The notes under the pieces are model-generated. The model made no database searches and was not told where the DNA came from. It saw only the letters and a program-made list of their open reading frames with translations. The position numbers were made by a program, and so were the translations under genes. Positions 1 to 46,562 of a stretch of 46,562 nucleotides of DNA are shown here, piece after piece (within the stretch, counting starts at the first letter, position 1; each line of letters begins with the position of its first letter). The DNA comes from a virus: positions 1 through 46,562 of IMG/VR virus record IMGVR_UViG_3300006926_001567; one strand, written 5' to 3'.

Positions 1-825
1 GATATCATAACATATTTAATTGAAAATATCGAAAATGTATTTAATACCAGTGCTAATATATCAACAAAAGAAAAAGAAAGGAATTGGCCGTATGCACGTA
101 TATGGCATCCAGAAAATGATAATAGTATAGAGACTGAATCCACAAGTACGTTTTTAGATTTATATAAAATAATGCAAGAAGTGAGTATAAAAGTTTATAA
201 TAGCTTTAATAAATATTATAACGTTCCACCTGATACTGTGCATTTGGGAAAAGATCAATTTGCGGCTATACGATATGAATCAAATAATAGTAAAAATTTA
301 GGACCGTGGGATGGAAACTATAGAATGTATGAACATCGTGATTTGACTGCTTTAGCATTAGTAAATATAATTTTTCCAAAATCTCATTCAGGTAAATTTT
401 CGGAATTACAAGTCTTGACTAAAGATTTTACGTGGACTGATATCCCTTATATACCTGGCGTACTTATATTAATCGCTGGAGAAGTGATACAAAGATGGAC
501 TAATGATGAAGTAATAGCGATGCCGCATCGTGTATGTAATACTATGCCTAATAAAATTCGACATGTTGTTTGTCATTTTTCCAATCCGAAAAATGAAACA
601 GTTATATCTAATCTTACTAAAAATAAATCAATATATAAAGATGTAACTGCGAAAGAATTTTCTATTGATAGATTAGAAGACAATGTTACTTATATTCCAG
701 ACAAAGAAGAAATAAATAATTTCGAAAATGGACAAGCTCTTTATGATCATGAATATTTCCAAGTAGAGTCTAATAAAATGGAAGATTCAAATTTTAAAAT
801 ATATGCAAAAGATGCAACTTTATGA
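1..825 (+). CDS. 2OG-Fe(II) oxygenase, isopenicillin N synthase-like (5' end missing)
   Basis: The frame is open from the first base, so the gene starts before the window; 274 codons are visible. An internal ATG at 172 exists but the upstream codons read as protein, so I do not take it as the start. Counting visible codons, a H112-x-D114 pair and a distal H176 in MPHRV form the expected 2-His-1-carboxylate iron site. Between them lie the family's LQVLTKDFTWTDIP strand and a G-(V/E)-IQRWTNDE segment. The usual 2-oxoglutarate-binding R-x-S is not clear; IRHVVCHF stands in its place. It resembles the C-terminal half of the two oxygenases at 10982 and 11874. Such enzymes hydroxylate, desaturate or cyclise small molecules using Fe(II), O2 and usually 2-oxoglutarate. 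It overlaps the next gene by ATGA, which suggests translational coupling. The family is secure; the substrate is unknown. Confidence 0.8.
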   Translation, partial: DIITYLIENIENVFNTSANISTKEKERNWPYARIWHPENDNSIETESTSTFLDLYKIMQEVSIKVYNSFNKYYNVPPDTVHLGKDQFAAIRYESNNSKNLGPWDGNYRMYEHRDLTALALVNIIFPKSHSGKFSELQVLTKDFTWTDIPYIPGVLILIAGEVIQRWTNDEVIAMPHRVCNTMPNKIRHVVCHFSNPKNETVISNLTKNKSIYKDVTAKEFSIDRLEDNVTYIPDKEEINNFENGQALYDHEYFQVESNKMEDSNFKIYAKDATL

Positions 826-2153
826 CTTTTCAATTAGAAGTTTCTGTTACAGAAAAATGTAATTTGGGTTGCCCTTATTGTTACGTAGCTAATCAGGATA
901 ATTTTATGACTGAAGAGGCGTTTGATGATAGCTGGGATGAATTTAAAACTTTAGTTAAACGATCTAGAGCAGTAAATTCAGAATATTATGTTTCTTATTT
1001 TGGCGGAGAACCATTATTAAATATGGATATTATATCATATTCAGCCGAAAAATATTACAATAGAGATCCAAAATGTTCTGGAATGAGTGTTATATCAAAT
1101 TTGACTTTGATAGATGAGGAAAAATTAAACGAATTAGAACGGCTAGGTGTAGGATTAGCATGGAGTTTTGATGGAACTTCTGCAAATGAATCTAGACCAC
1201 TTGTTAAAAATATGAAAGAAAATGATGGATATGAAAATATTTTAGAAATCTATGAACAAAAGAAGCATTTAATAAGTCGAATTTTTAGTAAGGGATATGG
1301 TGGTAGGTCTTGTAAGGTTATGATATTTCCCGGTAATGTTTCTGGAATGAGTGAAAATTTTAAGTTTTTGGTTGAGTTTGGAGTGCCCGAGCCCGGCTTT
1401 GCTATTGTTAGAGATGATATTTGGAGCGAAGATGATATTCGTTTGTTTAGAAAAGAGTGTAGGCGATTGGCCGATACAAATATAGAGTATTTAGATTCAG
1501 GTAAAATAGTTATGGCCGGTTTTTTTCATCTTGCTATACGTGATATGCTTATAGGTTTAACAAAAGAAAAAAGACCTTTTGGGTGTTTTGCTGGACATCA
1601 TGGGGCAGTTTTAACAACTGAAGGTAAATTTTTTCCATGTGCTAGATGGAGTTCTAAAAAATTATTACCAATGAAAGGTGACACATATAATTTTAATTAT
1701 TATCAAAAGATATTTAATCCAAAAACTTATGATAAATGTAAAGATTGTAGATTATATAAAGTTTGTAATTCTGGTTGTACATATTCTCAAGTTCGAAATA
1801 ATAATGCACCTGTAGATTCTATTTGTGAATTGTTTCATATATATTATGATGAAACATTGCGTATGGCGGAAATATGTAAGGATATGCCCGCCTATCAAAA
1901 ATATATAAAAATGTTATTTTCTGGTCGAACCGAAAAATGGTATACACCAGATAATGATCATATACCAATATTGGAATTAATAGAGGCGGCAAAAGAGCCA
2001 GGTATACCAAGCATTTTCAATGATAATGGTGCCTTGGCGGCAATTTCACCTTCTTTACTTCCATTTGGTAAAGCCGCTGAAGATAATCTTTCCTTTTCTG
2101 CAGGAAAAGGTCATATTGAACCAAAGGGACTTGGAGGTCAACATCCATATTAA
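822..2153 (+). CDS. Radical SAM enzyme with SPASM-type C-terminal cluster domain
   Basis: The 443-residue protein has the radical SAM signature C13-x3-C17-x2-C20 near its N terminus, followed by YFGGEP (the GGE motif that binds SAM) and a WSFDG strand. A second Cys-rich region (C255, a PC near 274, C306, C309, C315, C319 and a later SIC) fits a SPASM/anSME-type domain holding auxiliary iron-sulphur clusters. SPASM enzymes commonly modify peptides (RiPP maturases, sulfatase-activating enzymes). About 75 residues after the SPASM part form an unrecognised tail ending in a Gly/His-rich stretch. The gene overlaps the upstream oxygenase by four bases and lies 14 bases before a gene for a 78-residue protein that could be its substrate or partner. 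Fold and cofactors are confident; peptide modification is inference. Confidence 0.88.
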   Translation: MTFQLEVSVTEKCNLGCPYCYVANQDNFMTEEAFDDSWDEFKTLVKRSRAVNSEYYVSYFGGEPLLNMDIISYSAEKYYNRDPKCSGMSVISNLTLIDEEKLNELERLGVGLAWSFDGTSANESRPLVKNMKENDGYENILEIYEQKKHLISRIFSKGYGGRSCKVMIFPGNVSGMSENFKFLVEFGVPEPGFAIVRDDIWSEDDIRLFRKECRRLADTNIEYLDSGKIVMAGFFHLAIRDMLIGLTKEKRPFGCFAGHHGAVLTTEGKFFPCARWSSKKLLPMKGDTYNFNYYQKIFNPKTYDKCKDCRLYKVCNSGCTYSQVRNNNAPVDSICELFHIYYDETLRMAEICKDMPAYQKYIKMLFSGRTEKWYTPDNDHIPILELIEAAKEPGIPSIFNDNGALAAISPSLLPFGKAAEDNLSFSAGKGHIEPKGLGGQHPY

Positions 2154-2167
2154 ACTAAGGAGACAAA

Positions 2168-2404
2168 ATGCCGTGTGATGAAAAAGATGTAACTCTAAGA
2201 TATGAAGGGGGTGGTGGTTTTGATGTAGATCAGATTGCTAAAGCTATTCAAACAAAGATGACTCCTGACCGAGTAAAAGCAAGAGATGATAATTTACTTA
2301 AAGCACAAACCGAAGAAAATGTAGTTCACCGACACATGTTTAAGTATGAAAACTTAGATTTTCAAAGATTCCTAAAAACAATGGCATACGTGGTAAAACA
2401 ATAA
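2168..2404 (+). CDS. Small 78-residue protein between two radical SAM genes
   Basis: A strong ribosome site (AAGGAG, 2157-2162) precedes the ATG, and the stop overlaps the next gene's start by one base (TAATG), so it is very likely translated. It is charged, with a YEGGGGFD stretch near residues 14-21, then a probably helical middle and a KYENLDFQRFLKTMAYVVKQ end. There is a single Cys (C3). I recognise no domain. Its position between two radical SAM genes makes it a candidate RiPP-type precursor or a peptide-binding accessory protein, but no leader motif, GG cleavage site before a distinct core, or repeat proves it. The Gly run is the obvious place to look for modification. It could equally be a small subunit of either enzyme. 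Confidence 0.75.
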   Translation: MPCDEKDVTLRYEGGGGFDVDQIAKAIQTKMTPDRVKARDDNLLKAQTEENVVHRHMFKYENLDFQRFLKTMAYVVKQ

Positions 2405-3573
2405 TGAATATTCAATATCATCCTAAAAATTTTAGTGAATGTAAGTCTAATCAGAGAACTTCTTCTAATAAGTTAAATTCTACTCGTAGCGATAAAGGGG
2501 TAACTGATATTTTTGCTAGCCAAGAAAAAACAGTATCGAATATTGTCGATGAATGGAAAGGTGGAGCAGGATTATTTAAAGAGTCGGCGGTGAGATCGTA
2601 TGAAGATGATAAGATTAACACAAATAAAATAGTAAATGATTACACGGATGTGTGGCACAATCAAGAAGAGCCGAAACGTCCTCAGGTATCAAATTTACAC
2701 GTTATATATTTTACTAATAAATGCAATCTTAAATGTACTTATTGTTATGAACAATTAGAAAATAAACCTGCTCAAATTCCCACAAAAGACTTTCTGATAA
2801 ATCAAGCTGAAGAAATTATAAAAAGTGAACCAGATGAAAATTTTCAAAGTTTTTTTTCTTTATTTGGAGGCGAACCGTTGACACAATGGGATAATGTCAA
2901 AACATTCATGGAAAAAGTGTTATCTATGAAAAATAATGTTACATTTAATCTGATAACAAATGGTATATTATTAACAAAACCTAAGTTTTTTAAATCTTTT
3001 TTAGAATATTTTGAAACTAGACCTATAACAAAGCAAAAATTTAGTATAGATATTAGTTTTGATGGTATAGGTAATCAGGAAAGAATATATCAAAGTGGGA
3101 AAAAATCAACAATGGATGTAGTTGAAGCATTATCTCTTATGTCTAAAACAGATTTTACTTGGAGAGTACGATATACTATACATAAAGCCAATTTACATAA
3201 ATTTGCAGAAGATATGGTGGGAATTATTAATACATTTGGACCCATGAGAATAATTTCATCTATAGATTCCTCGATGGATGACAATACAGACTTAGAAGAA
3301 AAAAAACATATCCATAAAGCACTAGAAGCGAATATACAAAATTTACGAGATTTATGGAGAAAAGAATCAATACATTCTCCGGTGTGTCACTTATTTTGTG
3401 ATATGTGTAATGGATGCTCAGGATCCCATAAAATGAAAAGATATTGGTCTACTGAAGGACTTGTAAGAGAACAGAAAGGAAGTGAAAATATCGTTCCTTT
3501 CACAGATTTTGATGATCATACGAAACTAGATACTACAGGTAGTATGAATCGACAACCAATTAAAACCGAATGA
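2404..3573 (+). CDS. Second radical SAM enzyme
   Basis: 389 residues. A ~95-residue N-terminal extension precedes the radical SAM core, where C107-x3-C111-x2-C114 binds the 4Fe-4S cluster. LFGGEP, LITNG and DISFDG follow in the order expected for the family. Near the C terminus C328-x3-C332-x2-C335-x2-C338 forms a compact Cys cluster, a likely auxiliary Fe-S site but shorter than a classic SPASM domain. The extension could be a substrate-recognition region; its sequence is polar and not recognised. It is encoded directly after the 78-residue protein and in the same reading block as the first radical SAM gene, so the three probably act together. Function beyond radical SAM chemistry is inferred. 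Confidence 0.87.
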   Translation: MNIQYHPKNFSECKSNQRTSSNKLNSTRSDKGVTDIFASQEKTVSNIVDEWKGGAGLFKESAVRSYEDDKINTNKIVNDYTDVWHNQEEPKRPQVSNLHVIYFTNKCNLKCTYCYEQLENKPAQIPTKDFLINQAEEIIKSEPDENFQSFFSLFGGEPLTQWDNVKTFMEKVLSMKNNVTFNLITNGILLTKPKFFKSFLEYFETRPITKQKFSIDISFDGIGNQERIYQSGKKSTMDVVEALSLMSKTDFTWRVRYTIHKANLHKFAEDMVGIINTFGPMRIISSIDSSMDDNTDLEEKKHIHKALEANIQNLRDLWRKESIHSPVCHLFCDMCNGCSGSHKMKRYWSTEGLVREQKGSENIVPFTDFDDHTKLDTTGSMNRQPIKTE

Positions 3574-3575
3574 CC

Positions 3576-3595
3576 TTCATTTGCTTGCAAATGAA
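3576..3595 (+). other. Inverted repeat between radical SAM gene and next gene
   Basis: TTCATTTG-CTTG-CAAATGAA gives a perfect 8-bp stem with a 4-base loop in the 46-base gap after the radical SAM gene. Only TTTAATT follows, so it is a poor intrinsic terminator. It could be an mRNA stabiliser or processing site. Confidence 0.45.
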
Positions 3596-3619
3596 TTTAA
3601 TTGTAGGGAGAGAAATAGT

Positions 3620-4516
3620 ATGGAAAATAATGAAGTTTTGGATATAGAAGAATTACATAAACCAGTCATTGAACCCCTTGAAGGAGGACATCAGCATGAA
3701 AAACCTTCCGCAAAAGCAGTTCAATTTAATGAAATAGTCGGAGATTTTAATACAAAACTAACAAAACTTTTAGAAGATGAAGAATTAGCATTTTTAGCAT
3801 CTATAATGTTACACCATGTTGATATAGGATTATTGTTTTTACAACGATATGATCTTAAAGAAGGCGGGTGGTCTAATAGGAGACCTGCACAGGGTTCGGG
3901 TGGAAATATGGCCGCAATGCAAGGTCAGGGTTTTGATCCAGATTGTCCAGAATGTAATGTAGATTATCAAACGCAGAATTATGATCCTACAGATACAGGA
4001 CAAGATTTATGTACTTGTAGTAAATCTTCTCAACAAAAATTTTGTGATAATAGTTGTAGGGCAAGTCAAGTTGAAATTAAGCAGGAAATCAATGAATATG
4101 TAGATTTTTTAAAAGATAATGATGTAGATGAAACTGATGCAAACGCCATAGTAGAAAGTTTTGAAAAACAGGATGAAAGTGAAGAAATAGATATTAATGA
4201 TGCTATGAGTATTGTCAATAATTATGTGGATGAACAACTTGAAGGTGTTACAGGTCATATGGGAGCAGGAGCAAAAAAAGGAGGAATATCAGATGAAGAC
4301 CTCTTTCCTGATGGATTTGAAGGAACAGAAGTGTTAAACGAAGGAAACACAGGTAAAGATAAAGAAGTAATGCATTTTAATTCTAGAGAACCTAGTGTAG
4401 GAGCCACTATGGGGTTTCAAGATGGTACTGAACGTGTATTAACCGGAGATGATTTTGATGAAGACGGTAAATTAGTTTGTAAATTAGATACAGCACATCC
4501 TGATGATTCCAAGTAA
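3620..4516 (+). CDS. Unrecognised acidic protein with Cys-rich centre
   Basis: I start at ATG 3620 because AGGGAGAG lies just upstream; a TTG at 3581 in the same frame lies inside a hairpin and has no ribosome site. The product is 298 residues and acidic. Roughly residues 94-155 contain a Gly/Gln-rich stretch and then a Cys cluster: CPEC, CTC and FCDNSC. This could bind zinc or an Fe-S cluster, or be the target of the radical SAM enzymes upstream. Before it lies a probably helical segment (LEDEELAFLASIMLHHVDIGLLFLQRY), here named only by its ends at about residues 52-78. The C-terminal half is Asp/Glu/Gly-rich with no recognised domain. It overlaps the next gene by 14 bases. Function unknown. 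Confidence 0.75.
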   Translation: MENNEVLDIEELHKPVIEPLEGGHQHEKPSAKAVQFNEIVGDFNTKLTKLLEDEELAFLASIMLHHVDIGLLFLQRYDLKEGGWSNRRPAQGSGGNMAAMQGQGFDPDCPECNVDYQTQNYDPTDTGQDLCTCSKSSQQKFCDNSCRASQVEIKQEINEYVDFLKDNDVDETDANAIVESFEKQDESEEIDINDAMSIVNNYVDEQLEGVTGHMGAGAKKGGISDEDLFPDGFEGTEVLNEGNTGKDKEVMHFNSREPSVGATMGFQDGTERVLTGDDFDEDGKLVCKLDTAHPDDSK

Positions 4517-5264
4517 AATTAAAAATTATGATAGAAGTTGGTGTACTAAGTTATGTACAACGACAAAAGAAATTACTCAACTTTGTGAAGAGACTTTTAA
4601 TTCAATAGGCGGAATAGGATATCCCGAGACATATAATAAATTACTTACGGATATTATATTTTTTATTGAAAATAATCGAACTGTACAACTACTACAATTT
4701 AATGATGATGATGTTGACGCCTATAAATATATGTATATATCTATGAAACGTCCTGAATGGTATACCAATGATGATTTACATCTCATAAATAAAATCTTAA
4801 AATTTGATGTATCTTGGTATGCACATTGGTGGGGTGAAAGTGTTAGATTGGCTTGGAACAAATTACAATCCAGTTATAAAATATATCATATGAATGCTCA
4901 TAAAAATATAATTGATAGATCATGTATTATAAACTTAAAGAAAACCTTACTTAGTTTACCCTATAATAAATTTACTTGGTTGATAAACATTGAATCTATA
5001 AATAGACATTTTTATAATCCTAGTGTGAAGAACAACCCATTATTTTCAATACGAAAACATTTATATTTAATTTTATTTGAAAACTTTAAGGCTATACGAG
5101 AATTTACTGAAGAAGAATCTATAGAATTTACAAGTTTCATAGAGGACATAAAATTGAGTCCTGTTGTAGAAACTCAAGGTAATGATTTAGAATATTTGAG
5201 ACAATCTTATAATTTATATCAAAGTCAAAAAACTTATAAAGAACAATATGGGCAGATCAGATAA
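4503..5264 (+). CDS. Unrecognised 253-residue protein, Trp/Tyr-rich
   Basis: The start overlaps the previous gene by 14 bases and the end overlaps the next by 17, in keeping with a translated operon member. The sequence is rich in Trp, Tyr and Asn and looks mostly helical, with no signal peptide or clear membrane segment. A stretch around residues 160-175 (PYNKFTWLINIESINRHF) resembles YTKWTWILKSIEIIYGNREY in the next protein and FKWAYIYDFMHSINKYF at the end of the 14829 gene product. That suggests a shared domain or a common partner. I recognise no known family. The conserved core WYAHWWGESVRLAW is distinctive and would be a good search seed. Confidence 0.72.
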   Translation: MIPSKIKNYDRSWCTKLCTTTKEITQLCEETFNSIGGIGYPETYNKLLTDIIFFIENNRTVQLLQFNDDDVDAYKYMYISMKRPEWYTNDDLHLINKILKFDVSWYAHWWGESVRLAWNKLQSSYKIYHMNAHKNIIDRSCIINLKKTLLSLPYNKFTWLINIESINRHFYNPSVKNNPLFSIRKHLYLILFENFKAIREFTEEESIEFTSFIEDIKLSPVVETQGNDLEYLRQSYNLYQSQKTYKEQYGQIR

Positions 5265-6360
5265 TATAAATAATCCGTTTGAAAAGAGTATTGATGATGA
5301 GTATGATTACCCCCAAGAGGACGCCCCAATAGAGGATTCATATAGCGGTGTATTACAAGCTGTGTTGAAGAATGAATCACAGCCATCGGTTGAAGAAATC
5401 AAACTTTCTTTAGATGATCTCACTTCTAATACTGCTATGGACGATATGTGGGTATCGGGGGGCAAAACAACGTATCTGGATATACATAATCGATGTACGG
5501 GGCTTTTGTCATCTATAGTGGGAAAGTTAAATACTGAAACTCCTGAGAATGATTATCCAACACCACCAGATCATTGGAAATATACTGATGAAGTACGAGA
5601 AGATTTATATAACTATGTTGATTCTAGAATAGATAAGACCAAAATACAAACACCATTAGATCGATTTAATTGTTTATTGAATGTGAGTGATATTAAAAAA
5701 GCGGCAGATCCTGATTGGGAAACGAGACTTATTAATTATTTGGTTGATATAAATTGTTATGAGTATACCGATGAATGTTTTAGAGTTTTACGAGAAATGC
5801 CTTCGAAGACTATGGAAGAATTGGACAAGTGTGTGCGTAAACGGTATCCCTCAGAACTTTCTAACATAGATTTAAGATTTTCATGGACTAGTAGTAAAGA
5901 AAAATCAACCGAATACCATTCAGTAGAAAGCCTCGCTTGTTTTTTAGTAATATTTTATCTTAATCTTTTTATTGGCTATACAGGCACATCATCCGATACA
6001 ACATTGGATAAAACGGAACAATTAACCGAATTTAAAAATGCTTTAAATTCTTTATATACCAAGATACTTGAAGAACTGTCATATACAAAATGGACATGGA
6101 TACTTAAATCGATAGAGATTATATACGGCAATCGAGAATATTTAGATACGGGTCCTCAACCTGAAGCAGTACAGGATGTAGATACGTTTTGGAACAAAAC
6201 ATTAACATTAAATACAGAATGTATTGATAATTTATCTAGTGAAAATGTTTCAGAATTAATTAAAATAGTAGAAAATAGAGGTAATAATTTTATTCCTGCT
6301 TCTTCTATCTATAATAAAATGTTAGATAATTTACAATTTAAATTAGATAATAAGGATTAA
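5248..6360 (+). CDS. Unrecognised 370-residue protein
   Basis: ATG 5248 overlaps the upstream gene by 17 bases. The N-terminal ~50 residues are acidic and Ser/Pro-rich, probably unstructured. The rest looks helical, with a hydrophobic segment SLACFLVIFYLNLFIGYTG at about residues 229-247 that might be a membrane helix or a buried core helix. YTKWTWILKSIEIIYGNREY near residues 278-297 matches a motif in the 4503 product, so the two are probably distant paralogues. Scattered Cys residues (for example NCYEYTDEC) show no metal-binding spacing I can name. Function unknown; position suggests a role in the biosynthetic block. Confidence 0.72.
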   Translation: MGRSDNINNPFEKSIDDEYDYPQEDAPIEDSYSGVLQAVLKNESQPSVEEIKLSLDDLTSNTAMDDMWVSGGKTTYLDIHNRCTGLLSSIVGKLNTETPENDYPTPPDHWKYTDEVREDLYNYVDSRIDKTKIQTPLDRFNCLLNVSDIKKAADPDWETRLINYLVDINCYEYTDECFRVLREMPSKTMEELDKCVRKRYPSELSNIDLRFSWTSSKEKSTEYHSVESLACFLVIFYLNLFIGYTGTSSDTTLDKTEQLTEFKNALNSLYTKILEELSYTKWTWILKSIEIIYGNREYLDTGPQPEAVQDVDTFWNKTLTLNTECIDNLSSENVSELIKIVENRGNNFIPASSIYNKMLDNLQFKLDNKD

Positions 6361-6363
6361 TCA

Positions 6364-6546
6364 ATGTTGGTTGAGATGTTACATGCAGAAATTAAAAAGT
6401 CGGCTGAAGAAAAAAATTATACAAAAGCTATAAAAATAATAGAAGAAAACGAAATAGAATTAAAAACAGAATGGGGAGACACAGACTATAATAATAGGTT
6501 AGATTATTATAAATTACTGTTGAACAACATATATAGAGCGGAATAA
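6364..6546 (+). CDS. Small unrecognised protein (60 residues)
   Basis: It lies three bases after the previous stop and one base before the ACP gene, with AAGGA upstream of its ATG. The product is a charged helical peptide (Glu/Lys-rich first half, then DYNNRLDYYKLLLNNIYRAE). No motif is recognised. Tight packing between neighbours is the main evidence that it is real. Pairing with the ACP as a small partner is possible but unproven. Confidence 0.6.
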   Translation: MLVEMLHAEIKKSAEEKNYTKAIKIIEENEIELKTEWGDTDYNNRLDYYKLLLNNIYRAE

Positions 6547-6547
6547 T

Positions 6548-6802
6548 ATGAACTACACCAGAGAAGAAGTTGAAGAAAAATGTAAGTCTGCGTTTGAAGA
6601 AGCGGCGGCAGGCATTGATTTTCCAGAAATAAAACCAGATAGTAAAATTGCTTTAGATTTAGAAATTGATTCTATTCATATTTTAGAAACAATGATAATT
6701 ATTGAAGACACTTTTAATATAGCTTTAGATGCAGAAGAATTTCAAAAAGCAACAACAATAAGTGATTTATATGATATGGTAGAGCGAAAAGCAAATGCGT
6801 AA
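6548..6802 (+). CDS. acpP-like: Acyl carrier protein
   Basis: 84 residues, the normal ACP size. S42 in the helix-II motif L-E-I-D-S-I-H-I-L-E is the predicted site for 4'-phosphopantetheine (usual motif DSL, here DSI). Acidic residues dominate helix II (ETMIIIEDTFNI), as needed for docking to partner enzymes. An AcpS-type transferase that could charge it is encoded five kilobases or less away at 8404, and a reductase and a condensing enzyme follow directly, so this ACP probably carries the growing or finished acyl chain of a dedicated pathway rather than replacing host AcpP. The stop overlaps the reductase start by eight bases. Confidence 0.92.
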   Translation: MNYTREEVEEKCKSAFEEAAAGIDFPEIKPDSKIALDLEIDSIHILETMIIIEDTFNIALDAEEFQKATTISDLYDMVERKANA

Positions 6803-7400
6803 AATGATTATAACCGGTGTGACTTCTGGTATAGGGAAAGCACTAAGTGAAAAATATGATGGAAGTTATCTCGCAAAATACAAAGACTTAATTGAGGTAG
6901 AAGGTCATAGTAGGCGATATAATAAACATGATATAGAGCATATTAAAGAATGGTTCGATCCCAAAGGCGATATTTTTATAAACAATGCATATAATGACTA
7001 CAAATGGTGGGCTCAAACACAAGCACTTTTATTCGTTTTTCATTTATGGAAAGACGATCCGAACAAACATATAATTTCTGTTAGTTCTATCGCATCTGAA
7101 AAAGATACAGATGATTATCCTATAGGTCATAGTCGTTATACTGCAGGTAAAATATCACTAGATAAAATCAATCTAGAATGTTATGAAAAGACTGCAAAAC
7201 ATAACGGATGTAAAATTTCATTATTAAGACCTGGCTGGGTGGAAACTCCAAGAACAACAAGATTAGCAACTCTCGTAAATCGAGTATATGATCATAAGCT
7301 AGAACCAAATATGCTTTCCCCCGAACAATGTGTAGAATGTATAGACCATATGATTAATTTTAGTGGTCGTATTAGAGAAATGACAATAGAGGCAGAATGA
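6795..7400 (+). CDS. Short-chain dehydrogenase/reductase (FabG-like)
   Basis: 201 residues, short for a classical SDR (about 250). The dinucleotide-binding T7-G-x3-G-I-G14 is at the N terminus, NNAY (63-66) matches the NNAG motif, S97/S98 supply the catalytic Ser, and Y115-x3-K119 the catalytic pair. LRPGWVETPR follows as in other SDRs. The family reduces ketones with NAD(P)H; next to an ACP and a condensing enzyme the natural guess is reduction of a beta-ketoacyl-ACP. The region between the Rossmann start and NNAY is compressed compared with FabG, with no obvious ADP-ribose acidic residue recognised. It overlaps the ACP gene by eight bases and the next by ATGA. Confidence 0.87.
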   Translation: MRKMIITGVTSGIGKALSEKYDGSYLAKYKDLIEVEGHSRRYNKHDIEHIKEWFDPKGDIFINNAYNDYKWWAQTQALLFVFHLWKDDPNKHIISVSSIASEKDTDDYPIGHSRYTAGKISLDKINLECYEKTAKHNGCKISLLRPGWVETPRTTRLATLVNRVYDHKLEPNMLSPEQCVECIDHMINFSGRIREMTIEAE

Positions 7401-8425
7401 GTAAAATTTTACAAATAGCAACTAAACATCCTAAAAATAGGTTACACAATGATGATTTCAAAGAAAAGTTGAAAGAATGGTGGCAAGAAAAAGGATATTC
7501 TGGAAGAGTGTTTGATAGATACATGCCATTAACAGGGGTTGAATATAGACATACTTGTTATCCTATAGAAACAATGCGTGAACAGTCTCAAACTTTTACA
7601 CAAAAAAATAAAACATTTAATGAAATAGCAAATGAATTATCATTAGAAGCAGTATTAGAATTAGGACTTCTTGTTCCCGAAGATGTATGTATGATAGCAT
7701 CTACAACAATGACTGGTGTAGGAATTCCTACTGTACCGCATAAATTGCTTAGTCGTTTTGATTTTTCCAATTCTGTAATTAAAATACCCATGTTCGGGTT
7801 AGCGTGTAATGGTGGTACGCATGTGATACAAATTGCAGATGAATTTTTAAAAGCAAACCCAACTAAAGTAGCAATTTGTCTCACTAATGATTTATGTTCA
7901 ATGAATTTAAATCCTGAAGATAGTTCTCTTACTACTGTATTTGGTATTACTATTTTTGGTGATGGTGTGGGTGCTATTTTAATTGCTGGCGATGACTATC
8001 CACACGGTGGATGGAAAGTACTTAAACATGCTTCTCATGTATTACCAGAAACAGAAGATTTTATTACTCTTGAAGGAACAAGTACAGGATTATTATATAA
8101 TGTAGAATCTACTAAATTGCAGGAACTACCAAAAGCATCTAATGCACTATTACCCAAAGTAGAAGAATTTATTAAAGGTCATGATATTGATCATTGGATA
8201 TGTCATCCTGGTGGAAAAGTTGTTTTGGAGAATACGGCAGAAGGATTAAATTTGCCTGACGGTGCATTAGATTCTTCTTTTGAGATGTTTAGATTATTTG
8301 GTAATATGTCTGCCACAAGTGTAATAAAAACTTTACAATATGATTTTGAGAAAGAAGGAAAATTGGTTATGATTTCTTATGGTCCCGGATTTCAAGTTGA
8401 TTTATGTCTGCTAGAGAAAATTTAA
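7397..8425 (+). CDS. Type III PKS / KAS III-like condensing enzyme
   Basis: 342 residues, close to chalcone synthase-type enzymes and FabH. The thiolase-fold triad is visible: C137 in GLACNGG, H270 in CHPGG and N303 in FGNMSATS, followed by SYGPGFQVD. HPGGK-VLE and GNMSATSV are closer to type III polyketide synthases than to FabH, which carries a different His context. Such enzymes condense an acyl starter with malonyl units by Claisen chemistry, giving a beta-ketoacyl chain, pyrone or resorcinol. The neighbours (ACP, reductase, AcpS, desaturases) fit use in chain building. It overlaps the reductase by ATGA and the AcpS gene by 22 bases. Family confident; choice between PKS III and KAS III is moderate. 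Confidence 0.85.
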   Translation: MSKILQIATKHPKNRLHNDDFKEKLKEWWQEKGYSGRVFDRYMPLTGVEYRHTCYPIETMREQSQTFTQKNKTFNEIANELSLEAVLELGLLVPEDVCMIASTTMTGVGIPTVPHKLLSRFDFSNSVIKIPMFGLACNGGTHVIQIADEFLKANPTKVAICLTNDLCSMNLNPEDSSLTTVFGITIFGDGVGAILIAGDDYPHGGWKVLKHASHVLPETEDFITLEGTSTGLLYNVESTKLQELPKASNALLPKVEEFIKGHDIDHWICHPGGKVVLENTAEGLNLPDGALDSSFEMFRLFGNMSATSVIKTLQYDFEKEGKLVMISYGPGFQVDLCLLEKI

Positions 8426-8778
8426 TAGGAATCGATTTACAAACAATCGAACCTATTCAAAAGATATATGATAAATGGGGTGAGAAATTTGTTAATAAAA
8501 TATTAACAGATATTGAAAAGAAAAACGCACCCAGTCCTATGACTGCTAGATATTTAACTAAATGTTGGTGTGTTAAAGAAGCATATTCTAAAGCAATAGC
8601 TTCACCTTATTTAAGATTAGATGTTAGTTATATGCATTGGAAAAAAAAAGGTGTACGTTTTCCAGTAGTACATGCTCCTGTATCTAAAGAATATAGGAGA
8701 CCGAGACAAGATGTAAGAATATCACTATCTGATACAGATGAATATGTAGTAGCAGTTTGTTATTTATGGAAATCTTAA
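8404..8778 (+). CDS. acpS-like: Holo-ACP synthase (AcpS-type phosphopantetheinyl transferase)
   Basis: 124 residues, the AcpS size. IGIDLQTIEPI (8-18) carries the Mg-binding D11; ARYLTKCWCVKEAYSKAI (48-65) carries E59 and K63, matching the family's RxxxxRWaxKEAxxKA. The C-terminal SLSDTDEYVVAV matches the ISDT-E-A strand. It transfers the phosphopantetheine arm from CoA to the Ser of an ACP, most simply the phage ACP at 6548. Carrying both the carrier and its activator suggests the pathway is made independent of host ACP specificity. The start lies inside the upstream gene, and no clear ribosome site is seen, so coupled translation is likely. Confidence 0.9.
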   Translation: MSARENLIGIDLQTIEPIQKIYDKWGEKFVNKILTDIEKKNAPSPMTARYLTKCWCVKEAYSKAIASPYLRLDVSYMHWKKKGVRFPVVHAPVSKEYRRPRQDVRISLSDTDEYVVAVCYLWKS

Positions 8779-9491
8779 ACAAATATGGTTCTTTAACTAT
8801 TAATATAATTTGTCATTTAGCTATTATACCCGCAATAATTTATGGTGAATGGTGGATGTTATTGTGTAGTTTTATATGGTGGCAATTTATTCATATAACT
8901 GCTGTTACAAGTGGTTATCATAGATATTGGACTCATAATAGTTTTAAGATCGGTAAGTGGTATGAAATTTATAGTCAACTTTTTGGATTATTTGGAAATC
9001 CTGGCCCCGCATTAATATGGATAGGGGTTCATAGGGCTCATCATAAGTATAGTGATACAGAGAAAGATCCACATAGTCCGAAACATAAAGGGTTTTGGAG
9101 GGTATATACAAGTATGTGGTTTCAAGCAGGATTTTGGTATATAGCACCAGAAAGAGTAGACCTTAAAGATTGGTTAAATCTTAGTAAAAATTTTAATTTA
9201 AAATGGTTTTATAATAATTATTTTAAATTACATGCATTAATTGTATTAACATTTTTATTAATAGATCCTTTATTGTTATTATTTGGATATTGTCTTCCTA
9301 TTGTATTTGCAAATCAAGCCTATGGTCTTGTAAATGCTTACTTACATAGACATGGAGAGCCTTCTAATAATTTATTGATAGCATTGATAACAGGTGGAGA
9401 GGGATGGCACCTGAATCATCATAATGATGAGAAGAATTATCGTTTTGGTAAAATTGATCCCGGTGCAAGATTTATATGTCTCATCAAATAG
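8766..9491 (+). CDS. Membrane fatty acid desaturase 1
   Basis: I use ATG 8766; an in-frame TTG at 8757 is possible. The 241-residue protein has the three His boxes of delta-9-type acyl-CoA/lipid desaturases: H52RYWTH57, H89RAHH93 and H215LNHH219 in GGEGWHLNHH. Hydrophobic stretches at about 10-40, 68-90 and 155-190 give the membrane anchors. These di-iron enzymes insert double bonds (or triple bonds, epoxides, hydroxyls) in acyl chains and need electrons from a ferredoxin, rubredoxin or cytochrome b5 that is not encoded nearby. It is the first of three desaturase genes in a row. Length is shorter than most bacterial delta-9 enzymes (about 300). Confidence 0.92.
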   Translation: MEILNKYGSLTINIICHLAIIPAIIYGEWWMLLCSFIWWQFIHITAVTSGYHRYWTHNSFKIGKWYEIYSQLFGLFGNPGPALIWIGVHRAHHKYSDTEKDPHSPKHKGFWRVYTSMWFQAGFWYIAPERVDLKDWLNLSKNFNLKWFYNNYFKLHALIVLTFLLIDPLLLLFGYCLPIVFANQAYGLVNAYLHRHGEPSNNLLIALITGGEGWHLNHHNDEKNYRFGKIDPGARFICLIK

Positions 9492-10222
9492 GTGTAAGAA
9501 TACTTTTGATATTGAATCATATTTTAGCAGTAATAGGAATTATATATTCTTCATTGTCGTGGTATCTATGGATTCCCGTTGGATTTTTATTGTTTGGTAA
9601 ATTTGGAAGTGAAATAGGAAATCATAGATATGTTGCACATAAATCTTTTGAAACGGGCCCAATAAGACATTTTTTGTTATCAACGATGGGTATTTTTAAT
9701 TGTTATGGTTCGCCCATTTCGTGGGTTATAGCACATAGGGCTCATCATTTGTTTTCTGATGAAGCGTTAGACCCACATTCACCTCATATTATTCCTTGGT
9801 GGAGAGTTTGGCTAACTTTGTGGCAAAAAGTAAATTTGCCTATAAAACACTATGCTGATTTATTAAAAAGTCCAATTTATAAAAATGGACACAAATATTA
9901 TTTTTTGATCATAGGTATAACTTTTTTATTATTATCATTAATAGATTGGAGATTACCTGTATTTCTTATTAGTATACCGAGTGTGGGAGTCATACACGGA
10001 GCGGCATTAGTAAATGTCGTATGTCATAAATGGGGTTATCGTAATTTTGAAACTTCAGATAAAAGTACAAATAATTGGTGGGTAAATGATTTAACACTAG
10101 GTAGTGGTTTACATAATAATCATCATCATGATCCCGATAATTGGGATGAAAACGTAACAGGAAAAGAAAGGGATTATTGTGGGAAATTTATTAAAAGATT
10201 CCTCTTGGTGGAGAGAATATAA
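9476..10222 (+). CDS. Membrane fatty acid desaturase 2
   Basis: 248 residues with H50RYVAH55, H87RAHH91 and LHNNHHH near the C terminus. TM-like stretches surround the boxes as in desaturase 1. Identity with desaturase 3 is strong around WGYRNF(E/D)T(S/T)DKSTNN and extends to the DNA level, so these two share a more recent ancestor than either does with desaturase 1. It overlaps the upstream gene by 16 bases and the next by 44. A divergent pair of desaturases acting in series on one chain is a pattern known from polyunsaturated and acetylenic lipid pathways; regiochemistry cannot be told here. Confidence 0.92.
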   Translation: MSHQIGVRILLILNHILAVIGIIYSSLSWYLWIPVGFLLFGKFGSEIGNHRYVAHKSFETGPIRHFLLSTMGIFNCYGSPISWVIAHRAHHLFSDEALDPHSPHIIPWWRVWLTLWQKVNLPIKHYADLLKSPIYKNGHKYYFLIIGITFLLLSLIDWRLPVFLISIPSVGVIHGAALVNVVCHKWGYRNFETSDKSTNNWWVNDLTLGSGLHNNHHHDPDNWDENVTGKERDYCGKFIKRFLLVERI

Positions 10223-10979
10223 TAATTCATGGCAGTCATATTTTACTTTCATGATTTTATTTCATATTGTGTCGGTAATAGGATTGGTTTATAGTCCATT
10301 GCATTGGCTGTGGTTAACTCTTATTGGGGTTATATTGTTTCGGCATATAGGGGGAGAAATTGGTGCTCATAGATATTTTTGTCATACACAATTTGAGGCA
10401 AAGCCTTGGGCTCATAAATTTATGGCTATATGTGGACTATTCATATTTCAAGGAACACATTTTCCGTGGGTAGCATTTCATAGAAGACATCATGAAAAAT
10501 CGGACACGCCAGAGGATCCGCATTCTCCTCACTATTTAAGTCCTGTTGATGTGTGGTTTACTAACTGGAGACAGGAAATATATGAACATAGACTGTATGC
10601 TGATTTAGTGAAAGATCCTTTCTTAAAATTATTGCATAGAAATTATTTAATTATAGTTGTTCCGCCACTTATTTTAACTGCACTAATTGATTGGAGAATA
10701 CCTGTTTTCTTTTTTGCATTACCTAGTATTATAACACTTCATAGTGGAGGATTAACTAATACTATAGGACACATGTGGGGATATCGTAATTTTGATACTA
10801 CAGATAAAAGTACAAACAATACACTTGGACAATGGTTATTTGGTTTTCCTGGAGCAATGCTTCATAATAACCATCATGCTTTTCCAGATGAATATAATTA
10901 CAAAATGTCTGAAAAATGGTATGAAACAGATTTTTTAAATGTCTTTATTATAGAAAACCTTTTAATGAAACGAGTATAA
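10179..10979 (+). CDS. Membrane fatty acid desaturase 3 (GTG start)
   Basis: 266 residues from GTG 10179, chosen because AAGAAAGGGA lies six bases upstream; the next in-frame ATG (10251) has no ribosome site and would trim the first membrane helix. His boxes are H64RYFCH69, HRRHH and LHNNHH. The central HRRHH differs from HRAHH in the other two. Related closely to desaturase 2, including the WGYRNFDTTDKSTNN segment. The last part ends in a basic MKRV tail. Like its neighbours it should sit in the host inner membrane and draw electrons from a host carrier. Confidence 0.9.
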   Translation: MGNLLKDSSWWREYNNSWQSYFTFMILFHIVSVIGLVYSPLHWLWLTLIGVILFRHIGGEIGAHRYFCHTQFEAKPWAHKFMAICGLFIFQGTHFPWVAFHRRHHEKSDTPEDPHSPHYLSPVDVWFTNWRQEIYEHRLYADLVKDPFLKLLHRNYLIIVVPPLILTALIDWRIPVFFFALPSIITLHSGGLTNTIGHMWGYRNFDTTDKSTNNTLGQWLFGFPGAMLHNNHHAFPDEYNYKMSEKWYETDFLNVFIIENLLMKRV

Positions 10980-10981
10980 TT

Positions 10982-11896
10982 ATGTACACACCACTAGTAA
11001 ATCAAAATTCTTCAACGTTTGATGTTGATATAATACGAGCTTTTCGTGATGCTGGACATTGTTTAATAACGAATCCATTTCCTCATCATGTAACTATAAT
11101 GAATCATTTAAGATCACAATTAGATAAGGTGTTTGAAAGTGAAAATTCAGCTAAACAAAGTGAGCCTTGGCAAAATGAAAATTTAGAAAGAATCTTTAAT
11201 CCAAATGCAAAGCCAGTAACAGACGGTTTCGACTTTCCAGAAGACCTCCGTAAATTATGTGATGTTGTATATAAAGCATCTCGACAATTAGGAATGAAAG
11301 TTTTACGGTCTTTTGATTTAGAATTTGGTACAAATTTAATAGAGTGTCATACCCCAAAAATAGGAGCGATAGAAGATGGGGCAAGCATGGTTTTAATTAA
11401 ATATTTGGACATATCAAAGGATTATCAAAGAATGCGGGACCATTGTGATATTGGCACAATAACTATATTACATGTTCTTGATGATACAAAGGATTTAGAA
11501 GTAAGAACTAGTAGAGACAAGGAGGATTGGATAACTGTTCCTTTTGTTCCTAATTCGGTTGCTATAAATGTTGGAGAAACATTACAATCTTGGATAAATG
11601 ATGAAATAACAGCCGTTCCTCATCGAGTAGTCAATAAACACAATAAACGCAGATATTCGATGCCTATTTTTATGGGAGTGGGCACTGGTGGGCCAATGCC
11701 GGAACATGTTCACAAAACCAGAAATTATCTTAGAAGAATAGAACAAGAAACTCAAGGAAAGGGGACCTGTTTAACAAATGATGCCGCTAATGATGTAGTC
11801 AAAGTCAAAGAAACCGGAAGCTATAGAAGCGGGTTACCTGCGGATGCATCCTTAGAAGATCGCCGTGCAGAGCATGAAAAATTATATGGTAATTAG
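10982..11896 (+). CDS. 2OG-Fe(II) oxygenase, isopenicillin N synthase-like (tandem copy A)
   Basis: 304 residues. H154-x-D156 and H214 form the iron site and R224-x-S226 the 2-oxoglutarate clamp; INVGETLQSWINDEITAVPHRVVN is the family's C-terminal jelly-roll strand pair (residues 196-218). The N-terminal third, with FDVDIIRAFRDAGHCLI, fits the DIOX_N part of the family. It is followed by a near copy at 11874, with long runs of identical codons, so a recent tandem duplication is clear. A polar C-terminal extension of about 60 residues has no recognised role. No strong ribosome site is seen two bases after the desaturase stop. Reaction type is likely hydroxylation, desaturation or ring closure; substrate unknown. 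Confidence 0.87.
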   Translation: MYTPLVNQNSSTFDVDIIRAFRDAGHCLITNPFPHHVTIMNHLRSQLDKVFESENSAKQSEPWQNENLERIFNPNAKPVTDGFDFPEDLRKLCDVVYKASRQLGMKVLRSFDLEFGTNLIECHTPKIGAIEDGASMVLIKYLDISKDYQRMRDHCDIGTITILHVLDDTKDLEVRTSRDKEDWITVPFVPNSVAINVGETLQSWINDEITAVPHRVVNKHNKRRYSMPIFMGVGTGGPMPEHVHKTRNYLRRIEQETQGKGTCLTNDAANDVVKVKETGSYRSGLPADASLEDRRAEHEKLYGN

Positions 11897-12839
11897 AAGA
11901 GATTCCCCAACATTTGATTCGGATATAATAAGCTCCTTTAAAGAGACTGGACAATGTTTAATATCAGAGCCATTTCCTCATTATATAACTATAATGAATC
12001 ATATAAGGTCACGATTAGATGGAGTGTTTGAAAATAAGTATTCTATTAAAGCAGATGAGCCTTGGCATAATGAAACCACAGAGAGAATTTTTAATCCTCA
12101 TCTGTTTCCAATGAATCCAAAAGTTTTGGATTCTGTCTTTCCAGAAGACCTTCATAAATTGTGTGGTGTTGTATATAAAGCATCTCGACAATTAGGAATG
12201 ATGGTTCTACGATCTTTTGATTTAGAATTTGGTACGAATTTAATAGAATGTCATACCCCAACGGAAACTGTAAAGGATGGATCTCATATGGTTTTAATTA
12301 AATACTTGGAAAAGCCATCAATAGCAGATAGTAGAATGAAACATCATTGTGATATTGGCACAATAACTATATTACATGTTTTTGATGAAACAGAGGATTT
12401 AGAAATAAGAACTGATAAAGAATCTTCTAATTGGACAACAGCTTCTTTTGCTCCCGCGGTTGTTATAAATGTTGGAGAAACATTACAGGCTTGGTTGAAT
12501 AATAAAATATCAGCAGTTCCTCATCGAGTAGTTAATAAACATAATAAACGCAGATATACGATGCCTATTTTTATGGCTCCGGGAGGTGGGGCGCCTTTAC
12601 CCGAGCATGTTTTAGAACATAGAGATTATCAAAAAAGAATAGAACAAGATGTTCATGAGGATCCAAATGTAGGAGAATTTATTAAGAGTTTGTCAAGTGA
12701 ACAATTACAACAACTTTACGTGGTCATTAGCTCAATTCCACAAGAAGATCCAGACGATATTTACATACCCGTGTCCCTGAATATCGCTAAAAAATATCAC
12801 TATCTTCAAAAATTATTTGAAAAGGAAATGATCAAATGA
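11874..12839 (+). CDS. 2OG-Fe(II) oxygenase, isopenicillin N synthase-like (tandem copy B)
   Basis: I choose ATG 11874 because it gives an N terminus aligned with copy A; GTG 11865 and ATG 11886 are also in frame. 321 residues, with iron ligands H158, D160 and H217. The co-substrate motif is R227-Y-T229, Thr replacing the usual Ser seen in copy A, a mild change. Shared runs such as YKASRQLGM-VLRSFDLEFG and HCDIGTITILHV leave no doubt about duplication. The C-terminal tail differs from copy A: a helical SLSSEQLQQLYVVISS stretch and a basic end. Divergence of tails with conserved cores suggests two related substrates or successive steps. It overlaps the next gene by ATGA. Confidence 0.87.
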   Translation: MKNYMVIRRDSPTFDSDIISSFKETGQCLISEPFPHYITIMNHIRSRLDGVFENKYSIKADEPWHNETTERIFNPHLFPMNPKVLDSVFPEDLHKLCGVVYKASRQLGMMVLRSFDLEFGTNLIECHTPTETVKDGSHMVLIKYLEKPSIADSRMKHHCDIGTITILHVFDETEDLEIRTDKESSNWTTASFAPAVVINVGETLQAWLNNKISAVPHRVVNKHNKRRYTMPIFMAPGGGAPLPEHVLEHRDYQKRIEQDVHEDPNVGEFIKSLSSEQLQQLYVVISSIPQEDPDDIYIPVSLNIAKKYHYLQKLFEKEMIK

Positions 12840-13960
12840 AAACTAGTAAAATACCCGGACTCGGTGATTATGGCCGATTTATAGATGATGTATCATTAGC
12901 AGAAATGTCTGATAATGATTGGATAGAATTGGGGAAAGAACATCTTACTGATTTAGTAACAATCATTAGAAATGTTGATATTCATCCCAATGAATTTGAA
13001 CGAAAAATGCTTCTTTGGGGTGATCCTTTTATTTTAGATGGTTATAGAATTAGAAAAAAATATAAAGAGAAATTAGGAATAAGTAATTTCTACAGTTTAT
13101 TTAAGCGTAATCTCATAGAAGATGTAGATCGAAAACATACAGAAGATTTAGCTTGGATGGGTGCTGGAGGAGATGAATTTATAGGTGAAAAGATTCCTTG
13201 GAAATCTCAATTACACCGTATATCTGGTATAAAAGAAAATGGAAAAGCTATAGGGATGTTTGATAAAGGAGAATTGCTTTGGCACTCTAATGAGCCGGGA
13301 TCTATTGTATTTAATCCAGGAATTGCTTTAATGGGTGTTAAAGGAATGGTTGGTACTTCTACTGGATTTGTTACTACCGCAACTTGGTATGATAAACAGA
13401 CCGATTCATATAAACGAGAGTTGGATGATATGACTATCAAGTTTGTGTGGGGCGGGTATGGAGAGGGGAAGTGGTGTAAAGATCACGATGATATATTTCA
13501 TTGGAATCAAGTATTTGATCCTATTGAACTACCTTTAGTCATCACAAGTCCCGGTGGTGTTAAAGGATTGCATTATGCCCCTTATGCAGTAGAAAAGACA
13601 GAGTTTACCAAACAATTAGATAAAGAACTTTTCATTGAAGAAAATATATATCACCATAAATATCAGCAAAATAATGATATATGTATTTTTGATAATTCTA
13701 TAACCTTACATAATAGAATAGGTCCTGTAGATGAACGAGTAGGATATCGTACACCATGTAATTATTGTCATTTAATTCCTGAAGGATATAACTATTATTC
13801 TCAAGAACCTTATAAAACACAATTTACAGAAACACGTAAAGATATACAAAATACTCTTAATTTACAATCCCGTGTGGAAGATAATATGGTTTATGAAAAA
13901 TTTATAAAGCCTATGATACCTGAAAGAGAATGGAAGAACAACGATTTAGTGAGGAAATAG
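12836..13960 (+). CDS. TauD/TfdA-like dioxygenase with altered iron-binding motif
   Basis: 374 residues. LLWHSNEPGS at 147-156 is where the family has WH-x-D; here H150 is followed by S151 and N152, with E153 next. The context after it (P-G-ALMG...TGFVTTATWYD) and the distal ICIFDNSITLH292NR with R305 in GYRTP are normal for the family. The carboxylate ligand at H+2 is therefore Asn unless E153 takes over. In known Fe/2OG halogenases this position is Ala or Gly, leaving room for halide, so unusual chemistry or a loss of activity are both possible. It overlaps the upstream gene by ATGA and the Rieske gene by 31 bases. Family assignment is good, activity is uncertain. Confidence 0.78.
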   Translation: MKTSKIPGLGDYGRFIDDVSLAEMSDNDWIELGKEHLTDLVTIIRNVDIHPNEFERKMLLWGDPFILDGYRIRKKYKEKLGISNFYSLFKRNLIEDVDRKHTEDLAWMGAGGDEFIGEKIPWKSQLHRISGIKENGKAIGMFDKGELLWHSNEPGSIVFNPGIALMGVKGMVGTSTGFVTTATWYDKQTDSYKRELDDMTIKFVWGGYGEGKWCKDHDDIFHWNQVFDPIELPLVITSPGGVKGLHYAPYAVEKTEFTKQLDKELFIEENIYHHKYQQNNDICIFDNSITLHNRIGPVDERVGYRTPCNYCHLIPEGYNYYSQEPYKTQFTETRKDIQNTLNLQSRVEDNMVYEKFIKPMIPEREWKNNDLVRK

Positions 13961-14841
13961 AAAAAATATTCTTAAAAGGAATGTTTGTTGATTCTGGATA
14001 TCGATTTTCGCAAAAGAATGATTATCATAGTTTTCTTGTCGGAAAATATCCTATTGTTGTAAGAGATGATGCGGTTTATGATAATGTTTGTGATCACAGA
14101 CTTGCTTTAACACACCCCCTTGGATATGGTAATCAAAAATTTATATGTGGTTATCATGGAATAGATCAATCACACGCAAAACAATATCCTCATTACAGAT
14201 ATAAAAATTTATTGTTTATGGGTGAACGTGATCCTTTAGTAATTTCTTTGTTAGATAAATATAATTATAAAGCAGATAATCATTTTTTACATTATGAATT
14301 AACATTTAAAGCAAATTGGAAATTATTTGTAGAAAATGTTATTGATATTCTTCATGTGCCTTATGTTCATGCGGCTTCTAAAAACCTTCTATCACCTTTC
14401 CTGTCCTTAGATCAAAGTCTTACTCCAGAACACATAAGATATGGTAAACATTCTGTAGAAAGAATAACTAAAGAACCCTCTAAACGATATAAAAAATATA
14501 TTGACGAATGGAAATGGGAAAACATTTATATTTTTCCTAATTTGTTTATATCTAATGTTTCGAATGTTGTAACATTTATTGCTTATTTTATTCCTGAAAA
14601 ATATAATGAAGTAACTGTAATATATGAAGGATTTTTTAATAAAGAGGGCATGGATAAACGAATAACAGATGTTATAAAAAAGAGTGCAGAAAACTTTGTG
14701 CCAACTATTTTATTAGAAGATAAACCGTTCATAGAAGGTTGTTGGCAAGGAATATTGTCTGGACAAACTAAATATTCATTAGTAAAGGGGAAAGAAATAC
14801 GGCAAAGATGGTTTTTGGAGAATTTTAAATGCCTCAAGTAG
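13930..14841 (+). CDS. Rieske-type non-haem iron oxygenase
   Basis: 303 residues. C54-x-H56 ... C73-x2-H76 is the Rieske 2Fe-2S site, and N129-WKLFVEN...D139..H142....H147 is the catalytic mononuclear iron motif (D bridging to the Rieske centre, two His ligands). Layout matches the alpha-subunit of vanillate demethylase / choline or chlorophyllide-type oxygenases, though shorter than most (about 350). No reductase or ferredoxin gene is adjacent, so host electron carriers are needed. These enzymes hydroxylate, demethylate or desaturate. It is the last recognised enzyme of the block, following the TauD-like gene with a 31-base overlap. Confidence 0.87.
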   Translation: MEEQRFSEEIEKIFLKGMFVDSGYRFSQKNDYHSFLVGKYPIVVRDDAVYDNVCDHRLALTHPLGYGNQKFICGYHGIDQSHAKQYPHYRYKNLLFMGERDPLVISLLDKYNYKADNHFLHYELTFKANWKLFVENVIDILHVPYVHAASKNLLSPFLSLDQSLTPEHIRYGKHSVERITKEPSKRYKKYIDEWKWENIYIFPNLFISNVSNVVTFIAYFIPEKYNEVTVIYEGFFNKEGMDKRITDVIKKSAENFVPTILLEDKPFIEGCWQGILSGQTKYSLVKGKEIRQRWFLENFKCLK

Positions 14842-15338
14842 GACAGGAGTTTGCGAGTATTGATATAACTCCTTTATGGAATAATTTAAATATGGATGAT
14901 GAGTTAGATGATGATACTCTTCTTATCGAACTACATTGTTTGATTATTTCCACTTCTAAGTTTAGATTTACAAGAGAAACTAAAATAGACGAATCCCAAT
15001 ATGTGGATGATACAGTAGAAGAGGGTCGAAAATATATCTATAAGCAATTTCATCCTGATCCTCGTGATTCTAAGTGGATTCATCCGAACGAAATAAGATT
15101 ATGTGCAATAATTGAAGGATATAAGAAGTTAGCACAAAAATATGGTCAGAAATATTTTGATGATTTTCTTAGAAATTTATATACATCATATCCCACTCCT
15201 GATCCGAATACTACAGTAATAGAACATTTAAATAAATTAAAAGAAGGTAGACCTCAATTTCATTTTAAGTGGGCTTATATATACGATTTTATGCATAGTA
15301 TAAATAAATATTTTGAAATAAAGGGAGAAATATTGTGA
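14829..15338 (+). CDS. Unrecognised 169-residue protein
   Basis: ATG 14829 has GGAG ahead of it and overlaps the Rieske gene by 13 bases. The product is soluble-looking and acidic in its first third. Its C-terminal FKWAYIYDFMHSINKYF recalls short segments in the 4503 and 5248 products, hinting at a common partner or domain. RKYIYKQFHPDPRDSKW and EIRLCAIIEGYKKLAQKYG are the other distinctive parts. No catalytic motif seen. Confidence 0.65.
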   Translation: MPQVGQEFASIDITPLWNNLNMDDELDDDTLLIELHCLIISTSKFRFTRETKIDESQYVDDTVEEGRKYIYKQFHPDPRDSKWIHPNEIRLCAIIEGYKKLAQKYGQKYFDDFLRNLYTSYPTPDPNTTVIEHLNKLKEGRPQFHFKWAYIYDFMHSINKYFEIKGEIL

Positions 15339-15916
15339 TCCAAGAAGAAAGAAGAAAAATATTTAAAAAGGCTTGGGTAAATTCTATTAAAAAGGACTTA
15401 TATCCTAAATATATTAATGGATCTAATGTGGCATTTAATTATTTTTATACTGAATTATCTCGATTATTATATCCGGAAAATAATATAAATGATGAATTAA
15501 CATTTGATGAATATGAAAGGTCTGGTTCCGTAAAGATACGGGCGATGAAAAATGATATGGAGGCTTTAGGTTCACCAATAATTCCTTTTCAGAATCAAAC
15601 TTTGGAAAATGTTATCAAAGGTGATCTAATTGTATTAATCATTGAAAATGAAATACTATTAAGAAAATTGGGTAGTAGAATTGTTAATTTTATTTATTTA
15701 GGTGACAATTTATTAATGGATGCATGTATGGGAAGTGTGATAAATTGGTTAGACTGGAAAGAAAACCCCGAATGGATGCCACGTTTGTTGTTTCATATTC
15801 ATGTTACAGCAGGTACAGAAAATGATATTAAGTATATGCATAAGGGAGATAAGTGGTTTCGCCCTTATGATAAAACAGACGAAGTAATTTGGAAAGATTT
15901 TTGGAGAACTGTATGA
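15335..15916 (+). CDS. Unrecognised 193-residue protein (GTG start)
   Basis: GTG 15335 is preceded by AAGGGAGA and overlaps the previous stop by four bases (GTGA). The protein looks alpha/beta with a hydrophobic middle (IKGDLIVLIIENEILLRKLG) and a Trp-rich C-terminal third (INWLDWKENPEWMPRL). HIHVTAG has His residues that could bind metal, but nothing matches a known family. It overlaps the next gene by ATGA, so it is probably translated with its neighbours. Confidence 0.65.
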   Translation: MIQEERRKIFKKAWVNSIKKDLYPKYINGSNVAFNYFYTELSRLLYPENNINDELTFDEYERSGSVKIRAMKNDMEALGSPIIPFQNQTLENVIKGDLIVLIIENEILLRKLGSRIVNFIYLGDNLLMDACMGSVINWLDWKENPEWMPRLLFHIHVTAGTENDIKYMHKGDKWFRPYDKTDEVIWKDFWRTV

Positions 15917-16284
15917 GTTTAAATGAAAGTGGTATAGAAATAGAAGCCTCATTAACTATACAAGAAGGTGATATTGAGCTTTCAGCAGATATTATTCCTA
16001 TTCCCGCTCTAGAAGATTTTGATACTATTAATTTAATGGAAGATTATTTGATTTGCTCTTTTGATTCAACATTGCATGAGACAAAAAGAGAATATAAGTA
16101 TGCGGCAAATAATGTGACACTACCATCATTAGTTTCGTGTGCGGGACAATGGGCAGAAGATTATGTGTGGTATTTCGATTTTGACGAATCTATATATGAT
16201 CAAGTTAAAACTCTTTTCGATGAGAAGGGTATAACCTATCAATTGCCAGATGAAAATGGTATGATTTTAGTAAAAACGGATTAA
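15913..16284 (+). CDS. Unrecognised acidic 123-residue protein
   Basis: ATG 15913 is chosen over TTG 15889 because GGAG precedes it and it overlaps the upstream stop by ATGA. The product is strongly acidic (many Asp/Glu), with a beta-rich first half. VWYFDFDESIYDQ is its most distinctive part. It ends 60 bases before the head module and is the last gene of the accessory block. Function unknown. Confidence 0.62.
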   Translation: MSLNESGIEIEASLTIQEGDIELSADIIPIPALEDFDTINLMEDYLICSFDSTLHETKREYKYAANNVTLPSLVSCAGQWAEDYVWYFDFDESIYDQVKTLFDEKGITYQLPDENGMILVKTD

Positions 16285-16302
16285 TATAAAAGATATAAAT
16301 CA

Positions 16303-16310
16303 TATAAATA
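16303..16310 (+). promoter_or_regulatory. T4-type late promoter
   Basis: TATAAATA, the T4 late promoter element read by gp55 with host RNA polymerase and gp45, lies in the 60-base gap before the head genes. By the T4 spacing, transcription would start near 16316, about 29 bases ahead of the ATG at 16345. The phage encodes gp55 and gp45, so the site is usable. Confidence 0.7.
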
Positions 16311-16344
16311 TAAATTAGATATCGAAATTTAACACTAGAGGCCC

Positions 16345-16923
16345 ATGAAAACATTTAAAGATTTATCATCAACAGCCAAAAAAGAAATAAAAGAGCATTA
16401 TAGTGGTGTTCAACATCAACATCCTCATGGAAAAATGAATTATGATGATGTTGAGGGTAGAATGGCTAAACAAAGTTTATATAAACTACACAAATACAGT
16501 AGAGAACTTTTTGAAATGCTCGATGATCATACAGAATTAGAAGCATGGGTTCAAGATAAAATTTCAAGGGCGTGTTCTTATATAAGCTCTGTAAAGCATT
16601 TTCTTGAATATGAAATGGATCATGGTTCGGAAGACAATCCTTATGAGGAATTCGAATATGATGAAGATCAAGATATGATTGAGGATATTCATCATATTGA
16701 TGATTTAATTCCACTACTCAAGCAAATTTATAAAGTTCAGGAATCACATAAAATAAATTTGAAAGATGTTCAAGTAATTGTTGAACCCGATGATGCAGAG
16801 ATTTTGTACGAAACTTATAAAAAATTAAATGACGAAAATAAGAAAGAATTTTCTAAAAAATTATTTGAAAGTAAAGAAGATTTTTGGAATATGGTTTCTT
16901 TTTCTAAAAGCAGAGGAGAATAA
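16345..16923 (+). CDS. Conserved head-module protein of unknown function
   Basis: 192 residues, directly behind a late promoter and with AGAGG before the ATG. The helical segment LEAWVQDKISRACSYISSVKHFLEYE (about 65-90, written here only by its ends L-E-A-W and F-L-E-Y-E) is of a kind common beside the portal and protease genes of marine T4-like phages. After it comes an acidic DEDQDMIEDIHHIDDLIPLL stretch. I infer a virion or head-assembly protein from location and promoter. No enzyme motif is present. Confidence 0.72.
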   Translation: MKTFKDLSSTAKKEIKEHYSGVQHQHPHGKMNYDDVEGRMAKQSLYKLHKYSRELFEMLDDHTELEAWVQDKISRACSYISSVKHFLEYEMDHGSEDNPYEEFEYDEDQDMIEDIHHIDDLIPLLKQIYKVQESHKINLKDVQVIVEPDDAEILYETYKKLNDENKKEFSKKLFESKEDFWNMVSFSKSRGE

Positions 16924-16926
16924 TTA

Positions 16927-17175
16927 ATGGCTTATAAACTACTTGGAGCCTTAGTAACAGATCCAGCAAATAATACCGTTGGTTCAGCAACCACAGTTGC
17001 ATGTAATATAGCAACTACGGGAATTGTAGAAGTACAGGGGCCCGCAATAAATGGTGGAGCTTGGGAATCTAAAGGAACAATTAAATTTCCTGTAGGAATA
17101 CATAAAATTCTTAAAAATTCTGATTGGAGTGTAACTTTTACGGGTCAGGCAACTTCAGTAGCACATTCGGACTAA
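16927..17175 (+). CDS. Small probable virion protein
   Basis: 82 residues, three bases after the previous stop with GGAG ahead. Low in charge, rich in Ala, Thr, Val and Gly, beta-strand-like throughout (TTVACNIATTGIVEVQGPAI), which suits a capsid decoration or fibre-type protein. Late promoter upstream and neighbours support a structural role. No family recognised. Confidence 0.65.
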   Translation: MAYKLLGALVTDPANNTVGSATTVACNIATTGIVEVQGPAINGGAWESKGTIKFPVGIHKILKNSDWSVTFTGQATSVAHSD

Positions 17176-17183
17176 GGTTATGA

Positions 17184-17492
17184 ATGAAAAGAATACACAA
17201 AATAAGTCGTGTTCGAACTATTGGAGGAAGACGAAAAGCATTTAGAAATATTTTTAGAAAAAATAGAGGATTAATTGGTAAGGGATATAGAAAGGTTGCA
17301 GGCAAGAAGATTCTCAAAAAAATGACTGCAAAGGAAAGAAAGAAATTTAATCCCAAAACTAATTTGAAAATAAGACAGTCTTTAAGAAAAAGAAAAATAA
17401 AGCAAAGATTGATAAATATAAAAAGAAAGAAAACGTTAAGGTCTGGGTTATTTAGAGGAATTTCAAAGCTAAATAAAAATATAAAGAGATGA
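17184..17492 (+). CDS. Very basic small protein, possible prohead core protein
   Basis: 102 residues with around 40 percent Lys plus Arg, few acidic residues and no Cys. Located just ahead of another basic protein and the prohead protease, in the place where T4 has the prohead core proteins gp67/gp68. A role in core assembly or DNA/RNA binding within the prohead is likely by position and charge; sequence alone does not prove it. Its ATG at 17184 follows AAGG. Confidence 0.6.
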   Translation: MKRIHKISRVRTIGGRRKAFRNIFRKNRGLIGKGYRKVAGKKILKKMTAKERKKFNPKTNLKIRQSLRKRKIKQRLINIKRKKTLRSGLFRGISKLNKNIKR

Positions 17493-17896
17493 AACAATTC
17501 AGAGAATTTAAAGACGAAGCAGAATATCAACATGTTCCTTTAGAAGAGAGAAAATTTACTCTTCAACAGAGATTAAAGGCTGGTCAACGGGCTAGAAGGC
17601 GTTCTAAGTTACTGACAAGAGCAAAACAAAGAGCATTAAGAAGAGTTGCGAGCCCAGAAGTATTACAAAAACGAGCTAAAAGAACGGCTAGAAATATAAT
17701 GAGAAGCAGAATTGCTAAAGGACAGAACCTTTCAAAAATGTCTCCCGCTCAAAAAATAATGCTTGCGACAAGATTAGAAAGATTTTTACCAAAAATTAAA
17801 AAAATGGCCAAGAGATTAGTAAAAGTTAAAAGAAAAGAAGAGTTGCAACGTAAAAGAAATAGAAATAAGATAAAAACACCAGGTCAAAAAGGTTAA
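17489..17896 (+). CDS. Basic protein, gp68-like prohead core candidate
   Basis: 135 residues, overlapping the upstream gene by ATGA. The first ~25 residues are mixed in charge (FREFKDEAEYQHVP), the rest a long Arg/Lys/Ala-rich probable helix (RARRRSKLLTRAKQRALRR), ending in basic NRNKIKTPGQKG. T4 gp68 is a similar-sized basic core protein beside gp21. Location immediately before the protease supports this. It could be processed by gp21 during maturation. Assignment is by position and composition. Confidence 0.62.
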   Translation: MKQFREFKDEAEYQHVPLEERKFTLQQRLKAGQRARRRSKLLTRAKQRALRRVASPEVLQKRAKRTARNIMRSRIAKGQNLSKMSPAQKIMLATRLERFLPKIKKMAKRLVKVKRKEELQRKRNRNKIKTPGQKG

Positions 17897-17899
17897 GTT

Positions 17900-18544
17900 A
17901 TGCATTTAATTACAGAACTAAATGAAAATATAGAGTACGTTACAGAAGAAAAAGACGGGAAAAAATCTCTATATATTCATGGTCCCTTTATGATGGCAGA
18001 AGTGAAAAATAAGAATGGAAGAATTTATCCTAAAGAAATTCTTATGAAAGAAATAAAAAGATATAATGAAAGTTATGTTGGAAAAAATAGAGCATTCGGG
18101 GAACTGGGTCACCCAGACGGTCCTGGTATAAACTTAGAACGGGTATCACACATGATTACTTCATTAACAGAAGATGGTAATAATGTTGTCGGTAAAGCGA
18201 AGATTATTGATACCCCATACGGCAAAATTGTGCAAAATCTCATCGAGAATGGCGCACAATTGGGCGTTTCTTCTAGAGGAATGGGTTCTTTAGAGGAAAA
18301 AGGCGGAGTGAAATATGTAAAAGATGATTTTTATCTAGCAACTGCCGCAGATATAGTTGCTGATCCTTCTGCTCCTGAGGCCTTTGTTCAAGGAATCATG
18401 GAAGGAAAGGAATGGGTTTGGGAATCAGGTGTTCTCAGAGAAAAGGTGATTTCAGCTATTCATAAAGAAGTTACCAAAGCGCCGTCTAAAAAACTGGAAA
18501 ATGTTAAGTTAAAAGCATTTAATAGCTTTCTTTCAAACCTATAA
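17900..18544 (+). CDS. gp21: Prohead core protease gp21
   Basis: 214 residues, the T4 gp21 size. H71 in FGELGHPDGPGINLERVSH and the Ser pair S124/S125 in LGVSSRGMGSL are the catalytic residues of this herpes-assemblin-like Ser protease family. The N-terminal half has GPFMMAEVKNKNGRIYP, also typical. It cuts scaffold and capsid proteins after (L/I)-x-E sites during head maturation. LTE sites are visible in gp22 and gp23 downstream. Gene order 21-22-23 is the T4 order. Confidence 0.95.
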   Translation: MHLITELNENIEYVTEEKDGKKSLYIHGPFMMAEVKNKNGRIYPKEILMKEIKRYNESYVGKNRAFGELGHPDGPGINLERVSHMITSLTEDGNNVVGKAKIIDTPYGKIVQNLIENGAQLGVSSRGMGSLEEKGGVKYVKDDFYLATAADIVADPSAPEAFVQGIMEGKEWVWESGVLREKVISAIHKEVTKAPSKKLENVKLKAFNSFLSNL

Positions 18545-18547
18545 TTG

Positions 18548-18555
18548 TATAAATA
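18548..18555 (+). promoter_or_regulatory. T4-type late promoter before gp22
   Basis: TATAAATA in the 59-base gap after gp21. A start near 18561 would give a leader of about 43 bases carrying AAGGAG before gp22. It would drive gp22 and, with no terminator between, gp23, up to the terminator at 21211. Confidence 0.75.
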
Positions 18556-18603
18556 TAAACATGAGACAGAGACAATATTCTCACAAAATTAAGGAGTTAT
18601 CAC

Positions 18604-19824
18604 ATGTCAGAAGAAAAAAATGAAGCTCTGGAGCAAGAAGCAGAAGTAAAAGAGGAAACTCAAGAAGACGATGCTACTAATGAAGATACTCAAGTAGATG
18701 AGGCTTCATTTCCAGGCGCTGGAAAAAATAAAGAACCAATCAAAAAAGCTCCCGCAAAAGCAACAGATACGGGTGTAAATAATGAGGTTCCAGACGGACC
18801 CAAACCTGATTTTACAAAAGGGGTTCCGTCCGCTAAGAAACGTCCTGCAGATAAAGGCGGTGTTTCTGAAAGTGCATCAAAAATGTCACTTATTAAATCA
18901 ATTTACGATAAGTTAGATGAGATGAGCAAAGAAGAAGTTGCTGAAATTCTCGGCGCACTTAACGAAGTTGATGATGTTGAATTCGATGAAGAAGGTAATG
19001 AAATTGTTTCTGAAAATAAAGAAACAAAAGAAGTAGTTGCTAGAGAAGAATTCAATCTTGAGAGTGATGTTCAAGCACTTATTGAAGGCGAAGAACTTTC
19101 AGACGAATTTAAAGAAAAAGCGGCCACTATATTTGAAGCCGCAGTTTTTGCCAGAGTAAATGATGAAATTTCAACAAGAATAGACAAACTGGATGAACAA
19201 TACAAGACAGAACTTCAAGAATCCATCGAAAACAATCGCACAGTTATGATTGAAAAAGTAGATGATTTCATGAATTATGTTGTTAAAGAATGGATGCAGG
19301 AAAATGAACTTGCAGTTGATAAAGGCATTCGTTCAGAAATTGTTGAAGATTTCATGGTCGGTCTTAAAAATTTATTTGTTGAACACTATGTCGATATTCC
19401 AGACGAAAAGGTTGATCTTGTAGATGACCTGTTCGCCAAAGTTGAAGACTTAGAGGGTTCATTAAATTCTGAAATTCAAAAAAACATCGACTCATCTAAA
19501 GAACTCAAAGAGTTCAAAAAGTTAGATTCTATGTATACTGTATCAGAAGGAATGACTGAGGTAGATCAAGAAAAAATGATTAAGTTGGCAGAAGGTATTG
19601 AGTATGAAGACGAAGAATCATATACTGAAAAACTTCAGATTATTAAAGACAAGTATTTTCGTGCAGAAAACGCTGAAGACAAACAGGTTTTAACTGAAGG
19701 GTCTACAGACACACAAGATGATATGGAACCGAATGAAGACAATTCTTCAGACGATGTGATGGCAGATGCACCTGAAAACATTAAACAGTATGCAAATGCT
19801 ATTTCTAGAACACAAATTAAATAA
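18604..19824 (+). CDS. gp22: Prohead scaffold protein gp22
   Basis: 406 residues between gp21 and gp23, very acidic and mostly helical, as expected for a scaffold removed from the head. The first ~100 residues are disordered (Glu/Lys/Pro-rich), and the middle has coiled-coil-like runs. LTEG near residue 363 and VSEG near 312 look like gp21 cleavage sites. AAGGAG precedes the ATG. Codon use is richer in C/G endings than neighbouring genes, in keeping with high late expression. Confidence 0.93.
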   Translation: MSEEKNEALEQEAEVKEETQEDDATNEDTQVDEASFPGAGKNKEPIKKAPAKATDTGVNNEVPDGPKPDFTKGVPSAKKRPADKGGVSESASKMSLIKSIYDKLDEMSKEEVAEILGALNEVDDVEFDEEGNEIVSENKETKEVVAREEFNLESDVQALIEGEELSDEFKEKAATIFEAAVFARVNDEISTRIDKLDEQYKTELQESIENNRTVMIEKVDDFMNYVVKEWMQENELAVDKGIRSEIVEDFMVGLKNLFVEHYVDIPDEKVDLVDDLFAKVEDLEGSLNSEIQKNIDSSKELKEFKKLDSMYTVSEGMTEVDQEKMIKLAEGIEYEDEESYTEKLQIIKDKYFRAENAEDKQVLTEGSTDTQDDMEPNEDNSSDDVMADAPENIKQYANAISRTQIK

Positions 19825-19843
19825 CAATTAAGGAGATTTACAC

Positions 19844-21184
19844 ATGTATCTTTCAGAAAATTTACAAAAAAAGTGGGCTCCTATTCTTGACCATCCAGAA
19901 TTGGGTAACATTGACGACCCATATCGTAAAGCAGTAACAACTGTTTTGTTGGAGAACCAAGAAAAGTCCATGCAGGAAGACAATCAAGTTCTTTCTTCAC
20001 AAAACTTCTTGACAGAGGGACAGGCTTCAGGTGCATTTCCAGATACTGGTGGTGTAGCAAAGTACGATCCTATTATGATTTCACTCGTAAGACGAGCAAT
20101 GCCTAATCTCATTGCATATGATGTCTGCGGTGTGCAACCAATGACTGGTCCTACTGGTCTTATCTTTGCTATGAGAGCAAGATATGTCACAATGAGTCAG
20201 TCCCCAGAGGCACTTTATAACGAAGCAGACACAAGTTTCTCTTCTAATACCTCTGCGATAACTCAACCGGACAATGTTCCAGGCCTTCATATCCATACAG
20301 ATGGAACAGCTAACGCTTCTCATACACTAGCGGCAGGTGGTTTATCAACTGCCGTAGGCGAAGGCGTAACACCTAATAACATGGCTTTCTCAATTGAGAA
20401 GGTTACTGTTACTGCGAAAACAAGAGCCTTAAGAGCAGATTACACAATGGAAGTTGCTCAGGATCTTAAAGCAGTTCATGGTCTTGATGCAGAAACAGAA
20501 CTCAGCAATATTCTTTCCGCTGAGATTCTTGCAGAGATTAACCGTGAGGTTGTTCGTAAGATTTACAGGGAAGCCAAAGTTGGTGCCCAAACTAACACTA
20601 CACAATCAGGTATCTTTGATCTCGACACAGATTCAAATGGTCGCTGGTCCGTTGAGAAGTTTAAAGGTCTCATGTTCCAGATCGAGAGAGAAGCAAACGA
20701 GATTGCGAAGAAGACACGTAGAGGAAAAGGTAATATGATTATCACTTCTTCAGATGTTGCTTCTGCACTTCAAATGGCTGGAGTTCTTGATTACGCTCCT
20801 GCTCTTGATAGCAATAATCTCAATCCTGATGATGCAGGAAACACTTTTGTTGGTGTACTTAACGGTCGCTATCGTGTTTATGTTGATCCATATGCAGTAA
20901 CAAATGATGTCAACTACTTTGTAGTTGGATACAAAGGATCCTCATCTTATGATGCAGGAATGTTCTACTGCCCATACGTTCCGTTGCAAATGGTACGTGC
21001 GGTTGACACAAACACCTTCCAGCCAAAAATTGGATTTAAGACTCGATATGGTCTTGTAAGGAATCCTTTCTCAACTGGACAAGTTGAAATTACTAGCACA
21101 GGATCTTCGGATATTAGTGGAGACAATGCTGGTGCATCAAGCAATGAGTACTACAGGCTTGTACGAGTAGCTAACTTAATGTAA
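19844..21184 (+). CDS. gp23: Major capsid protein gp23
   Basis: 446 residues. FLTEGQASGAF around residues 55-65 holds the gp21 cleavage site, predicted after E58, removing an N-terminal delta piece as in T4. PDTGGVAKYDPIMISLVRRAMPNL and QPMTGPTGLIFAMRARY (both quoted in part) are classic gp23 sequences, as is DYTMEVAQDLKAVHGLDAE. AAGGAG lies before the ATG. Codon use is biased towards C/G endings compared with the AT-rich surroundings. The gene ends in front of a strong terminator. Confidence 0.97.
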   Translation: MYLSENLQKKWAPILDHPELGNIDDPYRKAVTTVLLENQEKSMQEDNQVLSSQNFLTEGQASGAFPDTGGVAKYDPIMISLVRRAMPNLIAYDVCGVQPMTGPTGLIFAMRARYVTMSQSPEALYNEADTSFSSNTSAITQPDNVPGLHIHTDGTANASHTLAAGGLSTAVGEGVTPNNMAFSIEKVTVTAKTRALRADYTMEVAQDLKAVHGLDAETELSNILSAEILAEINREVVRKIYREAKVGAQTNTTQSGIFDLDTDSNGRWSVEKFKGLMFQIEREANEIAKKTRRGKGNMIITSSDVASALQMAGVLDYAPALDSNNLNPDDAGNTFVGVLNGRYRVYVDPYAVTNDVNYFVVGYKGSSSYDAGMFYCPYVPLQMVRAVDTNTFQPKIGFKTRYGLVRNPFSTGQVEITSTGSSDISGDNAGASSNEYYRLVRVANLM

Positions 21185-21210
21185 GTTTCTCTAAAAAACT
21201 TAGTATACAT

Positions 21211-21246
21211 AAAAGGGAGTAGGGTAAAACCTGCTTCCTTTTTTTG
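21211..21246 (+). terminator. Intrinsic terminator after gp23
   Basis: A 13-bp stem (21211-21223 with 21230-21242, including two G-U pairs), a GTAAAA loop and a T-run to 21245. It ends the late capsid transcript from the promoter at 18548. Confidence 0.9.
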
Positions 21247-21260
21247 TTTTTGGAGATATT

Positions 21261-21794
21261 ATGCATTCTAAAATTGATTTATATAAACAACATCCTTCCT
21301 ATCCTGGCGATTCTCTTACCCTTCATTTAGACAATATCAAAAAATTAATAAAAACTACAAAATCAAAAACCGCATTGGATTATGGATGTGGAAATGCAAA
21401 ACATTACATAGAAGATAGGATTCATTTATCATGGGGACTTGATAAGATGGGGCTTTATGATCCTGCAATACCAAAATGGGGTCTTTTGCCATCTGGAAAT
21501 TTTGATTGTGTTATTTGTACAGATGTTTTAGAACATGTTCCAGAAAAAGAAATAAACGATACTTTAAAAGAAATTTTTACATTATCAAATAAATGTACTT
21601 ATTTAAATATAGCAATGTATCTTGCCCTCCAGATTCTACCAAACGGTGAAAATGCTCATTGTACATTGAAACCGAAACAGTGGTGGAGACATAGAATGGC
21701 GGAAACGATAAAAGAAAATATTGAAGTTCATGTTGTATATTCGTATTCGCATAATATTAAAAACATGGAACATGAAATTTATACAAAAAAATGA
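21261..21794 (+). CDS. Class I SAM-dependent methyltransferase
   Basis: 177 residues. ALDYGCGNAKHY at about 35-46 is SAM-binding motif I, DCVICTDVLEHVPEKEI matches motifs IV-V of the Methyltransf_11/23 type. The target is not known: similar small enzymes in phages may act on sugars or lipids. It lies directly behind the gp23 terminator, before two sugar-related genes, with overlap ATGA to the next. TGGAGA precedes the ATG. Confidence 0.82.
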   Translation: MHSKIDLYKQHPSYPGDSLTLHLDNIKKLIKTTKSKTALDYGCGNAKHYIEDRIHLSWGLDKMGLYDPAIPKWGLLPSGNFDCVICTDVLEHVPEKEINDTLKEIFTLSNKCTYLNIAMYLALQILPNGENAHCTLKPKQWWRHRMAETIKENIEVHVVYSYSHNIKNMEHEIYTKK

Positions 21795-22417
21795 TTTTTT
21801 GCATAGGAAATGGTGAATCAAGACAAAAAATAGACTTGCATTTTTTGAAAAAATACGGTACAATATATGGAAGTAATGGTCTTTATCGTGATTTTACTCC
21901 AGATATACTTCTTACGTGTGATCCAATGATGCTTGAAGAAATAATTGAGTCTGGATATTCTAAAGAAAATAAAGTTTATACAACTGAATATGGATATGGT
22001 AATTTTTTAGAAAAAGTACCTAGTGGATACGGATATGGAAAAGCATTAAGAGAAGGACATAAAGTTTCTTTAGTGCCCTTTGAAAAAATATATCCAGTAA
22101 ATTCTGGATGGGTGAGCATTAGATTGGCTTATCATTTACATCCAGAAGAACAAATATATATGATAGGTTTTGATTTATTTGGGGATAGAAAAAATATTTA
22201 TGATGATACTCGTAATTATCCAATAACAGTTCGTGGAATAACATCTAATAAAGAATTTCATGTAGCAGAAGATGAAAGAATTGGATTGTTTTATTTGTTA
22301 AAAGAAGAATTTTGTCCTGGAATAAGATTGACAAGGGTTATTGATGATAATACAAAAGTTGAAAATATTGATAATATAACAACAGAACAGTTTCTTAAAG
22401 AAATAGAATGGCAGTAG
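21791..22417 (+). CDS. DUF115-like protein, possible glycosyltransferase-type (copy 1)
   Basis: 208 residues. GNGESRQKIDL at 5-15, then a GSNGLYRDFTPDILLTCD segment and YMIGFDLFG near 150, match the second copy (22408) step by step. The GNG-S-R start followed by a D at the end of a beta strand resembles the Rossmann-type DUF115/MptE-like group found in glycan-modification loci. I infer a nucleotide or sugar-nucleotide binding role. No catalytic residues can be named. It overlaps the methyltransferase by ATGA and copy 2 by ten bases. Confidence 0.65.
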   Translation: MIFCIGNGESRQKIDLHFLKKYGTIYGSNGLYRDFTPDILLTCDPMMLEEIIESGYSKENKVYTTEYGYGNFLEKVPSGYGYGKALREGHKVSLVPFEKIYPVNSGWVSIRLAYHLHPEEQIYMIGFDLFGDRKNIYDDTRNYPITVRGITSNKEFHVAEDERIGLFYLLKEEFCPGIRLTRVIDDNTKVENIDNITTEQFLKEIEWQ

Positions 22418-23091
22418 TTGTAATAGGAAATGGAAAATCCAGACAACATCTAGATTTAAATAAGATTAAAGAAAAAGCATGGACATTTGGATGTAATGCT
22501 CTTTATCGTGATTTTGCACCAGATTATCTTTTAACTGTTGATGGTCATATTACTCATGAAGTATTAGATTCTGATTATGCTTTAAACAATAAAGTTCTTA
22601 TTAGTAATATGAATCCTCTTCCAGGAGAAGTTAGAGATTCTATGGAGATTCCTGCTGATGCTATAGTATTTGAGAATGAACCAACTGGTTATGAATTCAT
22701 TTATAATGGTTTTAGACGACATCATCATATAACTTGGATAAAAGAAAAATGTCAAATATCACATGTTCCCAGTCCAATATATGGAGGAAGTGCTGGTATA
22801 CAACTCATAAGAGTAGCACATGAATATTATCCTAAAGATATAAAATATTTAATAGGTTTTGATGTATTTGGGGAAAGAGATAATATGTATGATGGTACTA
22901 ATGCATATCCTTCAGAAGGGGCGGCTAATACTATGACAGATGAATTTATAGAAGGATTCAAAGACTTACTAAATATATATGATGATCTTATAATGAAAAG
23001 AGTTATTGATCAAAATCAATCGTTAGAAAATATACCAAATGTATCGGAAGATGAACTATGGCAGAAGCTACAAGACAACCAAAAAATTTAA
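22408..23091 (+). CDS. DUF115-like protein, possible glycosyltransferase-type (copy 2)
   Basis: 227 residues and homologous along its length to the preceding protein: GNGKSRQHLDL, GCNALYRDFAPDYLLTVD, then YLIGFDVFGERDNMYDGT. An insert around residues 60-115 sets it apart. As with copy 1, sugar-nucleotide chemistry is only inferred. The tail tube gene starts inside its last 34 bases, an odd arrangement that ties a metabolic gene to a structural one. Confidence 0.65.
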   Translation: MAVVVIGNGKSRQHLDLNKIKEKAWTFGCNALYRDFAPDYLLTVDGHITHEVLDSDYALNNKVLISNMNPLPGEVRDSMEIPADAIVFENEPTGYEFIYNGFRRHHHITWIKEKCQISHVPSPIYGGSAGIQLIRVAHEYYPKDIKYLIGFDVFGERDNMYDGTNAYPSEGAANTMTDEFIEGFKDLLNIYDDLIMKRVIDQNQSLENIPNVSEDELWQKLQDNQKI

Positions 23092-23564
23092 ATTATTTTA
23101 TACCCACAGGTTTTAAATTTGTGATTGACAAAATTCCGCATGTGAACTTTTTTTGTCAATCTACTAATTTACCGGGTTTGTCAGCAGGTCAGTTTTTACA
23201 AGTAACTCCTCTTAGAGATATGCCTATTGCTGGCGATAAAGTACAAATGAATGAATTACGTGTTAGGTTTATAATAGATGAAGAATTACAAAATTGGTTA
23301 GAAGTTTATAATTGGATTAAAGGAATTACTTTTCCTGAAGACTTAGAACAGTATAATTCTGAAGAAACCTATTCTGATGGTTTCTTAACAATCCTTACGA
23401 GCAATAAGAATGTTCAATATGTGGCCAAATTTACAAATTTGTTTCCTGTAGATTTAACTGATATAGAGATGTCTTCGGATGTTGCTGATGCAGAAGTTGT
23501 TGCCGCGGATGCTACATTCGCATATACTACATATAAAGTTGAGAGAATTATAGGAGAACGTTGA
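23058..23564 (+). CDS. gp19: Tail tube protein, gp19-like
   Basis: 168 residues, T4 gp19 size (163). FKFVIDKIPHVNFFCQSTNLPG and PLRDMPIAGDKVQMNELRVRF (both in part) are typical of T4-family tube proteins, as is the NWLEVYNWIKGITFPED segment. It could alternatively be the related gp54-type initiator, but length and motif fit gp19. It is separated from the capsid genes by three modification genes, and sits directly before uvsY. Start overlaps the upstream gene by 34 bases. Confidence 0.82.
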   Translation: MAEATRQPKNLNYFIPTGFKFVIDKIPHVNFFCQSTNLPGLSAGQFLQVTPLRDMPIAGDKVQMNELRVRFIIDEELQNWLEVYNWIKGITFPEDLEQYNSEETYSDGFLTILTSNKNVQYVAKFTNLFPVDLTDIEMSSDVADAEVVAADATFAYTTYKVERIIGER

Positions 23565-23576
23565 TTATGAGGTATA

Positions 23577-24020
23577 ATGAAATTAGAAAACATACAAGAA
23601 TTATGGACCAGTGATTGTGTTCTAGATGATTTGCAATTAGATGTAGAATCAACAAGAATACCAGAACTTCACAATAAATATTTTAAAATTTTTTCAGATG
23701 AAAAATTAAGACTTGTAAAATATGAGTCAAAAATGAAAGAATTGTCTAAATTAAAATGGCTTTATTACACAGGTAAACTTGACAAAGATAGTTTAGATAA
23801 ATTAGAGTGGGAACCATTTGAATTAGATATTAAATCTAGAAATAAATTAGATATAGATAGATTTTTAAATTCAGATAAAGATATAATTGAAATGCAAGAA
23901 AAAATTGAATATCAAAAAGAAAAAATAAATTATTTAGAATCAATTATAAAAACGATTATCAATAGAAATTTTTTGATTAAGAGTATAATTGATTGGAGAA
24001 AATTTACTTCAGGAGCATAA
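23577..24020 (+). CDS. uvsY: UvsY recombination mediator
   Basis: 147 residues, near T4 UvsY (137). IQELWTSDCVLDDLQLDVES, IPELHNKYFKIFSDE and the C-terminal RNFLIKSIIDWRKFTSGA are the family's conserved blocks. UvsY loads the UvsX recombinase on gp32-coated ssDNA. Next to uvsW after a short insertion of two genes, as in other marine T4-like phages where uvsY and uvsW are close. Confidence 0.92.
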   Translation: MKLENIQELWTSDCVLDDLQLDVESTRIPELHNKYFKIFSDEKLRLVKYESKMKELSKLKWLYYTGKLDKDSLDKLEWEPFELDIKSRNKLDIDRFLNSDKDIIEMQEKIEYQKEKINYLESIIKTIINRNFLIKSIIDWRKFTSGA

Positions 24021-25036
24021 TGAGCTATGATTATTTAATCCTTTCTCCTCCATTATTTGAAAAAGATGGTGGTGCAATGGGGGGAACTGAAAGACAAATT
24101 TTAACAGTTGCGGAAAAACTTGCTAGTGAAAATTTTAATGTTGGATTAGTTCATTCTCATATGAGTGGAACTGATCAAATAATAAATGGGGTGAAACATT
24201 TAAACATGTTTAGACATCATTATGCTAAATCACGGGTAAGAATACATTGTAATCAGATTACGTATGTTGGTAATAGTTGGAAAAATTATTATATGTTTAA
24301 TCCTCATATTCCAGTATTATCTCCCTTAGAAATGAATAGTGGAGATAAAACTTATATTTGGTTACATAATTGGACAACTTGTCACGAACAAGTTCCTAGA
24401 TTATTTTTATCTAACGCACTTAAAAAATATGTACAAGATAAGGGAAAAACTGTTGGGGGGGATCAAACTATTCATTATATGGTTCCAAAAGGTATGGATA
24501 AACAAAAACCAAAAGAAAAAAGATCAAATTATCTTTTCTGGATGAGTGCTTTTGGAAAAGGTTTTAGAGAAGCATTAATGATTTATGTTGCTCTTTATGA
24601 TAAGGGAATGAAAAGACCTTTTTATGTTTGTTGTCCTCCCCAAAGACAAAAGAAAGATGTTAAAATATTTACAGATTTTATGGCAGACCTTAATAAAAGC
24701 GGATATCCTATTCATTTTTTAGGAGAATTAAACTATGAAGGAGTTTTAAGAAGTTTATCGAATGCCGCTTGTCTTTTTAGACCAGGAATGCCCCAAGAAA
24801 CTTTCGGTCTTATTTATCTTGAAGCAAATAAATTAGGAGTTCCTGTAATAACGTATGAGTCAGATGCGGCTGAAGAAATATTAACAGATAAAAATAACAT
24901 GTTTATAAGAAAAGATACAACTATAGATGATGTTTATAATTGGACTATTGATATTGATAAAAAGAAAACATCAGTTGATATGAAAAAATTTGATCCTGAT
25001 AAAATTATTAAAAAATGGACTAGCTTATTAAAATGA
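24020..25036 (+). CDS. GT4-type glycosyltransferase (GT-B fold)
   Basis: ATG 24020 has AGGAG upstream and overlaps the uvsY stop; an earlier TTG 23993 lies inside uvsY. 338 residues. GGAMGGTERQILTVAEKLA near the start is the acceptor-domain Gly loop, and PQETFGLIYLEANKLGVPV holds the E-x7-E donor-sugar motif of family 4 transferases. It should move an activated sugar to a glycan, lipid or protein acceptor. Its neighbours (methyltransferases, DUF115-like genes) suggest a virion or surface glycan pathway. Overlaps the next gene by ATGA. Confidence 0.87.
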   Translation: MSYDYLILSPPLFEKDGGAMGGTERQILTVAEKLASENFNVGLVHSHMSGTDQIINGVKHLNMFRHHYAKSRVRIHCNQITYVGNSWKNYYMFNPHIPVLSPLEMNSGDKTYIWLHNWTTCHEQVPRLFLSNALKKYVQDKGKTVGGDQTIHYMVPKGMDKQKPKEKRSNYLFWMSAFGKGFREALMIYVALYDKGMKRPFYVCCPPQRQKKDVKIFTDFMADLNKSGYPIHFLGELNYEGVLRSLSNAACLFRPGMPQETFGLIYLEANKLGVPVITYESDAAEEILTDKNNMFIRKDTTIDDVYNWTIDIDKKKTSVDMKKFDPDKIIKKWTSLLK

Positions 25037-25644
25037 ATTCACCAAATCCAAAAGATTTAATAAAAGCAGGTGCCCAATTTGCTTATCCCGTTCAGTGGAG
25101 AAGATGGGAAGTAATTAATGTTTTCATCACACAATTTAATTGGAAAATGGGTGTTGAAATTGGCGTTAATGAGGGTGCAAATATTTTTGAAATAGCAAAA
25201 AATAATACAAAATTAAAAATATATGGAGTTGATCCATATAAAGTACAACAAGAAAATTCTTTATATGAAAGGAATATAAGTCAAGAATATACTGATAAAT
25301 CTTTGAATATAATTAAAAGAAAGACATTAAAAGAGGCTCTTAAATATCCGAATCTTGAAATAATTGTAGATACTTCTGACAATGCTTCAAAACAATTTGA
25401 TAGAGAATCGATTGATTTTGTTTTCATAGATGGAGATCATAGTTATAGTAGTGTTAAAAATGATATAAAATGTTGGGAACCAATAGTAAAGGAAAATGGT
25501 TTAATTATGGGACATGATTATAATTGGGGAGATGTTGCAAGAGCAGTTGGAGAAATTTTTACTGAAGTTTGGATCTTGTCTGATAATGTTTGGGTGGCCT
25601 CAAAAGTCTGGTTAAGAAATGATAGAAAAAATTTCAATAGATAA
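25033..25644 (+). CDS. Class I methyltransferase (Methyltransf_24 type)
   Basis: 203 residues. MGVEIGVNEGANIFEIA is SAM motif I, YGVDPYK motif II, and DFVFIDGDHSYSSVKNDI the family's DG-H metal/substrate loop, followed by GLIMGHDY. Enzymes of this group often methylate sugars next to glycosyltransferase genes, which fits its place after the GT4 gene. It overlaps that gene by ATGA and uvsW by 26 bases. Confidence 0.85.
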   Translation: MNSPNPKDLIKAGAQFAYPVQWRRWEVINVFITQFNWKMGVEIGVNEGANIFEIAKNNTKLKIYGVDPYKVQQENSLYERNISQEYTDKSLNIIKRKTLKEALKYPNLEIIVDTSDNASKQFDRESIDFVFIDGDHSYSSVKNDIKCWEPIVKENGLIMGHDYNWGDVARAVGEIFTEVWILSDNVWVASKVWLRNDRKNFNR

Positions 25645-27103
25645 GAAAAATGAAGTATATATGTTGGTTCAAGCAGAACCGGGTATTGAACAGGAAATAA
25701 GTGAATATTTTACTTTTTTTATTCCTGGTTATAGATTTATGCCATCTTACAGAAATAAAATGTGGGATGGTAAAATCAGACTTTTTAATTTAAGATCGAA
25801 AGAATTATATATTGGATTATTAGATCATTTATTAAAATTTTCAAAAGAGAGACAGTATGAAATAGAATATAAAAGTTTTCCTAAAAGTTTAAATAAATAT
25901 AATAAAGAGGATTATGAAAGATTTGTTAAGAATCTTGCATTAACAATTGATGCTAGAGACTATCAGATTGATACGTTTCTATACGCTATAAATCATGAAA
26001 GGTGCTTACTTCTCTCTCCCACAGCATCTGGCAAATCTTTCATAATTTATCTTCTTTTGAGATATTATCAACAAAAACTTCCGAATTTTAAAGCATTAAT
26101 AGTAGTGCCTACGACATCTTTAGTCGCACAAATGAAAAGTGATTTTGCTGATTATTCTAAAACAGATAATTGGGATGCTTCGGAAAATGTTCATCAAATT
26201 TATGCAGGTAAAGATAGAGTATCATCTAAACCAATTTATATTTCTACTTGGCAGTCTTTATATAAAATGACTGATAATTATTATGCTGAGTTTGATTTTA
26301 TTTTGGGCGATGAGGCTCATCTTTTTAAAGCAAAATCACTTACTTCCATAATGGAAAAGACAACCAAAACAAAATATAAATTTGGAACAACTGGAACTTT
26401 AGATGGTACTTTAACACATAAATTAGTTTTAGAGGGGTTGTTTGGAAAGACCTATACAGTAACAACTACAAAAGATTTAATAGATAAAAAAACATTATCT
26501 CCATTTCAGATTAAATGTTTAGTTTTACAATATCCCGAAAAATTATGTGAATTAGTCAAATCTTGTAATTATAAAGAAGAACTTAATTATATTGTTTCGA
26601 ATGAATCAAGAAATAGATTTATTAGAAATCTTGCAATAAGTTTGAGTAATAATACTTTGGTGTTATTTCAAATGGTAGAAAAACACGGAAGAATAATTTA
26701 TGATCTTATAAAAGAAAAGAATTCAAAAAATGAAAGAAAAATCTTTTTCGTATACGGAGGAACAGAAACATCTGATAGAGAAGATATTCGAGGAATCGTT
26801 GAATCTGAATCAGATGCCATCATTGTTGCGAGTTATGGCACCTTTTCTACTGGTATCAATATTACTAATTTACATAATGTCATTTTTGCTTCTCCTTCTA
26901 AGTCAAGGGTGAGAAATTTACAAAGTATTGGTAGAGGTCTTAGAAAAAATGAATCTAAAGAAATAGCTACATTATATGATATATCTGATGATTTTTCATA
27001 TAAAAGCTATAAAAACTATACTTTGAACCATTTTGTAGAGAGAATAAAGATTTATAATGAAGAACAGTTTGAATATAAAATTATAGTTGTCCCAATGTCT
27101 TGA
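25619..27103 (+). CDS. uvsW: UvsW ATP-dependent helicase
   Basis: 494 residues (T4 UvsW 503). N-terminal dsDNA-binding part with YRNKMWDGKIRLFNL, Walker A SPTASGKS (133-140), DEAH box in GDEAHLF, FGTTGTLDG, and a C-terminal SF2 motif VI GRGLRKNES. It unwinds branched DNA and R-loops, closing origin-dependent replication in favour of recombination-dependent replication. Start lies inside the upstream methyltransferase gene. A promoter for gp55 begins over its last codons. Confidence 0.95.
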   Translation: MIEKISIDKKNEVYMLVQAEPGIEQEISEYFTFFIPGYRFMPSYRNKMWDGKIRLFNLRSKELYIGLLDHLLKFSKERQYEIEYKSFPKSLNKYNKEDYERFVKNLALTIDARDYQIDTFLYAINHERCLLLSPTASGKSFIIYLLLRYYQQKLPNFKALIVVPTTSLVAQMKSDFADYSKTDNWDASENVHQIYAGKDRVSSKPIYISTWQSLYKMTDNYYAEFDFILGDEAHLFKAKSLTSIMEKTTKTKYKFGTTGTLDGTLTHKLVLEGLFGKTYTVTTTKDLIDKKTLSPFQIKCLVLQYPEKLCELVKSCNYKEELNYIVSNESRNRFIRNLAISLSNNTLVLFQMVEKHGRIIYDLIKEKNSKNERKIFFVYGGTETSDREDIRGIVESESDAIIVASYGTFSTGINITNLHNVIFASPSKSRVRNLQSIGRGLRKNESKEIATLYDISDDFSYKSYKNYTLNHFVERIKIYNEEQFEYKIIVVPMS

Positions 27104-27129
27104 CAAATGACACATATTTATGATATCAT
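27100..27129 (+). promoter_or_regulatory. sigma70-type promoter before gp55
   Basis: TTGACA (27100-27105), an 18-base spacer and TATCAT (27124-27129). The -35 sits in TGTCTTGACA, a 10-mer also found at the promoters near 33742 and 36546. Transcription would start near 27136, ahead of GGAG and the gp55 ATG. Confidence 0.72.
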
Positions 27130-27158
27130 AGTATTTTCACTTTTAATGGAGAGCCATT

Positions 27159-27707
27159 ATGGCTAATTACATAAATAATGAAGATTTTCTTGATGCAATG
27201 ATTGTATATAAAGAAGAGATCAGTAAAGCAGAGGAAAAAAATATAGAAATTCCACCTGTTCCAGATTATATAGGAGAATGTTTTTTGCTTATAGCAGAAA
27301 GACTTTCTTTTAGACCTAATTTTATAAATTATGCATTTAAAGATGATATGATCTCTGATGGCATAGAAAATTGTCTTCAATATGTCAATAATTTTAATCC
27401 AGAAAAATCAAAAAATCCCTTTGCATATTTTACTCAAATAATTTATTGGGCATTTGTTAGAAGAATACAAAAAGAAAAAAAGAATTTATATATTAAATAT
27501 AAAGAAATGGAAAGAATGTCCTATCTTGAAGATCATATAGAAACAAGTTCGGAAGATAGCAAAGAATATTTAAGTTTAATAGGATCTGCTGATTCTAGAA
27601 ATATGATCTCTCAATTTATAGAAAATTTTGAAGAAAAAAGATTTAAAAAGAGAAAGAAAAAAGAAGAAGATACTGTTGTTTCTAATATAGGATCTGTTAG
27701 TATATGA
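27159..27707 (+). CDS. gp55: Late-transcription sigma factor gp55
   Basis: 182 residues (T4 gp55 185). DGIENCLQYVNNFNPEKS and NPFAYFTQIIYWAFVRRIQ are the sigma region 2-like core blocks that bind the -10-like TATAAATA. The basic KKRKKK stretch and C-terminal end fit the clamp-binding tail. Works with host RNA polymerase and the gp45 clamp. It has its own sigma70 promoter, as expected of a gene needed before late transcription. A gp33 coactivator was not recognised in the window. Confidence 0.95.
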   Translation: MANYINNEDFLDAMIVYKEEISKAEEKNIEIPPVPDYIGECFLLIAERLSFRPNFINYAFKDDMISDGIENCLQYVNNFNPEKSKNPFAYFTQIIYWAFVRRIQKEKKNLYIKYKEMERMSYLEDHIETSSEDSKEYLSLIGSADSRNMISQFIENFEEKRFKKRKKKEEDTVVSNIGSVSI

Positions 27708-28780
27708 AAATAGCACTAATCACGGACACTCATTGGGGAGCAAGAAATGATAATATTGCTTTCTCCAATTATTTTAGTAAATTTTACGATAATATTTTTT
27801 TCCCCTATCTTGAAAAAAACAATATTAAAACATGCATTCATTTGGGCGATGTTGTTGATAGGAGAAAATATATTAATTTTAAAACCGCTAATGATTTAAG
27901 AGAAAATTTTGTACAACGATTATGGAAAAACGAAGTTGATACTCACGTTATAATCGGAAATCATGATATTTTTTATAAAAATACGAATAGTATTAATTCA
28001 ATGGAAGAATTGTTTTCATCATCAGATGGTCAACAAGAACCTTGGATTTATGCTAGTCCAAGAGAAGTTGATTTTGATGGCACTAAAATAATGATGATGC
28101 CGTGGATAAATTCGGATAATTATTCAGAATGTGTCGAAGCAATTAAAAAAACTGAAGCGCAAATCATGATGGGTCATCTTGAAATTAGTGGATTTGAAAT
28201 GCATCGTGGACAAATATGTGATTATGGTTTTACTGCAGAAATGTTTTCTAAATTTGATTTAGTATATAGTGGACATTTTCATCATAAGTCTACTCAAGGA
28301 AGTATTACATATCTTGGTAATCCCTATGAAATAACTTGGTCTGATTATCAAGATTCAAGAGGTTTTCACGTATTTGATACTGAAACAAGAGAATTACAGT
28401 TTATTCAAAATCCCTATCATATGTTTAATAAAATATATTATGATGATACCAAAGAAACATTTGAAAAAATTAAAGAAAGAGATTATGAGCAATATGCGGG
28501 ATCTATCATTAAAATTATAGTTGTACAAAAACAAAATCCATATTGGTTTGATACAATGTTGGATGAATTATATAAAGTTGATGTAGTGGATATATCAGTT
28601 ATAGAAAATATTGATCTTGAATTTGAAGATGATGATACAGTTATAGATGAAGCTGAAGACACTCTTACTATTTTGAGCAATTATATAGATACATTAAATA
28701 TACAAAAAGATAAAAAAGAACTTGACACTTTAATAAGGACATTGTACAATGAAGCAATTGACTACCAAATCTCAGCTTAG
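27704..28780 (+). CDS. gp47: Recombination endonuclease subunit gp47 (Mre11-like)
   Basis: 358 residues (T4 339). Metallophosphatase motifs in order: ITDTHWG, HLGDVVDRRK, IGNHDIFY, MGHLE and YSGHFHHK, with the NPYEITWSD block of phage gp47. With gp46 it resects DNA ends for recombination-dependent replication. Overlaps gp55 by ATGA. A consensus promoter lies within its 3' end. Confidence 0.95.
   Translation: MKIALITDTHWGARNDNIAFSNYFSKFYDNIFFPYLEKNNIKTCIHLGDVVDRRKYINFKTANDLRENFVQRLWKNEVDTHVIIGNHDIFYKNTNSINSMEELFSSSDGQQEPWIYASPREVDFDGTKIMMMPWINSDNYSECVEAIKKTEAQIMMGHLEISGFEMHRGQICDYGFTAEMFSKFDLVYSGHFHHKSTQGSITYLGNPYEITWSDYQDSRGFHVFDTETRELQFIQNPYHMFNKIYYDDTKETFEKIKERDYEQYAGSIIKIIVVQKQNPYWFDTMLDELYKVDVVDISVIENIDLEFEDDDTVIDEAEDTLTILSNYIDTLNIQKDKKELDTLIRTLYNEAIDYQISA
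28722..28750 (+). promoter_or_regulatory. sigma70-type promoter inside the end of gp47
   Basis: TTGACA (28722-28727), 17 bases, TACAAT (28745-28750). A start near 28757 falls after the ATG of the 28749 gene, so it would serve the next genes, including gp46. It lies in coding sequence, so chance is possible, but spacing and match are those of the other promoters here. Confidence 0.5.
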
Positions 28781-28952
28781 AGACCTTGAATTAAATTTAC
28801 CGGACGAAGTAATAGTAAAATTAGCATTAGATGCACATAAAAGAGATGTGTCTTTAAATACTCATATTATTGATGTTCTTAAAAAAGAAATAAAAAATTC
28901 AGAATATAGATTTGAAGATGGATCAGCGCCTCAATTTCTTACTGAAGACTAA
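28749..28952 (+). CDS. Small protein, possibly ribbon-helix-helix type
   Basis: 67 residues, starting inside gp47 (32-base overlap). LELNLPDEVIVKLALDAHKRDVSLNTHIIDVLKKEI has the strand-helix-helix rhythm of Arc/MetJ-like DNA-binding proteins: a beta strand, then helix with L-x-L-P-D-E-V. This is a weak family call. Similar small genes are common between gp47 and gp46 in T4-like phages. It overlaps the next gene by 35 bases. Confidence 0.6.
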   Translation: MKQLTTKSQLRDLELNLPDEVIVKLALDAHKRDVSLNTHIIDVLKKEIKNSEYRFEDGSAPQFLTED

Positions 28953-29103
28953 ACTTGATGAATTATCTGTCTTAGAAGAAGAATATATTAAAACATATAG
29001 ACACAAATATCAAAACAACAGAGACATAGCATACGCTAAGATTCTGGCTTGCCAAAAAGAAATAATAGAAATATTGAAATCAAATTATGATAAATTTTCA
29101 TAA
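28918..29103 (+). CDS. Small helical protein before gp46
   Basis: 61 residues from ATG 28918 (a TTG at 28912 is less likely). A single long charged helix, probably coiled-coil, with LLKTKLDELSVLEEEYIKTY and CQKEIIEILKSNYDKF. It overlaps the upstream gene by 35 bases and gp46 by 17. No known family; tight packing supports translation. Confidence 0.55.
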   Translation: MDQRLNFLLKTKLDELSVLEEEYIKTYRHKYQNNRDIAYAKILACQKEIIEILKSNYDKFS

Positions 29104-30802
29104 GATCAGATGGAAAAATGTTCTTTCCACTGGTCAAAATTTTATTGAAATTGATTTAGACAAAAATCCAACAACTTTGATTGTTGGAGAAAATGGGTCT
29201 GGTAAATCTACAATATTAGATGCTCTTACCTTTAGTCTATTCGGAAAAGCATTTCGTAATATTAATAAGTCTCAAATTATCAATTCAATTAATGATAGAA
29301 ATTGTCTTATTGAAACAGAATTTTCAATTGGTAATAGACACTATCTTGTTCGTAGAGGAATAAAACCAAATCTATTTGAAATTGAAGTTGATGGAACATT
29401 AATAAATCAAGATGCAAAAGTAAGAGATTATCAAGAACATCTTGAAAAAAATATTCTTAAATTAAATTATAAATCTTTTACTCAAATTGTTGTTCTTGGT
29501 AGTTCGTCTTTCGTTCCTTTTATGCAACTTAAATCAAATGATCGTAGAATTATTATTGAAGATTTGCTCGATATTCAAATATTTTCTACAATGAATTTTT
29601 TATTGAAAAGTAAAGTTTCTAATTTGAAAGAAGAACAATATCAAAATGAATTGAATTTTTCAAAAACTGAAAATGCATTAGAATTGCAAGAAGATTTTAT
29701 TTCAAAAATGAAAAAAAGCAATAAACAATTAATTGCTGGTAATCAAAAAAAAATTAAAGAGTCTCATAATCAAATAGAAGAATATAATTCTCATATTGCA
29801 AATTGTGATAAAGAAGTATCAACTCTTCAAGAGCTTGTTAATGATTTTGATAAAGCACAAAAGAAACACCAAAAATTAGAACAATATCAAGATGAAATTG
29901 AAAAAAATGTAAAGAAACTTGAAAAAGAAATTGAATTTTATAATGAAAATACAGATTGTCCAACATGTAAACAGACAATTGATGACGAACATAGAACTTG
30001 TGAGATCCATTCAAAAGAAGAGAAAAAAACAGAGTTAAGTGATGGAATTAATAAAATAGGAGCAGATATTAAGGAATCTCTTTTCGTTATTTCTGAAATG
30101 CAGACTACTCAAGAAAAAATTACAGAAATTCAAGGTGTCGTAACAAAACACAATGCTTCAATATTTGCTATTAATCAATATATTGAAAAGATAAATGTAG
30201 AAATACAACAATTAAACGAAAATGATGCAGATGTTTCAGATGCTTCTGTGAAATTGAAAAAATTAAAATCAGATTTAAAAACTTTTACATCATTAAAAGA
30301 GCAACATAGTAATTTACAATCTATATATGATACTGCAAGTGTTTTGTTGAAAGATGGGGGTATTAAAACATTAATTGTTAAAAAATATCTTCCTATTATG
30401 AATAAATTAATTAACAAATATTTGTCAAAGATGGATTTTTATGTTTCATTTAATCTTGATGAAAATTTTAATGAAACGATTAAATCTAGATTTCGTGATG
30501 AATTTACTTATGCTTCTTTTAGTGAAGGGGAAAAAATGCGTATTGATTTGGCTTTGCTTTTTACATGGAGAGCAATTGCTAAATTAAAAAATAGTATGAG
30601 TACGAATTTACTCATATTAGATGAGGTGTTTGATAGTTCACTTGATGAAGATGGAACAAGTGATTTTCTTAAAATAATACACTCTCTTGGTAATGCATCA
30701 AATGTGTTTGTGATAAGTCATAAGGGGGAAATACTTTATGATAAATTTCAACACATGATTAAATTTCAAAAAGTTAAAAATTTTAGCAGAATAGTACAAT
30801 GA
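29087..30802 (+). CDS. gp46: Recombination endonuclease subunit gp46 (Rad50-like)
   Basis: 571 residues (T4 560). Walker A GENGSGKST (34-42), coiled-coil arms on either side of a zinc hook C291-P-T-C294, ABC signature FSEGEKMR and Walker B LLILDEVFD. Forms the SbcCD/Rad50-Mre11-like complex with gp47. Start lies inside the small upstream gene; the end overlaps the deformylase by ATGA. Confidence 0.96.
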   Translation: MINFHKIRWKNVLSTGQNFIEIDLDKNPTTLIVGENGSGKSTILDALTFSLFGKAFRNINKSQIINSINDRNCLIETEFSIGNRHYLVRRGIKPNLFEIEVDGTLINQDAKVRDYQEHLEKNILKLNYKSFTQIVVLGSSSFVPFMQLKSNDRRIIIEDLLDIQIFSTMNFLLKSKVSNLKEEQYQNELNFSKTENALELQEDFISKMKKSNKQLIAGNQKKIKESHNQIEEYNSHIANCDKEVSTLQELVNDFDKAQKKHQKLEQYQDEIEKNVKKLEKEIEFYNENTDCPTCKQTIDDEHRTCEIHSKEEKKTELSDGINKIGADIKESLFVISEMQTTQEKITEIQGVVTKHNASIFAINQYIEKINVEIQQLNENDADVSDASVKLKKLKSDLKTFTSLKEQHSNLQSIYDTASVLLKDGGIKTLIVKKYLPIMNKLINKYLSKMDFYVSFNLDENFNETIKSRFRDEFTYASFSEGEKMRIDLALLFTWRAIAKLKNSMSTNLLILDEVFDSSLDEDGTSDFLKIIHSLGNASNVFVISHKGEILYDKFQHMIKFQKVKNFSRIVQ

Positions 30803-31347
30803 TTTTAGACCTCGTAGATGGAGTACATCCTTTAATAGAAACTAAATTAGACGAATTTGATTTTGATTCTAATAAAGTAACATATTTTGATGATGAAAAA
30901 GTATTACATACATTGAATGCCCATGAATTAGAACAGATATTACTTGAAAATATGGTTCAACATGAAGGATTGGGGCTTTCTTCTAATCAAATAGGGATTA
31001 ATTGCAGAGCATTTGCTATGTTACATGAAGGCGAGCCTTTGATTATGTTTAATCCTAAAGTTATAGAAGCAACAGAAGAAGAAGTTTTGATGAAAGAAGG
31101 ATGTCTTACGTGGTTTGGTTTGTTTCCTAATGTGAAAAGACCAAGCGGTGTCTCTATTAATTGGAGAGATAGAGATGGCGAAGAATATAATGGAAATTTT
31201 ATAAGTCTTTCTGCAAGAATAATTTTGCATGAATATGATCATTTAAATGGTTATACTTTTTTTGATAGAACAAGTACATATTATATGCAACAAGCAAGAA
31301 AGAAAAGAAAAACATTTTTAAGGAAAATGAAAAATGGCAAAATATAA
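30799..31347 (+). CDS. def: Peptide deformylase
   Basis: 182 residues. All three motifs are present: GLGLSSNQIG (57-66), EGCLT (100-104) with metal ligand C102, and H144-EYDH148-LNG. The metal site C102/H144/H148 and catalytic E145 are intact. Motif 2 reads EGCLT rather than the usual EGCLS. It removes formyl groups from new proteins; marine phages carry it to keep host translation or photosystem turnover running. The C terminus is basic (ARKKRKTFLRKMK). Confidence 0.95.
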   Translation: MILDLVDGVHPLIETKLDEFDFDSNKVTYFDDEKVLHTLNAHELEQILLENMVQHEGLGLSSNQIGINCRAFAMLHEGEPLIMFNPKVIEATEEEVLMKEGCLTWFGLFPNVKRPSGVSINWRDRDGEEYNGNFISLSARIILHEYDHLNGYTFFDRTSTYYMQQARKKRKTFLRKMKNGKI

Positions 31348-31459
31348 ATTAATAGTTGAAGCAGGTAGTTATACTGAAGATAGTTTATTAAAATTATTTT
31401 ACGTTGTTATAAAACATAGATTTGAACATTTCTTAAAAGGTGAAGGTTTTCGTGATTGA
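31334..31459 (+). CDS. Small 41-residue protein
   Basis: ATG 31334 lies in the last 14 bases of the deformylase gene and the stop (31457-31459) overlaps the next gene's start. The peptide, beginning MAKYKLIVEAGSYTED and ending HFLKGEGFRD, has a beta strand followed by a helix with an FYVVIKHRFEHF core. It fills the only gap between two genes. Ribosome site: AGGAAA upstream. Not recognised, but composition looks protein-like. Confidence 0.55.
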   Translation: MAKYKLIVEAGSYTEDSLLKLFYVVIKHRFEHFLKGEGFRD

Positions 31460-32294
31460 TAAAATTATCACGAATATTATTGATCAAGAAGCACCTGATC
31501 AAACGGTTGCAGTATTGATGTCTGGTGGTACAGATAGTTTAACAGTTGCCGCGGCCGCTCATAGATTAAATAAGAAATTAAATTGTTATACATTTAGAGT
31601 TGACGGAAAAGATTCTGATGATAGCATATATGCAGAAAAAGCATGTAATCATTTTGGTTGGAATTTTAAACTTATAGATGTTCCAGTTAATAATATTGAA
31701 AATGATTTTTTTACTTTAATTAAAAAATATGAATGTAAAAAGAAAACTCATGTAGAATGTACATTTCCTTTTCTATATGTTTATCCCCACATAAAAGAGA
31801 AATATATTTTGACTGGTTGGGCCGCTGATGGTTATTATGGAGTAAGCAAAAGAGCAAACATACACTTCAAACACACCAAAGAATTGATGAATAAATTTAG
31901 AAGGGGTTACTTTGGTAAATTAGATGAGAGTACACAAAAATTTATTCCGGGAAATCCTGTAGGGGTGAAACAACAAATGATGTTAGCAGAAACTATAGAT
32001 TCTACTTTAGTTGCTCCATACATTGATAAGAAGGTCTGGGACTGGATGATACAGCATGATTGGGAGTTTTTCAACAAACCATATCAAAAAGCTCCATTAT
32101 TTGATGCATTTCCTGAATTGCTTGAAATAAAGAGAAGAAATCATCTGAATTTACAGTTGGCCGCAGGAATACCAAATTATTTTGAGAAATTGCTTGACAA
32201 TAAGGAAATTAATATCTATAATAGAAGCAGAATAATGGATTTAGTTAGAGATTGGAAAGTTACAACCACAAGTATAGAGGGCTTTTTTGTATGA
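31452..32294 (+). CDS. PP-loop ATP pyrophosphatase, asparagine synthase-like
   Basis: I use GTG 31452, which has GAAGG five bases upstream; GTG 31440 is an in-frame alternative. 280 residues. SGGTDS (24-29) is the PP-loop that binds ATP and forms an adenylate. LTGWAADGYYGVSK, and the C-terminal DWMIQHDWEFFNKPYQKAPL, resemble the synthetase half of asparagine synthase; the glutaminase domain is absent, so ammonia or another amine would be the nucleophile. It sits directly before a cytosine-C5 methyltransferase, raising the possibility of a role in nucleotide or DNA modification. It contains a consensus promoter for that gene. Confidence 0.75.
   Translation: MIDKIITNIIDQEAPDQTVAVLMSGGTDSLTVAAAAHRLNKKLNCYTFRVDGKDSDDSIYAEKACNHFGWNFKLIDVPVNNIENDFFTLIKKYECKKKTHVECTFPFLYVYPHIKEKYILTGWAADGYYGVSKRANIHFKHTKELMNKFRRGYFGKLDESTQKFIPGNPVGVKQQMMLAETIDSTLVAPYIDKKVWDWMIQHDWEFFNKPYQKAPLFDAFPELLEIKRRNHLNLQLAAGIPNYFEKLLDNKEINIYNRSRIMDLVRDWKVTTTSIEGFFV
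32194..32222 (+). promoter_or_regulatory. Perfect sigma70 promoter before the DNA methyltransferase
   Basis: TTGACA (32194-32199), 17 bases, TATAAT (32217-32222): full consensus in both boxes. It lies inside the PP-loop gene, with a start near 32229, about 60 bases before the methyltransferase ATG. Confidence 0.75.
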
Positions 32295-33514
32295 GTTATC
32301 AAAAATATTACGTAAAAGAAGTTAAAGAAAAATCATCTGAAAAACTATTTAATGTCATCAGTTGTTTTGCTGGTGGTGGAGGAAGTTCTACTGGATATAG
32401 GCTTGCGGGAGCAAATATACTTTTAATAAATGAATTTGTCGAAGAAGCAATATCTACATATAAAGCAAATTTTCCAGATACAAAGGTTTTAGTAGATGAT
32501 ATTAAAAAATATTCATCAGATGATTTTTTAGAAATGGCAGGAATTAAAGTTGGAGAATTAGATTTACTTGATGGTTCTCCTCCATGTTCTGCATTTTCAC
32601 TTGCAGGTAAAAGAAATAAAGGATGGGTGGGTTATGTAGAAGATACAAGAGAATCTTCTATTGATCTTGAAACTGGTGAAGTTGTGCAGACAGGAGAATT
32701 AAAGAAAAAAGACGGAATAAAGAAATATTCTGAAGATAAAATTCAAGAAAGTATTGAAGATTTATTTTTAGAATATATACGTATTGCCAAAGGAATCCAA
32801 CCAAAAGTTATTGTAGCAGAAAATGTAAAAGGAATAACTTTCGGAGAATCGAAGAAGAAACTTTTAGAATTTATTAATGATTTTGAACGAATAGGTTATG
32901 AAGTTTCATATCAAGTTATGAATGCCGCTGATTTTGGGACACCTCAAGCAAGAGAAAGAACAATTTTTATATGTGTGAGAAAAGATGTTGCCCTCAAAAT
33001 TGGTCTCAATTTTATGAATATAAATGGTATTTTTCCTTCTAAAACAGTTTCAAAGCATGTTTCTATGAAAGAAGCATTTGAAGATATTGAAAATGATTCA
33101 GAAGAAATAAAAATGCTTTTAGATTATGTTGAGGGATCATTTCAAAAGAAATTTTTAAGTTTTCTGCCTTTCAATCCAGAAAAACCACTTAAACCCTCAG
33201 ATAAACAATTTCATGAATTTAATCCAAAGGGATCATGTTTTAACATGATTCGACCAGCACCAAATCTTCCTTCTCCGACTTTAACGCAACAGGGTCAGAA
33301 AAAAGGATTATCTGGTGTTTTTCATTATGCTGAAAACAGAAAACCTACTATAGTAGAATTTAAAAGGTTAATGGGAATGCCAGAAGATTTTATTTTGACT
33401 GGAGATTTTGATCAACAGGCAGAAAGATTAGGTCGTATGGTGGCCCCAAAAATGATGACAGCAATCGCAAATAGTATATACAAAAATGTACTAGAACCCT
33501 ATAATAAAAAATAA
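32291..33514 (+). CDS. dcm-like: DNA cytosine-C5 methyltransferase
   Basis: ATG 32291 overlaps the upstream stop (ATGA) and follows AGAGGG; the earlier TTG 32252 lies inside the PP-loop gene. 407 residues. Motif I FAGGGGSSTGY (26-36), motif IV SPPCSAFS with catalytic C99, motif VI AENVKG, motif VIII QARERTIF. Target recognition region lies roughly between 210 and 350. It methylates DNA at cytosine C5; no restriction gene is adjacent, so self-protection against host restriction, or being the first step of a cytosine modification, is likely. Its own strong promoter suggests early expression. Confidence 0.93.
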   Translation: MSYQKYYVKEVKEKSSEKLFNVISCFAGGGGSSTGYRLAGANILLINEFVEEAISTYKANFPDTKVLVDDIKKYSSDDFLEMAGIKVGELDLLDGSPPCSAFSLAGKRNKGWVGYVEDTRESSIDLETGEVVQTGELKKKDGIKKYSEDKIQESIEDLFLEYIRIAKGIQPKVIVAENVKGITFGESKKKLLEFINDFERIGYEVSYQVMNAADFGTPQARERTIFICVRKDVALKIGLNFMNINGIFPSKTVSKHVSMKEAFEDIENDSEEIKMLLDYVEGSFQKKFLSFLPFNPEKPLKPSDKQFHEFNPKGSCFNMIRPAPNLPSPTLTQQGQKKGLSGVFHYAENRKPTIVEFKRLMGMPEDFILTGDFDQQAERLGRMVAPKMMTAIANSIYKNVLEPYNKK

Positions 33515-33516
33515 TT

Positions 33517-33729
33517 ATGAAAGCTAATATCAAAAAACAAGTAAAAGAAAAACTTACACAATATAATATGAAATATGCGGCCATGGATTGGAATTATAAG
33601 TGGTTTTGTTATGTAAATAAGCCAAAATGTGTCGATGATACATGGGATGTTAAAGAAGGGCATTACATGCAAGTACACACGCTTCCTACGGAGGGTTTTG
33701 ATTGGAGAGACTCATTAATCCAAAAATAA
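33517..33729 (+). CDS. Small unrecognised protein (70 residues)
   Basis: It lies two bases after the methyltransferase stop. Trp-rich (MDWNYKWFCYV, DTWDV, FDWRDS), basic N terminus. No ribosome site stands out. No family recognised. Its stop precedes the promoter at 33742. Confidence 0.55.
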   Translation: MKANIKKQVKEKLTQYNMKYAAMDWNYKWFCYVNKPKCVDDTWDVKEGHYMQVHTLPTEGFDWRDSLIQK

Positions 33730-33741
33730 CCAAAAATTGTC

Positions 33742-33770
33742 TTGACAGTATTTTCAAATATTGATACCAT
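33742..33770 (+). promoter_or_regulatory. sigma70-type promoter before the VWA gene
   Basis: TTGACA (33742-33747) within TGTCTTGACA, 17 bases, TACCAT (33765-33770). The -10 matches four of six. It lies in a 78-base gap; start near 33777. Confidence 0.65.
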
Positions 33771-33807
33771 ATAAGTGAAGGTTAAAAACTAATCAAAAGG
33801 ATATCTT

Positions 33808-36153
33808 ATGAATGAAATACAGTCTACAAAATCTATTTTAGCAAAACTTCTTGCTTCTGAGAACATTACTGTAGAACATGGTAATTATCAAACAGCATCA
33901 TTTGATGTTAAAAATCGGGTCATTCGTCTACCAATTTTTAAGTATATGAGTGGTCCGATTTATGATTTGATGGTTCTCCATGAAGTTGGACATGCCCTTT
34001 GGACTCCTTTGAAAGGACTGCATTCTGAGAAGAATGAGAAGGGTCCTGGATTTAAGTCTTATCTTAATGTTGTTGAAGACGCTAGAATTGAAAAGAAGAT
34101 AAAACGGAAGTATCCAGGTGGCACAAAGCCAATGATTGAAGGATATCGCCAACTCGTATCAGAAAACTTTTTTGCCACAAAAAATGTTGATCTGGAGTCA
34201 CTAAATTTGATTGATAGAATTAATTTACACTATAAAATTGGTGCATCTGCGGGTATTGAATTTGATGAAATGGAACGCCCTTTCATTACTGAAATTGATA
34301 AAGCAGAAAGTTTTGATGAAATTTATGATATTTCTGTAAGACTCTATGAGTATTCGAAAGAAAATGAAAGTCAAACAGATTTTCAAGATTTTTCTGAATT
34401 CGAATATTCAATTAAAGATTTTGATGATGAAAATGAATGTGAACGAATGCCTGATATGATGGGTGATTCTCCACTTGATTTTATGGAAGAGGAAGAAGAA
34501 CGCAATGATGCTAAAGCAGGAATGAGGGGAGACAGTATAGACTCCGAAGAAGACGAAGAAGACGAAGAAGACAAAGAAAGTCAAATGAAAGTTGATTCTG
34601 AAAACGATTCTTCTGCAGGAGATAGTGAAGATACAAATGAAGAAGATGTAGAAACTGGTGGTCAAATAACTTCTGGTCAAATGGGTGGAGTATCAAATGA
34701 TGAAAAATTTGATCCAAAATCTATAACTGATGAAGCATGGCAATCAGCGGTAGGAGATTTAAATGAAGAGGAGGGTCGAACTTATCAATATGCAACAATT
34801 CCAAAAGCAAATTTGGATGAAGTAATCGTTCCTCACAAAGAATTATATAAAATGACTAAAGAATTTTTTGCAGATCCTAAGTGGAATGATAGTAGAAATG
34901 GAAATTTCGATGAATGTTTTGCTAAAGCACAAGAAATGGTGAAAGATTTTAAAAGAAAGAATTCAAATACAGTAGATTTTTTAGTCAAAGAATTTGAAAT
35001 GAAAAAGAGGGCTGATGAATATAAAAGAACCAGTGTTTCAAAAACTGGTTTGCTTGATATGTCTTCAATACACTCTTACAAATATAATGATAATCTTTTC
35101 AAAAAAGTTGCAACTATTGCTTCTGGGAAAAACCACGGTCTTGTTTTATTCATAGATTGGTCTGGTTCTATGCATACTAATTTGCCAGGTACTATTGATC
35201 AGCTTTTAAATTTAGTTCTATTTTGTAGAAAAGCAAATATTCCTTTTGATGTATATGCTTTTACTGATCGTAATATTAGAGAAGCCGACTGGAATAATAG
35301 TTTTGATGAACAAGAAGAGCAAACAGAAAAGCAAAAACATAAGGTTTTCTTTAAAAAAGAAGGTCATATTACTTCTAATTCTTCTTTGTTTTTGATGAAC
35401 ATGTTTAGTAGTTCAATGTCAACTTCAGAGTTGAATTATGCTATGCAAATTATGATGCAATTAAAAATGAGATATGATACTGAGAGTTACTACGGTTTTA
35501 GATATAGTATTCCATATCATTTTGAGTTGGGTGGAACTCCTCTTGATGCAACAATTATTACTGCATTAGAATTGGTTCCAGAATTTCAAAGGAAAAATCG
35601 TGTGCAAATTGTAAATACTGTTTTTCTTACTGATGGGGAATCTCATTGTAACAGTCAATATTGGAAAGCTAATGAAGCAGGTAATCTGGAAAGACAATAT
35701 TTTAGTGTTGATTCTAGAGAAACTTTTTATGTTGATCCAGTCACTAAAAAGACTTATGGTTCTAGTAAAGGTATGCGAAGAGGTCTTTCTACTAAAGTTT
35801 TTTATCAAATATTGAAAGATCGATGTAATGTTAATATTCTAGGATTTTTCTTAACTGGAAAAAGATTTAAATACATAAGTTCTGATATTTCCTGGGGTAC
35901 AAAAAATGCACCAAGTCCTGCTGATATTTTTAGACTGTGGAAAAAGGAAAAATCATATGTTGCTTCAGATTATCTTGGATATGATAAGTTATATTATATT
36001 AAAGATGGTCAAGATTTGAATGTTGGAGAGGAAGATTTTGTTGTTAGAGAAGATGCTTCAAAAAGTCAATTGACCAAAGCATTTAAAACCTTTAATAAGA
36101 AAAAACTTACTAATAGAATTGTTCTGAAAAGTTTTGCAGAAATGGTTGCATGA
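33808..36153 (+). CDS. Metallopeptidase-like / VWA domain protein, partner of a MoxR ATPase
   Basis: 781 residues. H58-E-V-G-H62 (HExxH) is a zinc-peptidase motif near the N terminus. A very acidic linker (about 235-290) contains a threefold GAAGACGAA-type DNA repeat. The C-terminal half is a von Willebrand A domain: D450-W-S452-G-S454, then GGTPLD and LTDGES complete the MIDAS metal site. Acidic linker plus VWA recalls CobT, and the AAA+ partner gene follows at 36730. Marine T4-like phages often carry a CobS-type AAA gene; VWA-peptidase partners act as adaptors for complex remodelling or metal insertion. Whether it cleaves protein is unknown. Confidence 0.85.
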   Translation: MNEIQSTKSILAKLLASENITVEHGNYQTASFDVKNRVIRLPIFKYMSGPIYDLMVLHEVGHALWTPLKGLHSEKNEKGPGFKSYLNVVEDARIEKKIKRKYPGGTKPMIEGYRQLVSENFFATKNVDLESLNLIDRINLHYKIGASAGIEFDEMERPFITEIDKAESFDEIYDISVRLYEYSKENESQTDFQDFSEFEYSIKDFDDENECERMPDMMGDSPLDFMEEEEERNDAKAGMRGDSIDSEEDEEDEEDKESQMKVDSENDSSAGDSEDTNEEDVETGGQITSGQMGGVSNDEKFDPKSITDEAWQSAVGDLNEEEGRTYQYATIPKANLDEVIVPHKELYKMTKEFFADPKWNDSRNGNFDECFAKAQEMVKDFKRKNSNTVDFLVKEFEMKKRADEYKRTSVSKTGLLDMSSIHSYKYNDNLFKKVATIASGKNHGLVLFIDWSGSMHTNLPGTIDQLLNLVLFCRKANIPFDVYAFTDRNIREADWNNSFDEQEEQTEKQKHKVFFKKEGHITSNSSLFLMNMFSSSMSTSELNYAMQIMMQLKMRYDTESYYGFRYSIPYHFELGGTPLDATIITALELVPEFQRKNRVQIVNTVFLTDGESHCNSQYWKANEAGNLERQYFSVDSRETFYVDPVTKKTYGSSKGMRRGLSTKVFYQILKDRCNVNILGFFLTGKRFKYISSDISWGTKNAPSPADIFRLWKKEKSYVASDYLGYDKLYYIKDGQDLNVGEEDFVVREDASKSQLTKAFKTFNKKKLTNRIVLKSFAEMVA

Positions 36154-36156
36154 ATC

Positions 36157-36549
36157 ATGTCAATCGATAATCCTGTATGGGACTCTAAAAATAAAGAGAT
36201 ACAAAAAATCTTAACAGAGAAGGTTCTGACAGATTCCCAATTGCTTAAAGCAATGGAAACTTCAGCCCATAAAGAAGTAAGTAGACTACAAGAACATGCA
36301 AATCTTTTAGTAAAACAAGCAAAAGAAATCATGGATAGAGTACAATTAACAAAAAGAATACATGAAAAAGTTAATATTCCATTTTGTCTTGTAAGAGAAA
36401 AACATTATTTTTTATATGAAGATAACACATTATCTTTAATTTCTCCAGAAGAATGGAACAAGAAAGAATCATCTATTACAGTAAAACAATTAGGAGATGG
36501 AACGTGGGAAGAAGTAATTAATTTGGATGAAAACCAAGAAATGTCTTGA
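36157..36549 (+). CDS. DUF2452-like small protein
   Basis: 130 residues, three bases after the VWA stop. FCLVREKHYFLYEDNTLSLISPEEWNKK (written by its ends F-C-L-V and E-E-W, about 82-105) matches the DUF2452 pattern of a tyrosine-rich strand and LSLI-P-EEW. The first 80 residues are helical with coiled-coil character. Function unknown; it sits between the VWA and the ATPase gene, so it may belong to that complex. Confidence 0.65.
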   Translation: MSIDNPVWDSKNKEIQKILTEKVLTDSQLLKAMETSAHKEVSRLQEHANLLVKQAKEIMDRVQLTKRIHEKVNIPFCLVREKHYFLYEDNTLSLISPEEWNKKESSITVKQLGDGTWEEVINLDENQEMS

Positions 36550-36574
36550 CACTATGGTTGGAATTTGAGATAAT
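36546..36574 (+). promoter_or_regulatory. sigma70 promoter before the MoxR/CobS-like gene
   Basis: TTGACA (36546-36551) within TGTCTTGACA, 17 bases, GATAAT (36569-36574). Start predicted near 36581, which leaves a leader of about 150 bases before the ATG at 36730. Confidence 0.78.
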
Positions 36575-36580
36575 AGTAGT

Positions 36581-36714
36581 GAAGAGTGAGGGAAGAATGA
36601 GGTGAATACCGCTTGGCTTATGGAAATGTTTGCCCCGCTGGTAAGAGAGTGGGTAAGAAAAAAGGAGCGCCCCGCCGCCATGACATTCACTTTTCGTTTA
36701 TTATAACTTATATT
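36581..36714 (+). ncRNA. GC-rich leader, candidate structured RNA (riboswitch-like)
   Basis: The 50 bases 36631-36680 hold 31 G/C (62 percent) in a genome around 30 percent, the usual mark of a structured RNA in an AT-rich genome. AGGGAA (36589-36594), the hairpin-forming GGT-GAAT-ACC (36601-36610) and GCCCCGC (36632-36638) come in the same order as conserved blocks of cobalamin riboswitches, but spacing differs. ACCGC-GGC can pair with GCC-GCTGGT, and GTGAAT (36602-36607) is the exact reverse complement of ATTCAC (36685-36690). No family can be assigned without a covariance search. A 28-codon reading frame (36620-36706) overlaps it. Confidence 0.4.
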
Positions 36715-36729
36715 ATGGAGATTGTGAAA

Positions 36730-37920
36730 ATGAATGCTAATCAAAAATCGCTTATTGAAGCCGTTATTGAAGCAGGTTATGAAGATGAAATTACACGTCC
36801 GCAATTGAAAGCAATTGGGAGACAACTTGGTGTGAGTACTGCATGGGTGCAGAAAAATACTGCATATAAAGTTGCTAGAGGTGTGTATCGTATCCCTCAA
36901 GTTGATGGTTCTGTGAAAAGTGCATTAGCACAAACAGTTGCTAGTGAAAATATCGAAAAAAAAGAAAATAAAGTGATTCCATTTCCAACACAAACTGAAT
37001 CTTTTATTCCAGATAAAGATTCTCATTTTGTTAGATTTGGACATTGTAAAGATGTTGAGTCAATTGTTAAATCAAGAATTTTTTATCCAACATTTGTTAC
37101 TGGTCTTTCTGGTAATGGTAAAACTTTCATGATTGAACAGGTTTGTGCAAGATTAAATCGTGAAATGTTTCGTGTTAACGTTACTATTGAAACTGATGAA
37201 GATGATTTGCTTGGTCACTATCTTTTGAAAGATGGAGAAACTGTTTGGCAAGATGGTCCAGTTATTCAAGCAATGAAGCGTGGTGCGATTTTGCTTCTTG
37301 ATGAAGTTGACCTTGCATCAAATAAAATTATGTGTTTGCAACCTGTTCTTGAAGGTAAAGGAATTTTTATTAAAAAGATAAACCAATGGATTCGTCCTAT
37401 TCGTGGTTTTAATATTTTTGCTACTGCAAATACTAAAGGAAAAGGTTCTGATGATGGTCGATTTATTGGAACAAATATTCTCAATGAAGCATTTCTTGAA
37501 AGATTTGCAATTACTATGGAACAGGAATATCCTAGTGTAGGAGTTGAGAAAAAAATTCTCAATTCAGTTCTTGCTTCTCTTGATTGTGCAAATACAGAAT
37601 TTGTTGAGAAACTTACAAATTGGGCAGATATTATTCGTAAAACATTTTATGATGGTGGTGTTGATGAAATTATTGCAACTCGCCGATTGGTTCATATTTG
37701 TAATGCGTATGCTATTTTTAAAGATAAAATGAAATCAATTCAAATGTGTGTTAATCGTTTTGATGAAGAAACAAAATCAGCTTTCCTTGATTTGTATAGC
37801 AAAGTTGATGCTGATGTTGTTAATCCTAACGAAATAGCTCCTGCTGAAGAAGGAGAACAAGCTCTTACAGAAGAAACTTCTGTAGCAGAAGAAGGTGAAG
37901 ATCCTGAAACTCCTTTTTAA
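36730..37920 (+). CDS. cobS-like: MoxR/CobS-like AAA+ ATPase
   Basis: ATG 36730 has GGAG upstream; an in-frame TTG 36613 would include the leader and is unlikely. 396 residues. An N-terminal helix-turn-helix-like part (ITRPQLKAIGRQLGVSTAWVQK, about 21-42, quoted in part) precedes the AAA+ core with Walker A GLSGNGKT (125-132), Walker B ILLLDEVD (187-194) and a TANTKGKG sensor strand. Marine T4-like phages often annotate this protein as CobS, the cobaltochelatase ATPase. The VWA-peptidase gene just upstream fits the MoxR-VWA partnership. The acidic tail is Glu-rich. Confidence 0.9.
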   Translation: MNANQKSLIEAVIEAGYEDEITRPQLKAIGRQLGVSTAWVQKNTAYKVARGVYRIPQVDGSVKSALAQTVASENIEKKENKVIPFPTQTESFIPDKDSHFVRFGHCKDVESIVKSRIFYPTFVTGLSGNGKTFMIEQVCARLNREMFRVNVTIETDEDDLLGHYLLKDGETVWQDGPVIQAMKRGAILLLDEVDLASNKIMCLQPVLEGKGIFIKKINQWIRPIRGFNIFATANTKGKGSDDGRFIGTNILNEAFLERFAITMEQEYPSVGVEKKILNSVLASLDCANTEFVEKLTNWADIIRKTFYDGGVDEIIATRRLVHICNAYAIFKDKMKSIQMCVNRFDEETKSAFLDLYSKVDADVVNPNEIAPAEEGEQALTEETSVAEEGEDPETPF

Positions 37921-37936
37921 TCGTTTTATTTGACAG

Positions 37937-37944
37937 TATAAATA
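37937..37944 (+). promoter_or_regulatory. Late promoter overlapping a terminator
   Basis: TATAAATA lies directly against the 5' arm of the terminator at 37944. With T4 spacing, transcripts start near 37950, inside that arm, so the hairpin would be incomplete and late transcripts could run on into the glycosyltransferase gene. Confidence 0.68.
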
Positions 37945-37983
37945 ATAGAGGATATAGAGTAAAATCTTATCCTCTATTTTTTT
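37944..37983 (+). terminator. Intrinsic terminator after the MoxR gene
   Basis: Perfect 11-bp stem (37944-37954 with 37968-37978), 13-base loop, then a run of T to 37983. It would stop transcripts coming from the promoters at 33742 and 36546. Confidence 0.88.
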
Positions 37984-38005
37984 ATCATTTTCACGTGGAG
38001 AAATA

Positions 38006-39016
38006 ATGCAGATTGAGATCAAAGTTGATGAACTAAGAAAGAAAAAATTATTTGTAGCAACACCAATGTATGGTGGTCAATGTCATGGAATGTATGCAAA
38101 ATCAGCTATTGATCTTGCAACATTGTGTGCAAATTATGGAGTAGAATGTAGGTTTTTTTACATATTTAATGAGTCTCTTATTACCAGAGCAAGAAATTAT
38201 TTAGTTGATGAATTTTTAAGAGCAGAAGAATTTACACATTTAATGTTTATTGATAGTGATATTCATTTTGATCCGAGAGATGTTTTATCTCTTGCGGCTT
38301 TGTGTGATGATGATAAACCTATTATTGGTGGACCTTATGGTAAAAAATGTATTGCTTGGGAAAAAATTGTACAAGCAGTAGATTCGGGAGTTGCAGATAA
38401 AGATCCAGAAGAACTATCAAAATTTGTGGGTGATTTTGTGTTTAATCCTGTACAAGGAACCAAAGAACTTCAAATAAATAAACCTGTAGAAGTTTTGGAA
38501 ATTGGAACTGGTTTTATGATGGCTCAAAGGACTGTTTTTGATAAATGGAGAGAAGCATATCCACAATTTCATTATAAACCAGACCACAATAGATCAGCAC
38601 AATTTAAAGGTGATCGATATATTCATGCATATTTTGATACAGTTATTGATAATGAAGCCTATATGCCAATGGGTTCATCAAACAAATCTGATCGATATTT
38701 ATCAGAAGACTATGCGTTTTGTCAGTTAGCAAGACATATAGACATTCCTATTCATTTGTGTCCTTGGATGAAACTTGGTCATATTGGAACATATGTTTTT
38801 GACGGGTCAATGGCTGATCTTGGAAGAATAGATTCTTCAAACCCTCTTGCAAAAAGTCATCAAGAACAATCTCAAAAATTAAGAGAAGCAAGAATAAAAA
38901 TTACTGAAGAAACAGAAGAAGTACAAAAGATCGAAAACCTTGAGAAAGTAAAATCTACTAGACAAGAAAGAAGAAAGGCTTTAAGAGATAAGAAGAAGAA
39001 GAAAAAGAAGAAGTAG
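38006..39016 (+). CDS. GT-A type glycosyltransferase-like protein
   Basis: 336 residues. LFVATPMYGGQCHG, then RARNYLVDEFL and LMFIDSDIHFDP, with D83-S-D85 the DxD metal/sugar-nucleotide motif, followed by GGPYGKK and IGTGFMMAQR. The pattern is common in marine T4-like phages. Its late promoter suggests action on virions or late products. The C terminus is a run of Lys from a GAA/AAG repeat. Acceptor unknown. Confidence 0.8.
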   Translation: MQIEIKVDELRKKKLFVATPMYGGQCHGMYAKSAIDLATLCANYGVECRFFYIFNESLITRARNYLVDEFLRAEEFTHLMFIDSDIHFDPRDVLSLAALCDDDKPIIGGPYGKKCIAWEKIVQAVDSGVADKDPEELSKFVGDFVFNPVQGTKELQINKPVEVLEIGTGFMMAQRTVFDKWREAYPQFHYKPDHNRSAQFKGDRYIHAYFDTVIDNEAYMPMGSSNKSDRYLSEDYAFCQLARHIDIPIHLCPWMKLGHIGTYVFDGSMADLGRIDSSNPLAKSHQEQSQKLREARIKITEETEEVQKIENLEKVKSTRQERRKALRDKKKKKKKK

Positions 39017-39045
39017 TTGACATATATTATAAAGTATAGTATAAT
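39017..39045 (+). promoter_or_regulatory. Perfect sigma70 promoter before gp45
   Basis: TTGACA (39017-39022), 17 bases, TATAAT (39040-39045), in the 58-base gap after the glycosyltransferase. Start near 39052. Confidence 0.85.
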
Positions 39046-39074
39046 AATAATTAAACAATTAATAGAGAAAAATT

Positions 39075-39752
39075 ATGAAATTAAGTGACCAAACGGTTTC
39101 TGTTTTGAAAAATTTTGCTAATATCAATAGTGGTATTTTCTTTGAACAGGGAAAAGTAATCAGAACAGTTGCTCCCACTAAAGCAATTTTAGCGAAAGCT
39201 AATATTATAGAAGAAATACCAACAAATTTTGGTATATATGACATAACAAAAATGCTCGGTTCATATTCTTTATTCGAATATCCTGAAGTTGAATTTGAAG
39301 ACAAGTATATTGTTATCGAAGACAAGAAAAATAAAAGAAATGTTAAATATTGGGTTTGTGATCCTGAACTTATTGTAAGACCACCAGAAGGAAAAGAAAT
39401 TTCACTTCCTTCTGAAGATGTTAACTTTGTTCTTAATTCTGATGCGTTGGATTTTACAATTAAACAAGCTAGTGTTTTATCACTTCCTGAAATAGGTATT
39501 ATAGGCAATGGTGCTGATATAACTATTTCTGCATTGGATTCACAAACTAATGAAACTTCTTCCGAACAAGTAGTCGGTGAGACTGATAAAAATTTCAAAT
39601 TTGTTTTCAAGTTTGAAAATATTACAAAGTTGATGGCTAAAAATTATAGTGTCTCTTTATCGAAAAAGGGGTTATCTAAATTTCTTAGTTCTGATGATGT
39701 TATAGAATATTTTGTTGCTATTGAATTAGCAAATTCTGTATTTGAAGATTAA
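39075..39752 (+). CDS. gp45: Sliding clamp gp45
   Basis: 225 residues (T4 228). VLKNFANINSGIFFEQGKV at the N terminus and the DITKMLGSYSLFEYPEVEF block are typical of T4 clamps. It tethers gp43 to DNA and also activates late transcription with gp55. It has its own consensus promoter. Confidence 0.95.
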   Translation: MKLSDQTVSVLKNFANINSGIFFEQGKVIRTVAPTKAILAKANIIEEIPTNFGIYDITKMLGSYSLFEYPEVEFEDKYIVIEDKKNKRNVKYWVCDPELIVRPPEGKEISLPSEDVNFVLNSDALDFTIKQASVLSLPEIGIIGNGADITISALDSQTNETSSEQVVGETDKNFKFVFKFENITKLMAKNYSVSLSKKGLSKFLSSDDVIEYFVAIELANSVFED

Positions 39753-39773
39753 TATGTATATTATGGATAATAA

Positions 39774-40715
39774 ATGTTTGGAGAATCTTTTTTATGGGTC
39801 GAAAAGTATAGACCTAAAACAATAGATGAGTGTATACTTCCTGATAGAATAAAATCAATTTTTCAACAGATATCATCGGAAGGTCGTATTCCTAATATGA
39901 TTCTTTCTGGCGGTCCTGGTATGGGTAAAACGACCGTTGCGAAAGCACTTTGTAATGAAGTGGGGTGTGATTTTCTTATGATAAATGGTTCTGAAGAATC
40001 TGGTATTGATGTTTTACGCACTAAAATTAGAGGGTATGCATCAACTGTCAGTTTTGATGGTAAAAGAAAAGTTGTTATACTCGATGAAGCAGATTATTTA
40101 AATCCCCAATCTACTCAACCCGCCTTAAGGTCTTTTATTGAAGAATTCGAAAAACATTGTTCATTTATAATGACATGTAATTATATTAATCGAATTATTG
40201 AGCCTCTTCATTCTAGATGCCAAACAATTGACTTTCGTATAAATAAAGAAGAGAAGTTAAATGTTGGATCGAATTTCGGAAAAAGACTTTATACTATCCT
40301 AGATCAAGAAAAAGTAAATTATGATAAGAAAGTGGTCGCCGAAGTGTTGATGAAACACTTTCCCGATTATCGCCGAGTATTAAACGAACTCCAAAAATAT
40401 TCTAAATATGAAAGCATAGATTCAGGTATACTATCCCAAATCTCCGATATGGATTTGTCTGAACTTATGAATCATATGAAAAGCAAAAAATTTAATGAGG
40501 TACGAAAATGGGTTGTTGATAATTTAGACAATGATCCACAAAAAATTTATAGAAAAATATATGATGTTGCAGAAAAATATATACAAGTAACTTCAATACC
40601 TCAATTAGTATTAATTTTAGCAGATTCACAATATAAGTCTGCATTTGCCGCAGATCATGAATTAAATTTAGTCGCATGTCTTGTAGAGATAATGGTGGAA
40701 TGTCAATTTAGTTAA
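39774..40715 (+). CDS. gp44: Clamp loader large subunit gp44
   Basis: 313 residues (T4 319). WVEKYRPKTIDECILP, Walker A GGPGMGKT (46-53), DEAD-box-like VVILDEADYL and the SRC arginine finger of HSRCQTIDF are present. Loads gp45 with gp62. In T4 gene 62 follows directly; here two other genes lie between. Confidence 0.96.
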   Translation: MFGESFLWVEKYRPKTIDECILPDRIKSIFQQISSEGRIPNMILSGGPGMGKTTVAKALCNEVGCDFLMINGSEESGIDVLRTKIRGYASTVSFDGKRKVVILDEADYLNPQSTQPALRSFIEEFEKHCSFIMTCNYINRIIEPLHSRCQTIDFRINKEEKLNVGSNFGKRLYTILDQEKVNYDKKVVAEVLMKHFPDYRRVLNELQKYSKYESIDSGILSQISDMDLSELMNHMKSKKFNEVRKWVVDNLDNDPQKIYRKIYDVAEKYIQVTSIPQLVLILADSQYKSAFAADHELNLVACLVEIMVECQFS

Positions 40716-40723
40716 GGAATAAT

Positions 40724-41272
40724 ATGAAAAATATTTTTCTACAATTGTTATTTTGGTTTGGATTGTTTTTTATTTTGGTGGGTGTAGGAAAGGTATTAAA
40801 AGCAGAAGACACTTTTAAAGACCCTAATCCAAATATCGTATTAACAGAATGGACAACACAATTAATATATGATACAACAAACGCATGTTATCAAGGAACT
40901 GTAAAATGGATAATATTAAGCCATCCTTCTCTTTATGGTGTTCCTCCTGGATTAGAATCTTCCAGAGAAATGTTAACACATTGTTTTTGTGTTATGGATA
41001 AAATTAGAAATGTATTTGAAGCAGAAGAATATCGTAAAAAAGTTTTTGATGGAGAGTTTATAGGTACTCTTTTTATGAATAAAGCATTTGAATGTGTTAG
41101 AGATGAAAAAACCTTGTCAAAATTTTTTACTGCTGAAGGAAGTTCAGAAATTTTAACAGTACCATTGGTACCAGATAATTCAACAAATGGGGAAGTGGAA
41201 GATTCACCAGAGTCACCTGACCGAAAGCGGGAAGAATCTGATATGGCTCCTCAAACAATTTTTCAAGGATAA
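40724..41272 (+). CDS. Exported or membrane-anchored Cys protein
   Basis: 182 residues with a hydrophobic N-terminal helix (5-24) after MKNI, consistent with a signal anchor or signal peptide; KAED at 26-29 could hold a cleavage site. Four Cys (C55, C87, C89, C124) would suit disulphides in the periplasm. The C-terminal 40 residues are polar and Pro-rich, likely disordered. It overlaps nothing but lies nine bases after gp44 with AAGGA, and three bases before the protease gene, so the two are probably co-expressed and may act together in the host envelope. Not recognised. Confidence 0.7.
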   Translation: MKNIFLQLLFWFGLFFILVGVGKVLKAEDTFKDPNPNIVLTEWTTQLIYDTTNACYQGTVKWIILSHPSLYGVPPGLESSREMLTHCFCVMDKIRNVFEAEEYRKKVFDGEFIGTLFMNKAFECVRDEKTLSKFFTAEGSSEILTVPLVPDNSTNGEVEDSPESPDRKREESDMAPQTIFQG

Positions 41273-41274
41273 AA

Positions 41275-42363
41275 ATGAAAAACATCAAGTATTATGGCTT
41301 GATATGTTTTTTTGTTATTTTTTCACTTGTGCCGATTAACATATCAGCTACAGAAAATATTAATTTCGGAACAGTTATTGAAAGGGTAAAAGAATCTGTA
41401 GTATTACTGTCTACGAATCCTAATGTCGATCCAGAAACAAATCCAACACTATCAGGATTGTGTTCTGGTGTTGTTATAGATGATATTGGACATGTTCTTA
41501 CAAATTTTCATTGTATTTTCAAACAAAAGTATATAAAATTATTTTACTATGATGAGAATGATTGGTCTAATTATGATGTAAATGTTATAGGTATGGATCC
41601 GCTTGCGGATTTAGCAATACTTCAGGTTCTAGAAAAGGAAGAACCAATTCCACATCTTGAATTTGCAAAAAATTTGGATAACATATCATCAGGAACTGAT
41701 GTATTTGCATTGGGGCATCCTATGGGTATGGCGTGGACTGTAACTAAAGGAATTGTTTCTAGTACTGAAAGATATGCAAGACATCCTTTTATTAAAGCAA
41801 TTCAAACTGATTCTGCAATTAATAAAGGAAATTCTGGTGGTCCTCTTATGAATATGAAGGGGGAAATTGTGGGTATTAATACATTAATTGTTTCTAAAAT
41901 TTCTGAAAATGCGGGAATAGGATTAGCAATTAGAGGAGATATTGCAAAAAAATCTGTTTCATCTATGCTATCTATTGGAAGGGTTGATAGACCAGCAATT
42001 GGTCTTATGATTATGGAGCTGGTTAATCAAAAAGCAAGAAAAAGAATATTAAAAGAGTTTCCCAAACTTAAAGAAAATTTTCTTCCAAATACTTTTGGAA
42101 TATTTGTAAGATCAGATAAAAATCCTAAAGGAGTAAAAAAATTTGATACTATTATTGCAATAAATGATATAATGACTAATGGTCAGGTACAATTTTCTGA
42201 TGAAATAGCCAAATATAATGTGGGAGAAAGTATTACTTTAACTATTATACGAAAAAGAAGATATTTGAAAGTAGATGTTCCTTTAAAGGTTTTTCCTGTC
42301 AATGCTGATGCAATGTATCAATTGATGCAAAAACCACAATTACCAATTGTACCAGAAAAATGA
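41275..42363 (+). CDS. Deg/HtrA-like serine protease with signal peptide
   Basis: 362 residues. A signal peptide of about 25 residues ends near SATEN. Catalytic triad: H79 in LTNFHC, D112 in DPLADLAIL, S187 in GNSGGPL. A PDZ-like domain follows (about 235-345), with FGIFVRSDKNPKGVKKFDTIIAIND and GESITLTI. Expected in the host periplasm, degrading or maturing envelope or secreted proteins. A secreted chaperone-protease is uncommon in phages. It overlaps gp62 by ATGA. Confidence 0.9.
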   Translation: MKNIKYYGLICFFVIFSLVPINISATENINFGTVIERVKESVVLLSTNPNVDPETNPTLSGLCSGVVIDDIGHVLTNFHCIFKQKYIKLFYYDENDWSNYDVNVIGMDPLADLAILQVLEKEEPIPHLEFAKNLDNISSGTDVFALGHPMGMAWTVTKGIVSSTERYARHPFIKAIQTDSAINKGNSGGPLMNMKGEIVGINTLIVSKISENAGIGLAIRGDIAKKSVSSMLSIGRVDRPAIGLMIMELVNQKARKRILKEFPKLKENFLPNTFGIFVRSDKNPKGVKKFDTIIAINDIMTNGQVQFSDEIAKYNVGESITLTIIRKRRYLKVDVPLKVFPVNADAMYQLMQKPQLPIVPEK

Positions 42364-42758
42364 CTCCTTTTGATTTTTTAAACGATATAAATTATGGTAA
42401 AAAGAACCTGATGATCGATGATGTTGATCATCAGGTTGAAAAACAATATTTACCTTTCATTGTTAATAAAGGACTATCTTATACAATAGATACAGTCATT
42501 TATGCGAATGAAATGAATATTCGTCCTAATACTGATAAGAAACTACAATTTGACTATTTAATAAATACAATCAGACGGAATAAACGTTTTCCGAAATGGT
42601 TAAAACCAGAGGAAGACGAAAACATCAAGGTGATCATGGATTATTATGGATATAATGTACAAAGAGCAAGGGAAGTTTTGTCTTTGCATTCCGTGGAAGA
42701 AATTAGTCAATTAAAAGAAAAATTAGATACGGGCGGTGAAAGGAACACAAATGTATGA
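42360..42758 (+). CDS. gp62: Clamp loader small subunit gp62
   Basis: 132 residues (T4 187, marine relatives shorter). PFDFLNDINYGKKNLM, VEKQYLPFIVNKGLSY and KLQFDYLINTIRRNKRF are the conserved blocks, followed by DYYGYNVQRAREVLSL. Partner of gp44. It overlaps the protease gene by ATGA and the next by eight bases. A perfect 12-bp inverted repeat lies in its early codons. Confidence 0.9.
   Translation: MTPFDFLNDINYGKKNLMIDDVDHQVEKQYLPFIVNKGLSYTIDTVIYANEMNIRPNTDKKLQFDYLINTIRRNKRFPKWLKPEEDENIKVIMDYYGYNVQRAREVLSLHSVEEISQLKEKLDTGGERNTNV
42405..42437 (+). repeat. 12-bp perfect inverted repeat inside gp62
   Basis: 42405-42416 and 42426-42437 are exact reverse complements with a 9-base loop, beginning 45 bases after the gp62 start. 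Such a stem in coding sequence is unlikely by chance and could pause ribosomes or polymerase. Confidence 0.75.
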
Positions 42759-43146
42759 CATTAGTGAAATGGTAGAAATTACCCTAAAAGAGAGTGACGA
42801 TTTTCTAAAAGTAAAAGAAACATTAACTCGTATTGGTGTTGCTAGTAGAAAAGAAAAAACTCTTTATCAGTCTTGCCACATTTTACACAAACAAAGTAAA
42901 TATTATATAGTGCATTTCAAAGAGCTATTTGCTCTTGATGGTAAGCCTTATAATTTTTCAGAAACAGATATTGCTAGAAGGAATACAATATCAAATCTTT
43001 TAGAAGAATGGAATCTTGTAAAATTAGTAGATTCAGAAAAAACAAAAGATCCTTCTTTACCCCTAAATCAATTAAAAATACTTTCTTTTTCCGAGAAAGA
43101 AGAGTGGACTTTAACTCCGAAGTATAATATTGGCAAAAAATCATAA
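42751..43146 (+). CDS. regA: RegA translational repressor
   Basis: 131 residues from ATG 42751, chosen because AAAGGA is at the right distance; ATG 42769 (MVEITL) would match T4 RegA's start. DDFLKVKETLTRIGVAS, LYQSCHILHKQSKYYIVHFKELFALDG and RRNTISNLLEEWNL are the family blocks. It binds initiation sites of early mRNAs (in T4 including 44, 45 and its own). Follows gp62 as in T4. Confidence 0.94.
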   Translation: MYDISEMVEITLKESDDFLKVKETLTRIGVASRKEKTLYQSCHILHKQSKYYIVHFKELFALDGKPYNFSETDIARRNTISNLLEEWNLVKLVDSEKTKDPSLPLNQLKILSFSEKEEWTLTPKYNIGKKS

Positions 43147-43670
43147 TGAATGACGCCCTTGAATTGCAAGAAACTTTAGGAATTTTCTGTTTATATGATG
43201 ATGTTGAAGTACCATCATTAGCAACTGAAAAGTCAGCATGTTTTGACTTGAAAGCATATCTTAAATCACATACAAAAGTACTTGCATATAATCATTCCAA
43301 TCATAAAAAAGAAATTCTCATAAAAAATAACTCTCTATCTATGTTACCGCATTGGAGATATTTAATACCTACAGGAATAATTTTTGATATTCCTGTAGGA
43401 TATTATGTTAAAGTTCATCCTCGTTCTGGTAATGCATTGAAAAAGGGGTTAATTACTGCAAATAATGTGGGGATTGTTGATGAAGATTATGTAGAAGAAT
43501 GTAATTGTATTATGATAAATGTATCACATACTCCTATTCAAATTGATCATGGTGATAGAATTGCACAAGCAGAAGTACGTAAAGTAGAAGATTTTCAGAT
43601 TAAACTTTTAAACAAACGACCGAAACAAAAAACGAATAGAAGTGGCGGATTTGGATCTACTGGACAATGA
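43146..43670 (+). CDS. dut: dUTPase
   Basis: 174 residues. Five motifs: ACFDLKA, HPRSGNA, ANNVGIVDEDY, GDRIAQAEV and NRSGGFGSTG. Insertion of about 20 residues after motif 1. Motif 3 reads GIVDEDYVEE, a variant of GVIDxxYxGE. It hydrolyses dUTP to dUMP, keeping uracil out of DNA and feeding dTMP synthesis. Trimers form; the last motif is at the C terminus as usual. Confidence 0.95.
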   Translation: MNDALELQETLGIFCLYDDVEVPSLATEKSACFDLKAYLKSHTKVLAYNHSNHKKEILIKNNSLSMLPHWRYLIPTGIIFDIPVGYYVKVHPRSGNALKKGLITANNVGIVDEDYVEECNCIMINVSHTPIQIDHGDRIAQAEVRKVEDFQIKLLNKRPKQKTNRSGGFGSTGQ

Positions 43671-44227
43671 TTATTGATTTAAAAGATATAATAGATGATG
43701 ATTTAATTTATAATTATTTTTCTCAAAAAGTTGATCATGCGATGAAGAATCCTTCTTCATTAAAAATGACACCAATTCGTGATCATAAATTAGATTATAT
43801 AGGATATAATTTTTATTGTGATTATCTGTCGATTATGTTTCATTCAAAAATTACACCTTTTGTTTCAAAGATTTTAAATAAAGAATTAATACCCACTTTT
43901 TGTTTTACAAGAATGTATTTTGAAGGAAGTAAATTAAATTTTCATAAAGATAGACCTTCTTGTGAAATTATTTTGTCTCATTGTCATTATGGCAAACCAT
44001 GGAAAATATATGTTGAAGAAGAGGCTTTTATGACAGAAACGGGAACAAGTATTTGTTATGAAGGTAATAAAAACGTTCATGGTAGAATTACTCCAATAGC
44101 TAATAATGCATTATATTCTTTTTATTCTTGGGTTGAAAAAGATGGAGAATATTATGATTGGAAATATGATAAATCAAAAAAATTAGAAAAAGTATATTTA
44201 TCAGCCCTTGACAAAACATATATATAA
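43667..44227 (+). CDS. 2OG-Fe(II) oxygenase, prolyl 4-hydroxylase-like
   Basis: 186 residues. H93-x-D95 in HKDRPSCE and H138 in VHGR make the iron site, with YEG just before, as in P4H-type phage oxygenases. Unlike the IPNS-like enzymes it is short and lies among the replication genes, so it is a separate accessory gene, of a type common in marine T4-like phages. Target unknown. Its end contains the -35 of the hsp20 promoter. Overlaps dut by ATGA. Confidence 0.82.
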   Translation: MIIDLKDIIDDDLIYNYFSQKVDHAMKNPSSLKMTPIRDHKLDYIGYNFYCDYLSIMFHSKITPFVSKILNKELIPTFCFTRMYFEGSKLNFHKDRPSCEIILSHCHYGKPWKIYVEEEAFMTETGTSICYEGNKNVHGRITPIANNALYSFYSWVEKDGEYYDWKYDKSKKLEKVYLSALDKTYI

Positions 44228-44236
44228 GAGTATAAT
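44208..44236 (+). promoter_or_regulatory. Perfect sigma70 promoter before hsp20
   Basis: TTGACA (44208-44213), 17 bases, TATAAT (44231-44236). Start near 44243, one base before hairpin 1 of the leader. Confidence 0.87.
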
Positions 44237-44243
44237 TGATCTT

Positions 44244-44323
44244 ATGAGAATTAAAATGAAATTCTCATTGTTGCAATCAGCAACATCCCTCTGGCTTTAT
44301 TGCAGAGGATTAATTAGTTAATC
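44244..44323 (+). promoter_or_regulatory. Four-hairpin leader of hsp20
   Basis: Four perfect stems follow each other: 9 bp (44244-44252/44260-44268), 6 bp (44269-44274/44280-44285), 6 bp (44288-44293/44303-44308) and 6 bp (44308-44313/44318-44323). The last two share one base. The ribosome site AAAAGGAG (44331-) is outside. Small heat shock genes elsewhere use RNA thermometers, so a temperature-sensing or stabilising leader is plausible. No T-run follows, so it is not a simple terminator. Confidence 0.7.
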
Positions 44324-44343
44324 TGCCTATAAAAGGAGATAAT

Positions 44344-44811
44344 ATGTATTTAGTACCAAAAACTATCGAAGAATTCAATCGCTCACTTTCAACATCAGTA
44401 GGGTTTGATTCTTTTTTTAATCGTCTATTTGATGATGCTTTTTTAGCGAATAGTTCACAAGGATATCCTCCTTATAATATTCGCAAAGTGACCGACACAG
44501 ATTATGTGATCGAACTTGCCCTTGCGGGATTTGTTAAAGACGACCTAGACATAGAACTTACAAACGGAACACTTACTATAAAAACAGTTCCAAACGAAAA
44601 ACAAAATGATGAAGGTTATTTACATCATGGAATCGCCAAGCGAGTCTTTGCCCGAAGATTTAATCTTGCTGATGATGTCATTGTGAAGGGTGCAGATTTG
44701 TTCAATGGCTTGCTTAAAGTTCAGCTTGAACGGATTATTCCTGAGGAAAAAAGACCTCGTAAAATTGATATAGATGATGGCGTGAAAGTGGTTGATCACA
44801 AAGTTGTGTAA
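44344..44811 (+). CDS. hsp20: Small heat shock protein Hsp20
   Basis: 155 residues with a central alpha-crystallin domain (about 45-140): DYVIELALAGFVKDDLDIEL, GIAKRVFARRFNLADDV and GLLKVQLERIIPEEKRP. A C-terminal I-D-I motif (KIDID) fits oligomer assembly. It binds unfolding proteins without ATP. Common in marine T4-like phages beside gp43. AAGGAG before the ATG; strong promoter and structured leader upstream. Confidence 0.95.
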   Translation: MYLVPKTIEEFNRSLSTSVGFDSFFNRLFDDAFLANSSQGYPPYNIRKVTDTDYVIELALAGFVKDDLDIELTNGTLTIKTVPNEKQNDEGYLHHGIAKRVFARRFNLADDVIVKGADLFNGLLKVQLERIIPEEKRPRKIDIDDGVKVVDHKVV

Positions 44812-44834
44812 AAAAATAACAACTTAACACAGAT

Positions 44835-44866
44835 AAGGGGGGCCATGAAATGGCCTCCTTTTTTTT
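44835..44866 (+). terminator. Intrinsic terminator after hsp20
   Basis: An 11-bp stem with one bulged G (arms 44835-44846 and 44850-44860), GAA loop and a run of T to 44866. Ends the hsp20 transcript. Confidence 0.9.
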
Positions 44867-44879
44867 AGGATTCAATACG

Positions 44880-45344
44880 ATGAAACTCACCAAAAATTTT
44901 TCATTTAAAGAAATGACTTTTTCTGATACCGCTATTAGAAAAAATATAGACAATACTCCTGGTTTAGAGGAAGTAATAAATTTGACAAATGTTTGTAATA
45001 ATATTTTACAACCTGTAAGAGATCATTTTGGAAAAGCAATAAGAATTAATTCTGGATATAGATCAGTTAAATTGTGTTTAGCGGTAGGAAGTTCTGCAAA
45101 ATCTCAACATGCAAAAGGAGAGGCCGCAGATTTTGAAATTAATGGTGTGTCAAACCATGATTTAGCAAAATGGGTTTATAATAATTTAGATTATGATCAA
45201 CTTATTTTAGAATATTTTGATCCAGAGGGAGATCCCAATAGTGGTTGGGTGCATTGTTCTTATAAAGCAGATGGAACAGGTCGCAAAAATTCCATTATAA
45301 TCAATAAACACACAAAAGGCAAATATCTGCCATGGAAGCCGTAA
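44880..45344 (+). CDS. Peptidase M15-type endolysin
   Basis: ATG 44880 is chosen (AGGA upstream); an ATG at 44850 lies in the terminator. 154 residues. RINSGYRS, then SQH77AKGEAAD84FEI and WVH125CSY supply the zinc ligands of M15A D-Ala-D-Ala carboxypeptidases. It would cleave peptidoglycan cross-links at lysis, or act on entry. No signal peptide, so a holin is needed; none is seen nearby. It lies next to gp43, an unusual place for lysis genes in T4. Confidence 0.88.
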   Translation: MKLTKNFSFKEMTFSDTAIRKNIDNTPGLEEVINLTNVCNNILQPVRDHFGKAIRINSGYRSVKLCLAVGSSAKSQHAKGEAADFEINGVSNHDLAKWVYNNLDYDQLILEYFDPEGDPNSGWVHCSYKADGTGRKNSIIINKHTKGKYLPWKP

Positions 45345-45505
45345 AAGCATTTTACTGGAAGTGTTACTTACAATTATTATTTGTGCTTCATTTATTAGTT
45401 CATAAAAAAGCGTGGATTGACAATCATATTATATTGTGTTATACTAATTTAGATAAATTAGATAGTAATTACGATAAATCTTGGCATAATAAATTCACTA
45501 GATGA
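45332..45505 (+). CDS. Small 57-residue protein before gp43
   Basis: ATG 45332 is inside the last 13 bases of the M15 gene, and the stop overlaps the gp43 start as ATGA, a layout used throughout this genome. The peptide begins MEAVKAFYWKCYLQLLFVLHLL, here quoted up to LLFVLHLL as a hydrophobic helix, then a polar Asp/Asn/Lys-rich end. It may be a membrane-linked small protein (possibly a holin-like partner of the lysin), but length and a single helix allow no more. It contains the gp43 promoter, so it would be expressed only from upstream. Confidence 0.45.
   Translation: MEAVKAFYWKCYLQLLFVLHLLVHKKAWIDNHIILCYTNLDKLDSNYDKSWHNKFTR
45417..45445 (+). promoter_or_regulatory. sigma70 promoter before gp43
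   Basis: TTGACA (45417-45422), 17 bases, TATACT (45440-45445). Start near 45452, about 50 bases before gp43. Confidence 0.8.
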
Positions 45506-46562
45506 CCTTTTATACAAATGTACAAAATTGGGGCGGTAAAATCTATTATAGAGGAATAGATTCTAACGGCATTCATTTCAAAAAAAAGTTGGATTATAAT
45601 CCAACTCTATTCATCAACTCACCAGAACCCACCGAATATAGAACTCTTGAAGGAAAATGTCTTGCCCCTGTTGACTGTGGCAATATTAGACAAACAAGAG
45701 ATTTTATAAAAAAATATGAAGGTGTAGATAATTTTAAAATTTATGGAAACACAAATTATCATTATACTTTTATTGCAGATAATTTTCCTGATCAAATAAA
45801 CTACGATTTAAGCAAAATAACAGTTGCGAATATTGATATAGAAACTGGTTCGGAAAACGGGTTTCCTAATCCTGAAACTGCTCCTGAACCTGTTACCGCA
45901 ATAACTATTTCTTTAAATGGAAAATATTATGTTTTTGGATGTGGTGAATATAAAGTTCATAGGAATGATGTTGAATATTTTGAATGTGAAAATGAATTAC
46001 ATTTACTTCAAGAATTTATATCATTGTGGTCCAAGCAAGATATAGACATTGTTACTGGTTGGAATATTAAGTTTTTTGATATACCATATCTTGTAAATAG
46101 AATGAATTTGTTATTTGACGAATCATTTTATTATGATTTATCGCCTTGGCAGTTTGTAAGTGAGAGAACGGTGATGGGTTTCGGGGGAGCAAAACAGCAA
46201 CAAGCATATGAGCTTATGGGTGTTGCAACTCTTGATTATTTAGATTTATTTCGAAAATTTACTTATAAGAATCAAGAATCTTATAGATTAGATCACATTG
46301 CTCATGTTGAATTGGGTGAAAGAAAATTAGATTATTCTGAATATGGTTCATTACATACTCTTTGGAAAGAAGATTATCAGAAATTTATAGAGTATAATGT
46401 AAAAGATGTTGAGCTTGTTAATAAATTAGATGATAAAATGAAATTAATTGAAATGGCTATTGTATTAGCATATGATGCCAAAGTAAATTATACAGATGTT
46501 TATACACAAGTTAGAATGTGGGATACTTTAATTTATAATGAATTAAGAAATAAAGGTATACA
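45502..46562 (+). CDS. gp43: DNA polymerase gp43 (3' end missing)
   Basis: 353 codons are visible before the window ends; the full protein in T4 has about 898 residues. The exonuclease motifs of family B are present: ANIDIETGSENGFP (Exo I, D-x-E), TGWNIKFFDIPYL (Exo II) and YNVKDVELV (Exo III, Y-x3-D). The polymerase domain lies beyond the edge. No Shine-Dalgarno is seen before ATG 45502, so translation may be coupled to the 57-residue gene or regulated, as gp43 autoregulates in T4. Has its own sigma70 promoter at 45417. Confidence 0.95.
   Translation, partial: MTFYTNVQNWGGKIYYRGIDSNGIHFKKKLDYNPTLFINSPEPTEYRTLEGKCLAPVDCGNIRQTRDFIKKYEGVDNFKIYGNTNYHYTFIADNFPDQINYDLSKITVANIDIETGSENGFPNPETAPEPVTAITISLNGKYYVFGCGEYKVHRNDVEYFECENELHLLQEFISLWSKQDIDIVTGWNIKFFDIPYLVNRMNLLFDESFYYDLSPWQFVSERTVMGFGGAKQQQAYELMGVATLDYLDLFRKFTYKNQESYRLDHIAHVELGERKLDYSEYGSLHTLWKEDYQKFIEYNVKDVELVNKLDDKMKLIEMAIVLAYDAKVNYTDVYTQVRMWDTLIYNELRNKGI

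Follow-up and report, generated by a model that had tools for sequence, protein, structure and literature searches.

The window, a stretch of 46,562 nucleotides from IMG/VR virus record IMGVR_UViG_3300006926_001567, carries ahead of its head genes two gene modules that are real, under selection and common to several phages, and that are unexpected in a lytic virus. Module B probably encodes an acyl-carrier pathway whose product would be an oxidised polyunsaturated acyl or polyketide compound made during infection, with module A forming a separate system that would modify a cysteine-repeat protein. Module B reads as a coherent acyl-carrier pathway because its catalytic residues are intact, its dN/dS values are low, the order of its core genes is conserved and its desaturase genes stand in tandem. 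The gene content, the intact catalytic residues, the selection, the co-inheritance of the genes and their linkage to head genes were all observed directly.

Virus and genomic context

Judged by its sequence, the virus is a T4-like phage near the pelagiphages. The gp22-gp23 DNA is about 73% identical to that of HTVC008M and Mosig in the aligned parts. As in T4-like marine myoviruses, gp21 to gp23 are present in the window, and the order gp17, gp20, gp21, gp22, gp23 is complete in the compared records G002 and G004. The features of the head gene region are:

16303..16310, + strand, TATAAATA, a weak motif resembling a T4-type late promoter, within the gap ahead of the head genes
16345..21184, + strand, h192, h82, h102, h135, gp21, gp22 and gp23, the head gene region (Peptidase_S77; phrog_237, phrog_138), an anchor outside the pathway
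17900..21184, + strand, gp21, gp22 and gp23, after the block

The block itself consists of 22 + strand open reading frames, from position 1 to 16284, that overlap or are separated by at most 14 bases, and a gap of 60 bases divides its end from the head genes. The first-pass annotation had described this unbroken block directly ahead of the head genes, and nearly all of its enzyme-family calls were matched by Pfam; the end of the block, which it had placed at 15916, is corrected to 16284. The TATAAATA motif is weak evidence, because its frequency in the whole window is not above chance, and scans for sigma-70 promoters and terminators gave nothing above chance.

The block is part of an insertion of 24 to 33 kb between the portal gene gp20 and gp21, an interval that measures 1.2 to 1.5 kb in cultured pelagiphages. 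The records are metagenomic contigs, and a bacterial biosynthetic cluster misjoined to phage DNA at about 16.3 kb was considered as an alternative. This is vanishingly improbable and in practice refuted, since the join to gp21-gp23 is spanned in seven assemblies, which represent three lineages, the block of G004 lies inside a 77 kb contig flanked by gp17-gp20 and gp21-gp23, and G+C content is even over the join. The block is therefore real and phage-borne, and the proposed connection to gp21-gp23 is borne out.

Core genes of module B

The core of module B consists of four genes:

6548..6802, + strand, ACP, Pfam PF00550 (PP-binding, E=6.3e-8), with a DS attachment motif; 93% identical to that of G002, dN/dS 0.09
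6795..7400, + strand, SDR, adh_short just below the Pfam cut-off, with TGxxxGIG, NNA and Y-x3-K intact; dN/dS 0.01 to G002
7397..8425, + strand, type III polyketide synthase (PKS), Pfam PF00195/PF02797 (Chal_sti_synt_N/C); dN/dS 0.15-0.21
8404..8778, + strand, AcpS (phosphopantetheinyl transferase), Pfam PF01648 (ACPS, E=2.9e-11)

As in an acyl-carrier pathway, an ACP with its phosphopantetheine serine and an AcpS are encoded in one operon, both scoring above the Pfam cut-off. The N and C domains of chalcone/stilbene synthase were matched by the PKS at 38.6 and 33.6 bits (cut-off 27), and its best solved relative is Pks11 of Mycobacterium tuberculosis (4jao, E=5.5e-33), with whose catalytic residues C137, H270 and N303 align; these three are invariant in the three lineages. 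The synthase had been called type III PKS or KAS III-like, and of these the former stands, KAS III being ruled out by the Pks11 match and the catalytic-residue alignment. With Pks11, DpgA and CylI the phage enzyme shares the Cys-His-Asn residues, HPGG and GNMS-type motifs, length and full-length similarity; it differs in being about 340 aa, in scoring far below the NCBIfam DpgA cut-off and in adjoining genes for ACP and AcpS. A genome scan with a reach limited to close relatives found no close cellular relative, the best being a 20% relative in Cyclobacterium. Among annotated phage records, only that of Streptomyces phage ZL12 (GQ919031) holds a relative of this synthase; its type III PKS has 24.5% identity over 69% and belongs to a Streptomyces phage rather than a T4-like marine phage. 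No such synthase was found in Mosig and HTVC008M.

Desaturases and oxygenases of module B

The core is followed by seven tailoring genes:

8757..9491, + strand, des1, membrane fatty acid desaturase, Pfam PF00487 (FA_desaturase), His boxes intact
9476..10222, + strand, des2, membrane fatty acid desaturase, Pfam PF00487 (FA_desaturase), His boxes intact
10179..10979, + strand, des3, membrane fatty acid desaturase, 42% identical to des2, His boxes intact; no Pfam match below 0.01
10982..11896, + strand, iso2, 2OG-Fe(II) oxygenase, Pfam PF03171 (E=5.7e-16), HxD, H and RxS in place
11865..12839, + strand, iso3, 2OG-Fe(II) oxygenase, paralogue of iso2 (63% identical), Pfam PF03171 (E=2.8e-12)
12836..13960, + strand, TauD-like oxygenase, Pfam PF02668, phrog_24590, with WHSN at the metal site by alignment
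13930..14841, + strand, Rieske non-haem oxygenase, Pfam PF00848 (Ring_hydroxyl_A, E=3.8e-17), weak Rieske match, with CxH...CxxH and N-x2-D-x2-H-x4-H

The desaturase profile matches stearoyl-CoA desaturase 4ymk (E=1.2e-25). Pelagiphages and cyanophages carry the same oxygenase and desaturase families as auxiliary metabolic genes, namely in the desaturase/TauD/2OG block of Mosig and the TauD of P-HM2, but ACP, AcpS and PKS are not annotated there.

Bacterial polyyne/alkyne clusters of the jamABC type are defined by a fatty acyl-AMP ligase (JamA), three desaturases with an ACP, a thioesterase and a rubredoxin, and the definition holds no type III PKS (PMC8406139). The window likewise encodes an ACP together with des1-des3, a resemblance in gene number, and rubredoxin occurs in one comparable record, L079, so that a phage-carried cluster of this kind, making an antimicrobial against competing bacteria, could be envisaged. 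It is nonetheless very unlikely. A search for acyl-AMP ligase (PF00501) found none in the window and none in 24 records that are related or comparable; 12 of 14 control genomes gave a match. Neither thioesterase nor rubredoxin had a Pfam match in the block, which carries instead a type III PKS, an SDR and 2OG and Rieske oxygenases in a T4-like phage. With no ligase found, the block falls outside the polyyne-cluster definition.

Conservation and recurrence of module B

Module B spans 6548-14841, with dN/dS from 0.01 to 0.36. The order ACP-SDR-PKS-AcpS is kept in three lineages, and the tailoring genes vary, with three to seven tandem desaturases and a TauD gene whose position differs between lineages. 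Module B is nearer to that of G002 but gp23 is nearer to that of G004, which indicates that the cassette has been exchanged against the head genes. Among unrelated phage contigs, some of which have no confirmed phage hallmark gene, the ACP gene abuts a desaturase gene in 11 of the 15 ACP lineages, against 2.5 expected, and L079 combines a desaturase array with ACP, AcpS, a ketosynthase and rubredoxin.

These data bear on whether the genes are a loose set of independent auxiliary genes, brought together by chance insertion at a hot spot and forming no single pathway. The variable tailoring genes and the differing position of TauD would fit such a set, as would the single occurrence of 2OG, TauD-like and desaturase genes in other phages. 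It is rather unlikely, however, given that an ACP and an AcpS have no sensible function unless a synthase accompanies them, that the four core genes persist under purifying selection in each of the three lineages, and that unrelated phages repeat the ACP-desaturase pairing.

Proposed pathway

The reactions, product, timing and roles of the modules are proposed here from the genes. In the acyl-carrier pathway, the phage AcpS would first convert the phage ACP to its holo form using host CoA, after which the type III PKS would extend a host acyl-CoA or acyl-ACP by malonyl units and the SDR would reduce a keto group. Several membrane desaturases would then create more than one double or triple bond, probably while the chain is tethered to ACP, and oxygen would be added by the 2OG oxygenases and the Rieske oxygenase. 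The resulting oxidised polyunsaturated acyl or polyketide compound would most likely be membrane-active or membrane-resident, and the production of a small molecule or modified lipid in infection is the likeliest reading of the sequence. Loading and release are not accounted for by this proposal, because Pfam searches of the block revealed no thioesterase, acyl-AMP ligase, acyltransferase or exporter. Two further points count against the pathway: the ACP gene of the window adjoins the SDR gene and not a desaturase gene, and the TauD-like protein is without the usual carboxylate ligand.

Module A and the remaining genes of the block

In full, module A comprises three radical SAM enzymes and a protein with CNCN(F/Y) cysteine repeats. 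The part in the window is rSAM1-s78-rSAM2 (822-3573); no cysteine-repeat gene is seen in the window, whose left end is truncated. These and the remaining genes of the block are:

1..825, + strand, iso1, 2OG-Fe(II) oxygenase (IPNS-like), Pfam PF03171 (2OG-FeII_Oxy, E=5.9e-8), HRD...H ligands, truncated at its 5' end where the window begins
822..2153, + strand, rSAM1, radical SAM enzyme, putatively SPASM-type, Pfam PF04055; best NCBIfam match PapB ranthipeptide maturase, below cut-off
2168..2404, + strand, s78, conserved small partner encoded between the two rSAM genes, profile match (E=8.7e-5) to its counterparts in other phages
2404..3573, + strand, rSAM2, radical SAM enzyme, Pfam PF04055 (E=4e-13), conserved position
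3581..6546, + strand, h311, h253, h370 and s60, proteins between the modules, no Pfam or PHROG match
14829..16284, + strand, h169, h193 and h131, trio after module B

As for ranthipeptide-type RiPPs, a candidate precursor with a cysteine-rich core is encoded nearby, a CNCN-repeat protein being found at 30 of the 32 rSAM1 loci in IMG/VR. Each of the five rSAM proteins tested scored best in NCBIfam against PapB (NF047865), at 63-136 bits where the cut-off is 340, and SPASM had a weak Pfam match in rSAM0. The candidate substrates are cysteine-rich but differ in being heptad-repeat proteins of 140-530 aa, some with a fibre-like C-terminus. The radical SAM enzymes seem to modify a cysteine-repeat protein, and rSAM1, s78 and rSAM2 would act on one whose gene is expected upstream, off the left edge. 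The module occurs in 17 phage lineages and is present in cultured Campylobacter phages too, where the repeat protein of the CP220 type has 534 aa; the marine cysteine-repeat leader had no match in annotated phages. In the open-access literature no earlier report was found of the rSAM/cysteine-repeat link or of phage desaturase-ACP arrays, which is weak evidence of novelty.

Because neither an ACP nor a desaturase is encoded in the retrieved flanking sequence of 15 of the 17 lineages, the rSAM genes were set apart from the PKS pathway. Their membership in it was rejected as the main reading, in favour of rSAM1-s78-rSAM2 as a separate and widespread module that appears distinct from the ACP pathway. 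What had been annotated as one biosynthetic cluster of about 22 genes accordingly holds as a phage-borne set of carrier, activator, synthase and tailoring genes under purifying selection, and not as a single cluster. One integrated 22-gene system, in which the acyl product of module B would be attached to or work with the modified cysteine-repeat protein as a lipidated peptide or decorated fibre, is unlikely. In three lineages both modules do lie in one + strand gene run that is bounded by gp20 and gp21, the h169-h193-h131 trio beyond module B has homologues beside the cysteine-repeat and rSAM genes in G004 and L040, and fatty-acylated RiPPs exist. Against this stand the 15 lineages, the occurrence of desaturase-ACP sets in phages without a nearby rSAM triad, and a block in which no acyltransferase was recognised.

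Distant relatives of h311 occupy the corresponding position in G002 and G004, and a profile comparison did not confirm that h311 is homologous to the small protein that follows rSAM2 in other phages. A low-confidence structure model of h193 (pLDDT 64) gave no significant fold match.

Implications for phage biology

Single metabolic genes that enhance pathways of the host are well known from phages. Tentatively, lytic phages might also have a class of specialised metabolism of their own, consisting of ACP-tethered multi-desaturase pathways, founded on either a type III PKS or a FabF-like ketosynthase, that yield polyunsaturated products in infection, and the rSAM trio of many phages might cross-link a structural protein of cysteine heptad repeats into a radical-SAM-matured part of the virion. 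If this is true, viruses of aquatic bacteria would make their own specialised molecules through a carrier-based pathway with activator, synthase and tailoring enzymes that is selected and exchanged between lineages. The recurring ACP-desaturase gene pair would provide a simple search key for such phage pathways, and the rSAM/cysteine-repeat module of cultured Campylobacter phages would offer a directly testable system.

Genomic location of the gene block

The window is a virus record of 46,562 bases. Twenty-two ORFs, all on the + strand and overlapping or almost touching, fill its first 16.3 kb, and the first substantial gap after this run is 60 bases (16285-16344). The head genes gp21, gp22 and gp23 lie downstream of the block, the closest DNA relatives of gp22-gp23 being those of pelagiphages HTVC008M and Mosig. 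The enzyme assignments of the first-pass annotation were backed by Pfam. IMG/VR searches with the type III PKS returned five contigs, and with the TauD-like protein one more. Three lineages, including the window, were distinguished: the window with the almost identical loci L005 and L034; L001-L003 (PKS identity 92 %), probably a single population; and L004 (72 %). The larger contigs of L002 (G002) and L004 (G004) share the order gp17 (terminase), gp18 (sheath), gp19 (tube), gp20 (portal), block, gp21, gp22, gp23, with gp18 and gp19 assigned from order and resemblance only. Between gp20 and gp21, G002 has ~24 kb of DNA and G004 ~33 kb, whereas this interval measures 1.2-1.5 kb in the pelagiphages HTVC008M and Mosig; the block has been inserted at a single site of the T4 core. 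Its junction with gp21-gp23 holds and misassembly was rejected, as each of the six further contigs has both gp23 and parts of the block, and G002 and G004 show the same insertion site. The block had been described as one biosynthetic cluster of about 22 genes; the cluster is real, but its 22 genes form at least two systems, designated module A (rSAM1-s78-rSAM2, two radical SAM enzymes and a small partner protein) and module B. Two other features were noted, the protease being unusual for a phage:

Window 41275-42363, trypsin-like protease with PDZ match (DegP-like)
L024:3199-5158, 2OG oxygenase and gene annotated as tryptophan halogenase in the cultured pelagiphage HTVC008M, adjoining the large terminase gene

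Module B

The ACP, SDR, type III PKS and AcpS genes occur together in all three lineages, and the conserved order expected of relatives was found for this core. Desaturases, TauD and at least one IPNS-like oxygenase accompany it, with a Rieske gene in two lineages; G004 has TauD at a different place and seven tandem desaturases. In all desaturases the His boxes are intact, as are the catalytic triad of the PKS and the ligand residues of the oxygenases iso2 and iso3 and of the Rieske protein. The TauD-like proteins (phrog_24590, including that of cyanophage P-HM2) have WHSN at the position of the TauD WHxD, so that the usual carboxylate iron ligand is missing in all aligned phage members:

Window 12836-13960, TauD-like protein
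L009:1090-2148, TauD-like protein
L039:9932-11071, TauD-like protein

Module B dN/dS (Nei-Gojobori) was 0.01-0.36, against 0.06-0.15 for gp21-gp23, the ratios being rough in more distant comparisons because dS exceeds 0.9. The SDR (window 6795-7400) is far more constrained than the genes beside it despite divergence at silent sites (protein 99.5 % identical to G002, dS 0.23, dN/dS 0.01). The window's head genes are nearest to G004 and its module B to G002, and the cassette therefore appears to have been exchanged by recombination.

An alignment of the desaturases, used as the query, detected relatives in 139 viral stretches, and 79 of these loci were retrieved. Several desaturases (maximum 11 by profile) occur in many of the 74 loci examined that do not belong to the window's own group. 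Six loci (L079, L080, L088, L057, L075, L091) have 6-11 desaturase genes within ~20 kb, accompanied in some of them by ACP, AcpS and a FabF-like ketosynthase; L079 combines all of these with rubrerythrin and rubredoxin, and L057 encodes a Rieske-domain protein alongside a ketosynthase. Among 30 records tested, ACP was present in 14 and ketosynthase in 10. An ACP gene adjoins a desaturase in 11 of 15 ACP lineages, each counted once, versus 2.5 expected under a simple random-placement model, and none of 200,000 simulated placements attained 11; the loci were picked for containing a desaturase, a selection that alone does not produce adjacency. Phage hallmarks were confirmed via gp23 (G021, G035, G036) or terminase (G004, G018, G035, G036, G038), the viral status of other records, including L079 and L088, being IMG/VR's own classification.

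Proposed pathway and product

From the known chemistry of these families, AcpS would charge ACP, the PKS would produce a keto-acyl chain for reduction by the SDR, and desaturases and oxygenases would then unsaturate and oxygenate the chain. No acyl-AMP ligase was found in the window and 24 related or comparable records, and loading would therefore have to use host acyl-CoA, host acyl-ACP or the synthase itself. Because the ACP-desaturase gene pair recurs, desaturation is suggested to occur on the ACP-bound chain, as in the jamABC system (PMC8406139). The product may change the infected cell's membrane, diffuse or enter the virion, roles among which the evidence discriminates poorly; a membrane-active or membrane-resident, lipid-like compound is considered likeliest.

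Module A

After the portal gene, G002 and G004 encode, in this order, giant collagen-like proteins, then, along with several other genes, a Cys-heptad protein (197-203 aa, ending in ~12 CNCNFCP heptads), followed by rSAM0, rSAM1, an s78-like protein and rSAM2. The window's left edge falls inside this stretch, iso1 immediately preceding rSAM1. The giants (1298-1679 aa, long GSA repeats) lie immediately downstream of the portal gene, and those of G002 have a Pfam Collagen match:

L019:8729-12625, giant collagen-like protein
G004 reverse complement 20767-25806 and 26132-30862, giant collagen-like proteins

With the similarity threshold set at 93 %, the 32 rSAM1 loci in IMG/VR fall into 17 lineages, and the rSAM0-rSAM1-s78-rSAM2 order is kept except in L147 (rearranged) and L150 (contig ends early). 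ACP and desaturases also occur within the fetched flanks in only two lineages, both related to the window, and the radical SAM genes are thus treated as their own module. A repeated C(N/D)C(N/D) protein, often with the motif CTCNCNY, is encoded at 30 of the 32 loci; two continue into SD(I/E)RLK(K/T)NI, which resembles the S74 tail-fibre chaperone domain. The conserved module comprises three radical SAM enzymes, the small partner and the CTCNCNY/CNCNFCP heptad protein, often directly downstream of large fibre-like genes. Examples among L124-L155 are:

L144:8904-13473, radical SAM/Cys-repeat module
L145:4308-9917, radical SAM/Cys-repeat module
L138:8890-15257, radical SAM/Cys-repeat module

Cultured Campylobacter phages have the same type of repeat in a 534-aa protein, hypothetical in most records and bearing 'repetitive region' notes in that of CP220:

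CP220 NC_027997 160932-162533, 534-aa Cys-heptad protein
L161:782-2386, 534-aa Cys-heptad protein

At a distant genome position, these phages also encode a relative (35 %) of rSAM1. They have many radical SAM genes, with 11 in CP220 (PMC2853527). The Cys-repeat protein of the conserved module is possibly a structural protein matured by radical SAM enzymes. Module A extends far beyond the window, and modules A and B are both unusual.
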